From Mycolicibacterium fortuitum subsp. fortuitum (GTDB taxonomy: Bacteria; Actinomycetota; Actinomycetes; Mycobacteriales; Mycobacteriaceae): a stretch of DNA of 64,000 nucleotides. The translations under genes and the position numbers were made by a program. Within the stretch, counting starts at the first letter, position 1. Each line of letters opens with the position of its first letter. The notes under the pieces were generated by a model. It was not told the DNA's origin. It did not search any database and saw only the letters and a list, made by a program, of their open reading frames with translations. Location: the NCBI RefSeq assembly GCF_022179545.1, contig NZ_AP025518.1:3100001-3164000 (forward strand). The letters are read 5' to 3'. Shown here one piece after another: positions 1 to 64,000 of the stretch.

Positions 1-801
1 CGCGTCATGGACATCTTCCTGTCCCCGGACGGGAAAGCAGCCCGAATGCTGATCTCCCAGCGCGGTGATCCGGCCACTACAGAGGGCATGTCGCTCGTCG
101 ACCCGATCGAGACCGCGGCCGAGGAAGCGCTGAAGGGCACTCCGCTGCAGAACGCCACGATCTATCTGACCGGCACTGCGGCATCGGTGAAGGATCTGGT
201 GGAGGCGTCCACCTACGATCTGCTGATCGCTGCCGTCGCGGCGTTGTGTCTGATCTTCGGCATCATGCTGATCGTGACGCGCAGCTTCATCGCCGCACTG
301 GTCATCGTGGGCACCGTGGCGCTGTCGCTGGGGGCGGCCTTCGGGCTTTCTGTGCTCATCTGGCAGCACATCCTCGGAATGCCTTTGAACTGGGTCGTAT
401 TGGCGATGTCGGTTATCGTCCTGTTGGCGGTCGGTTCGGATTACAACCTGCTGCTGGTGTCCCGGATGAAAGAGGAGATCGGCGCGGGGATCAACACCGG
501 CATCATCCGGGCGATGGGTGGTAGCGGCAAGGTGGTGACGGCCGCGGGTCTGGTGTTCGCGTTCACCATGCTGGCGATGGTCGTGAGCGACCTGGTCACC
601 ATCGGGCAACTGGGTGCGACCATCGGTGTCGGTCTGCTGTTCGACACGTTGGTGGTGCGCGCATTCATGACACCGGCGATCGCCGCGCTGCTGGGGCGGT
701 GGTTCTGGTGGCCGCAGACCGTACATCCGCGCCCTCTCAGTGCAACTGGGCGTCCGCGCGGACAGCTCGTGCGCTCCATTCTGCAAAGGGAAGAGCGCTG
801 A
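1..801 (+). CDS. mmpL: MmpL-family RND lipid transporter, C-terminal part only (5' end outside window)
   Basis: The reading frame is open from base 1, so this is the last roughly 265 residues of a longer protein. It holds the end of the second periplasmic domain and the C-terminal bundle of membrane helices of an MmpL (RND superfamily) transporter. The Asp-Tyr pair expected in the proton-relay helix is present in [15 protein letters not shown]. It matches the C terminus of the next gene almost residue for residue, so the two are tandem paralogues like the mmpL4a/mmpL4b pair of GPL loci. By family knowledge it should move a lipid or lipopeptide across the inner membrane. The cognate substrate is inferred from context to be the NRPS product. 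The small MmpS partner usually lies upstream and would be outside the window. Confidence 0.9.
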
Positions 802-856
802 CTGTAATGAACGCGTTTTTCTCGTGTGTGGTGAAGGCCTGTGCGGTGAAGGCCGG

Positions 857-3724
857 ATGAGCGACGGACAGACAGGCACCCGGCCACCTTTGATCGCCCG
901 GGTGATCTACCGGTTGTCGGTGCCGATCATCGTCGGGTGGTTGGCGCTCATCGCCGTCGTCACCTTCGCTGTTCCGTCACTGGAGCAGGTCGGTCGAGAA
1001 AGCTCAGTGTCGTTGGTCCCCAAGGACGCGCCGTCGTTTCGGGCGATGGAGCGCATGGGTCAGGTGTTCCAGGAATCGGACTCCGACAGCGTCGCGATGA
1101 TCGTCTTGGAGGGCGACAAGCCCCTCGGCGAGGAGGCGCACGGCTATTACGACGACCTTGTTCGCCAGCTGCGCGCCGACACCAAGCACGTCCAGCACGT
1201 CCAGGACTACTGGGCAGACTCGCTCACCGCGTCGGGTGTGCAGAGTGCCGACGATCTGAGTGCCTACGTCCAGCTGAACCTTGCGGGCAACCAGGGCCAG
1301 GCCCTGGCCAACGAATCGGTGGAGGCGGTCCGGGACATCGTGGCGCAGACGCCGCCGCCGCCCGGGGTGAAGGCATACGTCACGGGTCCGTCGCCGCTGA
1401 TCACCGACATGAACCATGCCGGCGATACGTCGATCATGAAAATCACCATGGTCACGCTGGTGGTCATCTTCACGGTGCTGCTCTTCGTGTATCGCTCGGT
1501 CATCACCGTCGTTCTACTGCTGGCGATGGTCGGCATCCAGGTGCAGGCAGCCAGGGGAGTCGTCGCATTCCTCGGCGATCACGAGATTCTCGGTCTGTCC
1601 ACCTTCGCGGTGAATCTGCTGGTATCGCTGGGGATAGCAGTAGGAACCGACTATGGGATCTTCTTCATCGGTCGATACCATGAGGCGCGTCAAGCCGGCG
1701 AAGATCGCGAGACTGCCTTCTACACCACCTATCGGAGCGTTGCCAAGGTGGTGGTGGCTTCTGGATTGACGATCGCCGGGGCGATCTACTGCCTGAGCTT
1801 CACCCGACTGCCTTATTTCGAGACCATGGGTGTTCCTTCCGCCGTGGGTATGGCGGTTGCGGTCGCGGTGGCGGTCACCCTGGTTCCGTCGGTCATCGCC
1901 GTCGGCGGGCGATTCGGCCTGTTCGAGCCCAAACGGAAGCTCATGGTCCGTCGGTGGCGGGGAGTGGGTACGGCCGTGGTGCGGTGGCCGGTGCCGATTC
2001 TCGCCGGGGCGTGTGCGGTCGCGTTCGTCGGACTGTTGGCCCTGCCGGGATACCAAACCAGCTACGACGACAGACTGTATGTGCCGCAGGACATCCCGGC
2101 CAATGTCGGATACGCCGCCGCCGAGCGGCACTTTCCCGAGTCGCGGATGACGCCGGACATCCTGATGCTCGAAGCCGACCACGATATGCGCAACCCGACA
2201 GACTTTTTGGTGCTGCACAAACTGGCCAAGCAAATCTTCTCCGTTCCCGGGATCGCCACGGTACAGAGCATCACCCGGCCGGAGGGAAGCCCGATCGAGC
2301 GTACGTCCATCCCGTTTCAGATCAGCCTGCAAAGTGCCGGTCTCCTCCAGATCATGCCGTTCGCCAGGGACCGCATGAATGACATGGAGAAGCAGGCCGA
2401 GGACATGCAGAGAATGATCACCCAGATGGAGGGCACCTATAACCTGATGAAGTTGATCGGGGCGATCACCCACAACACGGTCGAGTTGACCGGCGAGACA
2501 GCCGAACTCACTGATCAGTTGATGGCGACCGTCGCGAGTTTCGATGACTTCTTCCGGCCGATCCGCAACTACTTGTATTGGGAGGGCCACTGCTACAACA
2601 TTCCCATCTGCTTCGCCATTCGATCGGTGTTCGACGCGCTCGACGGCACCGACAAGCTCAGTCTTCAAATGCACAAACTCCTCGACAACTTGGTGAAGGT
2701 CGATGGGTTGCAGGCACAGCTGGTCACCCAGTTGCCGCCGATGATCGCGATCATGAAATCGATGCGGACCATGATGCTGACGATGCACAGCACCATGTCC
2801 GGGATGATCGCCATTGTGGACGACACGACGTCGAATGCCACCGCCATGGGAAAGATCTTCGACGCCTCGCAGAACGACGACTCGTTCTATCTGCCGCCGG
2901 AAGTCTTCGAGAACAAGGACTTTCAACGGGCGATGAGCCTGTTCTTCTCCCCGGACGGGAAGGCGGTGCGGCTGATCCTCACGCACCGTGGCGATCCGGG
3001 AACGCCCGAGGGCATCTCGCGGGTCGACGCTGTGCGGACCGCGGCCGAGGAAGCGATCAAGGTGACGCCGCTGCAGAACGCGTCGATTCACCTCGCCGGA
3101 ACGGCTGCGACCTACAAGGACCTGCGGGACGGGTCCAGGTACGACCTCCTGATCGCCGGTGTCGCGGCGCTCTGCCTGGTGTTCGGGATCATGCTGGTCG
3201 TGACGCGCAGTCTTGTCGCCGCACTGGTCATCGTGGGCACCGTGGCGCTCTCACTGGGCGCGGCCTTCGGCCTGTCGGTACTGGTCTGGCAGCACATTCT
3301 CGGCATCCAACTGCACTGGCTGGTCTTGGCGATGTCGGTGATCGTCCTGTTGGCGGTCGGTTCCGACTACAACCTGCTGCTGGTGTCCAGGATGAAAGAA
3401 GAGGTCGCCGCCGGGATCAATACCGGCATCATCCGCGCCATGGGCGGCACCGGCAAGGTGGTGACCACCGCGGGCCTGGTGTTCGCATTCACGATGCTGT
3501 CGATGGTGGTCAGCGATCTTCGGATCATCGGTCAGGTCGGTTCGACCATCGGTTTGGGCTTGTTGTTCGACACGCTGGTCGTGCGTGCATTCATGACGCC
3601 GGCGATCGCCGCGCTGTTGGGGCGGTGGTTCTGGTGGCCGCTGAGGGTGAGACAGCGGCCCTCGAGTGCCGTACTCGGTCCAGTTAACGTGCCTGATCGT
3701 CCACTGGCCAAGCAGCAGACTTGA
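857..3724 (+). CDS. mmpL: MmpL-family RND lipid/lipopeptide transporter
   Basis: This is a complete 955-residue protein, the usual MmpL length. I chose the ATG at 857 because GAAGG lies 4 nt upstream and the protein then begins [11 protein letters not shown] just before the first membrane helix (about residues 20-37). The layout is: helix 1, periplasmic domain 1 (about 40-190), helices 2-6 (about 195-355), helix 7 (about 375-398), periplasmic domain 2 (about 400-760), then helices 8-12. Asp-Tyr relay pairs sit in GTDYGIFF and GSDYNLLL. Domain 2 has a long Met/Gln-rich stretch (about 505-690) resembling the coiled-coil hairpin of MmpL4/MmpL5-type proteins. The gene follows a tandem paralogue after 55 bp, so they are probably one operon. 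Export of the peptidolipid made by the downstream NRPS is inferred from GPL systems. Confidence 0.95.
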
Positions 3725-3800
3725 TTTCGCTCGGTGATCGACCTGGACAAAGTACGGGTGACATTGAGCTGCGGCGATTACAGTCGAAAGGTCGGGAGCA

Positions 3801-4163
3801 ATGGTAGGAAGGAAGTTTTTGAATATGTTCCGTCTGTCGTTGACCAGACTGGCCGTCGGGCTGGGAGGCCTGGCGTTGTCGTTGACCGCTGGAGCCGGGA
3901 TCGCGAACGCGGGGCCAAATCTGGATTCGGCCATCAACACCACATGCACGTATCCACAGTTGGTGTCAGCACTCGATGCGCAGGATCCTCAAGTCCGGAT
4001 GGCGTTCGATCAATCGCCGATACTGCAGCGTGGCTTGCGGGAGTTCATCGCCGACCCACCGGCCAAGCGCGCCAAGACAGCACAAGATGTGGCGAATGCC
4101 CCGATGTTCCAGCCGTACCTCGGCACCATCGAACAAGCCTTCAACACCTGCAACAACTTCTGA
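3801..4163 (+). CDS. Secreted hemophore-related protein (Rv0203-like family)
   Basis: This 120-residue protein has a basic start, a hydrophobic core (LAVGLGGLALSLTAGAG) and a signal-peptidase site after IANA, giving a mature chain of about 85 residues starting GPNLDS. Mature cysteines in TTCTYPQL and at FNTCNNF, plus the helical layout, fit the mycobacterial hemophore-related family. Members bind or are related to proteins that bind haem outside the membrane. The start could instead be the ATG at 3825 (MFRLSLTR), with the purine run 3805-3815 as its binding site; the ATG at 3801 has GGGAG 4 nt upstream. It sits 76 bp after the mmpL gene. A hemophore next to an MmpL recalls Rv0203 with MmpL3/MmpL11, but a haem role in this cluster is only a guess. 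Confidence 0.75.
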   Translation: MVGRKFLNMFRLSLTRLAVGLGGLALSLTAGAGIANAGPNLDSAINTTCTYPQLVSALDAQDPQVRMAFDQSPILQRGLREFIADPPAKRAKTAQDVANAPMFQPYLGTIEQAFNTCNNF

Positions 4164-4227
4164 TCATCACTGAGACGACGTACCGCCCACTTGACCTGAC
4201 CGCACTGCCGCTCGAGGAGTTGTGCCT

Positions 4228-5196
4228 GTGAACCCAGCCGATAACGGCGGTGCTGCGGCCCGTCCGGTCGCACTGTTCGTGTTGGGCGTGCCTCGATCCG
4301 GAACTTCAGCGGTCACGCGGGTCCTGTCGCTGTGCGGCGCCACGCTCCCGGCAGGATTGTCGGGAGCGGACCCGCGCAACCCGCGTGGCTACTGGGAGCC
4401 TCGGGCATCGCTCCACCTCAACAACACGATCTTGCGCCGCCACGGCAGCGCCGTGTTCGACCCATCGCTGCGCCTGCAGGAGGATGGTGGGTTCGACGAT
4501 GAGCAGAAGGCATTCTGCATCAACAAGATTGGGCAGTTCCTCGCCACGTTGCCGGCTGCACCCCTGGTGCTCATCAAGGACCTGCAGATAACACTGCTGT
4601 CCGGTCTGTGGTTTGAGGCCGCGCGGCAGGCCGGCTTCGACATCGCCGTGGTGAACATGGTGCGTCCTCCGCAAGAGGTCATCGCATCGGGTTCGGCGGA
4701 CTTCCTGACGTCACCGGAGCTCGGCAGCGCATTGTGGTTGAAATTCAACCTGTTGGCCGAGAAAGACACCCGCGACCTGCCGCGCGTGTTCGTCGAGTAC
4801 GCCAACCTCCTAGAGGATTGGCGTCGCGAGATCAAACGGATCTCGGTGGCGCTGGGCCTGGACCTGGACAGTCGGGATGAAGACGCAATCGACGAGTTCC
4901 TCACTCCCGACCTCCACCGCCAGCGCAGCACTGACCCCGTGACGGAAACCTTTGGGACGAACTGGATTTCTTCGGTGTACGGCGCCCTGAGCGCGGCCGC
5001 GCGCGACGAGGGCCTGGACCAGTCTCAGCTGGATCGCATCTATGCCGAATATCGCGCGGGCGAGCAAGGCTTCCGGGCCGTATTCGAGAACTCCGTCCGC
5101 TTGAACAAGCTCAACCGCTTCATCCGGCCTTCGATCCTGAAGTTCCGCTACGAGGCCGTTGCCTTGGCTCACCGGCGGCGCGGCACGTGGGCCTGA
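4228..5196 (+). CDS. Sulfotransferase-family protein (PAPS-dependent type)
   Basis: This is a 322-residue protein. Near the N terminus LGVPRSGTSAVTRVL matches the 5'-phosphosulfate-binding loop (PxRSGTS) of PAPS sulfotransferases. Further in, MVRPPQEVIASGSADF and the R-x8-S-like spacing fit the 3'-phosphate-binding region. A GTG at 4228 is chosen because GAGGAG (4214-4219) lies 8 nt upstream; the GTG at 4222 is too close to it. The stop overlaps the next gene start by one base (TGATG). Related sulfotransferase-like genes occur in GPL loci of fast-growing mycobacteria. The likely acceptor is a sugar or hydroxyl of the lipopeptide, which is inference. Some members of this fold are not true sulfotransferases, so the chemistry is uncertain. 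Confidence 0.8.
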   Translation: MNPADNGGAAARPVALFVLGVPRSGTSAVTRVLSLCGATLPAGLSGADPRNPRGYWEPRASLHLNNTILRRHGSAVFDPSLRLQEDGGFDDEQKAFCINKIGQFLATLPAAPLVLIKDLQITLLSGLWFEAARQAGFDIAVVNMVRPPQEVIASGSADFLTSPELGSALWLKFNLLAEKDTRDLPRVFVEYANLLEDWRREIKRISVALGLDLDSRDEDAIDEFLTPDLHRQRSTDPVTETFGTNWISSVYGALSAAARDEGLDQSQLDRIYAEYRAGEQGFRAVFENSVRLNKLNRFIRPSILKFRYEAVALAHRRRGTWA

Positions 5197-6584
5197 TGGG
5201 TGGCGCGCGCCGTCGGGCGCGCAAAGATCGCGTGCGAGCAGATAATCGGCTCGCGTTGGCGGACGAAGCGTTGCTGGCCGAACACCGTGCGGCAGGTATG
5301 AACGTGGTCATCCAGGTGACCTGGCTGTACGACCGCGCCATCGATCTCGACGCGCTGCGACGCTTTCACCAACATCTCGGCCAGGGCCTGTTGGGGAGGC
5401 GGATCGAGCGACCGGCGCTGCCGATTGCCCGGCATCGATGGGTTCTCGATTCCGGGCGGTCCGACGTCGATGTCGCTGAATCGACTCGCCCACGTGCCGA
5501 GCTGAGTACCTGGGTCGACGAACGCTCACAGCTTCCCGTCGACGCGGAAACGGGTCCGGGCTGGCACATCGGTGTCCTTCCCCTCGATGACGGCTCGACT
5601 GCGATCAGCCTGGTGCTGTCACACAATCTGATCGACGGACTCGGACTCGCGCTCGTGATAGTCGAAGGGACCCTGGGCAAAACGCGCGATCTGGGGTACC
5701 CGCCGCCGCAGTCACGCACTCGAATGCGCGCATTGGCCGAGGACGCCAGACAAACGGCGCGGGATGTACCCAAGGCCGCCAGAGCCCTTGTCACGGCGGT
5801 GAAATCGGCTCGCGAGCAGACCCGCGCCAAGGCTGAGGACAAAACCTCATCGGGACCGCGACCGGCCCCGGTCGAAGCCGCCGGCACCGATGACGTCGTC
5901 CTTGTGCCTGCCCTGACCATCTACGTCGACCTCGACCAATGGGATGCCCGGGCGCAAACCCTCGGCGGAGCCAGCCACACGCTGGCGGCAGCTTTTGCCG
6001 CGAAGTTCGGCGAGCGGATCGGCAGGGTGCGCGAAACGGACGGCGCTGTCACCCTGCAGATCCCGATGAGCGACCGCACGGAGGATGACACTCGCGCGAT
6101 GGCGCTGTCGTATGCGCGCGTCACGATCGATCCGGCCCCGCTCACCACAGACCTGCGCGAGGTCCGGGCGGCCATCAAGCAGACGCTGTCGACGTTGAAA
6201 GAGACGTCAGAGCAGGCCAAGCAGCTCCTGTGGTTGCCGTCCTTCATGCCGAAGCGAATGCTGAAACAGATGGTCGCGAGGGTGCCCGCGGATCCGGACC
6301 AATCGGTGTTCTGTTCCTATCTGGGCGATCTCAACGCATTGATCAGCCAGGCCGACGGCACTATGGCCGAGTTCGCCAATGCGCGAACGACCGGGCAGCG
6401 CGAATCGCGCCGGCTTCTCGACCGGACGGGCGGCCGATTGGTCATTCTGTCCGGAAGGCTCAATGGCAAGATCTTCATCAGCGTAGGCGCTTACCAACCC
6501 GGCGCGGAGAACACGACCGTCGCCCTGCGTGAACTGGCCGAGCGTACGCTCGCTGATTTTGATCTTGTCGGTGAGATCCACTGA
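5196..6584 (+). CDS. Condensation-domain/acyltransferase superfamily protein (HxxxDG)
   Basis: This is a 462-residue protein. It carries SHNLIDGLGL near residue 145, a match to the HxxxDG catalytic motif shared by NRPS condensation domains, PapA acyltransferases and WS/DGAT enzymes. The C-terminal half has SYLGDL where WS/DGAT-type proteins carry a conserved Asn/Gly turn. The ATG at 5196 overlaps the upstream stop by one base, so the two genes are probably translationally coupled; an in-frame GTG at 5187 is the alternative. Proteins of this fold move an acyl group from a CoA or carrier protein to a hydroxyl or amine. Here it could acylate a sugar or threonine hydroxyl, or act in trans on a peptide held on the NRPS. 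I cannot choose between these from sequence. Confidence 0.75.
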   Translation: MGGARRRARKDRVRADNRLALADEALLAEHRAAGMNVVIQVTWLYDRAIDLDALRRFHQHLGQGLLGRRIERPALPIARHRWVLDSGRSDVDVAESTRPRAELSTWVDERSQLPVDAETGPGWHIGVLPLDDGSTAISLVLSHNLIDGLGLALVIVEGTLGKTRDLGYPPPQSRTRMRALAEDARQTARDVPKAARALVTAVKSAREQTRAKAEDKTSSGPRPAPVEAAGTDDVVLVPALTIYVDLDQWDARAQTLGGASHTLAAAFAAKFGERIGRVRETDGAVTLQIPMSDRTEDDTRAMALSYARVTIDPAPLTTDLREVRAAIKQTLSTLKETSEQAKQLLWLPSFMPKRMLKQMVARVPADPDQSVFCSYLGDLNALISQADGTMAEFANARTTGQRESRRLLDRTGGRLVILSGRLNGKIFISVGAYQPGAENTTVALRELAERTLADFDLVGEIH

Positions 6585-6691
6585 CGTACCTGCCGTCCGG
6601 TAGGTAGCCTTGACCGTCAATCCCGAAGATCAGCTGCCACAGTGTTGTTCGCAATAGGGCGGACTGGAGAGTTCATGTCGAGAGACGCGCG

Positions 6692-7969
6692 ATGAAGTTG
6701 GTGCTGGCAAGCTACGGCACTCGCGGCGACGTCGAGCCGTGCGTCGCCGTCGGTTGCGAACTGGTGCGTCGCGGGCACGATGTGCGCCTGGCCGTCCCAC
6801 CCGACCTCGTTGCCTTCGCCGAGGCGGCTGGGCTGGCGACGATCCCTTACGGTCCCGATACGGCGGTGTGGGCCGACGCACACCGCGACTTCTGGGTCCG
6901 TTTTTTCGCCAATTTCTGGAAGCCACCGGAACTGGTCAGGCTCATCCGGGAGATGCGCGAGATCGGGGAGTCGGTGGTCCGGTTCTGGGAGGAGATCACA
7001 TCCACCCTGGAGTCGCTGGCCGACGGGACAGACCTGCTCATCACCTTCCTGAATTTCGAGCCGCCGGCAGTCAATGTCGCTGAGTACTACGGCATTCCGA
7101 TGGCCACCGTGCACGTCTCGCCGGTGCGGCCGAACGGCCGGATGTTGGCGTTCCTGCCGCCCTCGTTGGGGCGTTCGGCGCTGAAGGTGTACGAGTGGGC
7201 GAACTGGCGAGGCGTGAAGAAGTTCGACGACGCGCAGCGCCGCCAGCTGGGGCTACCGAAGGCTCGTGGTTCCTCACCACGACGGATCACCGAACGGGGG
7301 TCACTGGAGATACAGGCCTACGACGAAGTCTGTTTTCCCGGCCTGGCGGACGAGTGGGCGCAATGGAATGGCCAGCGGCCCTTTGTCGGTGCGCTGACCA
7401 TGGAGCTGACGACAGACGGCGATGACGCGGTGGCCGCGTGGGTTGCCGCGGGAACACCGCCGATTTTCTTCAGCTTCGGCAGTACACCGGTCAAGTCTCC
7501 GGCTGACACGTTGGCGATGATCGAGACGGCTTGTGCGGAATTGGGGGAGCGGGCGCTGGTCTGCGCCGGTTCGAGTGGCTTCCGCGAGGTCATGGATTCC
7601 GACCAGGTCAAGGTCGTGGAGACGATGAACTTCGCGGCAGTGTTTCCAGGGTGCCGTGCGTTGGTGCACCACGGTGGCATGGGCACGATGTCGGCCGGCC
7701 TGCGCGCCGGTGTGCCGATGCTCGTCTACTGGACGGCGCTGGACCAGGCGATCTGGGCAGGCCGCGTAGAGCACCTGAAAGTTGGCTTCGGCAGGCGCAT
7801 CTCGTCCGCCAGCAGTGAAAGGCTGGCCGCGGACCTGCGCACGATTCTGGACCCGAAGTACGTCGCCCGGGCCCGCGAGGTTGCTACTCAGATGACCAAA
7901 CCGGAAGTAAGCGTTGCCAAGACCGCGGATCACCTGGAACGGTTCGCTCGGACGGGACTTCCTGAGTGA
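6692..7969 (+). CDS. GPL-type glycosyltransferase (first of three paralogues)
   Basis: This is a 425-residue GT-B glycosyltransferase of the Gtf type found in GPL loci (related to MurG/macrolide GTs). The N terminus KLVLASYGTRGDVEP is the typical acceptor-domain start. The C-terminal sugar-nucleotide site is LVHHGGMGTMSAGLRAGVP followed by a Asp-Gln pair in TALDQAIW. It probably transfers a deoxyhexose from a dTDP- or GDP-sugar to a threonine hydroxyl or to an existing sugar. It is the most divergent of the three paralogues here: the other two have HHGGxGTTAAGLR and STDLDQTLWG. The Met at 6692 aligns exactly with the starts of the other two. It begins 107 bp after the acyltransferase gene. 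Confidence 0.9.
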   Translation: MKLVLASYGTRGDVEPCVAVGCELVRRGHDVRLAVPPDLVAFAEAAGLATIPYGPDTAVWADAHRDFWVRFFANFWKPPELVRLIREMREIGESVVRFWEEITSTLESLADGTDLLITFLNFEPPAVNVAEYYGIPMATVHVSPVRPNGRMLAFLPPSLGRSALKVYEWANWRGVKKFDDAQRRQLGLPKARGSSPRRITERGSLEIQAYDEVCFPGLADEWAQWNGQRPFVGALTMELTTDGDDAVAAWVAAGTPPIFFSFGSTPVKSPADTLAMIETACAELGERALVCAGSSGFREVMDSDQVKVVETMNFAAVFPGCRALVHHGGMGTMSAGLRAGVPMLVYWTALDQAIWAGRVEHLKVGFGRRISSASSERLAADLRTILDPKYVARAREVATQMTKPEVSVAKTADHLERFARTGLPE

Positions 7970-7990
7970 GATAGGTTTCAGGCTCCCGGC

Positions 7991-8779
7991 TCAGAGGATG
8001 CCCAATCCCCTTACCACTTGCAGCAATCCGATCATCACAAAGATGCCGATCATCACCTGGCGGCGGTTGGCCAGCGCCCAGTCGTGCACCGGCTGCAGCA
8101 CAGCTTGGGTGCGCACGGGGGCGATCAGGTGGCTGACGACGGCAACCTCGAAGACGGTGAACATCGCGACGACGAACAGGATGACGGCGAAGATCTGGGT
8201 ACCTGTCGAGGCCCCGGAGGACACGACTGTGGTCGCCACAAAAAGGACCAGCGGAAATCCCGGAAGGAATCCCATGCCGCACACCAGGGCAACCCACAAG
8301 GCGCCACTGTCCCAGGCCCTTTGAAGGCGCCCGAACAGCCGCCGGATCGCGGATCCGCCTTCCGTCACTTCTCCCACGCCGGCGAACGGCGACGAGATCT
8401 GGTTCGTCCCCTCGGATTCCGGCACCTCGCCCGGGGCATTGCCGGCCGGCGCAGGCACCCTCGCTCGCTGACGCACCCAGAACCGAACTGCGATGAGTAG
8501 TGCGACAGAGAGCACCAGCACACCCATGCCCAGCTGGATGTGCCGCGCTGCGGCGTTCGCGGTCGGGGCCTGAGGACTGAACATCGGCGCTCGGTGCAGC
8601 AGTACAACCGGCACCAGCAGCGCGGGAATATTCGTTGTGAGGCAGCCGATCCAGCACACGAGCAGGTTCTGGACCGGCCGCGGACGTGAGATCACGAGCA
8701 GGATGAGGGCCAGTAGGGCGGGATTGAACGCCATCAGAATCGCCATCCCGAGCAGTGAGCCCCACACGGCGGGGAACAT
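7991..8779 (-). CDS. GAP/Sap-type integral membrane protein (lipid-addressing family)
   Basis: This is a 262-residue protein with about six hydrophobic segments and a charged cytoplasmic loop (about residues 105-150). The N-terminal block VWGSLLGMAILMAFNP followed by LLVISRPRPVQNLL is diagnostic of the mycobacterial Gap/Sap family (GPL-addressing and sulfolipid-1-addressing proteins), which help deliver lipids across the membrane. It is read towards the end of the upstream glycosyltransferase gene (convergent, 21 bp apart). A second paralogue lies at 11201-11995 with the same opening VWGS and RPRPVQNLL. GPL loci normally carry one gap gene near the NRPS, so two copies in one cluster is uncommon in my reading. 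Confidence 0.85.
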   Translation of the reverse strand: MFPAVWGSLLGMAILMAFNPALLALILLVISRPRPVQNLLVCWIGCLTTNIPALLVPVVLLHRAPMFSPQAPTANAAARHIQLGMGVLVLSVALLIAVRFWVRQRARVPAPAGNAPGEVPESEGTNQISSPFAGVGEVTEGGSAIRRLFGRLQRAWDSGALWVALVCGMGFLPGFPLVLFVATTVVSSGASTGTQIFAVILFVVAMFTVFEVAVVSHLIAPVRTQAVLQPVHDWALANRRQVMIGIFVMIGLLQVVRGLGIL

Positions 8780-9054
8780 TACCTGCTAGTTAATTATTTT
8801 TTCGGCCTTTTGAAACCAGGTTCACCCGGACCGGTTCCGCCTCGGCCACTCGGGACGCCCTGTCAGCGGCCCTCCCAGGCGCAGGGCCGGTAGGGCGACG
8901 TTCTCACCGATGCCGCAATGCCGGTCGAATCTTGCCTAGTCTCTTCCGGATTCAGCAGCTCCGTTTTGGGACGGAACGGACAGGGGGTATGGATAATGAC
9001 CGATGTCTTCGGGCAGCGCACGGGCGCGACAACTGAAAGGCCAGAGGCTCCGCG
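8780..9054. promoter_or_regulatory. Divergent intergenic region between GAP gene and second glycosyltransferase
   Basis: These 275 bp separate a minus-strand and a plus-strand gene, so promoters for both should lie here. An unusually AT-rich tract (8788-8815, TAATTATTTTTTCGG core) stands out against the GC-rich surroundings immediately upstream of the GAP start codon. I see no clear -35/-10 pair and no convincing small gene. Confidence 0.35.
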
Positions 9055-10335
9055 ATGAAATTTGTGCTCGCTTTCTATGGGACGCGTGGTGATGTAGAGC
9101 CTGGAGTTGCGGTCGGGCGCGAGCTGCTGCGGCGTGGGCACGAAGTCCGCATGGCAGTCTCGCCCGATCTGGTTGAATTCGTCTCTGCAGCTGGTCCGGC
9201 GGCCATTGCGTGTGGGCCGGACGTGCGAGTGTGGCAAGACCTCAACCGCGACTTCTGGGCACGCTTCTTGCGCAAGTTCTGGAGGAACTTCTGGCGGGTC
9301 CGGGACCTGGTCGGTCTGCTGCGCGAAGAGTGGCATCTGTTCGACCAGTACTGGCAGGAAGTCAGCAAGACGCTGACGTCGTTGGTGGATGGCGCGGACG
9401 TGCTCTTCACCGGCGTCATCGGCGAGGAGGCGGCGGGCAACGTCGCCGAGGGTTGCGGCATTCCGTTGGCCATGTTGCATGTATTTCCGCTGCGACCCAA
9501 TGGGCAGCTCGTTCCGGGCCTGCCGCCGCGGTTGGCTCGCGCAATGATGAGAGCGTCGGAGTGGCTGAGTTGGCCCATGATGAAACGGCTGGAAGATCCG
9601 CAGCGCCGCGAGCTGGGTCTGCCCAAGTCGACCGGCCCCTCGGCGTGGAGAGTTGCCGCGCGTGGTTCGCTCGAAATCCAGGCCTACGACGAAATCTACT
9701 TTCCCGGGCTGGCCGAGGAATGGGCGAAGTGGGACGGGCAACGGCCTTTCGTCGGCGCCTTGACGCTCGAGTTGCCGACCGAAACCGATGACGAGGTCGC
9801 CGCCTGGATCGCCGCCGGAACTCCACCTATCTGCTTCGGTTTCGGCAGTATGCCGGTCGACTCCGGCGCTGACACACTGGCCATGATCAGCGCCGTATGC
9901 ACCGAGCTGGGGGAGCGGGCGTTGGTGTGCGCCGGCGCGAGTGACTTCAGTGACGTTCCGCATCTCGACCACGTCAAGGTGGTCAGCACGATGAACTACG
10001 GGGCCGCCTTTCCGGCTTGCCGCGCGGTGGTGCATCACGGCGGGGCAGGTACCACCGCGGCCGGTCTGCGCGCCGGGGTGCCCACGCTGATTCTGTCCAC
10101 CGACCTGGATCAGACACTGTGGGGAGCCCGGATCAAACGCCTGAAAGTGGGTACCGCTCGGCGTCTTTCGGCTACGACCCAGAAGACCCTGCTCGCCGAT
10201 CTGCGCACCATCCTGGAACCGGAGTACTCGGCTCGCGCCCGCGAGGTCGCCACTCAGATGACGAAACCCGCCGAAAGCGCGGCGAAAACCGCCGACCTGC
10301 TCGAGAAGCTTGCCCGGCTCAAGCGCGCGGGATGA
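9055..10335 (+). CDS. GPL-type glycosyltransferase (second paralogue)
   Basis: This is a 426-residue GT-B enzyme beginning KFVLAFYGTRGDVEPGVAVG. The C-terminal donor-binding segment is VVHHGGAGTTAAGLRAGVP, followed by ILSTDLDQTLWG. It is clearly closer to the third paralogue (14278-15543) than to the first, sharing the RNFW segment in the acceptor domain and nearly the whole C-terminal domain. This suggests a more recent duplication, with substrate difference expected in the acceptor half. The ATG is preceded by AGAGG at about 9 nt. The gene runs 41 bp before a methyltransferase, consistent with one transcription unit that builds and methylates sugars. The sugar donor is not predictable. Confidence 0.9.
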   Translation: MKFVLAFYGTRGDVEPGVAVGRELLRRGHEVRMAVSPDLVEFVSAAGPAAIACGPDVRVWQDLNRDFWARFLRKFWRNFWRVRDLVGLLREEWHLFDQYWQEVSKTLTSLVDGADVLFTGVIGEEAAGNVAEGCGIPLAMLHVFPLRPNGQLVPGLPPRLARAMMRASEWLSWPMMKRLEDPQRRELGLPKSTGPSAWRVAARGSLEIQAYDEIYFPGLAEEWAKWDGQRPFVGALTLELPTETDDEVAAWIAAGTPPICFGFGSMPVDSGADTLAMISAVCTELGERALVCAGASDFSDVPHLDHVKVVSTMNYGAAFPACRAVVHHGGAGTTAAGLRAGVPTLILSTDLDQTLWGARIKRLKVGTARRLSATTQKTLLADLRTILEPEYSARAREVATQMTKPAESAAKTADLLEKLARLKRAG

Positions 10336-10376
10336 TCGCATGCCTCAAAACTCATGGATCGCCACCGCCATGACCC

Positions 10377-11171
10377 ATGATGGTCTACGTGGATAGCACA
10401 ACCTCCGACATCGCGAACATGCCTCGTGGCGGGCCGGATGCTTCGTGGCTCGACCGCCGATTGCAGACCGAACGGCTTGAGTACCTGGATCGCGATGATG
10501 TCGATGACCTCAAGCGCAAGGTCATGGATTCGCTGGATCGGGCCGGCGGGCGGCGAAGGATCGGCATCCACGAGAAGTGCGCGCGGATGGTGCTGCGCGA
10601 GGTGGCCGGCGTCCCTGCTCCGAAGATCCTCGAGCTGGGGGCAGGCCTGGGTGGCCTGTCGCGCAAGCTGCTGGAGATGCACCCCACTGCCCAGATCACG
10701 GTCACCGATATCGAGCCGTCATTCGTGGCGGGCATGGCCGCCGGAGATCTCGGCAGTCATCCGCGGGCCGTGGTGCGGGAGATGGATGCCACCGAAATCG
10801 ATGCGCCCGAAGGTCATTACGACCTGGCCGTGTTCGCGTTGTCGTTGCATCACCTGCCGCCTGAACTTGCCGCCCAGGTGTTTGCGGCAGGCACCCGTGC
10901 CGCCAAGAAACTACTGATAGTCGATCTCCCGCGGCCGCCGGCTCCTTTGCACGTCATTCTGCTGGCGGTTGTTCTGCCGCTCATCAAGGTGTCGCCGCTG
11001 CAACATGATGGATTCATCAGTTCACTGCGGGCCTACAGTCCTGCGGCACTGCGTGCGCTGGGGCGGCATGCTGATCCGTCGATCAACGTCGAGTTCCGGA
11101 GCCGCCGAGGGCTGGGGCCGACGGTGGCGGTCGCCAGCCGTGGACGCCAGGGCGACAGACCGGCCGATTGA
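10377..11171 (+). CDS. Class I SAM-dependent methyltransferase
   Basis: This is a 264-residue protein. The SAM-binding glycine motif ILELGAGLGGLSRKLL lies at about residues 83-98, followed by an acidic ribose-binding residue in VTDIEP and a motif-IV-like stretch (YDLAVFALSLHHLP). A hydrophobic segment near the C terminus (LHVILLAVVLPLIKV) suggests membrane association or a lipid-facing acceptor. Tandem ATG codons at 10377 and 10380 are both possible starts. It follows a glycosyltransferase in the same direction and is followed by a convergent GAP gene 29 bp away. By analogy with the rmt/fmt genes of GPL loci it could O-methylate a sugar hydroxyl or the lipid. The exact position is unknown. 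Confidence 0.85.
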   Translation: MMVYVDSTTSDIANMPRGGPDASWLDRRLQTERLEYLDRDDVDDLKRKVMDSLDRAGGRRRIGIHEKCARMVLREVAGVPAPKILELGAGLGGLSRKLLEMHPTAQITVTDIEPSFVAGMAAGDLGSHPRAVVREMDATEIDAPEGHYDLAVFALSLHHLPPELAAQVFAAGTRAAKKLLIVDLPRPPAPLHVILLAVVLPLIKVSPLQHDGFISSLRAYSPAALRALGRHADPSINVEFRSRRGLGPTVAVASRGRQGDRPAD

Positions 11172-11200
11172 ACTTTCACGTCGACCGGTTGAATCCTGAC

Positions 11201-11995
11201 TCAGATGGTGTTCAAGCCCTTGGCGATCAACATGATGCCGGCCAATACGCACATGGCCACCAGGATCTTTCGGTGATGAGCCCACGCCCAGTCGTGTAGC
11301 CGCTGCAGCACGGCTTCGGTTTTCGCCGGTGCGGCGAGATAGCTGACGAGGACGACCTCGACGACCGCCAGCATGCCGACGATGAAAGCGATGGTGGCGG
11401 TGATCTGTGTACCTACCGCCGTTCCTGAGACGACGACGATCGCGAGAAGGAACAGGGCCACGTCGGGTGGGGCGCCGGCGAATGAGAACCCGATCACGAA
11501 CGAGACCCACAACGCCCCGCTTTCCCACGCATCGTGGCCGCGCCGCAGCAGGCGCCGGAAGAACGACTTGCTGTCGTCGGGAGCTTCCTTCGCGCGGGCC
11601 AGGAGTCGCGACACCGGTGTCTGCGTTTCCGAGTCCAGGACCGTGGTCGCTGCGCTGCCTTCGGCAGCGGGCAGCTTCGCCCGCTGCCGGACCCAGAAGT
11701 GCACCGACAGCAGGGTGGCTGTTGTCAGGGCGATCGCACCCATGCCGATTTGGATGTAACCGCCGGTGGAACTCTTGGCCCACGCCTCCGCAGTCGATTT
11801 GAACATCGGAGTCGCGTGCAGCAGCGTCAGCGGGACTATCAGGGTGGGAATGCATGCAGTGACGCAGCCGGCCCCGAACATCAGCAGGTTTTGCACCGGT
11901 CGCGGCCGCGAGATCACGAGGAGGGTGATGCCGATGCGCATGGGATCGAGCCCGACCAAAATCCCCAACGCAAGCACCGATCCCCACACGGGCAA
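11201..11995 (-). CDS. GAP/Sap-type integral membrane protein (second paralogue)
   Basis: This is a 264-residue paralogue of the 7991-8779 product, with VWGSVLALGILVGLDP and LLVISRPRPVQNLLMFG near the N terminus and about six membrane segments. The cytoplasmic loop (about 100-150) is rich in charged residues. The start is uncertain: the frame opens with TTG at 11995, or GTG at 11989 which would align better with the other GAP protein (both then begin with VWGS). It is convergent with the preceding methyltransferase. The family role is helping translocate complex lipids made by NRPS/PKS systems. Substrate assignment to this cluster is inferred from position. Confidence 0.85.
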   Translation of the reverse strand: MPVWGSVLALGILVGLDPMRIGITLLVISRPRPVQNLLMFGAGCVTACIPTLIVPLTLLHATPMFKSTAEAWAKSSTGGYIQIGMGAIALTTATLLSVHFWVRQRAKLPAAEGSAATTVLDSETQTPVSRLLARAKEAPDDSKSFFRRLLRRGHDAWESGALWVSFVIGFSFAGAPPDVALFLLAIVVVSGTAVGTQITATIAFIVGMLAVVEVVLVSYLAAPAKTEAVLQRLHDWAWAHHRKILVAMCVLAGIMLIAKGLNTI

Positions 11996-11999
11996 AACA

Positions 12000-12196
12000 C
12001 TACCCGTTCGCTTCTACCGGTCACCTCTTTTCACGCTGTCGGTGCCCGCGGCGGTGCTCCTCCGGTGCGCCAAAGTCCGTTTGCCAGCGAGGACTTCGCA
12101 CGCACAGCGGCTCTGGTGGCGTGGCGATTTCGGCCCGACGTCAGACCGCTGACGCTATGCTTTCGCGGTGGCGACGAGTTCACCGAGGACGGCCGA
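12000..12196. other. Intergenic region between GAP gene and zinc-binding methyltransferase
   Basis: This is a 200-bp divergent gap. The frame of the downstream methyltransferase stays open upstream across it, but codon positions there show no protein-like sequence. A GAGGA ribosome site (12185-12189) lies 7 nt before the GTG at 12197. I see nothing else in it. Confidence 0.3.
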
Positions 12197-13177
12197 GTGC
12201 CCGCGATAACCCGGGATTGCCGGTTATGTGGATCGAACGGCCCTCATCAGGCAATCGAAGTTCGCGAGATGATGTTCGGCACTCGGGAACCTTTTGAATA
12301 TTTCTGCTGCACTGCCTGCGACACGTTGCAGATTCACAACGTGCTCGAAGGTGATGAACTCATGCGCCACTACCCGTCGAACTACTACTCGCACAACGCG
12401 TCGGCTCAACCGGGCGCGTTCCGATGGCTGGTCACCCAGCACGACGAGTACAAGCTGCACGGCGGCAAACCGATACTCGGTAAATTCATAAAATCGCGGC
12501 TGACAGAAGGCATCTTCCGGGTCCTGCTCGGAGGCGACGTCGTCAGAATGCTTGCCGAATTGGGCACCGATCGGGAGGCGCGAATTCTCGACGTGGGCTG
12601 TGGCACCGGGGGGTTGCTCGACCGGCTGTCCAGGATTGGATTCAATAATCTGCGAGGTGCGGACCCGTTCATCGAGGCTGACGGCGAGTCCGCTGAAGGT
12701 GTGCCTCTGATGAAGGCGGATTTGGTCGACGTGGCCGGCCAATATGACCTCATCATGTTCAACCATTCCCTTGAACACGTTCCGGATCCGGTCGGAACAC
12801 TCAAGGTGGCGTACCAGAAGCTCGCAGCGGGCGGCCTGTGCCTGGCTCGGGTGCCGACGACATCATCAGAAGCCTGGTCGACCTACCGGGCGGACTGGGT
12901 GCAGGCCGACGCACCTCGCCACATGGTCATCCCTTCGCGGCAGGGAATGGCCAAGGCGGCCGAGCAGGCGGGAATGCGTGTGGTCCGGACCTTCGACGAT
13001 TCGAATCTGGGCCAGTTCCTCGGCAGCGAAGCGTACCGACGCGACGTCGCGGTAACCGACCCCAAGATTCTGCGCATGTTCGGACCCAAGCAGCTGTGGC
13101 AGTGGGAAAAGCGCGCACAATTGCTCAATCGCCAGGGACGAGGCGACCAGACGGGTTTCGTCCTACAAGCGATATAG
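12197..13177 (+). CDS. Zinc-binding N-terminal class I methyltransferase
   Basis: This is a 326-residue protein from the GTG at 12197, supported by GAGGA 7 nt upstream. The N terminus has two Cys-x2-Cys pairs (CRLC and CTAC) about 30 residues apart, a putative zinc knuckle seen in sugar C-methyltransferases and related enzymes. The SAM-binding loop is ILDVGCGTGGLLDRL, followed by YDLIMFNHSLEHVPDP. A C-terminal region contains DAPRHMVIPS, which resembles the active-site His region of this family. It may act on a nucleotide sugar, a glycan or the lipid chain. It lies between a GAP gene and a TylF-type methyltransferase. The full frame is open further upstream, but that extension looks non-coding. 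Confidence 0.8.
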   Translation: MPAITRDCRLCGSNGPHQAIEVREMMFGTREPFEYFCCTACDTLQIHNVLEGDELMRHYPSNYYSHNASAQPGAFRWLVTQHDEYKLHGGKPILGKFIKSRLTEGIFRVLLGGDVVRMLAELGTDREARILDVGCGTGGLLDRLSRIGFNNLRGADPFIEADGESAEGVPLMKADLVDVAGQYDLIMFNHSLEHVPDPVGTLKVAYQKLAAGGLCLARVPTTSSEAWSTYRADWVQADAPRHMVIPSRQGMAKAAEQAGMRVVRTFDDSNLGQFLGSEAYRRDVAVTDPKILRMFGPKQLWQWEKRAQLLNRQGRGDQTGFVLQAI

Positions 13178-13380
13178 GCGTCCGGGGACTGTGAGGAAGG
13201 CGGAAACGTCTCTGCCGCAGTCGATCTTGCTGTTCGGCACGTGGCAGGCCCGTGTGTTTTTCCCGTCGTCCATCGGGATATCAATTTCCCCAGAGTCAAT
13301 CAGCAAACCGATCCGGGTGGTGCCGGCTCGAGGCTAGAGTCACTCGAACTGCCGGAATACGAGCTGGGGGCCGCCTTCAC
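13178..13380. other. Intergenic region before TylF-type methyltransferase
   Basis: About 200 bp between two same-strand methyltransferase genes. The downstream frame is open back to 13252, but the translation there lacks family similarity. No terminator or promoter is clear to me. A separate promoter for the TylF-type gene is possible. Confidence 0.25.
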
Positions 13381-14220
13381 GTGACCGACCACGATGTTCG
13401 ATCGCTGTACCTCGACCTGATCCGGGGCAACCTCACCAGGTACGGAATGCCGGAACGCATGCCCGCCCAGTGGACGCTGCGCCGGCGGCTCTATTTCAAG
13501 ACGCTCAACCGCATGATGGTCCGCGGCGGCGCGCTGCGGCTTGCCCGCGCCACTCCCAACGAGAATCGCAGTACTCTCGTTCAGCACAAGCGGGATCTGG
13601 GCATCGACTGGCCTGCGGAGGCCGAGACGATGATCGGAATGCAGAGGCTGACCAGTCTTCAGCGTTGTGTCGAGACCGTGCTGGCCGAGGACATTCCAGG
13701 CGACCTGATCGAATGCGGGGTGTGGCGCGGCGGCGCCTGCATCCTGATGCGTGCCGTGCTGGCCGCCTACGGTGATGAGACGCGCACTGTCTGGGTGGCG
13801 GATTCGTTCGAGGGCTTGCCGCCGGCAGACCCCGAGAACTACAAGGCGGACAAGGGACTGAGGACTCAGAGCCTTGCCGGCATACTGGGCGTGCCCGTGA
13901 CCGAGGTCAAGGCGAACTTCGAGCGCTACGGCCTGCTGGACGATCAGGTCCGCTTCCTTCCTGGTTGGTTCAAGGACACGCTGCACGATGCGCCGATCGA
14001 CCAGATTGCGGTGCTGCGGGTCGACGGCGATCTCTACGAGTCCACGATCCAGGCGCTCGAGGCTCTCTACCCCCGACTGTCTCCGCAGGGGTTCTGCATC
14101 ATCGACGACTATCACGACCTCAAGCCGTGCCGGGAGGCTGTTACCGACTACCGCAAGCGGCACGGGATCACCGCCGAGATCGTCGACATAGACGGGACGG
14201 CCGTGCTCTGGCGCAAGTAG
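13381..14220 (+). CDS. TylF/MycF-family sugar O-methyltransferase
   Basis: This is a 279-residue protein from the GTG at 13381. It carries the family hallmark GDLIECGVWRGGACILM (SAM loop) and VWVADSFEGLPPAD. The metal- and substrate-binding acidic residues are in VLRVDGDLYESTIQ and CIIDDYHDLKPCR. TylF and MycF methylate hydroxyls of deoxysugars on macrolides, and the Rmt enzymes of GPL biosynthesis belong to this group. Hence methylation of a rhamnose- or talose-like sugar on the lipopeptide is the best guess. The gene ends 57 bp before the third glycosyltransferase, in the same direction, supporting linked function. Confidence 0.9.
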   Translation: MTDHDVRSLYLDLIRGNLTRYGMPERMPAQWTLRRRLYFKTLNRMMVRGGALRLARATPNENRSTLVQHKRDLGIDWPAEAETMIGMQRLTSLQRCVETVLAEDIPGDLIECGVWRGGACILMRAVLAAYGDETRTVWVADSFEGLPPADPENYKADKGLRTQSLAGILGVPVTEVKANFERYGLLDDQVRFLPGWFKDTLHDAPIDQIAVLRVDGDLYESTIQALEALYPRLSPQGFCIIDDYHDLKPCREAVTDYRKRHGITAEIVDIDGTAVLWRK

Positions 14221-14277
14221 CCGCGGATCGCCCTGCCATACAGGCAGATCCGACGGGTTCATAGAAAGAGTTGTGCA

Positions 14278-15543
14278 ATGAAAATCGTCCTCGCAAGCTA
14301 CGGAACACGTGGTGACATCGAGCCGTTGGTTGCGGTCGGTCGTGAGTTGCTGCGCCGTGGTCACGACGTGGCCATGGCCGTGCCCCCCGATCTAGTCAGG
14401 TTCGCCGAGGCCGCCGGGCCCACCGCTATCCCATACGGGCCGGATCTGGAAGCGGTGTTGGACGCCCATCGCGACTTCTGGACCCACTTCTTCCGCAATT
14501 TCTGGAAGGTCCGCGAGATCATCAGGTTGCGGCGCGAAGTAGTGGCCCCCTTCCATCAGTGCTGGAAGGACATCATCGCCACGCTGACGTCCCTCGCCGA
14601 AGGGGCAGACCTGCTGTTCACGGGTGTGAATTTCGAGGATGCCGCAGGCAATGTCGCTGAGTATTACGACATTCCGTTGGCCACGCTGCACCTGTTCCCG
14701 TTGCGGGCCAACAGCCACTTTATACCGTTGCTGCCCGCGCCCCTGGGCCGCTATGCGATGAAAGCGTCCGAGTGGGTTGCCTGGCGTAATGCCAGAAAAG
14801 TCGAGGGCATACAGCGAGGCGAGCTGGCGTTGCCGAAGGCCACCTCGCCGTCGCCGTGGCGGCTCACCGAACGCGGGTGCCTGGAAATCCAGGGCTATGA
14901 CGAAGTGTGCTTCCCGGGATTATCGGCCGAATGGGCGCAATGGTCTGGTCAACGGCCCTTTGTGGGTGCGCTGACCATGAATCTGCCCGGCGATGCCGAT
15001 GAAGAGGTAGCCGCGTGGATCGCTGCGGGAACACCACCGATATTCTTCGGCTTCGGCAGTTTGCCGATGGAATCCGGCGCCAAGACCCTCGCGATGATCA
15101 CCGCGGCCTGCGCGCAGCTGGGGGAGCGGGCGTTGGTATGTGCAGCCGGAACAGACCTGAGTCACATGCCCCGGTCCGACGATGTCTTGGTTGTCGGCGC
15201 GATGAATTACTCGGCTGCCTTTCCCGCCTGCCGGGCGGTCGTGCACCACGGTGGGCTGGGTACCACTGCGGCAGGGCTGCGCGCGGGCGTTCCCACACTG
15301 ATCCTGTCGACAGACCTCGATCAGACACTGTGGGGCAGCCGAGTCAAGAGCCTGAAAGTGGGTATCGCCCGGCGCTTTTCGGCCACCACGGAAAAAACCT
15401 TGGTGGCCGACCTGCGCAAGATCCTTGAGCCACAATTTGCGACCCGAGCCCGAGAAGTCGCCGCCCAGATGACCGAGCCCACCGAGAGCGTCGCCACCAC
15501 AGCCGATCTCGTGGAGAAATTCGCCGGTGCGGGCCGGCTGTGA
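14278..15543 (+). CDS. GPL-type glycosyltransferase (third paralogue)
   Basis: This is a 421-residue GT-B enzyme. It begins KIVLASYGTRGDIEPLVAVG and ends with the donor-binding segment VVHHGGLGTTAAGLRAGVP and ILSTDLDQTLWGSR. It is a close paralogue of 9055-10335 and a more distant one of 6692-7969. Three such genes in one cluster imply three glycosyl transfers, or two to the peptide and one extending a sugar chain as in M. smegmatis GPLs. The ATG at 14278 has AAAGAG about 8 nt upstream. It is followed by a convergent P450 gene 27 bp away. Confidence 0.9.
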   Translation: MKIVLASYGTRGDIEPLVAVGRELLRRGHDVAMAVPPDLVRFAEAAGPTAIPYGPDLEAVLDAHRDFWTHFFRNFWKVREIIRLRREVVAPFHQCWKDIIATLTSLAEGADLLFTGVNFEDAAGNVAEYYDIPLATLHLFPLRANSHFIPLLPAPLGRYAMKASEWVAWRNARKVEGIQRGELALPKATSPSPWRLTERGCLEIQGYDEVCFPGLSAEWAQWSGQRPFVGALTMNLPGDADEEVAAWIAAGTPPIFFGFGSLPMESGAKTLAMITAACAQLGERALVCAAGTDLSHMPRSDDVLVVGAMNYSAAFPACRAVVHHGGLGTTAAGLRAGVPTLILSTDLDQTLWGSRVKSLKVGIARRFSATTEKTLVADLRKILEPQFATRAREVAAQMTEPTESVATTADLVEKFAGAGRL

Positions 15544-15570
15544 CTGCGGCCGGGCCGCGATGTGGTGCGG

Positions 15571-16977
15571 CTACTCCGCAGTGTCGCGCGAGCGGCGACC
15601 GCTGGCCGGACAGTGCTGCGGCATCGCCGGCTGCGACGCCGCGGTGGTGTCTCTGATCGCGCGGACATGGATCATCCCGCCACGGTGCGGAACGAAGGTG
15701 ACGTGTTTGGCCCGTTGTTTCTCGCCTGCAGCCGTGGTGGTGCTCAACTCGACCCGGCGCAGGATCTCCCGAAGCACGAGGCGAATCTCGACCATGGCAA
15801 ATGTGGCACCGAGGCAACGCCGGTTGCCGCCGCCGAACGGCAGCCAGGTGGTCGGACTCAAGGAGGCGTCGACCATTCGGTCCGGATCGAACCGATCCGG
15901 GTCGGGGTACACCTCGGCACTCGCGTGAACCAGTCCGATCGCTGGATCGACCATCACACCCGAAGGTAGAAGGTAGCCACCGATCTCGGTGGGCTCCTTG
16001 AGCACTCGGCCTGAGCTGAACAACACCGGGCGGATCCGCAGGGTCTCCTTGACCACCGCGTCGAGGTACTCGTCGCCTGCGGGATCGCCCGCGGCACTGG
16101 CATCTGCGGCCTGCACCGCCCTGGCCAGGGCATCTGGATGGCGCGTCAGCCGCTCCAAAGCCCACGCCAGCGCGGTGGCGGTGGTTTCGTGTCCGGCGGC
16201 GATCGCAGTCAGCAGCTGGTCGCGCAGCTCGCTGTCGGACAGGGTGCGGCCGTCTTCCCCGGTGGCCCGGACAAGCATGGCCAGCACATCGGTGCGGTCG
16301 GCCAGGTTCGGGTCGGCACGCCGATCGGCGATCTCGGCGTAGAGGAGGGCGTCGGCTTCTTCGAATCGCCGGCCCACTTTCCGCCACGGGCGATGACGGC
16401 GCAGGCTCGGTTTGGTGATCGCCGGCGTTTCCCACGACTTCATGTAGAGCAAGCGCGGCACCACCTCACGTAACGCAGCCAACCGGGTTGGGTCGCTGGC
16501 TCCGATGACGGTCCGCAAGATCACCTCGAGCGTGATCTCAGTCGTCCTCGGCGCCACCGGAAACGACTTACCGACCTCCCACTGCGCCACGTTCGCGGCA
16601 GCGATCTCGACCATCTGGGCCGCCTGCTTCGCGACAGCGTCGCGGTGAAACGCCGGCATGGTGAGGCGACGCAGAGTGTGGTGCTCATCCCCGTCGAGCA
16701 CGAACAAAGAGCTCTCGCCGAGAAGGCCGCGGAAGAACCAATGGGCTTCACCGGAATGGAAGATCCGAGGATCGCCTGCGTACACGGCCTTGATGTCAGT
16801 GGGATCCGCAAGGTATACGACGGTGCCTGACAGCGGAATACGGAGCGTGAACATGTTTCCGTAGCGACGCTGACATCCGCGCAGAAAGCGCAGGCCGAAG
16901 CCTGCCATCAACGTGGACTGCACCACCATGGGAAGTGGCGGTCCGGGCGGCAGTTCGGCTTTCACGGCAAAGCTCAC
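15571..16977 (-). CDS. Cytochrome P450
   Basis: This is a 468-residue P450 with all core signatures: I-helix AGHETT (oxygen activation), K-helix KETLRIRP (ExxR) and haem loop FGGGNRRCLGA with the axial Cys. The proline-rich start PPGPPLPM is typical of the N-terminal hinge. No membrane anchor is evident, so it is likely soluble and dependent on a separate ferredoxin/reductase, neither of which is in this window. It is transcribed away from the NRPS genes. Plausible jobs are hydroxylation of the fatty-acyl chain or of an amino-acid side chain; the sequence does not say which. Confidence 0.93.
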   Translation of the reverse strand: MSFAVKAELPPGPPLPMVVQSTLMAGFGLRFLRGCQRRYGNMFTLRIPLSGTVVYLADPTDIKAVYAGDPRIFHSGEAHWFFRGLLGESSLFVLDGDEHHTLRRLTMPAFHRDAVAKQAAQMVEIAAANVAQWEVGKSFPVAPRTTEITLEVILRTVIGASDPTRLAALREVVPRLLYMKSWETPAITKPSLRRHRPWRKVGRRFEEADALLYAEIADRRADPNLADRTDVLAMLVRATGEDGRTLSDSELRDQLLTAIAAGHETTATALAWALERLTRHPDALARAVQAADASAAGDPAGDEYLDAVVKETLRIRPVLFSSGRVLKEPTEIGGYLLPSGVMVDPAIGLVHASAEVYPDPDRFDPDRMVDASLSPTTWLPFGGGNRRCLGATFAMVEIRLVLREILRRVELSTTTAAGEKQRAKHVTFVPHRGGMIHVRAIRDTTAASQPAMPQHCPASGRRSRDTAE

Positions 16978-17279
16978 TTTGAGTGATCCCTAGCTTCTAG
17001 ACGGTACGGGTGCTGACGGGCCGACGGCCTCGGTCTGCAACTGACGTGGGTTGCGGGTCTAAGGGGAGCGCTCGCCCCGGGTCGAACCACCGCCGCAGAT
17101 CCGGGTTCCACGGTACTTCCCAACCGTACGTTGTCGGGTTGGCTACGGGGCACTTTCGGGCGGAGACATCACCCCCCGCGGGTGACCCGGCAAGTGGGGA
17201 GCCCATTTGCCTTCATCTTCTGCAGGAAGGAGCCACCAGTCCCCGCCGCCTGTCAGAAATGCTGTGCTTGTGCTCAGCA

Positions 17280-17295
17280 TCATTTGATCAAATGA
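17280..17295. promoter_or_regulatory. 16-bp perfect palindrome, candidate operator
   Basis: TCATTTGATCAAATGA is a perfect 16-bp inverted repeat about 340 bp upstream of mbtH. It is AT-rich in a GC-rich genome, with no spacer, the form expected of a dimeric regulator site. The bound protein is unknown. Confidence 0.35.
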
Positions 17296-17443
17296 ATTTG
17301 TCTCACTGAAGGCTCGTAGGGGACGATTCGCAGCCCGCGTTCCAACCCGCCCGAGGTGGGAGCCATTCAGGCAGCAAACATCTGTGCTGGCGGCCTGCGG
17401 GTAAGGATTGCCAGGGGTCGCTGCGTTCGCCGCGGTAGAACGC

Positions 17444-17466
17444 GCCACTACCTAAGCGTTAGTGGC
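17444..17466. promoter_or_regulatory. Inverted repeat GCCACTA-N9-TAGTGGC
   Basis: Seven-base perfect arms are separated by nine bases (CCTAAGCGT), with a second overlapping CTAA-GCG-TTAG symmetry inside. It could be an operator for the mbtH-NRPS genes. Arms this short could occur by chance. Confidence 0.25.
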
Positions 17467-17565
17467 TAATTCGCTTTGTTAACGGTGTCTGCAGCTACAG
17501 GGTTGGTCCCAGGCGGTGGCCCACTGAAGACTGGTAGCAAATATTGACGATTTTCCTAAAACCGC

Positions 17566-17593
17566 TTGCCAGCTGGAGCGTTTGGGTTAGGTT
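17566..17593 (+). promoter_or_regulatory. Possible sigma-A promoter for mbtH-NRPS unit
   Basis: TTGCCA (17566-17571) and TAGGTT (17588-17593) are 16 bp apart and 45 bp upstream of the mbtH start. The -10 fits the loose mycobacterial TANNNT form. This is weak consensus evidence only. Confidence 0.25.
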
Positions 17594-17637
17594 TAGAACG
17601 TGTTCCATTTAACTCGCCCTGATGGTCTGGAGAACTG

Positions 17638-17868
17638 GTGAGCATCAATCCATTCGACGACGACAACGGCAGTTTTTTCGTCCTGATCAACGACGAGGAG
17701 CAACACAGCTTGTGGCCGACCTTCGCCGAGGTTCCGGCCGGCTGGCGAGTGGTCTATGGCGAGGCGGACCGCGCGTCCTGCCTGGAGTACATCGAGCAGC
17801 ATTGGGTCGACATCCGACCGAAGAGTCTCCGCGAGAGGTTGGCACAGGGTCGGACTGTTGATCAGTAA
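17638..17868 (+). CDS. mbtH: MbtH-like NRPS chaperone
   Basis: This is a 76-residue protein of standard MbtH length. All family signatures are present: [10 protein letters not shown] (NxExQxSxWP), PAGWRVVYG, and [14 protein letters not shown]. MbtH proteins bind the A domains of NRPSs and are needed for their folding or adenylation activity. The GTG at 17638 has GGAGA 4 nt upstream. The last 11 bases overlap the start proposed for the giant NRPS gene, so the pair is translationally coupled. GPL loci show the same mbtH-NRPS order, which supports this being the dedicated partner for the eight A domains downstream. Confidence 0.95.
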
Positions 17869-20800
17869 GCCGCAGGCTGGAATTTCCGGAAGTGTTCCTG
17901 AGGCACTTCCACTCACGCGGGGCCAGTTGGACATTTGGCTTGCCGAGGAGGCTGGGCGTGCCGGGGTCAAGTGGCAACTTGGCATGCTCGCACGACTCGA
18001 CGGCGCCATCGAACACGGTGTTCTCGAGCAGGCGATCCGGCATGTAGTCGGGGAAGCCGAACCGCTCAGAGCTTCGTTTTCAGAGGTGGACGGCCAGGTC
18101 CTCCAGACACTGGTCGACTATCCAGATGTCGAGCTCGCCCACCACGACCTGACGCAGTCGACCGATCCGGTGCAGGATGTGTACCGGGTGATCGCAACGA
18201 TCCGTCAGACGCCCATGCCGCTTGACGGGCCTTTGTTCAAGTTCGCGTTGCTGCAGACCAAGGCCGAAGAGTTCTACTTTTTTGTATGCTGCCACCACAT
18301 CGCGATCGACGGCATCGGGATGGGTCTGGTCTGCCATCAGATTGCCGCTGCCTACACAGCAATCGCTGCCGGCGAGCCGATGCCGCCCGCAATCTTCGGG
18401 TCCCTGAAGAGCCTCATCGATTGCGAGTCTGACTACGAGGCTACCGACGATTACCGCGATGATCAGGCGTATTGGTCCGAGAATGTACCGCCTGAATCTG
18501 AGCCGCATCATGTACCGGCCTCCGCAGTCGCAAACCAGCCTCTCGAGTACGTGCCTTCTGCGCCAGTCCAACTGGACCAATCGGTGGTCGGCAGGGCCCG
18601 CGAGCTGTCGAAGGCGCTGGGGGTTCGCCGCGCGTCGGTGATCGCTGCGGCGTATGCGCTGCTGGTGCACGGTGAGACCGGGGGAACCGAGGTCGTGCTC
18701 GACTTCCCGGTGAGCCGCCGGGTGCGTCCGGAAGTGCTGACAGTGCCCGGGATGGTTTCCGGGGTTGTGCCCCTGATACTGAGAACATCACCGCAGTCCA
18801 CGGTGGCTGAGTTCTGCCAACATGTCGACCGGCGGATCCGGGAAGCGATGCGCCATCAGCGTTTTCCGCTCCGCGAGATCGAGAACAAGACCCGGTTCCA
18901 GGGCACGGGACAGCCGTCGACGAGGGCTGCCATCAACTTCATCCCGACGATTCCCGTGGCAGACTTTGCCGGCACTCCGGGATCAGGTACGGCAACCCAC
19001 ACCGGCCTGGTGGACCAATTCGGTCTGGTGTTCCTCAAAGAGGATGAAGACCTCTACCTCAGCATGACGGGAGTGGGGCAGCTCTTCGCCGGCTGCGAAG
19101 CTCGCGATTTGGCGGACCGATTCGAACTGGTACTGACGGCGATGACCGCCGACCCGGCACGATCGCTGTCGACGATCGACATCGGTCATGAGCTCAAAGA
19201 GCTTGATGAATGGGGTAATCGGGCAGTCTTGGGTCGGCCGATCCCGCCTGCTCGGTCGATTCCGGCTCTGTTCGCAGAGCAGGTCGCCCGAGACCCGGGC
19301 GCGATCGCGGTGCGTTTCGGCGACAGCTCCATGTCGTATCGCGGGCTGGACTCTGCCGCGAACCGGTTGGCGCACCTGCTCATTGAGCGCGGTGTCGGTC
19401 CGGGGCAGCGGGTGGCGTTGCTGTTCCCGCGGTCGATCGAGGCGATCGTGGCGATCTTCGCTGTGCTGAAAACCGGTGCGGCATATGTACCGATCGACCC
19501 TTCCGTGCCCGACGCCCGCCTCGATTTCGTGCTGTCCGATGCCGGGGCGGTTGTCGCTGTGACCACCGCCAACCTCATGGACCGGGTCAGTGCACGCGGG
19601 TTGACGGTGATCGATATTCACGACCGCGCGGTGTACGGACGACCGGACACTCCGGTATCTGTGTCCCCTGAGCTCGACGACATCGCCTATTTGATTTACA
19701 CCTCGGGTACCACGGGTGTTCCCAAGGGGGTGGCGGTTCCGCATGGGAATGTGACGGGGTTGTTGAGCGCGATCGATGGTGTTGTCGATCTGTCGCCGGG
19801 TCAGGTGTGGACGCAGTGTCATTCGTTGGCGTTTGACTTCTCGGTGTGGGAGATCTTCGGTGCGCTGCTGCATGGTGGGCGGCTGGTGGTGGTGGGCGAA
19901 TCGGTGACGCGTTCGGCTGAAGAGTTGCATGCATTGCTTGTTGATGAACGTGTCAGTGTGTTGAGTCAGACGCCGTCGGCGTTCTATGCGTTGGCGGCGG
20001 TGGATACTGCCGGGCCGGAGAACCGGTTGGCGCTCGAAGCAGTGGTGTTCGGTGGGGAGGCGTTGGAGCCGGCCCGGCTCAAGTCGTGGCTGACTGAGCA
20101 TCCGGTGTTGCCGCGGTTGATCAATATGTATGGGATTACCGAGACGACGGTGCATGCGTCGTTTCGGGAGATCACTGCTGGCGATGTCGGGGGGGTTGGG
20201 AGTCCGATCGGTGTGCCGTTGGACCATCTGGCGTTTTTTGTGCTTGATGGTTGGTTGCGTCCGGCGCCGGTGGGTGTGGTGGGTGAGTTGTATGTGGCCG
20301 GTGCGGGTTTGGGTTATGGCTATGTGGGTCGCACTGGGTTGTCGTCGACTCGGTTTGTGGCGTGTCCGTTTGGTTTGGCGGGCGGGCGGATGTATCGGAC
20401 CGGGGATTTGGTGTGTTGGGGGGCTGACGGTCAGCTGCAGTATGTGGGTCGTGCTGATGAGCAGGTCAAGATTCGTGGTTATCGCATCGAGTTGGGGGAG
20501 ATCCAGTCGGCGTTGATGGCGTTGGACGGTGTGGATCAGGCGGTGGTGATCGCGCGGGAGGATCGTCCCGGTGACAAGCGTCTGGTCGGTTACCTCACCG
20601 GCACGGCTGACCCGGTCGAGTGCCGGGTCGCACTGTCCGAGAAGCTGCCCTCCTACATGGTGCCCACCGCGGTCGTCGCTCTGGACGAATTTCCGTTGAC
20701 CGTCAACGGCAAACTCGACAAAAAAGCGTTACCAGCGCCCGAATTTCGCGAGGTCGATGATCGTCGGGCTCCCTCGACTCCCGTCGAGGAGATCCTGGCC

Positions 20801-23800
20801 GGCATCTACGCCGAGATACTCGGACTGGACCGCGTCGGTGTCGACGCGTCGTTCTTCGAATTGGGTGGCGACAGCATCTTGTCGATGCAAGTTGCTTCAC
20901 GCGCCCGCGCGGCGGGCTTGGTGTGCCGGCCACGCGACATCTTCGTCCAGCAGACCGTGGCCCGTCTCGCTCAGGTGGTCGAGACCACCGGCATACCGGA
21001 CCGGCCCGTCGACGCAGGCTTGGGGCCGGTTGCAGCGACCCCGATCATGCATTGGCTGAAGAGCCTGGAGACTCTCGAGGGGCCGGTCGACGAGTTCAAC
21101 CAGACGGTCGTGCTGCAGGCCCCATCCGGTGCATCTGCGGATGATGTCGCAAACCTCTTGCAGGCCTTGCTCGACCGACACGGCATGCTCCGGCTGCGCG
21201 CCGGGGACGACGACGCAGGCGGCTGGTCCCTCACCGTTCCCGGCGCAGGTTCGGCCGACGCGGCCGGCTGCCTGCGCACAGTCGACGTGCTGTCGGACGA
21301 GGCACTCGTGGGCGCTAGGTCGCGGTTGAACCCGGCCGCCGGGGTGATGGTCAGCGCGCTGTGGGTGACATCGGTGAGTCAGCTGGTGTTGATCGTTCAC
21401 CATCTGGCCGTCGACGGAGTGTCGTGGCGAATCCTCCTGGAGGACCTCAACATCGCCTGGGTTCAGCATCGCCACGGGCAGCCTGTGACATTGCCCGATA
21501 CCGGCACCTCGTTCGCCCGGTGGGCCGATCTGCTGACTCAGGTTGCGCAGCATCCACAAGTCGGGGAGCAGGCGCAGCTGTGGCGGCGCATCGGGGCGAC
21601 GCCGGCAACCCTGCCCGCACCGCTGCCGGATGTCGACACCTACGCGACCGCCGGGCAGCTGTCCATGATGTTGGACGCAGAGACCACCCGGATGTTGCTC
21701 TCAGAGGTGCCCGCCGCCTTCCACGCCGGGGTGCAGGACGTACTGCTGATCGCATTCGGATTGGCGGTGGCTGAGTTCACCCGTGCCGGCGGCGCGCCGA
21801 TCGTCATCGATGTCGAGGGCCACGGCCGCAACGAAGAGATTGTGAATCTGGGCGGAGCGGCTGCCGGGGATCTCGACCTGTCGCGCACGGTCGGATGGTT
21901 CACCACCAAATACCCGGTGGCCCTGGATCTCCAGGGCCGCGGCGGTGGCCTGTCCTGGCCCCAGGTGGTCTCCGGCGACGCGGCTCTCGGCGCTGTGATC
22001 AAAGACGCCAAAGAGCAGCTTCGTGCTCTGCCGGACGGGCTGACCTACGGTCTGTTGCGGTACCTGAATGCCGATGTGGATCTGGCCGGTCCGGACCCGG
22101 TAGTCGCGTTCAACTATCTCGGCCGAATGGGCGCGACCGCAATGGAGTCGTCCACCGACGTCTGGCGGATCTGCCCTGAGGGCTTCTCCTTGGCGAACAT
22201 CGCCGGAGCGGTTGCCACCTCACTCGGGCACACCGTCGAGCTCAACGCCGCCACCGTCGACACCGACGCCGGCGTGCAACTGAACGCCGACTGGACCTGG
22301 GCGCTCTCGGCGCTCGACGACGAACTGGTGAACAGGTTGGGCCAGTTGTGGTTCGAGGCGCTGACAGGCATCTGCGAACACGTTCGCCGTGGAGGCGGGG
22401 GACTGACCCCATCCGACATCGCGCCCGCCGCACTCAGCCAGCAGCAGATCGACGAGCTGAGCCGCCAGTTCCCGGTTGCCGATGTCTTACCGCTGACCCC
22501 GTTGCAACAGGGATTGCTCTACCACGCCGGCACCGCGCAGGGCTCGGACGATGTCTACGCGATGCAGCTCAGTATCGCGTTGAGCGGAGCACTCGATGAG
22601 GATCGGCTCCGTAACGCGGTGCACACGGTCGTCGCGCGGCACCCGCATCTGGTCGCCCGGTTCGCCGAACAGTTCGAGCAGCCGGTACAGGTCATTCCCG
22701 TCGAGCCGACGGTGCCATGGCGGTACGTCGAATTGGACACCGACAACATCGACCTCGGTGATCAAATCCAGGTGATCTGCGCCGCCGAGCGCGCCGCAGT
22801 GTGCGACCTACCGAACCATCCTGCCTTCCGTGCTGCCCTGATTCGTATCGGAGACGACCAGCACCGATTCGTCCTCACCACTCACCACATCGTGCTCGAC
22901 GGCTGGTCGATGCCGATCCTGCTGCAAGAGATCTTTGCAAGCTTCGCTGATCGACGGCTGCCTGCGGCCCCGCCGTATCGCAGCTTCGTCACCTGGCTCG
23001 AAGAACGCGACCATGTCGGGGCGCACGCGGCGTGGAGCGAGCGGTTGAGTGGCTTCGACACCCCCACGCTGGTGGGTTCAGCGGGCCGAGATCGGCTGGG
23101 AGAAAGAGGTATTGAGACCTTCCGGCTCCCCGAACAGGTCAGCCGGGCACTCAGCGGCCTCGCTCGCTCCCATCGCACAACCCCCAACATCGTGCTGCAG
23201 GGTGCCTGGGCAACGTTGCTCAGTTCGCTGACCGGGCAGCAGGATGTCTCATTCGGTACGACCGTGTCGGGGCGTCCGGCGGAGGTCGTCGGGGCCGATT
23301 CCATGGTGGGTCTGCTGATCAACACCGTGCCGGTACGGGCCACGTTCACGCCCGCAACCACGACCTCGGACCTGTTGCGTCAGCTGCAGGACGCCCACAA
23401 TGCCACGCTCGAGCACCAACACGTGGCTCTCAGCGACATCCACCGGATCACGGGCCAGGACCGACTGTTCGACACGCTCCTGGTTTTCGAGAACTATCCG
23501 ATCGACACCGCCGCGCCGCTGGGCGTCGAGGGCTTGACCGTCACCGGGCTCGATTTCCGCGAGTCCAACCACTACCCGTTGGCGGTGCAGGTGTTGCCCG
23601 GCCGTGAGACGGGCAACCACGTCGAACGCGAGATGCGGCTGCGCGTCGAGTACGACGCCGACGTCTTCGACCTCGGCACCGTCGCTACGTTCATCGAGCG
23701 GCTGGAGAAGGTTCTCACTGCGATGAGCGCAGACCCGCACCGGCCGCTGTCGTCAGTCGATCTGCTCGATGCGCACGCCCGCTCCTGCCTGGACAAGTGG

Positions 23801-26800
23801 AGCAACCGAGCGGTTTTGGCCACACCGGCCTCGTCGAAATCGATTCCGGAGTTGTTCGGCGAGCAGGTCGCGCGCACTCCCGACGCGACGGCGCTGAGCT
23901 GCGCCGGCCGATCGATGACCTACCGCGAACTCGACGATGCCGCCAACCGGCTTGCCCAGCTGCTGTCGGCGTACGGCGCCGGACCGGGCGAAGTCGTGGC
24001 ATTGCTGTTTTCCCGCTCGGCCGAAGCCATCGTCGCGATTCTGGCCGTCCTGAAAACTGGTGCCGCATACGTCCCGATCGACCCGGCGCTTCCGCTCGCG
24101 CGCATCCAGTTCATGGTGGCCGACGCCGCGCCGATCGTCGCGGTGACCACATCCGACCGGAGATCACGCCTCGAAGGGTGCGAGCTCCCCGTCATCGACA
24201 TCGGTGATTCGCCGGTGGACAACCAGCCCCACACCGCACTCTCGGGCCCGGCCCCCGACGACATCGCATACATCATCTACACCTCGGGAACCACTGGCGT
24301 CCCCAAAGGTGTTGCCATTCCGCACCGCAACGTTCCGGGCCTGTTCGGCGTGCTCGGCGCCGATGTGTCGTCAGGACCGGGCCAGATCTGGGCACAGTGG
24401 CACTCGTACAGCTTCGACGTGTCGGTGTGGGAGATCTTCGGTGCCCTACTACATGGGGCACGCCTGTTGGTGGTGCGTGAACAGGTGGCCGAATCGCCCG
24501 ATGCCTTTCACGAGCTGCTCGTCACCGAACACGTCACCGTGCTGAGCCAAACCCCTTCTGCAGCGGGAATGATCTCGCCGCAGGGGTTGGAATCGACCGC
24601 GCTGGTGGTGGCGGGTGAAGCGTGTCCGCCGGAGTTGGTGAAACGCTGGGCATCCGGTCGCGTGATGATCAACGCCTACGGTCCCACCGAGGCCACGGTG
24701 TATGCCTCGGTCAGTGCGCCGCTCGCGCCGGGGCCGGAGGTCCCGATCGGCAAGCCCGTGGCCGGGGGAGCACTGTTCATATTGGACTCGTGGCTGCGTC
24801 CGGTCCCTCCGGGCGTGGTCGGCGAGCTGTACATCGCCGGCCGCGGTGTGGGCGTCGGCTATTGGCGTCGAGCGGGCTTGACGTCGTCGCGGTTTGTGGC
24901 CTGCCCTTTCACTGTCGCGGGTGTAGCCGGACAACGGATGTATCGCACAGGTGATCTGGCGCGGTGGGGCGACGACGGGCAGGTGCACTACCTCGGTCGT
25001 GCGGACGAGCAGGTCAAGATCCGCGGATACCGCATCGAACTCGGCGAAGTACAGGCTGCGCTGGCCGCTCTCGACGGGGTGACCCAGGCAGTGGTGATCG
25101 CCCGCGAGGACGACGCCGGTACCGTGCGGCTCGTCGGCTACATCACCGGGGACGCCGATCCGCGTGATGTCCGCGCTCAGGTGGCCGAGCGGCTCCCGAG
25201 CTACATGGTCCCGGCTGCGGTAGTGGTGATCGACACGGTGCCGCTGACCGTCAACGGAAAGCTCGACAGGCGTGCACTTCCGGCTCCCGACTATGCCCGC
25301 ACCGATCATTATCGGGCGCCGACCAGCCCGGTCGAGGAGATCCTTGCCGACGTTTATGCCCGCGTGCTGGGACTGGATCGGGTCGGCGTCGACGACTCGT
25401 TCTTCGATCTCGGCGGGGACTCCTTGTCCGCCATGCGTCTGGTCGCGGCGATAAAGAAATCGCTGAACGCCGGTATTTCGGTGCGCTCGTTGTTCGATGC
25501 GCCCACCGTCGCGGGACTGGCGACCTGTGTCGGTGGGGAAGAAGCTTCGCTGGAGCCACTGGTAGCCGGTGAGCGGCCCGCGGTGGTTCCGTTGTCGTTC
25601 GCACAGTCGCGGCTGTGGTTCCTGGACCAATTGCAGGGCCCGTCACCGGTTTACAACATGACGGCTGCCTTCCGGATCAGCGGCGCGCTCAACTGCGACG
25701 CGTTGCGTGCCGCGCTGGCCGATGTGGTGGACCGCCACGAGAGCCTGCGAACAATGTTCGCCGCACCGGACGGTGTACCCCGCCAGGTCATCGTCGCCGC
25801 CGGGCAAGCGGAGTTCGGCTGGGACGTCGTCGATGCCACCGATTGGACTGCGACCCGCCTGCAGGAAGCCATCGATTCCGCATCGCAGCACACCTTCGAT
25901 CTGGCCACCGAGATCTCGCTGCGGGCAAGACTGTTCCGCCTGTCCGACGACGAACATGTCCTCACGGCGGTGGTGCACCATATCGCGGCAGACGGCTGGT
26001 CGATCACTCCGCTGCTGGCCGATCTGGGGGTGGCCTACAGCAGCCGCTGCGCGGGACAAGCTCCCGAGTGGGCTGGTCTGGCGGTGCAGTACGCCGATTA
26101 TGCGCTGTGGCAACGGGCTCAGTTCGGTGACCTGCAGGATGGGAGCAGCCGGATAGCACGGCAGCTGGCCTATTGGCAGGACGTGTTGTACGGCATGCCC
26201 GAACGCATCGCGCTACCCACCGACCGGCCCTACCCGTCGATGACCGATCAGCGGGGCGCGACGGTGACTGTGCACTGGCCGGTCGAACTCCAGCAGCGGG
26301 TCGCCCAGTTTGCACGCGAGCACAACGCGACCAGTTTCATGGTGGTCCAAGCAGCGCTGCTGACCCTGCTGTCCAAGCTCAGCGCCACGACGGATGTGGC
26401 AGTCGGTTTCCCCATCGCGGGGCGGCGCGACCCCGCGCTTGATGAACTCGTCGGCTTCTTCGTGAACACCTTGGTACTGCGGGCCGACCTGGCGGGAGAC
26501 CCGACGGTCAGCGAGGTGCTGGCTCAAGTTCGCGAGCGCAGTCTGGCGGCGTTCGATCATCAGGATGTGCCGTTCGAGGTTCTCGTCGAACGGCTGAACC
26601 CGACTCGATCCCTGGCACACCACCCACTGATTCAAGTGGCACTGGCGTGGCAGAACAGTTCACGTGCCGGAACGGTGTTGGCCGATCTAGAGGTCACCGA
26701 CGTGCCGGTGAACACCCGCTCCGCACGGATGGATCTGAATTTCTCTCTGGCGGAACGTCAGACCGAGACAGGTGAGCCGGCCGGAATCGGTGGGACCGTG

Positions 26801-29800
26801 GAATTCCGTACCGACGTGTACGACACCGCGACCATCGAGACTCTGATCACCCGATTGCAGCGACTGCTGACGGCGATGACGGCCGACTCCGCCGCGCGAC
26901 TGTCGTCGCTGGATCTACTCGGTGACGATGACCGGGCCCGCCTCGCGGCCTTCGGTAATCTCGATACGCTGGCCCGGCCGGCCCCCCGGCCGATCTCGAT
27001 TCCCGCGTTGTTCGCCGAGCATGTGTCGCGTATCCCGGAGGTGCCGGCTCTCACCTGCGGTGAGCGGTCATGGAGCTACCGCGACCTCGATGAATCCGCG
27101 AACCGGTTGGCGCACTTGTTGGTCGATCACGGTGCAGGCCCGGGGCAGTGCGTGGCGCTGCTTTTCAACCGGTCCGCCGAGGCGATCATCGCGATTCTGG
27201 CGATTCTGAAAACCGGTGCGGCCTACTTACCGATCGATCCGTCGGTACCCGATACCCGACTGGAGTTCGTCCTGGGCGATGCCCGACCGGTGGCCGCGGT
27301 CACCACCGCCAGCCTGTTCGACAGGTTGGCCGGGCGTGGCTTGGCCGTCATCGAGGCGGGATCGGCCGGTGCCTGCACGGGCGGTGATGAGCCGAACAGC
27401 GGCCTGCCTGTGCCGGCCGCGGAAGACACCGCATATCTGATCTACACCTCCGGCACCACCGGTCGGCCCAAGGGCGTTGCGGTAACCCACCACAACGTGA
27501 CCCAACTTCTCGACACACTCGACGGCGGCCTGCCGCACCCCGGTGTGTGGCCGCAGTGCCATTCGCTCGCGTTCGACGTGTCGGTGTGGGAGATCTTCGG
27601 TGCCCTGCTCCGTGGTGGGCGAGTGGTGGTTGTGCCGGAGGAGATCACGGTATCGCCGGAAGACTTCCACGCCTTGCTCGTTCGCGAACATGTCGACGTT
27701 CTCACCCAGACACCGTCGGCTGTCCGGGCGCTTCCGCGAGAGGGCCTCGAGTCGGCAGCACTGGTGGTGGTCGGTGAAGCGTGCCCGCCCGAGGTGGTGG
27801 AGCAGTGGGCTCCAGGTCGGGTGATGATCAACGCCTACGGCCCCACCGAGACCACGATGTGCGTGGCGATCAGTGCACCGCTGGAAGTCGAATCGGACGG
27901 GCCGCACGTCGTTCCCATCGGCTCACCTGTTCCCGGGGCGGCGCTGTTCGTCCTCGACGAGTGGTTGCACCCTGTGCCCGCCGGAGTCATCGGTGAGCTG
28001 TACGTGGCCGGCGCGGGGGTCGCGTACGGCTACGTGGGCCGGACCGGGTTGACGGCCTCGCGGTTCGTTGCCTGCCCGTTCGGTGGCTATGGAGCACGCA
28101 TGTACCGCACCGGCGATCTGGTGTGCTGGCGGCCCGACGGGCAGCTGGAGTACTTGGGCCGGGCCGACGAGCAGGTCAAGATCCGCGGCTTCCGAATCGA
28201 ACTCGGCGAAGTCCAGGCTGCCCTTGCCGCCCTCGAGGGCGTCGAGCAGGCAGTGGTGATCGCTCGCGAGGATCGTCCCGGCGACAAGCGACTGGTCGGA
28301 TACCTCACCGGCACAGCCGATCCCGTCGATGTCCGCGCCGGACTGGCAGAGCGGCTGCCGGCCTACATGGTGCCGGTGGCGGTGGTGGCACTGGATGCAC
28401 TGCCGTTGACGGTGAACGGAAAACTCGACACCAGAGCCCTGCCCGCCCCGGACTACGGTGATGGGGAGCGGTACCGCGCGCCCGCGGACGCCGTCGAAGA
28501 GATCTTGACCGGCATCTACGCCCAGGTGCTCGGACTCGAGCGCGTCGGAGTCGACGACTCGTTCTTCGACCTCGGTGGCGACAGCATTCTGTCGATGCAA
28601 GTTGTCGCGCGCGCCCGCGCGGCCGGTCTCTTCTGCCGCCCGCGCGACGTCTTCGTCGAGCAGACTGTGGCCCGGTTGGCACGAGTGGCCGGCGTGGCCG
28701 CCGGAGCGCACGGCCCGGTAGACGACGGAGTCGGACCGGTCAAGCCCACCCCGGTCATCCGGTGGCTGCGTGACGTCGAACGCTCGGCAGGCCAGGTGGA
28801 CCAGTTCAACCAGACGCTGCTGGTACAGGCTCCCGACGGGGCGACCGAGGCCGACGTCGTAATCCTGTTGCAGGCCTTACTCGATCGCCACGCGATGTTG
28901 CGGCTGAGGGTCGAGGACGATGGAGCCGGCGGGTGGACACTGACGGCTCCCGAGCCGGGTTCGGTCGACGCCCGCAGGTGCCTGCGATCAGTGCCTACGC
29001 TGACCGACGAGGCGCTGACGGCGGCACGGTCTCGGCTGTCTCCGGCCGTCGGGTCGATGTTGAGCGCCCTATGGGTGTCCTCGACGGCTCAACTGCTGTT
29101 GATCGTCCATCATCTGGCGGTCGACGGGGTGTCGTGGCGAATCATCCTGGAAGACCTCAACATCGCCTGGACGCAGCATCGCGGTGGACAAGCCGTCGCG
29201 CTGCCGCCGGCGGGGACGTCGTTCGCACGGTGGGCCGAGCTGCTGGACACCTACGCAAGCGAACCGGACGTGGTGGCCAGGGCCGAGGAGTGGAGACAGA
29301 TCGCCGCGGCGCCTGCGGTGTTGCCTGCGGTACGCCCCGAGGTGGATACCTATGCGACCGCCGGGCAGCTGCCGGTCACCCTTGACGCCGAGACCACCCG
29401 CATGCTGCTCGGCGAGGTGCCTGCGGCCTTCCATGCCGGGGTGCCCGACATTCTCTTGATCGCCTACGGGCTCGCACTGGCCGAGTTCGCCGGCACGAAC
29501 GGTCCGATCTCGCTCGATGTCGAAGGGCACGGGCGCCACGAAGAAATCGGCGAAGACATCGACCTGTCGCGCACGGTCGGGTGGTTCACCGCGAAATACC
29601 CTGTGGCACTGTCGGTGGCCGGTCTGTCCTGGGCCGACGTGGTCGCCGGTGACGCGGCGTTGGGCACCGTGATCAAGAGTGCCAAGGAACAGCTTCGGGC
29701 TCTGCCCGATCCGTTGACCTACGGGGTCCTGCGCTACCTCAATCCTGATGTCGACCTCGACACAGCCGATCCCGCCGCCGGATTCAACTACCTCGGTCGC

Positions 29801-32800
29801 CTCGGCGGCGGATCCGCCGAAGCCGGCGGCGAGTTGTGGCAGATGTCCGCCGACGGTCTGTCGGTCACCGGCGTGACCGCGGCCATACCCATGCCGTTGA
29901 CCCACACCGTGGCGTTGAATGCCGGCGCGGTCGACACGGCTACCGGTCCACAGCTGCGGGCCAACTGGACCTGGGCGTGTTCGGCAGTCGACGAAGCACA
30001 GATCAGCCGACTCAATCAACTGTGGTTGGACGCGCTGACCGGCATCTGCGAGCACGTGCGTAACGGCGGCGGCGGTTTGACCCCGTCGGACATCGCGCCT
30101 GCACGGCTCAGCCAGCAGGAGATCGACGAGTTGTCCCGGCAGCACCGGGTGTCCGACATCCTGCCGTTGACCGCCCTGCAGCAGGGACTCGTCTTTCACA
30201 GCAGCACCGCACACGGACCCGACGACGATCTGTATGTCGTGCAACTGGACATCACCGTTGCCGGTGCGCTCGACGAGCACCGCCTGCGCGATGCGGTGCA
30301 GTCCGTGGCCGGCCGTCATCCACACCTGGCGGCCAGGTTCTGCGAGCAGTTCGACGAGCCGGTGCAGATCATTCCCGCCGATCCGAGTGCGGGCTGGCGA
30401 TACGTTGAATTGGGTGCTGCGCCAACCGACGAACAGATAGCGCAGATCTGTGCGGAGGAACGCGCCGCAGTCTGCGACCTGGCCCATCCTCCCGCCTTCC
30501 GGGTGGCGGCGATCCGCACCGGGCAAAGCCGCCATCGAGTGGTGTTGACCAACCACCACATAGTGCTCGACGGCTGGTCGCTGCCCATCCTGTTGCAGGA
30601 GATCTTCGCCGGCTACCACGGTCTTCGGCTGCCCCCGGCCACGCCGTATCGCAGCTTCATCACCTGGCTGGCAGATCGCGACGTAACGGCCGCGCACGCG
30701 GCATGGCGCGAGGTGCTGGCCGGCTTCGAGACCCCCACTCTGGTTGGCCCGTCGCAGAAGTCGGGGCTGGGGCGCCGCGGCGTCCGGTCGCACCGGCTGT
30801 CGGCGCAGACGACCCGGGCGCTCAACGAGCTGGCACGCACCCAGCACACCACTGTCAACATCGTGTTGCAGGGTACCTGGGCGCTGCTGCTCAACTCCCT
30901 CACCGGCCAACGCGACATCGCCTTCGGCACTGTGGTGTCCGGGCGGCCGGCCGAGGTGGCCGGGGCGGAATCGATGGTCGGACTGCTGATCAACACCGTG
31001 CCCGTGCGCGCGGACATCACCGCGGCGACCACGACCACCGAACTGTTGGACCAACTACAAGGGTTTCAAGCCAAAACCCTGGAGCACCAGTATCTCTCGC
31101 TCAGCGAGATCCATCGCATCACCGACCAGGACCGACTTTTCGACACGTTGTTCGTGTTCGAGAACTACCCGGTGGACACCAGCGCTTTGTCCAGTGTGGA
31201 CGGCGGTCTGGAGATCACCGAGTTCACCAGTCACGAGTCGACTGACTACCCGTTGACCATGCAGGCCATACCCGGCGATGAGCTACGGCTGCGGCTGGAA
31301 TACGACACCGATGTCTTCGACCCGGCTGACATCGACGTCCTCACCAAGCGGCTGGAGACGGTCCTGGCGGCGATGACCAGCGCGCCGGCGCGGCAGCTGT
31401 CAGCGCTGGACCTGCTCGACGAGTCCGAACGGGCGCGCCTCGAGCGGTGGGGCAACAGGGACGTATTGGCACGCCTGCCGCGTACGGCGTCGGTGCCGGA
31501 GTTGTTCGCCGCGCAAGCGGCGCGCACACCGGAGGCTGTGGCACTCGCCTGCGGTGACGGGTCCCTGACGTACCGCGAACTCGATGAGGCCGCGAATCGG
31601 CTGGCGCACTTGCTCGTCAGTCAGGGAGTGGGCCCCGGCGAGCGAGTTGCGTTGATGTTCCCCCGCTCGGCCGAGGCGATCATCGCGATCCTGGCGGTGC
31701 TCAAGTCGGGTGCGGCCTATCTGCCTCTCGACCCGGCGCTGCCTGCAGCGCGCGTCGACTTCATGCTGACCGACGCCGCCCCGATCGCCGCGCTCACCAC
31801 CGCGGCGCTGATCGATCGGTTCGACGGGCACGATCTGATGGTTCTCGACGGCGGCGATGTCGCGGATCCCGCGGTCGCGGCCCAACCCAGTACCGCGTTG
31901 GCGCCCCCTGCCCCCGACGACATGGCGCACATCATCTACACCTCGGGAACCACCGGCCAGCCCAAAGGCGTTGCGGTGACCCAACGCAACGTGGCACAGC
32001 TGTTCGATTCACTGCAGATCGGGGTGCCGCTGGAGCCGGGCCAGGTGTGGACGCAATTCCACTCGTATGCGTTCGACTTCTCGGTGTGGGAGATCTGGGG
32101 AGCGCTGCTGCACGGCGGGCGGCTGGTGGTGGTACCAGATTCGGTGACCCGGTCACCGGAGGACTTCCACTCCCTGCTGGTACGTGAACAGGTCACGGTG
32201 TTGACGCAGACGCCGTCGGCGGTGGGGGTTCTGCCGGTGAGCGGCCTGGAGGCCACGGCGCTGGTGATCGGGGCCGAACCCTGTCCGCCCGACGTGGTCG
32301 ACCGATGGGCGCCGGGCAGGGTGATGGTCAACGTCTACGGCCCAACAGAAACCACGATGTGGTTGTGTGCCAGTACCCCTCTGGAAGCTGGTTCGGGGGC
32401 GCCGCCGATCGGCTCCCCGACGGCATGGGCGGCATTCTTCGTGCTCGACGAGTGGTTGCGGCCGGTGCCCGCAGGGGTGGTCGGCGAGTTGTACCTCTCG
32501 GGTGCCGGTGTGGGCGTGGGGTATTGGCGCCGAACGGGATTGACCGCATCGCGATTCATGGCCTGTCCGTTCGGTGAGCCAGGGTCACGCATGTACCGCA
32601 CCGGGGATCTGGTGCGGTGGCGAGCCGACGGGCAGCTGGACTATCTCGGCCGCGCCGACGAGCAGGTCAAGATCCGCGGCTACCGCATCGAACTCGGCGA
32701 GATCCAATCAGCGCTCGCCGGGCTCGAAGGGGTGGATCAAGCGGCGGTGATCGCCCGCGAGGACACCCCGGGCGAGAAGCGGCTGGTCGGTTACATCACC

Positions 32801-35800
32801 GGGACCGCCGATCCGATCGAAGCGCGTGCCGCGCTGGCCGAACGGCTGCCCGGTTACATGGTTCCGGCCGCGGTGGTGGCCCTGGCCGCGCTGCCGGTGA
32901 CGGTGAACGGAAAATTGGACGCCCGGGCGTTGCCGGCACCGGACTTCCAGGACGCTGTTCACTATCGCGCTCCGGTCGGTCCTGATGAGGAGATCCTGGC
33001 GGGAATCTTCGCCCGCGTCCTCGGCGTGGAGCGGGTCGGCGCCGACGACTCGTTCTTCGATCTGGGCGGGGATTCCGTCTCGACGATGCGCCTGGTATCC
33101 GCGATCAACGCCGCTCTGGGTACAGAACTTTCGGTGCGCACGGTGTTCGAAGCGCCCACAATCTCCCAACTGGCGGCGTTCGTCAGTGAACGCTCAGCGG
33201 GGATGGCACCGCTGGTGGCCGGCGAGCGACCCGCGGTGATTCCGCTGTCGTTCGCGCAGAACCGGCTGTGGTTCGTCGACCAGCTGCAGGGGCCTTCGCC
33301 GGTGTACAACATGCCGATAGGCCTGAAGCTGCACGGGCACCTCGATGCCGATGCGCTTGGCGCCGCCCTGGCCGACGTGGTGACGCGCCATGAGAGCCTG
33401 CGTACGGTGTTCGACGCGCCGGGTGGCATTCCTCGGCAGGTGGTGACATCCGTCGACGCGATCGACTTCGGCTGGGACGTCGTCGACGCCACCGGTTGGT
33501 CGGAGCATGCCGTGAACGAAGCCGTCGATGCCACGGTTCGGTACGCCTTCGATCTGTCTTCCGAAATCCCGTTGCGCGCAAATCTTTTCCGTGTTTCCGA
33601 CCATGAGCACGTGCTGGTTGCGGTGGTGCACCACATCGCCGCCGACGGGTGGTCGCTCAGCCCTCTGGTGCGCGATCTGAGTGTGGCCTACGCGAGCCGG
33701 AGTAGGGGACAGGCCCCCGATTGGGAGCCCCTGGCGGTGCAGTACGTCGATTACACGCTGTGGCAGCGTGCCCAATTGGGAGATCTCGACGACACCGACA
33801 GCCCTATCGCCGCACAGTTGGCGTACTGGGAAGAAGCGCTGGCGGGCCTGCCCGAACACCTGACGCTCCCCACCGACCGTCCCTACCCGCCCGTGGCAGA
33901 TCAGCTCGGATCCACCGTGGCGGTGGACTGGCCGGCCGAACTCCAGCAGCGGGTGAACGAGCTGGCCGGCGAGCATAGTGCGACCAACTTCATGGTGATG
34001 CAGGCCGCGCTGGCAGTCTTGTTGTCGAAGCTGGGCGCGACTTCAGATGTGGCCGTTGGTTTCCCGATCGCCGGGCGTGGTAACGCAGCCCTTGATGAGC
34101 TCGTGGGCTTCTTCGTCAACAACCTGGTGCTCCGGGTCGATCTGGACGGGGACCCAACTGTGGCGGAGTTGCTGGCACAGGTGCGGGCCCGCACCCTGGC
34201 GGCGTTCGAGCACCAGGACGTGCCGTTCGAAGTTCTGGTGGAGCGGATCAACCCGGCCCGAAGCCTGACCCGTCATCCGGTGGTACAGGTGGCACTTGCC
34301 TGGCAGAACCTTCCTTGGCAGGACACGGGCCCCGCGGACGGACTCAGTCTGGGTGATCTGCAGGTGACTCCACTGCCGGTGGAAACCCAGACCGCGCGCA
34401 TGGACCTGACCTTCTCGCTCGGGGAGCGTTGGACCTCAGACGGTGAACCCGCCGGGATCGGCGGTGCGGTCGAGTTCCGCACCGATGTGTTCGACGCGGA
34501 CAGCGTCGAGGCACTGGTCGCCCGCTGGCAGCGTGTGCTGGCTGCCATGACCGCCGATCCCACGCAGCGGCTTTCGTCTCTCGATCTGCTCGACTCGGCC
34601 GAGCATGCCCGCATGGACGCCTGGGGACATCGAGCGGTGTTGACGGCACCTGGCGCTGCCGTGTCGATTCCGGCGCTGTTCGCCGAACAGGTCGCCGCTG
34701 CCCCCGAGGCGGTGGCGATCACCGCCGACGGTCGCAGCATGAGCTATCGGGAACTCGATGACGCCGCAAGCCGGTTGGCCCGCAAGCTGACCGCCCACGG
34801 AGTCGGTCCTGGGGCGTATGTGGCATTGCTGGCAGAACGTTCCGCGGAAGCGGTGGTCGCGATGCTGGCCGTGCTCAAAGCCGGGGCGGCGTACCTGCCG
34901 ATCGATCCCGTGCTGCCTGACGCGCGGATCGAATTCATGCTCGAGGACGCCGCGTCCGCCGTCGCGATCGTCACCACCGGCTTGGCCGACCGGCTGGCCG
35001 GGTGTGAGCTGCTGATCGTCGATGTCAGTGAGGCCACCGCAGATCCCCGGTCACTCGACGAGTTCGCCGACATCCTCCTCACCGAGCCGCAACCCGGCGA
35101 CGTCGCCTATCTGATCTACACCTCGGGCACCACCGGCGCACCCAAGGGCGTGGCGATCACCCACCGCAACGTGACCGAACTGCTCGGCACGCCGGACACG
35201 TTCATGGCCGGGCAGACATGGACACAGTGGCATTCCTACGCGTTCGACGCGTCGGTCGAGGAGATCTGGGCCGCGCTGCTGCACGGCGGGCGGTTGGTGG
35301 TCGTACCCGAATCCGTCGCTCGCTCAGCCGAAGACCTCCAGGCCCTGCTGGCCGCCGAGCAAGTCGACGTGTTGAGCCAGACTCCGTCCGCGGTGGCGAT
35401 GCTGTCACCCGAACGTCTGACGGCGGTGACCTTGTTGGTGGCCGGTGAGCCCTGCCCGGCCGACGTGGTCGACCGTTGGGCGCCAGGGCGCGTGATGGTC
35501 AACGCCTACGGACCCACAGAGACAACGATATGTGCCTCCCGGACAGCGGCTTTGGCGGCCGGGTCGGGTGCGCCGCCGATCGGTACGCCGGTAGCCGGCG
35601 CTGCAGTGTTCGTGCTGGACCGATCGCTGCGTCAGGTGCCGGCCGGTGTTGTCGGCGAGCTGTATGTGGCCGGAGCCGGCGTGGGCCTCGGGTACGTGGG
35701 TCGGACCGGTCTGACCGGGTCACGTTTCGTTGCCTGCCCGTTCGGTGGCGCGGACACGCCCCCCGGACAAAGGATGTACCGCACCGGCGACCTGGTCTCC

Positions 35801-38800
35801 TGGGGAGCCGACGGCCAGTTGCACTATGTCGGACGTGCGGATGAGCAGGTCAAGATTCGCGGGTACCGGATCGAGCTCGGGGAGATCCAGTCCGTGCTGG
35901 TCGGTCTGGACGGTGTCGATCAGGCCGCCGTGATCGCTCGCGCGGACCGCCCTGGCGATCTGCGGCTGGTGGGCTACGTGACCGGCACGGCGGAGCCGGG
36001 CAAGCTGCGTGCGCAGTTGGCCGAGCAGTTGCCGGCCTACATGGTCCCGGCCGCCGTGGTGGTTGTTCCGGCATTGCCGCTGACGCCCAACGGAAAATTG
36101 AACACCCGGGCGCTGCCGGCCCCCGAGTATCAGGACATCGACAATTACCGGGCTCCGTCGACCCCCACCGAGGAGATCCTGACCGAGATCTACGCCCGTG
36201 TGCTCGGGGTGGAGCGGGTCGGGGTCGATGACTCGTTCTTCGATCTCGGCGGAGATTCTCTGTCGGCGATGCGTCTGGTCGCCGCGGTCAACACCGCTCT
36301 GGATACGGGCCTGGCGGTGCGGGTGCTGTTCGAGGCGCCCACCGTGGCACAACTGGCTCCCCGCGTCGGCGGGGAGACGGCCCGTCTGGATCCGCTGGTA
36401 CCCGGTGAGCGGCCCGCGGTGATTCCGCTGTCGTTCGCGCAGTCCAGGCTGTGGTTTCTCGACCAATTGCAGGGCCCCTCACCGGTGTACAACATGGCCA
36501 CAGCGCTTCGGCTCAGCGGAGCACTGGACGTCGAGGCGCTGGGTGCGGCACTCGCCGATGTGGTGGCCCGCCACGAGAGCCTGCGCACCGTGTTTCCGGC
36601 CGTCGACGGGATACCAAGGCAATCGGTGCTGGCAATCGAAAACGCTCAGTTCCATTGGGATACCGTCGATGCCACCGGTTGGACGGTGGAGCAATTGCAG
36701 GAAGCCATCGGAGAAGCGGCCCGTCACACCTTCGACCTATCAGTAGAAATCCCGCTACGGGCAAGACTTTTCCGTCTCGCCGCCGACGAACATGTACTGG
36801 CGGCGGTAGTGCACCACATCGCGGCCGACGGTTGGTCGGTCACTCCGCTGGTGTCCGATCTGGGGGTGGCGTACGCCGCGCGAAGCGCCGGGCATGCCCC
36901 GGGATGGGCCGAACTGGCGGTCCAGTATGTCGATTACACGCTGTGGCAGCGTGCACAGTTCGGTGACTTCGCCGACAGCCAGAGCCGGATCGCGGGCCAG
37001 CTGGCCTACTGGCAGGACGCTCTGGCCGGAATGCCCGAACGCGTGGAGTTGCCCACCGATCGTCCCTACCCGCCGGCCGCTGACCAGCGCGGCGCCACCA
37101 TTGCCCTCGAATGGTCGGCCGAACTGCAGCAGCAGGTGGCCCGCGTGGCCCGTGAGCACAACGCCACCACCTTCATGGTGCTGCAAGCCGCGCTGGGAGT
37201 CCTACTCGGCAAACTCAGCGGAAGTGCCGACGTGGCAGTGGGTTTCCCGATCGCCGGGCGGCGCGACCCCGCGCTCGACGAGCTGATCGGCTTCTTCGTG
37301 AACACCCTGGTTCTTCGGGTCGATCTCACCGGCGATCCCACGGTGGCGGAGTTGCTCGCCCAGGTGCGCGCCCGGAGCCTGTCCGCCTATGAGCATCAGG
37401 ACGTGCCGTTCGAAGTGCTCGTCGATCGCCTCAATCCGACCCGGTCCCTGACCCATCACCCGCTCGTCCAGGTCGCGCTGTCGTGGCAGAACGTGCCCGG
37501 CCAGGTCGGCAGCGGTTCCGGTTCCGGGCTGGCGCTCGGTGATCTGGAGGTCAGCCAGATGGCGGCCGACACCCACACTGCGCGCATGGATTTGAGCTTC
37601 TCCCTGGCTGAACGTCGAACGCGGACCGGTGCGCCCGCCGGCATCGGCGGCACTGTGGAGTTCCGCACCGACGTGTTCGACGCGGCGAGCATCGAAACCC
37701 TGATCGGCCGGTTCGAGCAGGTTCTGCTGGCGATGACCACTGACACCGACCGTCGTCTTTCCTCGATCGATCTGCTCGGTGCCGTTGAACATGCCCACCT
37801 CGATGCGATCGGCAACCGGGCCGCACTTGCCCGATCCACCCGCGCATCGGTGTCGGTGCCCGCGCTGTTCGCCGAACAGGTTGCCCGCTCACCCGAGGCA
37901 GTCGCGGTGTCCTCTGCGGGGCAGTCGCTGACATACCGCGGACTCGACGAGGCGGCAGACCGGTTGGCCCGGCTGATGATCGGATCGGGTGCCGGGCCTG
38001 GGACCTGCGTGGCTCTGCTACTCGAGAGATCCGCCGAGGCCATCGTCGCGATGCTGGCGGCGCTGAAGACCGGAGCGGCGTACCTGGCGATCGATCCCGC
38101 GCTGCCCGCGGCCCGGGTCGAGTTCATGCTGGCGGATGCCGCACCCGTCGTCGCGGTCACCACTGCCGGTCTGGCTGACCGGCTGGATGGATATCGCCTG
38201 CAGGTCATCGACATTCATGCTCCTGAGGCGGCCGGCCAACCGGCTGCGCCACTTGCCGGCCCGACGCCGGAGCCCGCCCCGGACGATCTCGCGTACCTGA
38301 TCTACACCTCCGGTACCACCGGTCTGCCCAAGGGCGTGGCAGTCACCCACGACAACCTGTCGCACCTGGCGCGGTCCACACCGGAAGACCTACCCGTGAA
38401 CCAAGTGTGGACGCAATGTCACTCGTATGCTTTCGACTTCTCGGTGTGGGAGATCTGGGCTGCGTTGCTGGGCGGGGCCCGTCTGGTGGTGGTGCCCGAG
38501 TCGGTGGTGAGTTCACCCGAGGATTTCCATGCCCTCTTGCGCCGGGAGCAGGTCAACGTCCTCACACAGACTCCGTCGGCCGCTGGAGCGCTGTCGGCTG
38601 AGGGTCTGGAGTCGGTCGCGTTGCTGCTCGGTGGGGAGGCGTGTCCCGGTGAGGTGGTCGATCGCTGGGCGCCCGGGCGAGTGGTGATCAACGCCTACGG
38701 CCCGACCGAGATCACCGTGTACGCATCGATGAGCGCGCCTCTGGTACCTGGATCGGGTGCCGCGCCCATCGGCGCGCCGGTTGCGACATCGGCGCTGTTC

Positions 38801-41800
38801 GTCCTGGACGAGTGGTTGCGTCCGGTGCCGCCCGGGGTGGTCGGTGAGCTTTACGTGGCCGGTGACGGCGTGGCGTGCGGCTACCTCGGTCGGTCGGCGT
38901 TGACCGCGGCCCGATTCGTGGCCTGCCCGTTCGGGGAGCCCGGTCAACCAGCCGCACGGATGTATCGCACCGGTGATCTCGTGAGGTGGCGGTCCGACGG
39001 GCAGCTGCAATACCTGGGTCGGGCAGACGACCAGGTGAAGATCCGTGGGTACCGGATCGAGCTCGGTGAAGTCCAGGCGGCTCTGGGCGGGCTGGACGGA
39101 GTGGGCCAGGCCGCGGTGATCGCCCGCGAGGACCATCCGGGCGTCAAGCGTCTGGTCGGCTATGTCACCGAGGACTCCGCAGGGTCGGTGGACCCGGTTG
39201 GTGCGCGGACTGCCTTGGCAGACCGGTTGCCCCCGTACATGGTTCCGTCTGCGATTGTGGTGCTCGAAGCGTTGCCGTTGACCGTCAACGGAAAACTGGA
39301 CACCCGCGCCTTACCGGCTCCTGAATACCAGGACGTAGATAAGTACCGCGCACCTGGGACCGCCGTCGAGGAGGTCCTGGCGGGTATCTACGCCCGGGTT
39401 CTGGGGCTGGATCGGGTCGGCGTCGACGAATCCTTCTTTGACCTGGGTGGCGACAGCATCCTGTCCATGCAGGTGGTGGCGCAGGCCAGAGCATGCGGTG
39501 TGATGTGCCGGCCGCGTGACATTTTCGTCGAACAGACGGTCGCCCGCCTGGCGCAAGTAGTGGGGGTGACCGGCGATGACGACGGCCCGGTCGACGAGGG
39601 CATCGGTGCCGTGGTGGCGACGCCCATCATGCGGTGGCTGCACGACGTGCACAGCTCGGGTGGTCAGGTCGACCAGTTCAACCAGACCGTCGTGATCCAA
39701 GCCCCGTCAGGTGCCACCGAATCCGATGCCGAGTTGGTGTTGAGTGCCCTGCTGGACCGGCACGCTATGTTGCGACTGCGCGCCGAGGACGCCGACACCG
39801 GCAACTGGTCATTGCTGGTCCCCGAAAAGGGTTCGGCACGACCGTGTCTGGACTCGGTGGAGGTCCTCTCGGACGAAGCGTTGGTTGCCACGCGGTCCCG
39901 GCTGAACCCGGCCGCCGGTCAGATGTTGAGCGCTCTGTGGGTGGCATCCACCCGCCAACTGGTGTTGACCATTCACCACCTGGCCGTCGATGCGGTGTCC
40001 TGGCGGATCCTGTTGGAAGACCTCAACATCGCGTGGGCGCAGCATTGTCAGGGACAACCGGTGGCGTTGATGGCCACAGGAACGTCCTTCGCGCAGTGGG
40101 GCGCACTACTCGCCCGATATGCGCGCTCCGCGGCGGTGGAGTCCCACACCGACAGTTGGCGGCAAGTGTTGACGACTCCATCGGTGCTTCCCGAGGTGCG
40201 ACCGGAACTCGACACGTATGCCACCGCCGGCCACCTCACCGCCGAGTTGGATGTCGAGACGACCCGCGCTCTACTGGGCGAGGTCCCGGCGGCCTTCCAC
40301 GCGGGGGTGCAAGACATCCTGCTGATCGCCTACGGGCTGGCGCTGACGCAGTTTCTCGGAGTCACCTTGCCGGTTGCCGTCGACGTCGAAGGTCATGGCC
40401 GCCAAGAGGATCTGGATGGACTGTCCGATCGGGCCGTCGACCTGTCCCGCACCGTGGGCTGGTTCACCACCAAGTATCCGGTGGTACTGGACGTGGCAGT
40501 CGACGCAGGCCGACGTCGGGCCGGGCTCAGCTGGTCGGAGGTGGTGGCCGGTGCTCCGGCACTCGGTCGCGTGATCAAGGATGCCAAGGAACAACTGCAC
40601 TGCCTGCCGGACGGCATTACCTACGGACTGTTGCGACACCTCAACCCCGACGTCGATCTGTCCGGGTCCGAGCCGACCATCGGATTCAACTACCTCGGCA
40701 GGTTGGGCGGATCCGGTCCGGTGCAGCAGGCGGAAACGGCCGGGCTGTGGCAGGTCAGCGTCGACGGGGTAGCCGCAGCCGCGGCCGCTGCGGCCATTCC
40801 GATGCCACTCGGACACACCGTGGAGCTCAACGCGAGCACCGCCGAAACCGACGAGGGACCGCGCCTTCACGCATCCTGGACGTGGGCGAACTCGGCTTTG
40901 GACGAGGCCAAGGTCAGCAGACTGAGTCAGCTCTGGTTCGAAGCGCTCGCCGGCATTTGCGCGCACGTCCGCCGCGGCGGGGGCGGACTGACCCCTTCCG
41001 ACGTAGTCCCTGCCGAGCTCACCCAGTCTCAGCTTGACGAGTTGGCTCTGGAATACGAGCTGGCCGATGTGCTTCCGCTGACCCCGCTGCAGCAAGGGCT
41101 TCTCTTCCACGCCAATGCGTCCCACGACGATGACGACGTCTACGCCATGCAACTAGACGTCACAGTCACCGGCCCGCTGGATGGCGATCGGCTGCGCGAG
41201 GCAGTGCGCACAGTGGTCAGGCGCCACCCCAACCTGGCGGCCCGGTTCGACAAGCGGTTCGACGAACCGGTGCAGGTCCTCATGGCCGATCCGGACGTAC
41301 CGTGGCAGTACCTCGAAATGGCCGGGGACACCGACGTGCAGCGGGTGTGTTCCGATGAACGCGCCGCAGTCTGCGACCTGGCCCACGAATCGCCATTCCG
41401 GGCAACGCTGATCCGGACCGCGGACAACGAGCACCGGTTCGTCATGACCTACCACCACATCGTGCTCGACGGGTGGTCACTGCCGATCCTGCTCCAGGAG
41501 ATATTCACCAGCTACTACGGAGGACACCTGCCGGCTCCCGCCTCCTATCGCAGATTCGTGACGTGGATGGCCGATCGGGATGTCGACGCCGCCTTCGCCG
41601 CGTGGCGTGACGTTCTCGCTGATTTCGCCACCCCGACACTGGTCGCCCCGAACCGTACGCGGCCGGGACGGCGGGCTACCGAGATGTTCCGACTGCCTGC
41701 CGAAACCACCCGGGCCGTCACTGAACTCGCGCGTTCGCAACACACCACTGCGAACACGGTTCTGCAGGCCGCCTGGGCGCAGGTGCTCACGTGGCTCACC

Positions 41801-42292
41801 GGGCAGCACGATGTGGTGTTCGGCGTGGCAGTCTCGGGTCGCTCGGCCGAAGTAGCCGGCGCGGATTCGATGGTCGGCCTGCTCATCAACACCGTGCCGG
41901 TGCGGGCCACCATCACTCCGGACACCACCATCGCGGGACTACTCGACGAGCTGCAGCGCCGCCACGGCGACACCCTCGACCATCAGCATCTAGCCCTCAG
42001 CGAGATTCACCGCGCCGTCGGTCATGATCAGCTGTTCGACACCTTGTTCGTCTACCAGAACTATCCGGTGGACGCGGTAGCGGCGACGATGGCCGACGGC
42101 TTGGCCATCACCGAGGTCAACGGCCGCGAGTACAACCATTACCCGCTGACGTTGCAGGCCATGCCGGGAGCGGAACTTGTTCTCCGCGTCGAGTTCGACA
42201 CGGGCGTGTTCACGGCCAAACGCGTGAACAAGATCGTCGGACGATTCCAGCGGGTGCTCGAAGCCATGACCGGGGAGGAACAACAATCGTGA
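17858..42292 (+). CDS. Giant nonribosomal peptide synthetase, modules 1-6 plus C domain of module 7
   Basis: This predicted protein is about 8144 residues. The most likely start is the TTG at 17858 (TTG ATC AGT AAG), because C1 begins about 15 residues later ([12 protein letters not shown]); in-frame starts further upstream lie inside mbtH. Domain order with carrier Ser residues: C1 (15-431), A1 (464-961), T1 (Ser 1006), E1 (1054-1525), C2, A2 (1995-2475), T2 (2522), C3, A3 (3045-3528), T3 (3576), E3, C4, A4 (4543-5028), T4 (5073), C5, A5 (5602-6086), T5 (6134), C6, A6 (6665-7152), T6 (7200), E6 (7250-7715), C7 (7735-8144). Every A domain keeps YTSGTTG-x-PKGV and the final Lys in NGKLD/N. C domains after E domains carry HHIVLDG (D-L type); those after plain T domains carry HHIAADG (L-L type). 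The protein stops at the end of C7, and its partner continues with the A7 domain. The gene overlaps the next one by 4 bases (GTGA). Confidence 0.95.
17897..22440 (+). other. NRPS module 1: C-A-T-E, A domain predicted Thr
   Basis: C1 has HHIAIDG and is unlike the later C domains, as expected for a starter C domain that N-acylates the first residue. The A1 specificity residues, read against GrsA-PheA numbering, are D-F-W-S-V-G-M-V-H-K, close to the known Thr code DFWNxGMVHK. T1 ends [11 protein letters not shown], and E1 carries [12 protein letters not shown] and FTTKYPVAL, so D-allo-Thr (or D-Thr) is expected. Confidence 0.75.
19681..20733 (+). repeat. A1 copy of a near-identical A-domain DNA block
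   Basis: This stretch of A1 is almost identical at base level to 42834-43890 (A7) and, in its 3' part, to 46475-47087 (A8). Codon use changes abruptly inside it: many TTG, TTT, GGT, TAT and CGT codons against the C/G-ending codons of the rest of the NRPS. The pattern fits recent duplication or gene conversion of a Thr-activating core. Confidence 0.85.
22441..25540 (+). other. NRPS module 2: C(D-L)-A-T
   Basis: C2 has HHIVLDG at 22883, matching the upstream epimerase. The A2 code reads D-V-W-S-V-A-A-V-Y-K. I cannot assign it with confidence; it looks hydrophobic. T2 ([11 protein letters not shown]) is followed directly by an L-L C domain, so the residue stays L. Confidence 0.7.
25541..30120 (+). 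other. NRPS module 3: C(L-L)-A-T-E
   Basis: C3 has HHIAADG at 25976. The A3 code reads D-V-W-T-V-V-A-M-C-K, not one I can match. T3 ([11 protein letters not shown]) and E3 ([12 protein letters not shown] at 29108) give a D residue. Confidence 0.7.
30121..33190 (+). other. NRPS module 4: C(D-L)-A-T
   Basis: C4 has HHIVLDG at 30554. The A4 code reads D-F-W-T-V-G-V-M-W-K. The Trp at 331 and the altered GAEPCPP loop make it unusual. T4 ([11 protein letters not shown]) is followed by an L-L C domain. Confidence 0.65.
33191..36370 (+). other. NRPS module 5: C(L-L)-A-T, Glu at pocket position 239
   Basis: C5 has HHIAADG at 33629. The A5 core is FDASVEEIW, so residue 239 is Glu instead of Trp; the full code reads D-A-E-S-L-A-A-I-C-K. 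An acid here favours an amine-bearing side chain (Lys/Orn/Dab type), as in the Lys code DAESIGSVCK. The closing motif is NGKLN. There is no E domain. Confidence 0.65.
36371..41010 (+). other. NRPS module 6: C(L-L)-A-T-E, E motif variant
   Basis: C6 has HHIAADG at 36812. The A6 code reads D-F-W-T-L-G-A-V-Y-K, unassigned. T6 is [12 protein letters not shown]6 has [12 protein letters not shown] (39974), Ala replacing the Gly seen in the other three E domains; catalytic His and Asp remain, so epimerisation is probably intact. Confidence 0.65.
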
Positions 42293-44160
42293 GTGCAGAT
42301 GCCAACCGGCGATTGTTGTCGATGGATCTGGACGACGACGAGGAACTCGACGAGCTCGACGAGTGGGGTAATCGGGCGGCCCTGGACAAGCCGCTGACGG
42401 CATCCTTGTCCATCCCGGCGATGTTCGCCGAGCAGGCGGCTCGTGACCCGGGCGCGATCGCGGTCAGCTTCCGGGGCAGCAACATCACCTACGGTGAGCT
42501 CGATCAGTCTGCGAATCGTCTGGCGCACCTGCTCGTTGAGCGCGGTGTGGGTCCGGGGCAGCGGGTGGCGTTGCTGTTCCCGCGGTCGGTCGAGGCGGTC
42601 GTGGCGATTCTGGGTGTGTTGAAAACCGGTGCGGCATATGTACCGATCGACCCCTCGGTCCCTGATGCGCGTATCGAATTCGTGCTCAGCGACTCAGCAC
42701 CGGTAGCGGCGATCAGCATCGCTGACCAGATGCATCGCTTGAGTGGGCGAGCGGTGGCCATGATCGACATCAACGACCCCACCATGACCAGCCAACCCGT
42801 CACGCCGCCGCAGGACGAGCCGGACGCCGACGACATCGCCTATTTGATTTACACCTCGGGTACCACGGGTGTTCCCAAGGGGGTGGCGGTTCCGCATGGG
42901 AATGTGACGGGGTTGTTGAGCGCGATCGATGGTGTTGTCGATCTGTCGCCGGGTCAGGTGTGGACGCAGTGTCATTCGTTGGCGTTTGACTTCTCGGTGT
43001 GGGAGATCTTCGGTGCGCTGCTGCATGGTGGGCGTCTGGTGGTGGTGGGCGAATCGGTGACGCGTTCGGCTGAAGAGTTGCATGCGTTGCTTGTTGATGA
43101 ACGTGTCAGCGTGTTGAGTCAGACGCCGTCGGCGTTCTATGCGCTGCAAGCCGCCGACGAGCTGGCTGATTCAGCATCCGAGCTCGAGCTGGAACTGGTC
43201 GTGTTCGGTGGGGAGGCGTTGGAGCCGGCTCGGCTCAAGTCGTGGCTGACTGAGCATCCGGTGTTGCCGCGGTTGATCAACATGTATGGGATTACCGAGA
43301 CGACGGTGCATGCGTCGTTTCGGGAGATCACTGCTGGCGATGTCGGGGGGGTTGGGAGTCCGATCGGTGTGCCGTTGGACCATCTGGCATTTTTTGTGCT
43401 TGATGGTTGGTTGCGTCCGGCGCCGGTGGGTGTGGTGGGTGAGTTGTATGTGGCCGGTGCGGGTTTGGGTTATGGCTATGTGGGGCGCACTGGGTTGTCG
43501 TCGACTCGGTTTGTGGCGTGTCCGTTTGGTTTGGCGGGCGGGCGGATGTATCGGACCGGGGATTTGGTGTGTTGGGGGGCTGACGGTCAGCTGCAGTATG
43601 TGGGTCGTGCTGATGAGCAGGTCAAGATTCGTGGTTATCGCATCGAGTTGGGGGAGATCCAGTCGGCGTTGATGGCGTTGGACGGTGTGGATCAGGCGGT
43701 GGTGATCGCGCGGGAGGATCGTCCCGGCGACAAGCGTCTGGTCGGTTACCTCACCGGCACTGTTGATCCTGCAGTGGCGCGTGCCGAGCTCGCCGAGAAG
43801 CTGCCCTCCTACATGGTGCCCACCGCGGTCGTCGCTCTGGACGAATTTGCGTTGACCGTCAACGGCAAACTCGACAAAAAAGCGTTACCAGCACCCGAAT
43901 ACCAACACACCGACGAGTATCGGGCTCCGACCACTCCCACTGAGGAGATCGTCGCCGGTATCTACGCCCAGGTTCTCGGACTGGACCGCGTCGGTGTCGA
44001 CGCGTCGTTCTTCGATCTGGGCGGCGATTCGCTGCAGGCCATGCGCCTGGTCGCCGCGCTCAATCGGACGTTGAACGCGGGCTTGGAAGAGCGCGTCGTG
44101 TTCGACGCTCCCACGGTCGCCCAGTTGATGCTTCGCATCGGTGGTGAGCAAGGTCGTCAA
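41011..44160 (+). other. NRPS module 7, split between two proteins: C(D-L) | A-T, predicted Thr
   Basis: C7 (HHIVLDG at 41453) is the C terminus of the first NRPS and A7-T7 open the second. The A7 code is D-F-W-S-V-G-M-V-H-K, identical to A1, so Thr. T7 Ser is at 44029 ([11 protein letters not shown]). No E domain. Confidence 0.75.
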
Positions 44161-47100
44161 CAGCCGTTGGTGGCCGGCAAGCGGCCCATGGTGATGCCGT
44201 TGTCCTATGCACAAAGCCGATTGTGGTTCATCGATCAATTGAACGGTCCCTCACCGGTTTACAACCTGGCAGCAGCGCTTCACCTTGATGGCCCACTGGA
44301 TGTGGAAGCCCTCGGCGCGGCATTCGCCGACCTCCTGGGCCGCCACGAGAGCCTGCGAACCTTGTTCCCCACGGTCGAGGGAACGCCGCAACAGCTGATT
44401 GTTCCCGCCGATCAGACCGAATTCGGTTGGCAAGTCGTCGATGCCGTCGGTTGGTCGGCAGACCGGCTGCAGAAGGCCATCGAAGATTCCGCCCGCCACA
44501 GTTTCGATCTGGCCACCGAGATCCCGGTACGCGCAAAGGTTTTTCGGGTTTCCGAGGACCGGCATGTTTTGGCGGTGGTGGTGCACCATATCGCTGCCGA
44601 CGGCTGGTCGATCACGCCGCTGGTGGCAGATCTGGGAGTGGCCTACACGAGCAGGCGGATAGGACAGGCCCCTGACTGGCAGCCATTGGCAGTTCAGTAT
44701 GCGGATTACACCCTGTGGCAGCGCGCCCAGCTCGGCGACCTCGAGCACAGCAACAGCCGGATCTCCCAGCAGCTGGATTACTGGGCGGAGACCCTGGCCG
44801 GGATGCCCGAGCGCCTGACGCTTCCGACCGACCGGCCGTACCCACTGGTGGCCGACCAAAAGGGCAACCGGGTCGAGGTGCAGTGGTCCGCCGATTTGCA
44901 GTTACAGGTGGCGCGCCTGGCTCGCGATCACAACGCGACGAAGTTCATGGTGGTCCAAGCGGCACTGCTCACCCTGCTGTCCAAGCTCAGCTCGAGTACT
45001 GATGTGGCAGTGGGCTTCCCGATCGCCGGGCGCCGTGATCCTGCCCTCGACGGCCTGATCGGGTTCTTCGTCAACACCCTGGTGCTGCGGGCAGACCTCG
45101 CAGGGAATCCCAGCGTCACAGAAGTGCTGGACCAGGTAAGAGCGCGGACCCTCGGTGCGTTCGACCATCAAGACGTGCCCTTCGAGGTCCTGGTCGAACG
45201 GCTCAACCCGTCGCGGTCGCTGGCCCATCACCCGCTGGTGCAGGTGATGCTGGCCTGGCAGAACGTTCCCGGGCAGGTCGGCGAAGCCGACAAGGTGCTG
45301 CTGGAGGATCTGCAGGTCACGCAGCTGCCGCTGGACACGCACACCGCCCGCACGGACCTGTCGTTCTCGTTGGCCGAACGGTGGACCGAAACCGGAGAAG
45401 CCGCAGGAATTTCCGGCACTGTCGAGTTCCGGACCGACGTATTCGACGACAACAGCATCGAAGTGCTGATCGATCGGTTACGCCGGGTGCTCGAGTCGAT
45501 GGCCGCCGACCCGACCCGCCGGTTGTCGGCGATCGATGTGCTCGACGCCGACGAGCGGGTGCGGCTGGACACGGTGGGCAATCGGGCAGCGCTGGCCCGT
45601 CCTGAACCAACGACGGCTACGATCCCGGCACTGTTCGAGAGGCACGTGGTCCGCGATCGGGAGGCGATCGCAGTCAGCTTCGACGGTAGGCAGATCACGT
45701 ATGGAGAGCTCGATCAGGCCGCGAACAGACTGGCGCAGTTGCTCGTTGAGAACGGTGTCGGCCCCGGGCAACGGGTCGCGTTGCTGTTCACCCGCTCAGT
45801 TGAGGCGATCGTCGCGATCTTCGCAGTGCTCAAGTCCGGCGCGGCGTATGTGCCGATCGACCCTGTGGTGCCCGACTCCCGGTTGTCGTTCGTCCTCACC
45901 GATTCCGCGCCGGTCGCCGTGGTCACCACAACCGACCTGATCCCCCGGATCGTCGGTCATGGGCTGCTGGTGATCGACGTCTGTGAGATCACGGTTCGTG
46001 CGATCGATGATCGTCGGGCCGCTGTGTTGCCCGCACCCGGTCCGGACGACATCGCATATCTGATCTACACGTCGGGGACCACCGGCGTGCCGAAAGGTGT
46101 GGCGATCCCGCACCGCAACGTGGCCCGCCTACTGGCGGCGCTGGACACCGAGCTGGAATTGTCCGCGGATCAGGTATGGACGCAATGTCATTCGTTGGCG
46201 TTCGACTTCTCGGTGTGGGAGATCTTCGGTGCGCTGCTGCATGGCGGGCGGCTGGTGGTCGTGGGCGACGCGGTAGCCCGTTCGCCTGAAGAGTTGCATG
46301 CGTTGCTCGTCGATGAACACGTCAGCGTGCTGAGCCAGACGCCGTCGGCGTTCTATGCGCTGCAAGCCGCCGACGAGCTGGCTGATTCAGCATCCGAGCT
46401 CGAGCTGGAACTGGTCGTGTTCGGTGGGGAGGCGTTGGAGCCGGCCCGGCTGGGTGAGTGGTTACAGGATCATCCGGTGTTGCCGCGGTTGATCAATATG
46501 TATGGGATTACCGAGACGACGGTGCATGCGTCGTTTCGGGAGATCACTGCTGGCGATGTCGGGGGGGTTGGGAGTCCGATCGGTGTGCCGTTGGACCATC
46601 TGGCGTTTTTTGTGCTTGATGGTTGGTTGCGTCCGGCGCCGGTGGGTGTGGTGGGTGAGTTGTATGTGGCCGGTGCGGGTTTGGGTTATGGCTATGTGGG
46701 TCGCACTGGGTTGTCGTCGACTCGGTTTGTGGCGTGTCCGTTTGGTTTGGCGGGCGGGCGGATGTATCGGACCGGGGATTTGGTGTGTTGGGGGGCTGAC
46801 GGTCAGCTGCAGTATGTGGGTCGTGCTGATGAGCAGGTCAAGATTCGTGGTTATCGCATCGAGTTGGGGGAGATCCAGTCGGCGTTGATGGCGTTGGACG
46901 GTGTGGATCAGGCGGTGGTGATCGCGCGGGAGGATCGTCCCGGTGACAAGCGTCTGGTCGGTTACCTCACCGGCACGGCTGACCCGGTCGAGTGCCGGGT
47001 CGCACTGTCCGAGAAGCTGCCCTCCTACATGGTGCCCACCGCGGTGGTCGCTCTGGACGAATTTCCGTTGACCGTCAACGGCAAACTCGACCAGAAGGCC

Positions 47101-50100
47101 TTGCCTGCACCGGAATACCAGGACATCGATCATTACCGTGCCCCGGCCACCCGCCTCGAGGAAATCCTGGCCGGTATCTTCGCCGAGGTGCTCGGGCTGG
47201 AGCAGGTCGGGGTCGACGACTCATTCTTCGACCTTGGCGGAGACAGTATTTCGGCCATCCAGGTGATATGGCGGGCACACAGTGCCGGTCTGACCGGTCG
47301 CCCGCGCGACATCTTCGTCCAGCAGACCGTCGCCCGGCTGGCACGTGTGGTCAGGATGTCCAACAGCGCGGGCAGCGTGGCCGACGAAGGTCTCGGACCG
47401 GTCGTGCCCACCCCGATCATGCGGTGGCTCAAGAGCCTGGAGACTTCCGAGGGGCCAATCGACGAGTTCAACCAGACGGTCGTGCTGCAAGCCCCATCGG
47501 GTGCATCTGCGGATGATGTCGCAATCTTGTTGCAGGCCTTGCTCGATCGACACGGGATGCTGCGGTTGCGCGCAGAAGACGACGGTGCCGGCGGATGGTC
47601 GTTGACGGTGCCCGAGGCAGATGCCGTCGACGCGGGCACGTGTCTGCATACGGTGGACGTGCTGTCGGAAGAGGCTCTGGCCGCCGCGAGGTCCCGGTTG
47701 AACCCGGCCGCCGGGGTGATGCTGAGTGCGGTGTGGAGTGCCTCCACGGGGCAACTGGCGCTGGTCGTCCACCACCTCGCTGTTGACGGCGTCTCGTGGC
47801 GAATCATGTTGGAGGACCTCAACATCGCCTGGGTGCAGCATCGCGGCGACCAGCCGGTGCTGTTGCCGCGGACCGGAACGTCGTTCACTCGGTGGGCCGA
47901 TCTGCTGTCTGAGTACGCGTACCACCCCGACGTGGTCGAGCAGGCGGACATCTGGCGGCGAGTGACCACGATTCCGGCTTCGTTGCCTGCACCGCACCCT
48001 TCGGAGGATACGTTCGCCACGGCGGGCTACCTGTCGGAATTCCTCGACGCCGAGACCACCCACATGCTGCTGGGCGAGGTTCCGACAGCATTTCACGCCG
48101 GCGTGCAGGAGATCCTGCTGATCGCCTTCGCTTTGGCGTGGACGCAGTATCTCGGGACCGGCGGTGCGCCGATCGCGATCGACGTCGAGGGTCACGGCAG
48201 GCAAGAGGACGTGGTACCCGGTGGGTCCGATGACCACGACGTCGACCTGTCCCGGACGGTCGGGTGGTTCACCACCAAGTACCCGGTGGCTCTGAACTTC
48301 GGCGGTCCGGTGGGCGGGCTGCGTTGGACACAGGTGGTGGCTGGTGATGCCGCGCTCGGCGCGGTGATCAAGGATGCCAAAGAGCAGCTGCGCGCTCTGC
48401 CCGACGGTCTGACCTACGGCCTGCTCCGCTATTTGAATTCCGACGTGGATCTGGCCGGTTCCGATCCCGTGATCGGGTTCAACTATCTCGGGCGACTGGG
48501 GTCCCCGGCGGCCTACGCGTCGGGCGACGTGTGGCGGTTCAGCCAGGCCGGTTTTTCGTTGACCGGTGCTGCCGGGTCCATGCCCATCGCACTGGCACAC
48601 TCGGTGGAGCTCAACGCCGTCACCATCGACACCGATACCGGCCCGCATCTGAATGCCACCTGGACCTGGGCGCCTTCCGCGCTGGATCGCACAGCCGTCA
48701 CCCGGATCAGTCGGTTGTGGTTCGACGCGCTGGCGGGCATCTGCGCACATGTGCGGCGTGGTGGCGGCGGCTTGACGCCGTCGGACATCGCCCCGGCCCG
48801 CTTGAGTCAGCGTCAGCTCGATGAGCTGCATGCCCAATTCCCGGTCGCGGACGTACTGCAGCTGACTCCGCTGCAACAGGGACTGCTGTACCACGCGGGC
48901 GTCGCGAAATCATCCGGTGACGACGTCTACGCGGTGCAGCTGGATCTGGCATTGAGCGGTCCGCTCGAGGTGAACCAGCTGCGCGAGGCCGTGCAGACCG
49001 CCGTCAGCCGGCATCCACATCTGACGGCTCGTTTCTGCCACCAATTCGAGCAACCTGTACAGGTCATTCCCGCGGATCCCGTTGCGCCCTGGCGATACAT
49101 CGAGTTGCACACCGACGGTGTCGGCGTCGAGGCAGAGATCGAGGAGATCTGCGCGGCCGAGCGCGCAGCTGTGTGTGACCTCGAGAACCAGCCCGCCTTC
49201 CGGGTAGCTCTCATTCGCGTCGCGGACAACACCCATCGGTTCGTGCTGACCAATCACCACATCGTGCTCGACGGCTGGTCGATGCCGATATTGATGCAGG
49301 AGATCTTCGCCGGCTACCAGGGGGTCCGGTTGCCCGCCGCCTCGCCGTACCGCAGTTTCATGGCGTGGTTGGCCGAACGCGATCACCATGCCGCGCACGC
49401 CGCGTGGCGGGAGGTGCTGGCCGGTTTCGACACCCCGATTCTCGTGGGACCGCCGCAGAAGTTGCGGTTCGGGGAGAGAAGCGTCGCCTCGTATCGGATA
49501 CCGGCGAAGACCACGAGGGCACTCACCAAGTTGGCCCGTTCTCACCACACCACCGTCAACGTGGTGTTGCAGGGAGCCTGGGCATTACTGCTCAGTTCGC
49601 TGACCGGCCAGCCTGACGTTGCCTTCGGCACCGTCGTCTCGGGTAGGTCGCCGGAGGTCGACGGTGCGGATTCGATGGTGGGCCTGCTGATCAACACGGT
49701 GCCGGTACGCGCGACCTTCACTCCGGACATGACCACGGCCGGGCTGCTGGATCAATTACAGAGCGCCCACAACGACACGCTCGAGCATCAGCACGTGGCC
49801 CTCAGCGACATCCACCGCATCACCGGGCAGGATCGCCTGTTCGACACCGTCTTCGTCTATGAGAACTACCCGACCGAGGCCGGGACTCAACCGGGCGGCG
49901 ACGGGTTGGCCATCATCGGTTTCAGCAGTCGCGACTACTACCACTATCCGATCTCGGTGCAGGCCGGGCCGGGCCGGGAACTGGAACTGCGGGTCCAGTA
50001 CGACACCGATGTCTTCGACGCGGAATCCATCGAAGCGCTGATGGAGCGGTTCCGGAAGGTACTGGTGGAGATGACCGCACATCCGGGTCGCCGATTGTCG

Positions 50101-50451
50101 TCATTGGACTTTATGAAGGGCTCCGAGCCGCGGCTGGGCAGCTGGGCACTCGCGGCTGAGCCCACGGTCTCGCAGCCGGTTTCATCACCGGACTCGTCCG
50201 GTGATGCATACTGCCCGCCGGCGACCTTGATCGAGCAGATCGTGGCCAGCATCTACGCCGAGGTGCTGGGTGTAGACCGGGTCGGGGTGGAGGAGTCGTT
50301 CTTCGATTCGGGTGGCGATTCGATCTCAGCGATGCGTGCCATCGCTGCGATCAACGCAGCCCTCGACGTCGAGCTCACGGTGCTCACGCTGTTCGAATCG
50401 CCGTCGGTGCGCAGCCTGGCTCAGCAGTTGGAGAACACCCCCGCTCAGTGA
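42289..50451 (+). CDS. Nonribosomal peptide synthetase, A-T of module 7, module 8, and terminal C-T
   Basis: This is a 2720-residue protein starting at a GTG that overlaps the stop of the first NRPS by 4 bases. The first 40 residues are acidic ([16 protein letters not shown]) and could dock to the upstream protein, though the stretch also resembles the normal C-A linker. Domains: A7 (42-535), T7 (Ser 581), C8 (635-1101), A8 (1111-1608), T8 (Ser 1653), E8 (1705-2168), C9 (2185-2608), T9 (Ser 2678). Both A domains have the Thr-like code DFWSVGMVHK. It lacks an A domain in the last module and lacks any TE or reductase, and no stand-alone thioesterase gene follows. How the peptide is released is unknown: C9 could be a release domain, T9 could be charged in trans, or an external acyltransferase could act. 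Its stop is 24 bp from a convergent gene. Confidence 0.95.
42834..43890 (+). repeat. A7 copy of the near-identical A-domain DNA block
   Basis: It matches A1 from the ATP-binding motif to NGKLD with only scattered differences, except about 43141-43195 where it instead matches A8 ([15 protein letters not shown]). It is therefore a mosaic of the other two copies. Confidence 0.85.
44161..48800 (+). other. NRPS module 8: C(L-L)-A-T-E, predicted Thr
   Basis: C8 has HHIAADG at 44584. The A8 code is again D-F-W-S-V-G-M-V-H-K. T8 ([11 protein letters not shown]) and E8 ([12 protein letters not shown] at 47770) give D-(allo)Thr. The A-T-E part is a close copy of module 1. Confidence 0.75.
46357..47087 (+). 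repeat. A8 copy of the near-identical A-domain DNA block
   Basis: The first part (46357-46445) is nearly the same as A7 43141-43229. The remainder from about 46475 is nearly the same as A1, including the [16 protein letters not shown] segment that A7 lacks. The upstream half of A8 uses normal GC-rich codons, so the junction is visible in the sequence. Confidence 0.85.
48801..50451 (+). other. NRPS terminal module 9: C(D-L)-T without A domain or release domain
   Basis: C9 has HHIVLDG at 49255 and a complete C-terminal half. After a short linker comes a carrier domain with [15 protein letters not shown] (Ser at 50320), then the stop. There is no A domain between them and no TE or reductase after them. 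Confidence 0.85.
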
Positions 50452-50475
50452 ACGACCGCGACGCTGCGCGGACGA

Positions 50476-51150
50476 TCACCACATATAGGGCACCAGGCGG
50501 TAGCGCGCTTTCTGGGCGTATTCGCGGTATCCCTCCAACTGCTCCACCAACAGCTTCTCTTCGTCGCGGATACGGACGACGAGCATGAGAAGGCCGGGTA
50601 GGACCGGCAGGAGCCCCCAGTAGGACCCGAGCGCGAGGGGGAAGCCGACGATGGTGAGGACGTTGCCGGTGTACATGGGGTGCCGTACGAGTCCGTACAG
50701 GCCGGTGGAGACCAGCTTCTGGTCTGTCTCCACCTGAACGGTGGAGGCCGCGAAGCTGTTCTGGATGACGACAAGGCTCGTGACACCGAGCCCCAGTGCC
50801 ACCAGGACGTCACCGGCCACACAGACCGCCGCCGGCACTGAGGACCAATCGAAGCGATGGTCGAGGCCGCTGATAACCACCATCGCGGCCAGAGACGCGT
50901 ACCACCCGGCGATCAGGACCTTTTGCAGCGTTCGGCTTTCGGCGGCCGGACCCGCGCGCTTGCGGCGTTCGTGGGCAGCGGGATCGGCCCGTTGGAGGTA
51001 GATGCTGGGGATCCACGTCGACAGAGCGAACACCACCAGAAAGGCCCACGCCTGCCAGTAGTTGAAGGTCCCGGCGAGGGCGAACAGCACCAAGCCGAAC
51101 ACGATGAGTTCAACAAGGCCGAATGCCACTACTCTCGCAACGGCTTTCAC
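50476..51150 (-). CDS. Isoprenylcysteine carboxyl methyltransferase (ICMT)-family membrane protein
   Basis: This is a protein of about 224 residues with four to five membrane helices. The C-terminal signature GLYGLVRHPMYTG followed by RIRDEEKLL and FxxYxxR-like GYREYAQKARYRLVPY is that of the ICMT/NnrU-type SAM-dependent membrane methyltransferases. The GTG at 51150 is preferred because AGGAGG lies 4 nt upstream on the minus strand; an ATG at 51195 would add 15 residues with no hydrophobic character. It converges on the NRPS gene. It might be a tailoring enzyme (for example C-terminal methyl-ester formation) or a neighbour unrelated to the cluster. No evidence in the sequence decides this. 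Confidence 0.85.
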   Translation of the reverse strand: MKAVARVVAFGLVELIVFGLVLFALAGTFNYWQAWAFLVVFALSTWIPSIYLQRADPAAHERRKRAGPAAESRTLQKVLIAGWYASLAAMVVISGLDHRFDWSSVPAAVCVAGDVLVALGLGVTSLVVIQNSFAASTVQVETDQKLVSTGLYGLVRHPMYTGNVLTIVGFPLALGSYWGLLPVLPGLLMLVVRIRDEEKLLVEQLEGYREYAQKARYRLVPYMW

Positions 51151-51176
51151 GCATCCTCCTGTCGTCCTTGCAGCAT

Positions 51177-51192
51177 CGGCTGCCGGCAGCCG
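51177..51192. promoter_or_regulatory. 16-bp perfect palindrome upstream of ICMT-family gene
   Basis: CGGCTGCCGGCAGCCG is perfectly self-complementary and lies 27 nt upstream of the GTG start at 51150. It could be an operator or part of an mRNA hairpin; GC-rich palindromes of this size are fairly common in such genomes. Confidence 0.25.
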
Positions 51193-51337
51193 CAATGCGA
51201 CGCACGGCTCAACCTACCGTCGCCCGCCTGCGAGGTGGGTGCGATTGCCTCAAGCTACGGCCCAGCGGGGCAACCGGTTTCCGCAGGCATCCTGCCGTGG
51301 CGTCGTTCCTGGTGCTCTATCTCGTGATGAGAAGCGA

Positions 51338-51490
51338 ATGGACGGGCGCTACCCGTCCCACGCTCAAGCTATGTGGGGGAGCGGTACGAGTGTGGCGCTG
51401 GCAGTGGTCGGCTACGGCGTGCTGATCCGGGCTGCGCTCGTCGGGTATCTACCGGCCGCGCTCTTCGTCTGTGTCATTGCCTTCCAATGA
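51338..51490 (+). CDS. Possible small membrane protein (50 aa)
   Basis: An ATG-started frame encodes 50 residues, the last 35 of which are hydrophobic (SVALAVVGYGVLIRAALVG, then LPAALFVCVIAF), enough for one or two membrane helices. It ends 5 bases before the CCA end of the minus-strand tRNA. The ribosome site is poor (GAGAAG) and no family is recognised, so it may be chance. Otherwise the 300 bp between the ICMT-family gene and the tRNA hold nothing I can support. Confidence 0.25.
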   Translation: MDGRYPSHAQAMWGSGTSVALAVVGYGVLIRAALVGYLPAALFVCVIAFQ

Positions 51491-51495
51491 CACGC

Positions 51496-51572
51496 TGGTG
51501 CCCTCGGTGAGATTCGAACTCACACTGTACGGGTTTTGAATCCGTTTCCTCTGCCAGTTGGGATACGAGGGC
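51496..51572 (-). tRNA. tRNA, anticodon CAA (Leu), atypical short variable arm
   Basis: Read on the minus strand it folds into a full cloverleaf: acceptor GCCCTCG with CGAGGGC, discriminator A and encoded CCA; a D stem TCC/GGA with AACTGGCAGA loop; anticodon loop TTCAAAA (CAA); variable region of 5 bases; T arm GTGAG-TTCGAAT-CTCAC. The anticodon stem ACGGA/CCCGT has an A-C mismatch next to the loop. Bacterial tRNA-Leu normally has a long variable arm, which this lacks, so amino-acid identity is less certain than the presence of a tRNA. Confidence 0.85.
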
Positions 51573-51655
51573 GTCCCGTTCGGTACTGCGGCCTACTACC
51601 TTAGAGGATGCCCCCGCGCTCGCCGAACAGCGCCCTCCACGACACAATGTTCTCC

Positions 51656-52282
51656 ATGACCGGGTCACCGAAAGACGCTGACAGCCCCCGCCGCGTGCTC
51701 ATCGCCGAGGACGAGGCGCTCATCCGCCTCGATCTCGCCGAGATGCTGCGTGAAGAGGGCTATGAGGTCGTCGGGGAGGCCGGTGACGGCCAGGAGGCCG
51801 TCGAGCTCGCCGAGTCGCTGCGCCCGGACCTGGTGATCATGGACGTCAAGATGCCGCGGCGCGACGGGATCGACGCCGCCTCAGAGATCGCCAGCAAGCG
51901 CATCGCCCCGATCGTCATCCTGACCGCCTTCAGCCAGCGGGAACTGGTCGAACGTGCCCGCGACGCCGGAGCGATGGCCTATCTGGTCAAGCCCTTCAGC
52001 ATCACTGACCTGGTACCCGCCATCGAGGTGGCCGTAAGCCGGTTCAGTGAGATCGCGGCGCTGGAGAACGAAGTCGCGACGCTGGGGGACCGGCTGGAGA
52101 CCCGCAAGCTGGTCGAGCGGGCCAAAGGTTTGCTGCAGAGCAAACACCAGATGACCGAGCCCGAGGCTTTCAAGTGGATTCAACGGGCCGCGATGGACCG
52201 CCGCACCACCATGAAACGAGTGGCCGAGGTGGTGCTGGAAACCTTGGACGAATCCGAGGAAGCACCCGCTCCGGAGAACTGA
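51656..52282 (+). CDS. pdtaR: ANTAR-domain response regulator PdtaR
   Basis: This is a 208-residue protein, nearly the length of M. tuberculosis PdtaR (Rv1626), and it reads as that protein throughout. The receiver domain (about 15-130) has the acidic pair in IAEDEAL, the phosphoacceptor Asp in VIMDVKMPRRDG, and Lys in YLVKPF. The C-terminal ANTAR domain (about 140-200) contains LVERAKGLLQ and AFKWIQRAAMDRRTTMKRVAE, which bind paired RNA hairpins to prevent transcription termination. It is phosphorylated by the kinase PdtaS, whose gene is not here. I use the ATG at 51656 by alignment to Rv1626; in-frame ATGs exist 9 bases upstream and at 51608. A Leu-CAA tRNA lies just upstream on the other strand. 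Confidence 0.95.
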   Translation: MTGSPKDADSPRRVLIAEDEALIRLDLAEMLREEGYEVVGEAGDGQEAVELAESLRPDLVIMDVKMPRRDGIDAASEIASKRIAPIVILTAFSQRELVERARDAGAMAYLVKPFSITDLVPAIEVAVSRFSEIAALENEVATLGDRLETRKLVERAKGLLQSKHQMTEPEAFKWIQRAAMDRRTTMKRVAEVVLETLDESEEAPAPEN

Positions 52283-52479
52283 CCGGTCGGCCCAGTTGTT
52301 AATTGTGGGTTTCTGCCGGGTCCGAAACTCCACGTTCAGCCAGTACACGAGGAAGAAGCCTCACTCAACATCCCGCGCTGGGGCCGGTCGTTGGCTATGT
52401 TCTACCCGAAGCTCTGGCGCCCCGCCCTGACACGGTCGGGGCGCCGGTACCGCTGACAACTCTGACCCGGAGGTGAAGC
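52283..52479 (+). other. Leader region of livJ
   Basis: About 200 bp between pdtaR and livJ. It contains a hairpin with arms GGCGCCCCG (52416-52424) and CGGGGCGCC (52437-52445), extendable by two pairs, whose right arm ends 35 nt before the livJ start. A weaker GTTTC/GAAAC hairpin lies near 52310-52330. A promoter is expected here, but I do not see a convincing one. Confidence 0.4.
52416..52445 (+). promoter_or_regulatory. Leader hairpin upstream of livJ
   Basis: Nine perfect base pairs with a 12-base loop, 35 nt before the start codon and without a following T tract. It could be an attenuator or a protein-binding RNA element. The adjacency to an ANTAR antiterminator gene makes it interesting, but the loop is not the six-base ANTAR type. 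Confidence 0.35.
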
Positions 52480-53691
52480 GTGCGCGGTAGCGTGGCACGG
52501 AAAGCGTTTGCTCTCGGAAGTGCGGGTGTGGTTGCCCTGGCGATTGCCGGCTGTAACCAGTCCTCGCCGGAAGGTGGGGCATCGCAGACCGATTTGAAGA
52601 TCGTCGAGAAGATCCAGATCGACGAGAACGGTGCCGAGGTCAAGGCCGCCGGTGATGTCACGCCCGCCGATCCCGCCGGTGACGGCAAGGCGACCTGCCC
52701 GCCGGTGATGATCGGCATGATGGGTGCGCTCAACGGTCCGGACGCCGCGCTCGGCATCAACATCAAGAACGGCGTTCAGCTCGCGATCGACAAGCACAAC
52801 GCCGCCAACGCGGGCTGCCAGGTGCAGCTCAAGAGCTTTGACACCGAAGGCGATCCGCAGAAGGCGACCGGTGTGGCGCCGCAGATCGTCGACGAGGCGT
52901 TCATCATCGGCCTGATCGGGCCGGCGTTCTCCGGGGAGACCAAGGCCACCGGCGACGTGTTCAACCAGGCTGGTCTGGTCGCAGCCACCGCATCGGCCAC
53001 CAACGTCACGTTGAGCGAGAACGGGTGGCGGACGTTCTTCCGCGGCCTGGCCAATGACGGCGTGCAGGGTCCCTCGGTGGCCAACTATCTCAAGAACACC
53101 CTGGGCAACAAGAAGGTGTGCGTGGTCGACGACAGCACTGACTACGGACTCGGGCTCGCCGAGGCGGTGCGTGAAACCCTTGGCCCCGTTGCTGATTCGG
53201 CGTGCAACATCTCGGTGAAGAAGGGGGACAAGGAGTTCTCGGCCGCCGTCACCCAGATCAAGGGCGCCGCTCCGGACTCGGTGTTCTACAGCGGCTACTA
53301 CTCCGAGGCAGCACCGTTCGTACAGCAGCTCAAAGACGGCGGCGTGACGGCGACCTTCGTCAGCGCCGACGGCACCAAGGACCAGCAGTTCGTCAACCAG
53401 GCCGGGGATTCGTCGAAGGGCGCGTTGCTGTCCTGCCCATGTGGTCCGGCCACCGGTACGTTCGCCGACGAGTACACCAAGAAGTTCGGTCAGGCGCCGG
53501 GCACCTACAGCACCGAGGGCTATGACCTCGGCACCATCCTGCTCAAGGGCATCGATTCCGGCGCCATCACCCGTCCGGCCCTCCTCGATTTCGTCCGCAA
53601 GTACGAGGGTCAAGGTGTGGCCCGCAAGTACCAGTGGACCGACAAGGGCGAGCTGACCACCAACTTGATCTGGATGTACGAAGTCAAGTAG
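52480..53691 (+). CDS. livJ: Branched-chain amino-acid ABC transporter, substrate-binding lipoprotein
   Basis: This is a 403-residue type I periplasmic-binding protein. The signal peptide ends in a lipobox LAIAGC, so Cys25 is lipidated and the protein is anchored outside the membrane. The ligand-binding core includes IGMMGALNGPDAALG near the start and GLIGPAFSGETKA, typical of LivJ/LivK proteins. The GTG start has GGAGG (52469-52473) 6 nt upstream. It is followed by the permease and ATPase genes after an 84-bp gap containing a strong stem-loop, which would allow more binding protein than channel to be made. Amino acids are the probable ligands; urea or amides (Urt/Fmd type) are alternatives. 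Confidence 0.92.
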   Translation: MRGSVARKAFALGSAGVVALAIAGCNQSSPEGGASQTDLKIVEKIQIDENGAEVKAAGDVTPADPAGDGKATCPPVMIGMMGALNGPDAALGINIKNGVQLAIDKHNAANAGCQVQLKSFDTEGDPQKATGVAPQIVDEAFIIGLIGPAFSGETKATGDVFNQAGLVAATASATNVTLSENGWRTFFRGLANDGVQGPSVANYLKNTLGNKKVCVVDDSTDYGLGLAEAVRETLGPVADSACNISVKKGDKEFSAAVTQIKGAAPDSVFYSGYYSEAAPFVQQLKDGGVTATFVSADGTKDQQFVNQAGDSSKGALLSCPCGPATGTFADEYTKKFGQAPGTYSTEGYDLGTILLKGIDSGAITRPALLDFVRKYEGQGVARKYQWTDKGELTTNLIWMYEVK

Positions 53692-53701
53692 TCCATCTGC
53701 G

Positions 53702-53742
53702 GAAACGCGTCCGAGACCGGAGCCCGGACTCGGACGCGTTTC
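53702..53742 (+). terminator. Strong stem-loop between livJ and livH (partial terminator/mRNA stabiliser)
   Basis: Arms GAAACGCGTCCGAG (53702-53715) and CTCGGACGCGTTTC (53729-53742) pair perfectly over 14 bp around a 13-base loop. No U-tract follows, so complete termination is doubtful. Its place after a binding-protein gene is typical of elements that stabilise the upstream mRNA or reduce read-through. Confidence 0.75.
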
Positions 53743-53775
53743 GCTACACATCACGGAGTCAGGAGCCGCCGCCGG

Positions 53776-54828
53776 ATGATCCATCAGTGCGTCGAGCAGT
53801 CCGCCTGCCTGGCCGCCAACATCAACTTCGACTTGAACGGACTGCAGGACCGGTTCCTCCAATTGACGGTCGACGGACTGTCCTGGGGTGCGATCTATGC
53901 ATTGGTGGCGGTGGGCTACACCTTGGTGTTCGGCGTGCTCCGCCTGATCAACTTCGCCCATTCCGAGATCTTCATGCTGGGGATGTTCGGGGCGTACTTC
54001 TGCCTCGACGTGATTCTGGGCTTCACCCCCAGCGGCACGTCCTACAACAAGGGCGTCGCGCTGACCGTGCTCTATCTCGGGATCGCCATGCTGTTCGCCA
54101 TGCTGGTCTCGGGGTCGGCCGCGGTGGGGCTGGAGTTCATCGCCTACCGGCCGCTCCGCAAGCGGAATGCCCGTGCCCTGACTTTCCTCATCACGGCGAT
54201 CGGCATGTCGTTCGTTCTGCAGGAGTTCGTGCATTTCGTGTTGCCGAAGCTGCTGAAGGGATATGGCGGAAGTAACGCGCAACAACCCATCGTCCTGGTG
54301 AAGCCGGCGGTCCAGTTCACCTTGTTCGAGGGTACGAAGTTCGAAGCGATCATCACCAACGTCACCCTGGTGGTCATCGGGGCGGCGCTCGTGGTCGCGA
54401 TCCTGACCGACATCGCCATCAACCGGACGAAGTTCGGCCGCGGCATCCGGGCGGTCGCGCAGGATCCGACCACCGCCACGTTGATGGGCGTCTCCCGGGA
54501 GCGAATCATCATGCGGACCTTCCTCATCGGTGGTCTGCTCGCCGGGGTCGCGGCGCTGCTCTTCACACTCAAGGTGCCCCAGGGAATCATCTACTCGGGG
54601 GGCTTCCTGCTCGGCATCAAGGCGTTCTCGGCCGCGGTGCTCGGCGGCATCGGCAATCTGCGCGGAGCTCTGCTCGGTGGGCTGCTGCTGGGCATCATGG
54701 AGAACTACGGACAAGCCGTGTTCGGAACGCAATGGCGTGACGTCGTGGCGTTCGTACTGCTGGTGCTGGTCCTGCTGTTCCGGCCGACCGGCATACTCGG
54801 TGAGAGCCTGGGGAAGGCACGGGTATGA
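53776..54828 (+). CDS. livH: Branched-chain amino-acid ABC transporter permease LivH
   Basis: This is a 350-residue inner-membrane permease. The start of the membrane domain, GLSWGAIYALVAVGYTLVFG followed by LRLINFAHSEIFMLG, is the LivH signature, and the EAA-like coupling region lies near GVSRERIIMRTFLIGG. It forms the channel with LivM. An N-terminal extension with three Cys residues (HQCVEQSACLAANI) precedes the first helix; the start may therefore be further in, but no better ribosome site is seen. The stop overlaps livM by 4 bases (ATGA). Confidence 0.92.
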   Translation: MIHQCVEQSACLAANINFDLNGLQDRFLQLTVDGLSWGAIYALVAVGYTLVFGVLRLINFAHSEIFMLGMFGAYFCLDVILGFTPSGTSYNKGVALTVLYLGIAMLFAMLVSGSAAVGLEFIAYRPLRKRNARALTFLITAIGMSFVLQEFVHFVLPKLLKGYGGSNAQQPIVLVKPAVQFTLFEGTKFEAIITNVTLVVIGAALVVAILTDIAINRTKFGRGIRAVAQDPTTATLMGVSRERIIMRTFLIGGLLAGVAALLFTLKVPQGIIYSGGFLLGIKAFSAAVLGGIGNLRGALLGGLLLGIMENYGQAVFGTQWRDVVAFVLLVLVLLFRPTGILGESLGKARV

Positions 54829-56027
54829 GCGAGCATCATGACTCAGCGTCCGGCAGTTCGGTGGTCAAGGCACTGCTGGCTCCCGGTGACGCCATCCGCG
54901 AAGCCTGGGCCACGCTGCCACGCGTCGCGAAATGGATTGTCGGCGCTGTGGGTTTCCCGCTACTGGCACTGCTGCCGTTGTTCACGCCGAGCTTCCTCAA
55001 CACGACCGGCATCAGTTTCGGCGGCACCATGGCACAGTTCGCGATGGTGGCCATCATCGCCATCGGACTCAACGTCGTCGTCGGTCAGGCCGGCCTCCTC
55101 GACCTCGGCTACGTGGGTTTCTATGCCGTGGGTGCCTACACCGTCGCTCTGTTGACCAGTCCGGACAGCCCGTGGAACAAGATGGGCCCCAACGGTTTCT
55201 TCAGCAAGGACTGGGCCTGGCTGTCCTGCGTGCCGTTGGCGATGGCCGTCACCGCGCTGGCCGGACTCATCCTGGGGACGCCCACACTGCGGTTGCGAGG
55301 CGATTATCTGGCCATCGTCACCCTCGGTTTCGGTGAGATCATCCGACTGCTGGCCGACAATCTTTCCGACATCACCAACGGTTCCCGCGGGCTCAACCAG
55401 GTCGCCTACCCGCGGCTGGGCGAGAGCGAACAGCTGCCCAACGGAGTTTTCTCCAGTGGCAACTCCGCCGGTGCGGCCAACTACGGGACTTGGTGGTTCT
55501 GGCTGGGCCTGATCCTGATGATCGGGATCCTGCTGTTGGTGGGCAATCTGGAGCGCAGCCGGGTCGGACGTGCCTGGGTGGCGATCCGCGAAGATGAGGA
55601 CGCCGCAGAAGTGATGGGCGTCAACACGTTCCGGTTCAAGCTGTGGGCGTTCGTGATCGGCGCCGCGATCGGCGGACTCTCGGGGGCGCTCTATGCCGGC
55701 CAGGTTCAGTACGTGGCGCCGCCCACGTTCAACATCATCAACTCGATGCTGTTCCTGTGCGCGGTGGTACTCGGCGGTCAAGGCAACAAACTCGGCGTGA
55801 TCTTCGGCGCCTTCATCGTCGTCTATCTGCCCAACCGCCTCCTGGGCGTCGAGTTCCTCGGGATCAATCTGGGTGACCTCAAATATCTTTTCTTCGGTTT
55901 GGCTCTGGTGGTCCTGATGATCTTCCGGCCGCAGGGCCTGTTCCCGGTGCGACAGCAACTGTTGACCTACGGCAGGTCAGCCCGGCAGTTGTTGCGCGCT
56001 GCCACGCGGAAGGAGCCGGTGCGATGA
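54825..56027 (+). CDS. livM: Branched-chain amino-acid ABC transporter permease LivM
   Basis: This 400-residue permease has a charged 35-residue cytoplasmic N terminus, then about nine to ten helices. LivM motifs include [21 protein letters not shown] and [20 protein letters not shown]. The cytoplasmic coupling loop is [18 protein letters not shown], which contacts the ATPases. Both ends overlap neighbours by 4 bases, so livH-livM-livG are translationally coupled. Confidence 0.93.
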
Positions 56028-56878
56028 CCGAGTCCTTGCCCGGCACGACCGAGAGTGTCGAGGAACTGGCCGGGGTGCATCGTGACATAAACGCCGCCGA
56101 AGGCGAGATCTTGCTGGAGACCAGAGAACTCACTGTGAAGTTCGGTGGCCTGGTGGCACTGGACTCGGTCAGTTTCGACATCCGCCGTGGGGAGATCCTC
56201 GGCCTCATCGGCCCCAACGGGGCGGGCAAGACGACCTGTTTCAACGCGATCACCGGGGTCTACCGGCCCAGTTCGGGTTCCGTGATGTTCGACGGCGCTC
56301 CGTTGGGCCGGATCAAACGCCATCAGATCACCCGCCGTGGCATCGCCCGCACGTTCCAGAACATCCGGCTCTTCGGCGAGATGACCGCGCTGGAGAACGT
56401 CATGGTGGGAACCGATGCGCGGCACAAGACCTCGGTGCCGGGCGCCCTGGTGCGGTCCGGGCGCCACCGTCGTGAGGAGCGGTCGGCGATCGAACGGGCC
56501 GTGGCCTTGCTGCACTTCGTCGGGATCGCACACCGCGGCGAGGAGAAGGCCAAGAACCTTCCCTACGGTGACCAGCGCCGCCTGGAGATCGCCCGCGCCC
56601 TGGCCACCGAGCCCAAGCTGTTGTGCCTGGACGAACCGGCGGCGGGGTTCAATCCGGCGGAAAAGGCGTCGCTGATCGAGTTGATCCGCAAGATCCGCGA
56701 CGACGGCTACACCGTGCTGCTGATCGAACACGACATGCGACTGGTGATGGGCGTGACCGACCGCATCGTGGTGCTGGAGTTCGGCCGCAAGATCGCCGAT
56801 GGATTACCGCACCAAATCCGCGAGGACCCGAAGGTCATCGCCGCGTATCTGGGGGTGCCCGATGACGAGCTCGGATGA
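56024..56878 (+). CDS. livG: Branched-chain amino-acid ABC transporter ATPase LivG
   Basis: This is a 284-residue ABC ATPase. Walker A is GPNGAGKTT; the signature appears as the LivG-type variant [14 protein letters not shown]; Walker B is [10 protein letters not shown]; the switch His is in LLIEHDM. It has a 35-residue N-terminal extension before the usual LivG start. It pairs with LivF to drive transport. The start overlaps livM by 4 bases and the end overlaps livF by 17. Confidence 0.94.
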
Positions 56879-57608
56879 GAGCAGCCGCCCGGTGCTCCTC
56901 GAGGTGCGCGACGTGGTGGTGCACTACGGCCGGATCAAGGCGTTGCACGGAGTGTCGCTCGTCGTGCACGAGGGGGAGCTGGTCACGTTGTTGGGCTCCA
57001 ACGGGGCCGGCAAGACCACGATGATGCGGGCGATCTCGGGCCTTCGGCCCCTGACGTCGGGCTCGGTGTGGTTCGAGGGCCGCGACATCTCCCGGGTGAA
57101 AGCCCACCAGCGCGTGATCGACGGACTGATCCAGGCTCCCGAAGGCCGCGGGGTCTTCCCGGGCATGACTGTCGTGGAGAACCTGGAGATGGGTTGCTAC
57201 GGGCGCAAATTCGCGTCGCGCCAGGAGCATGACGAGCGGTTGGACTGGGTGTTCGAGACGTTCCCCCGGTTGGCCGAGCGACGGTCACAGGTAGGCGGCA
57301 CCCTGTCCGGCGGGGAACAGCAGATGCTCGCCATCGGACGGGCGTTGATGGCCCGTCCCCGGGTGTTGCTGCTCGACGAGCCGTCGATGGGCTTGGCACC
57401 GATGGTGATCTCACAGATCTTCAAGATCATCTCCGAGATCAACGCCCAGGGCACCACGGTGTTGCTGGTCGAGCAGAACGCCCAACAGGCGCTGAGTCGC
57501 TCCGACCGGGCTTACATCTTGGAGACCGGGAGTGTGACCCGCACCGGTGACGCGCGGGAATTGTTGGCCGACGACAGCATTCGAGCTGCCTATCTCGGCG
57601 TGGCGTGA
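56862..57608 (+). CDS. livF: Branched-chain amino-acid ABC transporter ATPase LivF
   Basis: This is a 248-residue ABC ATPase starting at the ATG at 56862 ([15 protein letters not shown]), inside the end of livG. Walker A is GSNGAGKTT, the signature [15 protein letters not shown], Walker [12 protein letters not shown], and the switch region [11 protein letters not shown]. These match LivF, the smaller of the two ATPases. An upstream in-frame ATG at 56799 lies deep in livG and is unlikely. It is the last gene of the liv operon. Confidence 0.94.
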
Positions 57609-57666
57609 GGCGACACGCCGAGCCAACGCTGGCATTTGTGGCCGTTCACGGCACCCTGAGGTCGTG

Positions 57667-57993
57667 ATGGTAGGTAAGTCGATCGCGCTGTTCGTACTCG
57701 CCGCGGTCTTGGAGATCGGCGGGGCCTGGCTCGTGTGGCAGGGCGTCCGCGAGCATCGCGGCTGGATCTGGATGGGTGCGGGGGTGATTGCGCTCGGTGC
57801 CTACGGGTTTGTCGCGGCGTTCCAGCCCGACGCCCATTTCGGCCGGGTTCTGGCCGCCTACGGTGGGGTCTTCATCGCCGGATCATTGTTGTGGGGCATG
57901 GTCGCCGACGGCTTCCGGCCCGACCGTTGGGATGTCGTCGGTGCGCTGGTGGCTGTCGTCGGAGTCGGGCTGATCATGTACGCACCCCGCTGA
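57667..57993 (+). CDS. UPF0060 (YnfA-like) small membrane protein
   Basis: This is a 108-residue protein with four membrane helices, exactly the UPF0060 length. The family features [26 protein letters not shown] and [14 protein letters not shown] are clear (quoted here in overlapping parts of less than 30 residues). YnfA-type proteins belong to the drug/metabolite transporter superfamily and resemble SMR efflux proteins, but their substrate is largely unknown. GTG at 57664 directly before the ATG is the alternative start. It stands alone, 58 bp after livF, and converges on the next gene. Confidence 0.9.
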
Positions 57994-57998
57994 GCCGA

Positions 57999-58886
57999 TC
58001 AGCCCAGATGGGCGCTGTCGTCGTCGAGGTCGTCACGGCTCAGGCCCATCGGCGTGGCGGCGGGAACGTCACCGGCAGCGACCACCTGGCGGGTGATCGG
58101 CGTCAGCACCCGGAACAGAGTGGCGATCTCGTCGTCGGTCAACGCCTCCAGCGCACCCAGGGCAAGTGCATCGGTGCGGTCCTCGATCGCCTGTTTGACG
58201 TCGCGCCCGGCGTCGGTGAGCTCACCACCGCCGTCCAGCCAGCCCCGGGACCGCAGCTGCCCGACGTAGCGATCCCATTGCTCTTCGTCGTAATCGCGGC
58301 TGCGCATGATCATCTCGCGTGGCACCCGGCCTGCCGCGGCATGCAGCACGTTGCATTCCCGCCCGCTGATCCCTTCGGAGACCAATACCGCGATGTGTGC
58401 GTCACCGCGCTGTTCGCGTAGCAGGGTGACGGCGTGCCAGAGTTTGGCGATCGGCTCGTCGGGCCACGGCAGTGCCCGATTTGCCGCGTAGAGCGGGCGA
58501 CCGTCCAGGGGCGCGGTTCGGGCGGCCTTGGCCGCCAGTTCGGCCGCGAGGCGGGTGTCTTCGGAGTCGGACACACCGGATCGACGGAGCGCGGCGACCG
58601 CCGAATCCGACCGCAGCCGCAACAGTGTTGCCGGGCTTGCCTTGTCCCAGACTGCAGGCAGCGCCTTGGCGACCCGCTCGAGGGTGAAGTTATAGAACGT
58701 GGCGGCGACGACGTCGGCCGGCACGATGCCGAGCGGTGCGGAGCGGCTGGCGAAGTAGCCCATCCAGAATCCCCGGTACCCCAGGGCGTCGAGGGCTGCG
58801 CGAGGCTCGGCGGCGAAGTAGGTGACTGCGTGCACCGGTTCGAGCCGGTCGAAGAAACGACGTGCCAATGCCGGAGAGCGACCCAT
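57999..58886 (-). CDS. SCO6745/SalK-like family protein, function unknown
   Basis: This is a 295-residue soluble, helix-rich protein. The features GYRGFWMGYFASRSAPLG and VVAATFYNFTLERV near the N terminus, and REMIMRSRDYDEEQWD in the second half, are typical of the actinobacterial SCO6745 family. A winged-helix-like C-terminal part (LRSRGWLDGGGELTDAG) resembles MarR-type DNA-binding folds, but binding is not shown. No catalytic residues are evident. It starts at the ATG at 58886 and lies 8 bp downstream of the GntR-type regulator on the same strand, so they may be co-transcribed. Confidence 0.75.
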   Translation of the reverse strand: MGRSPALARRFFDRLEPVHAVTYFAAEPRAALDALGYRGFWMGYFASRSAPLGIVPADVVAATFYNFTLERVAKALPAVWDKASPATLLRLRSDSAVAALRRSGVSDSEDTRLAAELAAKAARTAPLDGRPLYAANRALPWPDEPIAKLWHAVTLLREQRGDAHIAVLVSEGISGRECNVLHAAAGRVPREMIMRSRDYDEEQWDRYVGQLRSRGWLDGGGELTDAGRDVKQAIEDRTDALALGALEALTDDEIATLFRVLTPITRQVVAAGDVPAATPMGLSRDDLDDDSAHLG

Positions 58887-58894
58887 TCTGCTAG

Positions 58895-59611
58895 TTAAGC
58901 ACCGGGGCTTTCCGGGTCGATCACCGCGGTGGCGGCCTCATCGATGATGGCCCGCATGGCCTGTTCGGCGGCATCTGCGTCGCGCAGTCGAATCGCCTTC
59001 GCCACCTCGTCGTGCAACTCGATGGCTGCCGGCTTGGGGGAGTCGGGCATCAGTCCGTGTTCGGTCCGCCCGGCCAAGAGCTCGGCCACCACGTCGTTGA
59101 GTGCCCGGAACATCTCGTTGCCGCTGGCTTCCAACAGCGTTTGGTGGAAAACCTTGTCCGCCAGTAGATAGGAGTCGAGGTTGCCGGACCGGCCGTGCAC
59201 CACCATGTCCGACACGGCGGCAGCCAGAACCCGGCACTGATCCGGGTTGGCCCGGCGCGCCGCGAGTGCGGCGGCCGCCGGTTCGAACCCCCGCCGCAGC
59301 TCCGACAGCGACGCCAGCAGCGCGGTACGGTCCCCGGCCTGTAGCCGCCAACGAATCAGTCTGGGGTCGAACACATTCCACTTCCGCGAGGGCTGGACCG
59401 TGATCCCGACCCGGCGCCGCGATTCCACCATGCCCATCGACTCAAGGACTCGGATGGCCTCGCGCGCGACGCTGCGTGACACCTCATGTTCGGCGCTGAG
59501 CCGTTCCAACGTCAGCACCTGGTCGGCCGCCAACTCACCGGAGACGATGCCGGTGCCGAGCGCGCTCAACAGGTTGGCATGTAAGGCGCCGACGTTTGAA
59601 GGAGAGGACAC
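58895..59611 (-). CDS. FadR-subfamily GntR regulator (probable gluconate regulator)
   Basis: This is a 238-residue repressor. The N-terminal winged helix (about 15-80) includes LERLSAEHEVSRSVAREAIR and the wing RRRVGITV. The C-terminal FCD ligand domain keeps Asp and His residues that can bind metal (LLADKVFHQTLLEASGN, ELHDEVAKAI). It is divergent from gntK-gntP, the arrangement of gluconate-responsive repressors, so gluconate or 6-phosphogluconate is the inferred effector. The GTG at 59611 has AAAGGA 7 nt upstream. Binding sites are probably the GATGTAA-type repeats in the shared intergenic region. Confidence 0.88.
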   Translation of the reverse strand: MSSPSNVGALHANLLSALGTGIVSGELAADQVLTLERLSAEHEVSRSVAREAIRVLESMGMVESRRRVGITVQPSRKWNVFDPRLIRWRLQAGDRTALLASLSELRRGFEPAAAALAARRANPDQCRVLAAAVSDMVVHGRSGNLDSYLLADKVFHQTLLEASGNEMFRALNDVVAELLAGRTEHGLMPDSPKPAAIELHDEVAKAIRLRDADAAEQAMRAIIDEAATAVIDPESPGA

Positions 59612-59733
59612 GCTTACATCCTTTCATATGCCACCTTTCTCCATTAAACACCTGATGTAATTGTGATGTAGTTGCAAACGTATGCTTTTTGCGTCATGCT
59701 TTGTGACGGCAGACACACACGTGAGGCGGTTGC
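59612..59733. promoter_or_regulatory. Divergent gluconate promoter region with GATGTAA-type repeats
   Basis: TTACATC (59614-59620) is the inverse of GATGTAA (59654-59660), and a second direct copy GATGTAG (59665-59671) lies 11 bp further on, one helical turn. These three half-sites between regulator and gntK are good operator candidates. The region is notably AT-rich (TTAAACACC, ATGTAATTGTGATG). Confidence 0.45.
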
Positions 59734-60261
59734 ATGGGTTCACCAGTCGTGGTCATGGGGGTATCCGGATCGGGAAAATCGACGGTGGGCGCCGCGCTGG
59801 CACAGCGAATGCGGGTTCCCTTTGCCGACGGCGATGACTTCCATCCCGCGGCCAACATCGCCAAGATGTCCGCCGGTCACGCCCTCGACGACACAGACCG
59901 CTATCCCTGGCTGGAGGCGATCGGCCAGTGGCTGGCCGTACACCGCGACGGCGGCGTGATGAGTTGCTCGGCACTCAAGCGCAAGTATCGCGACCAATTG
60001 CGGCACCACTGCCCCGAGGTCGTATTCCTCTGTCTGAGTGGATCACCCGAGGTCATTCGCCGGCGCCAGGCCAGCCGGCCCGGCCATTTCATGCCTGCGG
60101 CCCTGCTGGATTCCCAATTCGCGACGTTGGAACCGCTCGGCACCGGCGAGGCAGGCGTGGCGATCGATGTGGATCAGAGCATCGACGACATCGTCGAACA
60201 GTTCGTCCGCCGGCGGGTGGCCCAACCGGCCACGAAGACAACAGAACAGGAGAACCGATGA
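59734..60261 (+). CDS. gntK: Gluconokinase
   Basis: This is a 175-residue kinase of normal GntK length. The P-loop GVSGSGKSTVG is at residues 9-19, followed by the substrate-binding segment ADGDDFHPAANIAKM and DDTDRYPWL, and SCSALKRKYRDQLR with the conserved Arg/Lys. It phosphorylates D-gluconate to 6-phosphogluconate in the cytoplasm, feeding the pentose-phosphate route. The ATG at 59734 has GAGG 7 nt upstream. It overlaps gntP by 4 bases, so uptake and phosphorylation are translated together. Confidence 0.95.
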   Translation: MGSPVVVMGVSGSGKSTVGAALAQRMRVPFADGDDFHPAANIAKMSAGHALDDTDRYPWLEAIGQWLAVHRDGGVMSCSALKRKYRDQLRHHCPEVVFLCLSGSPEVIRRRQASRPGHFMPAALLDSQFATLEPLGTGEAGVAIDVDQSIDDIVEQFVRRRVAQPATKTTEQENR

Positions 60262-61679
60262 CATCGGCGTACCTCGCCGCCGGCACCGAACTGGTCGAGC
60301 CGGTAGCAGCCGGTGGTCAGTTGATCCTGGCGGCATTGGCCGGCATCGCACTGATCGTCGTCCTCATCACGCTGGCCAAACTGCACCCGTTCCTCGCCCT
60401 GATCTTCGGCGCATTGACGGTAGGGCTGGTCGCGGGGGAGAACATCGGCACGGTACTCGACTCGTTTTCCAACGGGTTCGGCAGCACCGCCGCCAGTGTC
60501 GGCATCCTGATCGCGCTCGGCGCGATGTTCGCCAAACTCCTGGCTGATTCCGGCGGCGCCGACGAGATCGTCGACACCATCGTCGGACACGCCTCGCCTC
60601 GGGCGCTGCCATGGGCAATGGCGTTGGTGGGCGCGATCATCGGACTGCCGATGTTCTTCGAGATCGGTCTGGTGCTGCTGATGCCGGTGATCTACCTGGT
60701 GGCGCGCCGATCGCAACTGTCGCTGATCGCTGTCGGTATTCCAGCCCTGGCGGGCTTGTCCGCGATGCACGGGTTTGTGCCGCCGCATCCCGGACCGGTT
60801 GCCGCGATCTCACTGCTCAACGCCGACCTCGGCGTCACGCTGGCCCTGGGTGTTCTGGTGGCGATACCGACGATCGTGGTCGCCGGCCCGCTGTTCGGCA
60901 AGTTGGCCGGACGCTGGGTGGTGCTTGCGGTACCCGATCGCTTCGACGCCACAGCGGAGGAGGCGGATACCGGTGTCTCCGTGACCCACACGGCTGCGCG
61001 CAGCAAGACGCGGCCGAGTTTCGCGATCACCATCTTCAGCGTGCTGCTGCCTGTCGCACTGATGATGGGCAAGGTGCTCGTTGACATCTTCGTCGACGAC
61101 AAGACGCACCTGGTGCGGCAGACCTTCGACATCCTGGGCCGACCGTTGATGGCACTGTTGATCGCCGTCGTCGTCGGCATGTTCACCCTGGGCCTGGGCG
61201 CGCGGATGACCCGTGGACAGATCGTGAAGTGCATCGAGTCATCGCTTCCGCCGGTGGCCGGCATCATCCTGATCGTCGCGGCCGGTGGCGGATTCAAGCA
61301 GGTTCTGGTCGACACCGGGATCGGCACCTTGCTCGCCGAATGGGCCAAGGGCGCCAACCTGTCAGTGGTGCTGTTGGCGTGGGTACTGGCAGTCCTGATC
61401 CGGCTCGCCACCGGATCGGCCACCGTGGCCACCATCACGGCCTCCTCGCTGATGCTCGGCCTCGTCGAGGGCATGAGCACCGGCGAGGTGTCCCTGGTGG
61501 TGCTCGCCGTCGGCGCCGGTTCGTTGTTCTTCTCGCACGTCAACGACGCCGGATTCTGGCTCGTGAAGGAGTATTTCGGGATGAGCGTGGGCCAGACCAT
61601 CAAATCCTGGTCGCTGATGGAGACGGCGCTGTCGGTAGCGGGCCTGGCTTTCGTCCTGCTGCTGGGGCTCGTGGTCTGA
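60258..61679 (+). CDS. gntP: Gluconate:H+ symporter, GntP family
   Basis: This is a 473-residue inner-membrane protein with about 12-14 helices. GntP signatures are visible, for example HPFLALIFGALTVGLVAG, GLPMFFEIGLVLLMPVIYLV, AMHGFVPPHPGPVAA, and the C-terminal SHVNDAGFWLVKEYFGMS. The ATG at 60258 overlaps the gntK stop and is chosen over further-upstream starts that lie inside gntK. It brings in gluconate for GntK. A strong terminator hairpin follows. Confidence 0.95.
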   Translation: MTSAYLAAGTELVEPVAAGGQLILAALAGIALIVVLITLAKLHPFLALIFGALTVGLVAGENIGTVLDSFSNGFGSTAASVGILIALGAMFAKLLADSGGADEIVDTIVGHASPRALPWAMALVGAIIGLPMFFEIGLVLLMPVIYLVARRSQLSLIAVGIPALAGLSAMHGFVPPHPGPVAAISLLNADLGVTLALGVLVAIPTIVVAGPLFGKLAGRWVVLAVPDRFDATAEEADTGVSVTHTAARSKTRPSFAITIFSVLLPVALMMGKVLVDIFVDDKTHLVRQTFDILGRPLMALLIAVVVGMFTLGLGARMTRGQIVKCIESSLPPVAGIILIVAAGGGFKQVLVDTGIGTLLAEWAKGANLSVVLLAWVLAVLIRLATGSATVATITASSLMLGLVEGMSTGEVSLVVLAVGAGSLFFSHVNDAGFWLVKEYFGMSVGQTIKSWSLMETALSVAGLAFVLLLGLVV

Positions 61680-61697
61680 ACCGGTAAACCGGGCCCC

Positions 61698-61731
61698 GCG
61701 TGAGGTGCCGACACCAACAGGCACCTCACGC
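61698..61731. terminator. Bidirectional hairpin terminator between gntP and RDD gene
   Basis: Arms GCGTGAGGTGCC (61698-61709) and GGCACCTCACGC (61720-61731) pair perfectly over 12 bp with a 10-base loop. It lies between two convergent genes and can serve both. Only a short T run follows on the plus strand (GGGTTT). Confidence 0.75.
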
Positions 61732-61739
61732 AACGGGTT

Positions 61740-62240
61740 TCAGCTTCGGATGACCTGTGTGCCGCCGGCGAGTTCGTCGTGCTTGCCCTGCTTTGTGGGG
61801 CTGGAGCTGATGGTCACCGCGATGATGATCATCGCGATGACGGCGAGCAACCCGCCGACATACGGAACGATCGGCAGCAACGTGAACGCGTTGCGAATCA
61901 TTGATTCCTTCGCTGTCGGCTTCGGCGTCCCGCCTGGACCGCGGACGGCCAATCCCAATATCTTCTTGCCCGGTGTCGAGCCGGTCGCGACTTCCAACCC
62001 CACGAAGTAGACGAACATCAGTAAGCCGGTGAACAGACCGGTCACCCAAATGCTGGACAGCGAATCGGTGAAGAACCCGAGAATGATCGCCACGATTTCG
62101 ACGATGATGCCGTCGATCACCCTCGCGAGCCATCGCCGCCCGAGACCGCCGGGATTCTGCGCGCCGTAGGGCGGTGGATAGCCGCCCGGTCCGTATTGGC
62201 CCTGTTGCCCAAAGTCCGGTTGGTAGTTACCCGTGCTCAT
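61740..62240 (-). CDS. RDD-family membrane protein
   Basis: This is a 166-residue protein from the ATG at 62240. A 35-residue Pro/Gly/Gln/Tyr-rich cytoplasmic tail precedes the RDD domain. RDD features are the LGRRWLARVIDGII start (Arg and Asp in helix 1) and STPGKKILGLAVRG. About three helices follow. Function of the family is unclear; some members are linked to ion or stress tolerance. The longer frame upstream runs antisense-like through the DoxX gene and is not used. It follows the DoxX gene by 10 bp on the same strand. Confidence 0.85.
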   Translation of the reverse strand: MSTGNYQPDFGQQGQYGPGGYPPPYGAQNPGGLGRRWLARVIDGIIVEIVAIILGFFTDSLSSIWVTGLFTGLLMFVYFVGLEVATGSTPGKKILGLAVRGPGGTPKPTAKESMIRNAFTLLPIVPYVGGLLAVIAMIIIAVTISSSPTKQGKHDELAGGTQVIRS

Positions 62241-62250
62241 GCACTCAACG

Positions 62251-63054
62251 CTACCGATCCCGCCGCTGGTCGAGTTGGGTTCGCGCCATGTCGGCGAGCG
62301 CAGCTGAGCGTTCGCGGGCTGCCTCGGCCAATTCCGGCGCGCGTTCCCGAGCCAGATTCGCGAACTCGCTGGCGCGTTCCCGGGCGGCATCGGCGACCTC
62401 GGGGCCGTGTTCGCGGGCGAGTTGTGCCAGCTCGGCCGCCAATTCGGTGGCCCGTTCCCGCGCCGCATCCGCCAGTTCGCGGCCCCGCTCGGCACCCACG
62501 GCCAGACCGTGTCCGACCTTTTCGGCGAGCGCGCTGTCGGTGAGCGCGTTGTTGTTGAGACCGCCGGCCGTCACGCCGGGAACAGCGGCGGCAACGCTGG
62601 CCGAGACCTGTCGTGCTGCACGCCGACCGCGCCAAGCCAGCGACGGTTTGCCCGCGGTGTCGGCCGCGGCGATGATCAGGCCGCCCAGCAGACTCACATC
62701 GGTGAGGAACTCCCGTCGCCGGTCTGCAGCCTGTTGCGGCTCAGCGTCTTTCGAGAAGGCCTGCGAGCCGATACTGCCCGGGATCATGGTCACTGCCAGT
62801 GCAGCGGCGGTCAACCGCGGCGCACGCCCCGCGGCAAGCAGTAGTCCGCCGGCTATCTGAACGACGGCGGTGGCCCGTGCCACCGTGGCGGCATTGGCCT
62901 GAACGTCGGACCCCACAGGGCCGGGTAGCGCACTCAATGTACCCAGGGTTCTGCGCGCCGACTCGGTCGAAGCGCTGGGGTCGCGCAAGGTGTCGACACC
63001 ACGGGAGATGAAGGTCGCAGACAACATGGGGCGGGCGATTCGTCTGATCAACAT
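62251..63054 (-). CDS. DoxX-family membrane protein with 11-residue-repeat C-terminal tail
   Basis: This is a 267-residue protein. Residues 1-170 are a DoxX-like membrane domain (opening RRIARPMLSATFISRGVDTL, then helices around VQIAGGLLLAAGRAP and TDVSLLGGLIIAAAD). The last 80 residues are a long helix built of about six 11-residue units of the type ELADAARERAT, EVADAARERAS, EFANLARERAP, ELAEAARERSA. Such 11-mer amphipathic repeats commonly lie along a membrane or lipid surface. Mycobacterial DoxX proteins have been tied to oxidative-stress resistance complexes; that role is not proved for this one. Confidence 0.85.
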   Translation of the reverse strand: MLIRRIARPMLSATFISRGVDTLRDPSASTESARRTLGTLSALPGPVGSDVQANAATVARATAVVQIAGGLLLAAGRAPRLTAAALAVTMIPGSIGSQAFSKDAEPQQAADRRREFLTDVSLLGGLIIAAADTAGKPSLAWRGRRAARQVSASVAAAVPGVTAGGLNNNALTDSALAEKVGHGLAVGAERGRELADAARERATELAAELAQLAREHGPEVADAARERASEFANLARERAPELAEAARERSAALADMARTQLDQRRDR

Positions 63055-63096
63055 GGGCTAGGAGTTCCCCGAGCCCGCCACGGCAAACCTGTCAGC

Positions 63097-63921
63097 TCAG
63101 TCACCGTGTCCGGCCAGCAGCAGTTCACTGAGGTGCGTGGTGGTCTTGACCCCGTCGTCGTATCCGCCCTCGTCACCGAGCGCGTTCATGATGGCCAGCG
63201 TGTACCGCTGCCGCGGCCCGGCGAAACCCACGCTGTTGACCACCCAGCCGCCCTGCTCGAGTGACCAACCGTCCTTGTTGCCGGGGTTCATCGCCGCTCC
63301 GGCACCCCAAACGCCCCACTGCTGGTTGGTGTCGACGTGCTGGAGTGCATCGACGATCTCTGCCGTCTCGGCGGCAGGCAGGTCCGAGAGCGTGTAGTTG
63401 ATCAATCGGTCGAGATCTTCCGGCGTGGCCTTCTGGAAGCCCCAGTACGGGAAGGTGCGGCTGAATCCGCGCTGCGGTTGCAACCCTGTCAGTCCGTACG
63501 CGGGGAAGTCGGCGTTGAATGCCTGATGGTCGGCGCCGCTGTACCGCGACCACAACGTGTCGGCCGCATCGTCGTCAGAGGAGTGCAGCATGGCCGCCAT
63601 CAACGTCCGGTCAGAGTCGGTCAGCCGGACGGTGCCGGCCCGTTGCCTGGTCACCAGGTCGACCACCATGCCAAGCTTGATCGTGGAAGCAGTCCACACC
63701 GGTTCGCCTGCGTGCGCGTTCCGGTACACAGCCCCGGTGGTGCGGTCACGCAACACGTAGCCGACCGTGCCCGGCCGGGTCGACAGGTAGGCATCGGCCG
63801 CCGCGACGCGCTCTGTGAATTCGCAGTTGGCCGGCGTCGCACAGGTGGAACTCGCCGGCGGAACGGTGGTGCCTGCGCCGAAGGCGGCCAGTACAACAGC
63901 AAGGGACAGCAGGCGTCGCAT
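63097..63921 (-). CDS. Secreted class A beta-lactamase-like serine hydrolase
   Basis: This is a 274-residue protein with an N-terminal signal peptide (MRRLLSLAVVLAAFGAGTT). Beta-lactamase/DD-peptidase-type motifs appear in order: the Ser-x-x-Lys nucleophile in TASTIKLG (near 81), SDD at the SDN position (MLHSSDDDAADTL), and KDGW at the KTG position. The classical Glu of class A omega loops is not obvious. Two Cys residues near the mature N terminus (TCATPANCEF) may form a disulfide. It is more likely a cell-wall or housekeeping hydrolase than a resistance enzyme, but this is uncertain. Confidence 0.8.
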   Translation of the reverse strand: MRRLLSLAVVLAAFGAGTTVPPASSTCATPANCEFTERVAAADAYLSTRPGTVGYVLRDRTTGAVYRNAHAGEPVWTASTIKLGMVVDLVTRQRAGTVRLTDSDRTLMAAMLHSSDDDAADTLWSRYSGADHQAFNADFPAYGLTGLQPQRGFSRTFPYWGFQKATPEDLDRLINYTLSDLPAAETAEIVDALQHVDTNQQWGVWGAGAAMNPGNKDGWSLEQGGWVVNSVGFAGPRQRYTLAIMNALGDEGGYDDGVKTTTHLSELLLAGHGD

Positions 63922-63970
63922 GCGAGTAGCTTCGCAGGGGTGGATCCCATGGCCGGCATCGGCACCGGGC

Positions 63971-63999
63971 GATGAACTACGACTGGGAACAGCTGGGCG
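63971..63999 (+). CDS. Start of a further gene, truncated by window end
   Basis: Only nine residues are visible (MNYDWEQLG). This opening resembles the N terminus of some large NTPase or restriction-endonuclease-like proteins, but nine residues cannot support a function, and the true start could be elsewhere. Confidence 0.25.
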
Positions 64000-64000
64000 A

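Follow-up and report, generated by a model that had tools for sequence, protein, structure and literature searches.

A locus very likely encoding a GL8P synthetase in a rapidly growing mycobacterium close to the Mycobacterium fortuitum group

In this study, we found that a 64,000-nucleotide stretch of the Mycolicibacterium fortuitum subsp. fortuitum genome (the window) contains two tandem NRPS genes which, with high confidence, can be regarded as encoding the GL8P synthetase of a rapidly growing species near the M. fortuitum group. GL8P is a glycosylated lipooctapeptide, a surface lipid of Mycobacterium abscessus described in 2025; its peptide was assigned as D-aThr-Ala-D-Phe-Ile-Tyr(OMe)-D-Leu-Thr-D-aThr (TAFIYLTT) by NMR, MS, and Marfey analysis, and its formation in M. 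abscessus depends on the NRPS gene MAB_4690c, as deletion showed (PMC11978893). The main text of that paper restricts conservation of the product to the M. abscessus complex and a small number of close relatives, names M. immunogenum, and proposes that the lipid could serve to mark M. abscessus infection selectively (PMC11978893); the window lies outside this species range. As judged from the published description, the window shares with MAB_4690c/MAB_4691c the tandem hexa- and bimodular NRPS genes, the E domains at modules 1, 3, 6, and 8, the order Thr1-Ala2-...-Thr7-Thr8, and accompanying MmpL, MbtH, glycosyltransferase, and methyltransferase genes. A preliminary description of this DNA had predicted D-Thr-X-D-X-X-X-D-X-Thr-D-Thr but could match it to no product; this pattern is that of the GL8P peptide, and a characterised product for the same domain order is thus already in print (PMC11978893).

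The open frames of the two NRPS genes span 17756-42292 (8178 aa) and 42289-50451 (2720 aa), share 4 bp, and carry the following features.

17638..17868, + strand: gene for an MbtH-like protein of 76 aa with a GTG start, lying immediately before NRPS1 (PF03621, 99.9 bits at 17647-17799)
17858..42292 (start 17756 or 17858), + strand: NRPS1, C1(starter)-A1-T1-E1-C2-A2-T2-C3-A3-T3-E3-C4-A4-T4-C5-A5-T5-C6-A6-T6-E6-C7
42289..50451, + strand: NRPS2, A7-T7-C8-A8-T8-E8-C9-T9, carrier domain last, without thioesterase
17906..19225, + strand: C1, starter condensation domain, putatively N-acylating
19268..20920, + strand: A1 (with the start of T1), DFWSVGMVH, predicted Thr, made D by E1
23852..25468, + strand: A2, DVWSVAAVY, predicted Ala; code also at the Ala position of a fortuitine-like line
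27008..28633, + strand: A3, DVWTVVAMC, predicted Phe by position match to GL8P, made D by E3
31502..33124, + strand: A4, DFWTVGVMW, predicted Ile by position match to GL8P
34676..36307, + strand: A5, DAESLAAIC, predicted Tyr (O-methylated in GL8P) by position match
37865..39505, + strand: A6, DFWTLGAVY, predicted Leu by position match to GL8P, made D by E6
42421..44070, + strand: A7, DFWSVGMVH, predicted Thr
45631..47289, + strand: A8, DFWSVGMVH, predicted Thr, made D by E8
48874..50094, + strand: C9, terminal C domain of DCL type, with HHIVLDGWS and the Asp, Tyr, and Gln residues specific to terminal domains, proposed release domain
50179..50412, + strand: T9, terminal carrier with no A domain of its own and an intact phosphopantetheine serine

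Motif counts in the two genes gave 13 HHxxxD[AG] sites (9 C and 4 E domains), 8 A domains, split six and two over the genes, and 9 T serines, which bears out the colinear set of domains described previously. The E domains in modules 1, 3, 6, and 8 support the D residues proposed at these positions, and the TTG at 17858 proposed as the NRPS1 start is plausible, since the MbtH gene, ending at 17868, runs past it. By HMM scoring, every C domain after an E domain is of DCL type and the others are of LCL type; this agreement with the epimerases, also claimed earlier, is partly circular since the HMMs were seeded from the window itself, but the active-site motifs also differ by direct reading (HHIVLDGW versus HHIAADGW). 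An assembly error joining separate genes is unlikely, because the same domain order is present in other genomes, four of which are single-contig assemblies (G050, G088, G220, and G232). A natural two-module short variant was considered for M. sp. URHD0025 (G128) and rejected: the missing middle lies on another contig (C22, 7304-aa frame) and the Thr A domains are near-repeats, and the short form was therefore treated as a draft-assembly misjoin. The same short form was seen in M. setense.

The adenylation codes were read at GrsA positions mapped by motif rather than by aligned structure, with the tenth residue (Lys) appended rather than read. The three Thr-like codes noted earlier are present at A1, A7, and A8. 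The codes of modules 1, 2, 7, and 8 agree with those read at the Thr and Ala positions of the fortuitine-like line and at the Thr position of GPL lines (Thr within one residue), and thus specificity for Thr1, Ala2, Thr7, and Thr8 is predicted. At positions 3-6, Phe, Ile, Tyr, and Leu would be the substrates in this organism by analogy with the M. abscessus product, from which alone these substrates are known. A basic residue at A5, suggested by resemblance to a Lys code that has Glu at position 239, was set aside in favour of the published Tyr at this position.

The genes upstream of the synthetase, and one downstream, encode putative tailoring and export functions.

1..3724, + strand: two MmpL transporters, the first beginning upstream of the window (PF03176)
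4222..5196, + strand: sulfotransferase-like protein, weakly named (24.9 bits against a Pfam cut-off of 27)
5187..6584, + strand: weakly WS/DGAT-like acyltransferase, candidate sugar O-acyltransferase (PF03007 E 0.013, HNLIDG motif)
6692..7969, + strand: glycosyltransferase GT1 (PF06722/PF03033)
7991..8779, - strand: SfLAP, Gap-type export protein (PF11139)
9055..10335, + strand: glycosyltransferase GT3
10377..11171, + strand: methyltransferase MT1 (PF13649)
near 11204-11995, - strand: second SfLAP copy, 45% identical to the first
11996..13177, + strand: methyltransferase MT2, class I, Cys-rich N-terminal part, start approximate (PF13489)
13252..14220, + strand: TylF-family O-methyltransferase (PF05711)
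14278..15543, + strand: glycosyltransferase GT2
15571..16977, - strand: cytochrome P450, marker gene for the cluster (PF00067)
50476..51195, - strand: ICMT/PEMT-like membrane methyltransferase, candidate C-terminal carboxyl methyltransferase (PF04191/PF04140); homologues adjoin the NRPS genes in relatives

A profile search with the sulfotransferase-like protein gave no PDB relative (one chance-level row), and an ORF at 8863-10341 on the - strand, with no Pfam match, was discarded as an antisense artefact over GT3. In the stretches examined of five Mycobacteroides-type loci, neither a separate GT1 gene nor the TylF methyltransferase gene was found. Based on these two extra genes in the window, a glycan larger than that of GL8P is predicted for this lineage, and the window product may differ from GL8P in this respect. 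In the simplest scenario, C1 would N-acylate Thr, the eight modules would assemble D-aThr-L-Ala-D-Phe-L-Ile-L-Tyr-D-Leu-L-Thr-D-aThr, and the chain would exit at C9-T9 without a thioesterase. Tailoring enzymes would then O-methylate Tyr and the sugars, attach the glycan to Thr8, and acylate the inner sugar, with export of the lipid by the MmpL and SfLAP proteins; the role given to each tailoring gene is a putative one.

Although a figure legend annotates a Te domain in the GL8P synthetase (PMC11978893), the window line ends in C-T, and no terminal thioesterase was found in the window (E<=0.01) or in the relatives examined, including the chromosome taken as M. immunogenum; given this absence there too, a thioesterase was not regarded as a defining feature of GL8P synthetases. 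Three residues (Asp, Tyr, and Gln) are fixed in 63/63 terminal C domains but in 0/63 internal ones, where DCL domains have Glu, Asn/Thr, and Glu. Since monophyly of the terminal C domains was not found (FastTree; in the best of 20 rootings on internal tips, the terminal group still took in 39 internal tips), we report this residue split without claiming a clade. Among the best 80 ICMT-like loci, 57 have an NRPS ending in C-T. The GL8P formulas are one CH2 above the sum of the parts named in the main text (PMC11978893), which fits a C-terminal methyl ester, possibly made by the ICMT-like enzyme. A release role is proposed for C9-T9. We tentatively consider, as a possibility well short of probable, that the terminal C-T is a dedicated thioesterase-free release unit with a distinct C subtype, which together with the ICMT-like enzyme would give C-terminal methyl-ester D-Thr lipopeptides in many mycobacteria, and that the extra GT1 and TylF genes here would lead to GL8P with a longer, more methylated glycan. 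Alternatively, and rather unlikely, C9-T9 may be a decayed remnant, with release by a trans-acting hydrolase encoded elsewhere in the genome, where 13 TE-type matches are found in contrast to none in the window at the above threshold. However, the catalytic histidines and the carrier serine are kept in all 16 genomes listed (C9 motif HHIVLDGWS in 15, and HHILMDGWS in G227), and the fixation of the three terminal-specific residues is unlike decay.

The assignment of Phe, Ile, Tyr, and Leu by position leaves some room for a related octapeptide that departs from GL8P in at least one of positions 3-6, albeit with only a slight probability. The chromosome taken as M. immunogenum (G220) has the domain order of the window, with 73% identity over 8156 aa and 72% over 2788 aa, and six of its eight codes are identical to those of the window. 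A3 and A7 each differ from it at one code position, which would be consistent with a changed residue, whereas the A4, A5, and A6 codes are identical in this chromosome and the A3 code is identical in three other genomes (G050, G088, and G169). A2-A6 found their best match at their own module in 9/9 relatives compared (module numbering in G239 is shifted by one, with A1 split), and the three Thr A domains were intermixed among themselves. Best matches off their own module were seen for C3 in G169, C4 in G232, C7 in G231, E1 in G220 and G232, and the second E domain in G232. The Tyr-position code is present in 28/28 P450-marked relatives (396 genomes searched, own included), which include M. peregrinum and M. 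houstonense and thus extend beyond the range stated in the paper. In 20/20 P450-marked genomes further to the relatives compared module by module, it was read by alignment, whereas an HMM-free regex read the A5 code in 9/20 loci.

The "nine-module" line of the preliminary description holds insofar as a ninth C-T is present, but module 9 lacks an A domain and GL8P as published is an octapeptide, so that the peptide was overstated. A true ninth module loaded in trans, giving a nine-residue peptide, would account for the retention of the T9 serine and the C9 active-site motif in the 16 genomes listed; it is nevertheless highly improbable, given the eight residues of GL8P (PMC11978893), a published mass which, for the parts named in the main text, allows one CH2 only, and the lack of a free-standing A domain among the genes that were annotated within the window and in the DNA immediately preceding it.

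The same genome contains a separate line at 985-1020 kb, which we call fortuitine-like on the basis of the fortuitine peptide sequence. It shares with the window Thr-type and Ala codes, ICMT-like and u465-like genes, and SfLAP, but differs in lacking E domains, in carrying NMT-sized insertions in modules 2 and 5, and in ending with a thioesterase. Its Ala code (DVWSVAAVY) and its Thr code, one residue off that of the window, lie at the modules corresponding to Ala and Thr of fortuitine, and since the line decodes as the fortuitine sequence, fortuitine is very probably made there rather than by the window. The GPL synthetases Mps1/Mps2 and their locus share with the window E domains, MbtH, MmpL, a Gap-type protein, and TylF and EryCIII-like tailoring families, but have four modules, the final A domain being followed by about 480 residues, presumably a terminal reductase; no such four-module line was found among the 32 C-domain matches in this genome. 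Consequently, that the window line itself makes fortuitine or GPL is extremely improbable: its MmpL, SfLAP, MbtH, glycosyltransferase, and TylF genes belong to families of the GPL locus, but it has four E domains and no N-methylation insertions, the fortuitine order is decoded elsewhere, and GPL lines comprise four modules coding for Phe-Thr-Ala-Ala, as a full reading in G132 and G164 showed. The earlier view of a GPL-type locus making neither GPL nor fortuitine is thereby supported.

In summary, the window represents a GL8P-type line outside the M. abscessus group, with extra sugar genes and no obvious release enzyme, which makes it a useful case rather than a new kind of system. The locus makes it testable how a peptide exits a C-T-ending line without a thioesterase. 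Furthermore, should species such as M. peregrinum and M. houstonense encode this octapeptide as well, cross-reaction in serology with the M. abscessus marker would be a direct concern.

The two NRPS reading frames of the window, NRPS1 (17756-42292) and NRPS2 (42289-50451), contain nine C, eight A, nine T and four E domains in colinear order, and the domain reading of the preliminary description was correct. The C-terminal 123 residues of NRPS2 match only PP-binding, indicating that the protein ends in a carrier domain. No PF00975 thioesterase was found in the window at E<=0.01; the whole-genome search of this single contig of 6,406,072 bp gave 13 matches, all located elsewhere. The A-domain codes, in which eight substrate residues were read by alignment, are listed below together with the MbtH gene; a passage of PMC12283262 gives DFWSVGMVHK under Thr.

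17638-17868, MbtH gene, overlapping the previously proposed NRPS1 start at 17858
A1, A7 and A8, DFWSVGMVH
A2, DVWSVAAVY
A3, DVWTVVAMC
A4, DFWTVGVMW
A5, DAESLAAIC
A6, DFWTLGAVY

The window's own genome provided a second calibration of these codes. A fortuitine-like line at 985-1020 kb reads DFWSMAGVY, DAFLVGAIW, DFWSMAGVY, DFWSMAGVY, DAFLVGAIW, DYWSVGMVH, DYWSVGMVH, DVWSVAAVY and DVWNVAGWY, with NMT-sized gaps in its A2 and A5 and a thioesterase at its end. The pattern obtained from codes and gaps, Val-MeLeu-Val-Val-MeLeu-Thr-Thr-Ala-Pro, is the sequence of fortuitine; thus, judged from the codes, fortuitine is very probably made by this line, and DVWSVAAVY corresponds to Ala. The wider locus (985-1033 kb) has a first protein with a C domain at its end and two paralogs as second proteins; these share 66.6% identity over 4111 aa, and both start with an A domain, end in a thioesterase and have an ICMT-like gene downstream. 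Either could pair with the first, giving Thr-Thr-Ala-Pro (fortuitine) or Thr-Ala-Thr-Val, and a branched assembly line is possible.

According to the main text of PMC11978893, the glycosylated lipooctapeptide (GL8P) of M. abscessus is N-stearoyl D-aThr-Ala-D-Phe-Ile-Tyr(OMe)-D-Leu-Thr-D-aThr and bears acylated rhamnose and 2-O-methyl-rhamnose on Thr8. That text attributes its synthesis to two NRPSs, one hexamodular and one bimodular, whose E domains fall at positions 1, 3, 6 and 8, and reports that deleting MAB_4690c abolishes the product. The peptide pattern of the preliminary description was well predicted and matches this published pattern exactly, but its claim that no product could be matched does not hold: the product is already known as GL8P. 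The same text names M. immunogenum as sharing the GL8P locus. Against G220, taken as the M. immunogenum chromosome, identity is 73% for NRPS1 (8156 aa aligned) and 72% for NRPS2 (2788 aa aligned); six of the eight A-domain codes agree fully, with a single-position difference in A3 and another in A7. A2-A6 found their best match in the same module in all nine relatives compared, best matches of the three Thr A domains were mixed among one another, and a best match at another module was seen for C3 in G169, C4 in G232, C7 in G231, E1 in G220 and G232, and the second E in G232. Within the genome, the three Thr A domains (19268-20920, 42421-44070, 45631-47289) appear homogenised, with exact shared stretches of 575 bp (A1/A8) and 242 bp (A1/A7). 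In M. franklinii (G243), the first A domain of a Mps2-like protein has DFWTVGVMW, the code of the GL8P Ile module; an Ala-like DVW code occupies this position in the nine other GPL-type lines read. The locus of the window is best classified as that of a GL8P synthetase whose tailoring genes are expanded.

Adding up the components that PMC11978893 names in its main text gives C70H114N8O18 for GL8Pa and C89H148N8O24 for GL8Pb, each one CH2 short of the published C71H116N8O18 and C90H150N8O24, whose computed masses agree with those measured. The extra CH2 would be explained by a C-terminal methyl ester; another methyl elsewhere, or an acyl chain one carbon longer, would also fit. An ICMT/PEMT-like methyltransferase gene lies downstream of the NRPS (50476..51195, minus strand); the response regulator and branched-chain amino-acid ABC transporter beyond it look like ordinary neighbours. 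Fortuitine is a methyl ester, and an ICMT-like homologue lies downstream of both thioesterase-ending NRPSs in the fortuitine-like locus.

The T9 serine is intact in all 16 genomes listed (G128 as two rows), and the C9 motif is HHIVLDGWS in 15 and HHILMDGWS in G227, which has the C-T ending and lacks a close ICMT-like homologue in the fetched stretch. The G227 line itself has six modules, the same ending and mostly different codes. Among the best 80 loci from a scan of 443 relatives for the ICMT-like protein, NRPS domains are present in 59, of which 57 have a C-T ending at most 40 residues from the NRPS stop (E-C-T in 55; L112 and L114 end otherwise), counts that give the C-T ending in the presence of the ICMT-like gene, not the reverse, as loci were picked via the methyltransferase. 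For the other 21, no NRPS domain was seen in the flanking sequence fetched; contig ends truncate some of these flanks, and others are of full length. In named contigs, a set that may lack the nearest records, the closest ICMT-like loci belong to M. peregrinum, unnamed species, M. setense and M. septicum; the three named species are of the M. fortuitum group. A C-T-ending NRPS without thioesterase shares its stretch with an ICMT-like gene in 38 of 60 loci of named mycobacteria, many with module numbers different from the window's. With identical or contained rows removed (72 terminal to 63, 66 internal to 63), three positions separate terminal from internal DCL-type C domains without exception (Asp versus Glu, Tyr versus Asn/Thr, Gln versus Glu). 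This split is descriptive, as the positions were chosen from a scan of every column in this same data set. A quick tree did not recover the terminal C domains as one clade.

Upstream of the NRPS lie MmpL genes, a sulfotransferase-like protein, SfLAP proteins and the following.

5187..6584, WS/DGAT-like acyltransferase
6692..7969, 9055..10335 and 14278..15543, EryCIII-like glycosyltransferases GT1, GT3 and GT2
10377..11171 and 11996..13177, class I methyltransferases MT1 and MT2
13252..14220, TylF methyltransferase
15571..16977, minus strand, P450

The sulfotransferase-like gene (4222-5196) occurs in clusters of both lineages; the GL8P description used here (PMC11978893) reports no sulfate. Each of five Mycobacteroides-type loci (G243, G050, G220, G088, G169) has two close glycosyltransferases (GT3, GT2), a distant GT2-like match downstream (28-29% in four, 26% in G220) and no TylF within the fetched stretches. 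The window, G119, G231, G239 and G128 have all three glycosyltransferases and TylF; in G232, GT3 and GT2 are present and GT1, TylF, MT2 and the acyltransferase are absent from the fetched stretch. Two glycosyltransferases would fit the two rhamnoses of GL8P, and the third suggests a further sugar on the product.

The P450 marker, at 71% identity or more, was found in 29 of 396 genus genomes including the window's own, the next matches being at most 69%; M. houstonense ATCC 49403T (G231) is among them. In 20 of the 28 relatives, including M. peregrinum DSM 43271, whose NRPS is split over contigs, the A domain at the Tyr position was located by search and decoded: 17 have DAESLAAIC, two DAESLAGIC and one DAESLAAVC. 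The remaining eight (G119, G231, G232, G243, G050, G220, G088, G169), read whole, have DAESLAAIC or DAESLAGIC. Of nine loci read whole (these and G239), seven show the window's C/A/E order uninterrupted (in G232 there is also a separate, additional ligase frame), and G231 and G239 show it with frame breaks. Apparent two-module short forms occur in G128 and M. setense; the G128 form very likely reflects a misjoin of the draft assembly at the Thr A-domain repeats rather than a natural variant. An A-C-A-E-C-T ending with two Thr-type motifs is present in named contigs of M. septicum, M. sp. CBMA 247, M. elephantis and M. franklinii, with M. septicum and M. elephantis known from the ending alone. 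Among the eight papers listed as matching 'lipooctapeptide' or 'GL8P', the term GL8P appears only in PMC11978893, whose main text mentions peregrinum once, for its GPL, and does not mention fortuitum. GL8P is thus not reported in that main text for the lineage of the window.
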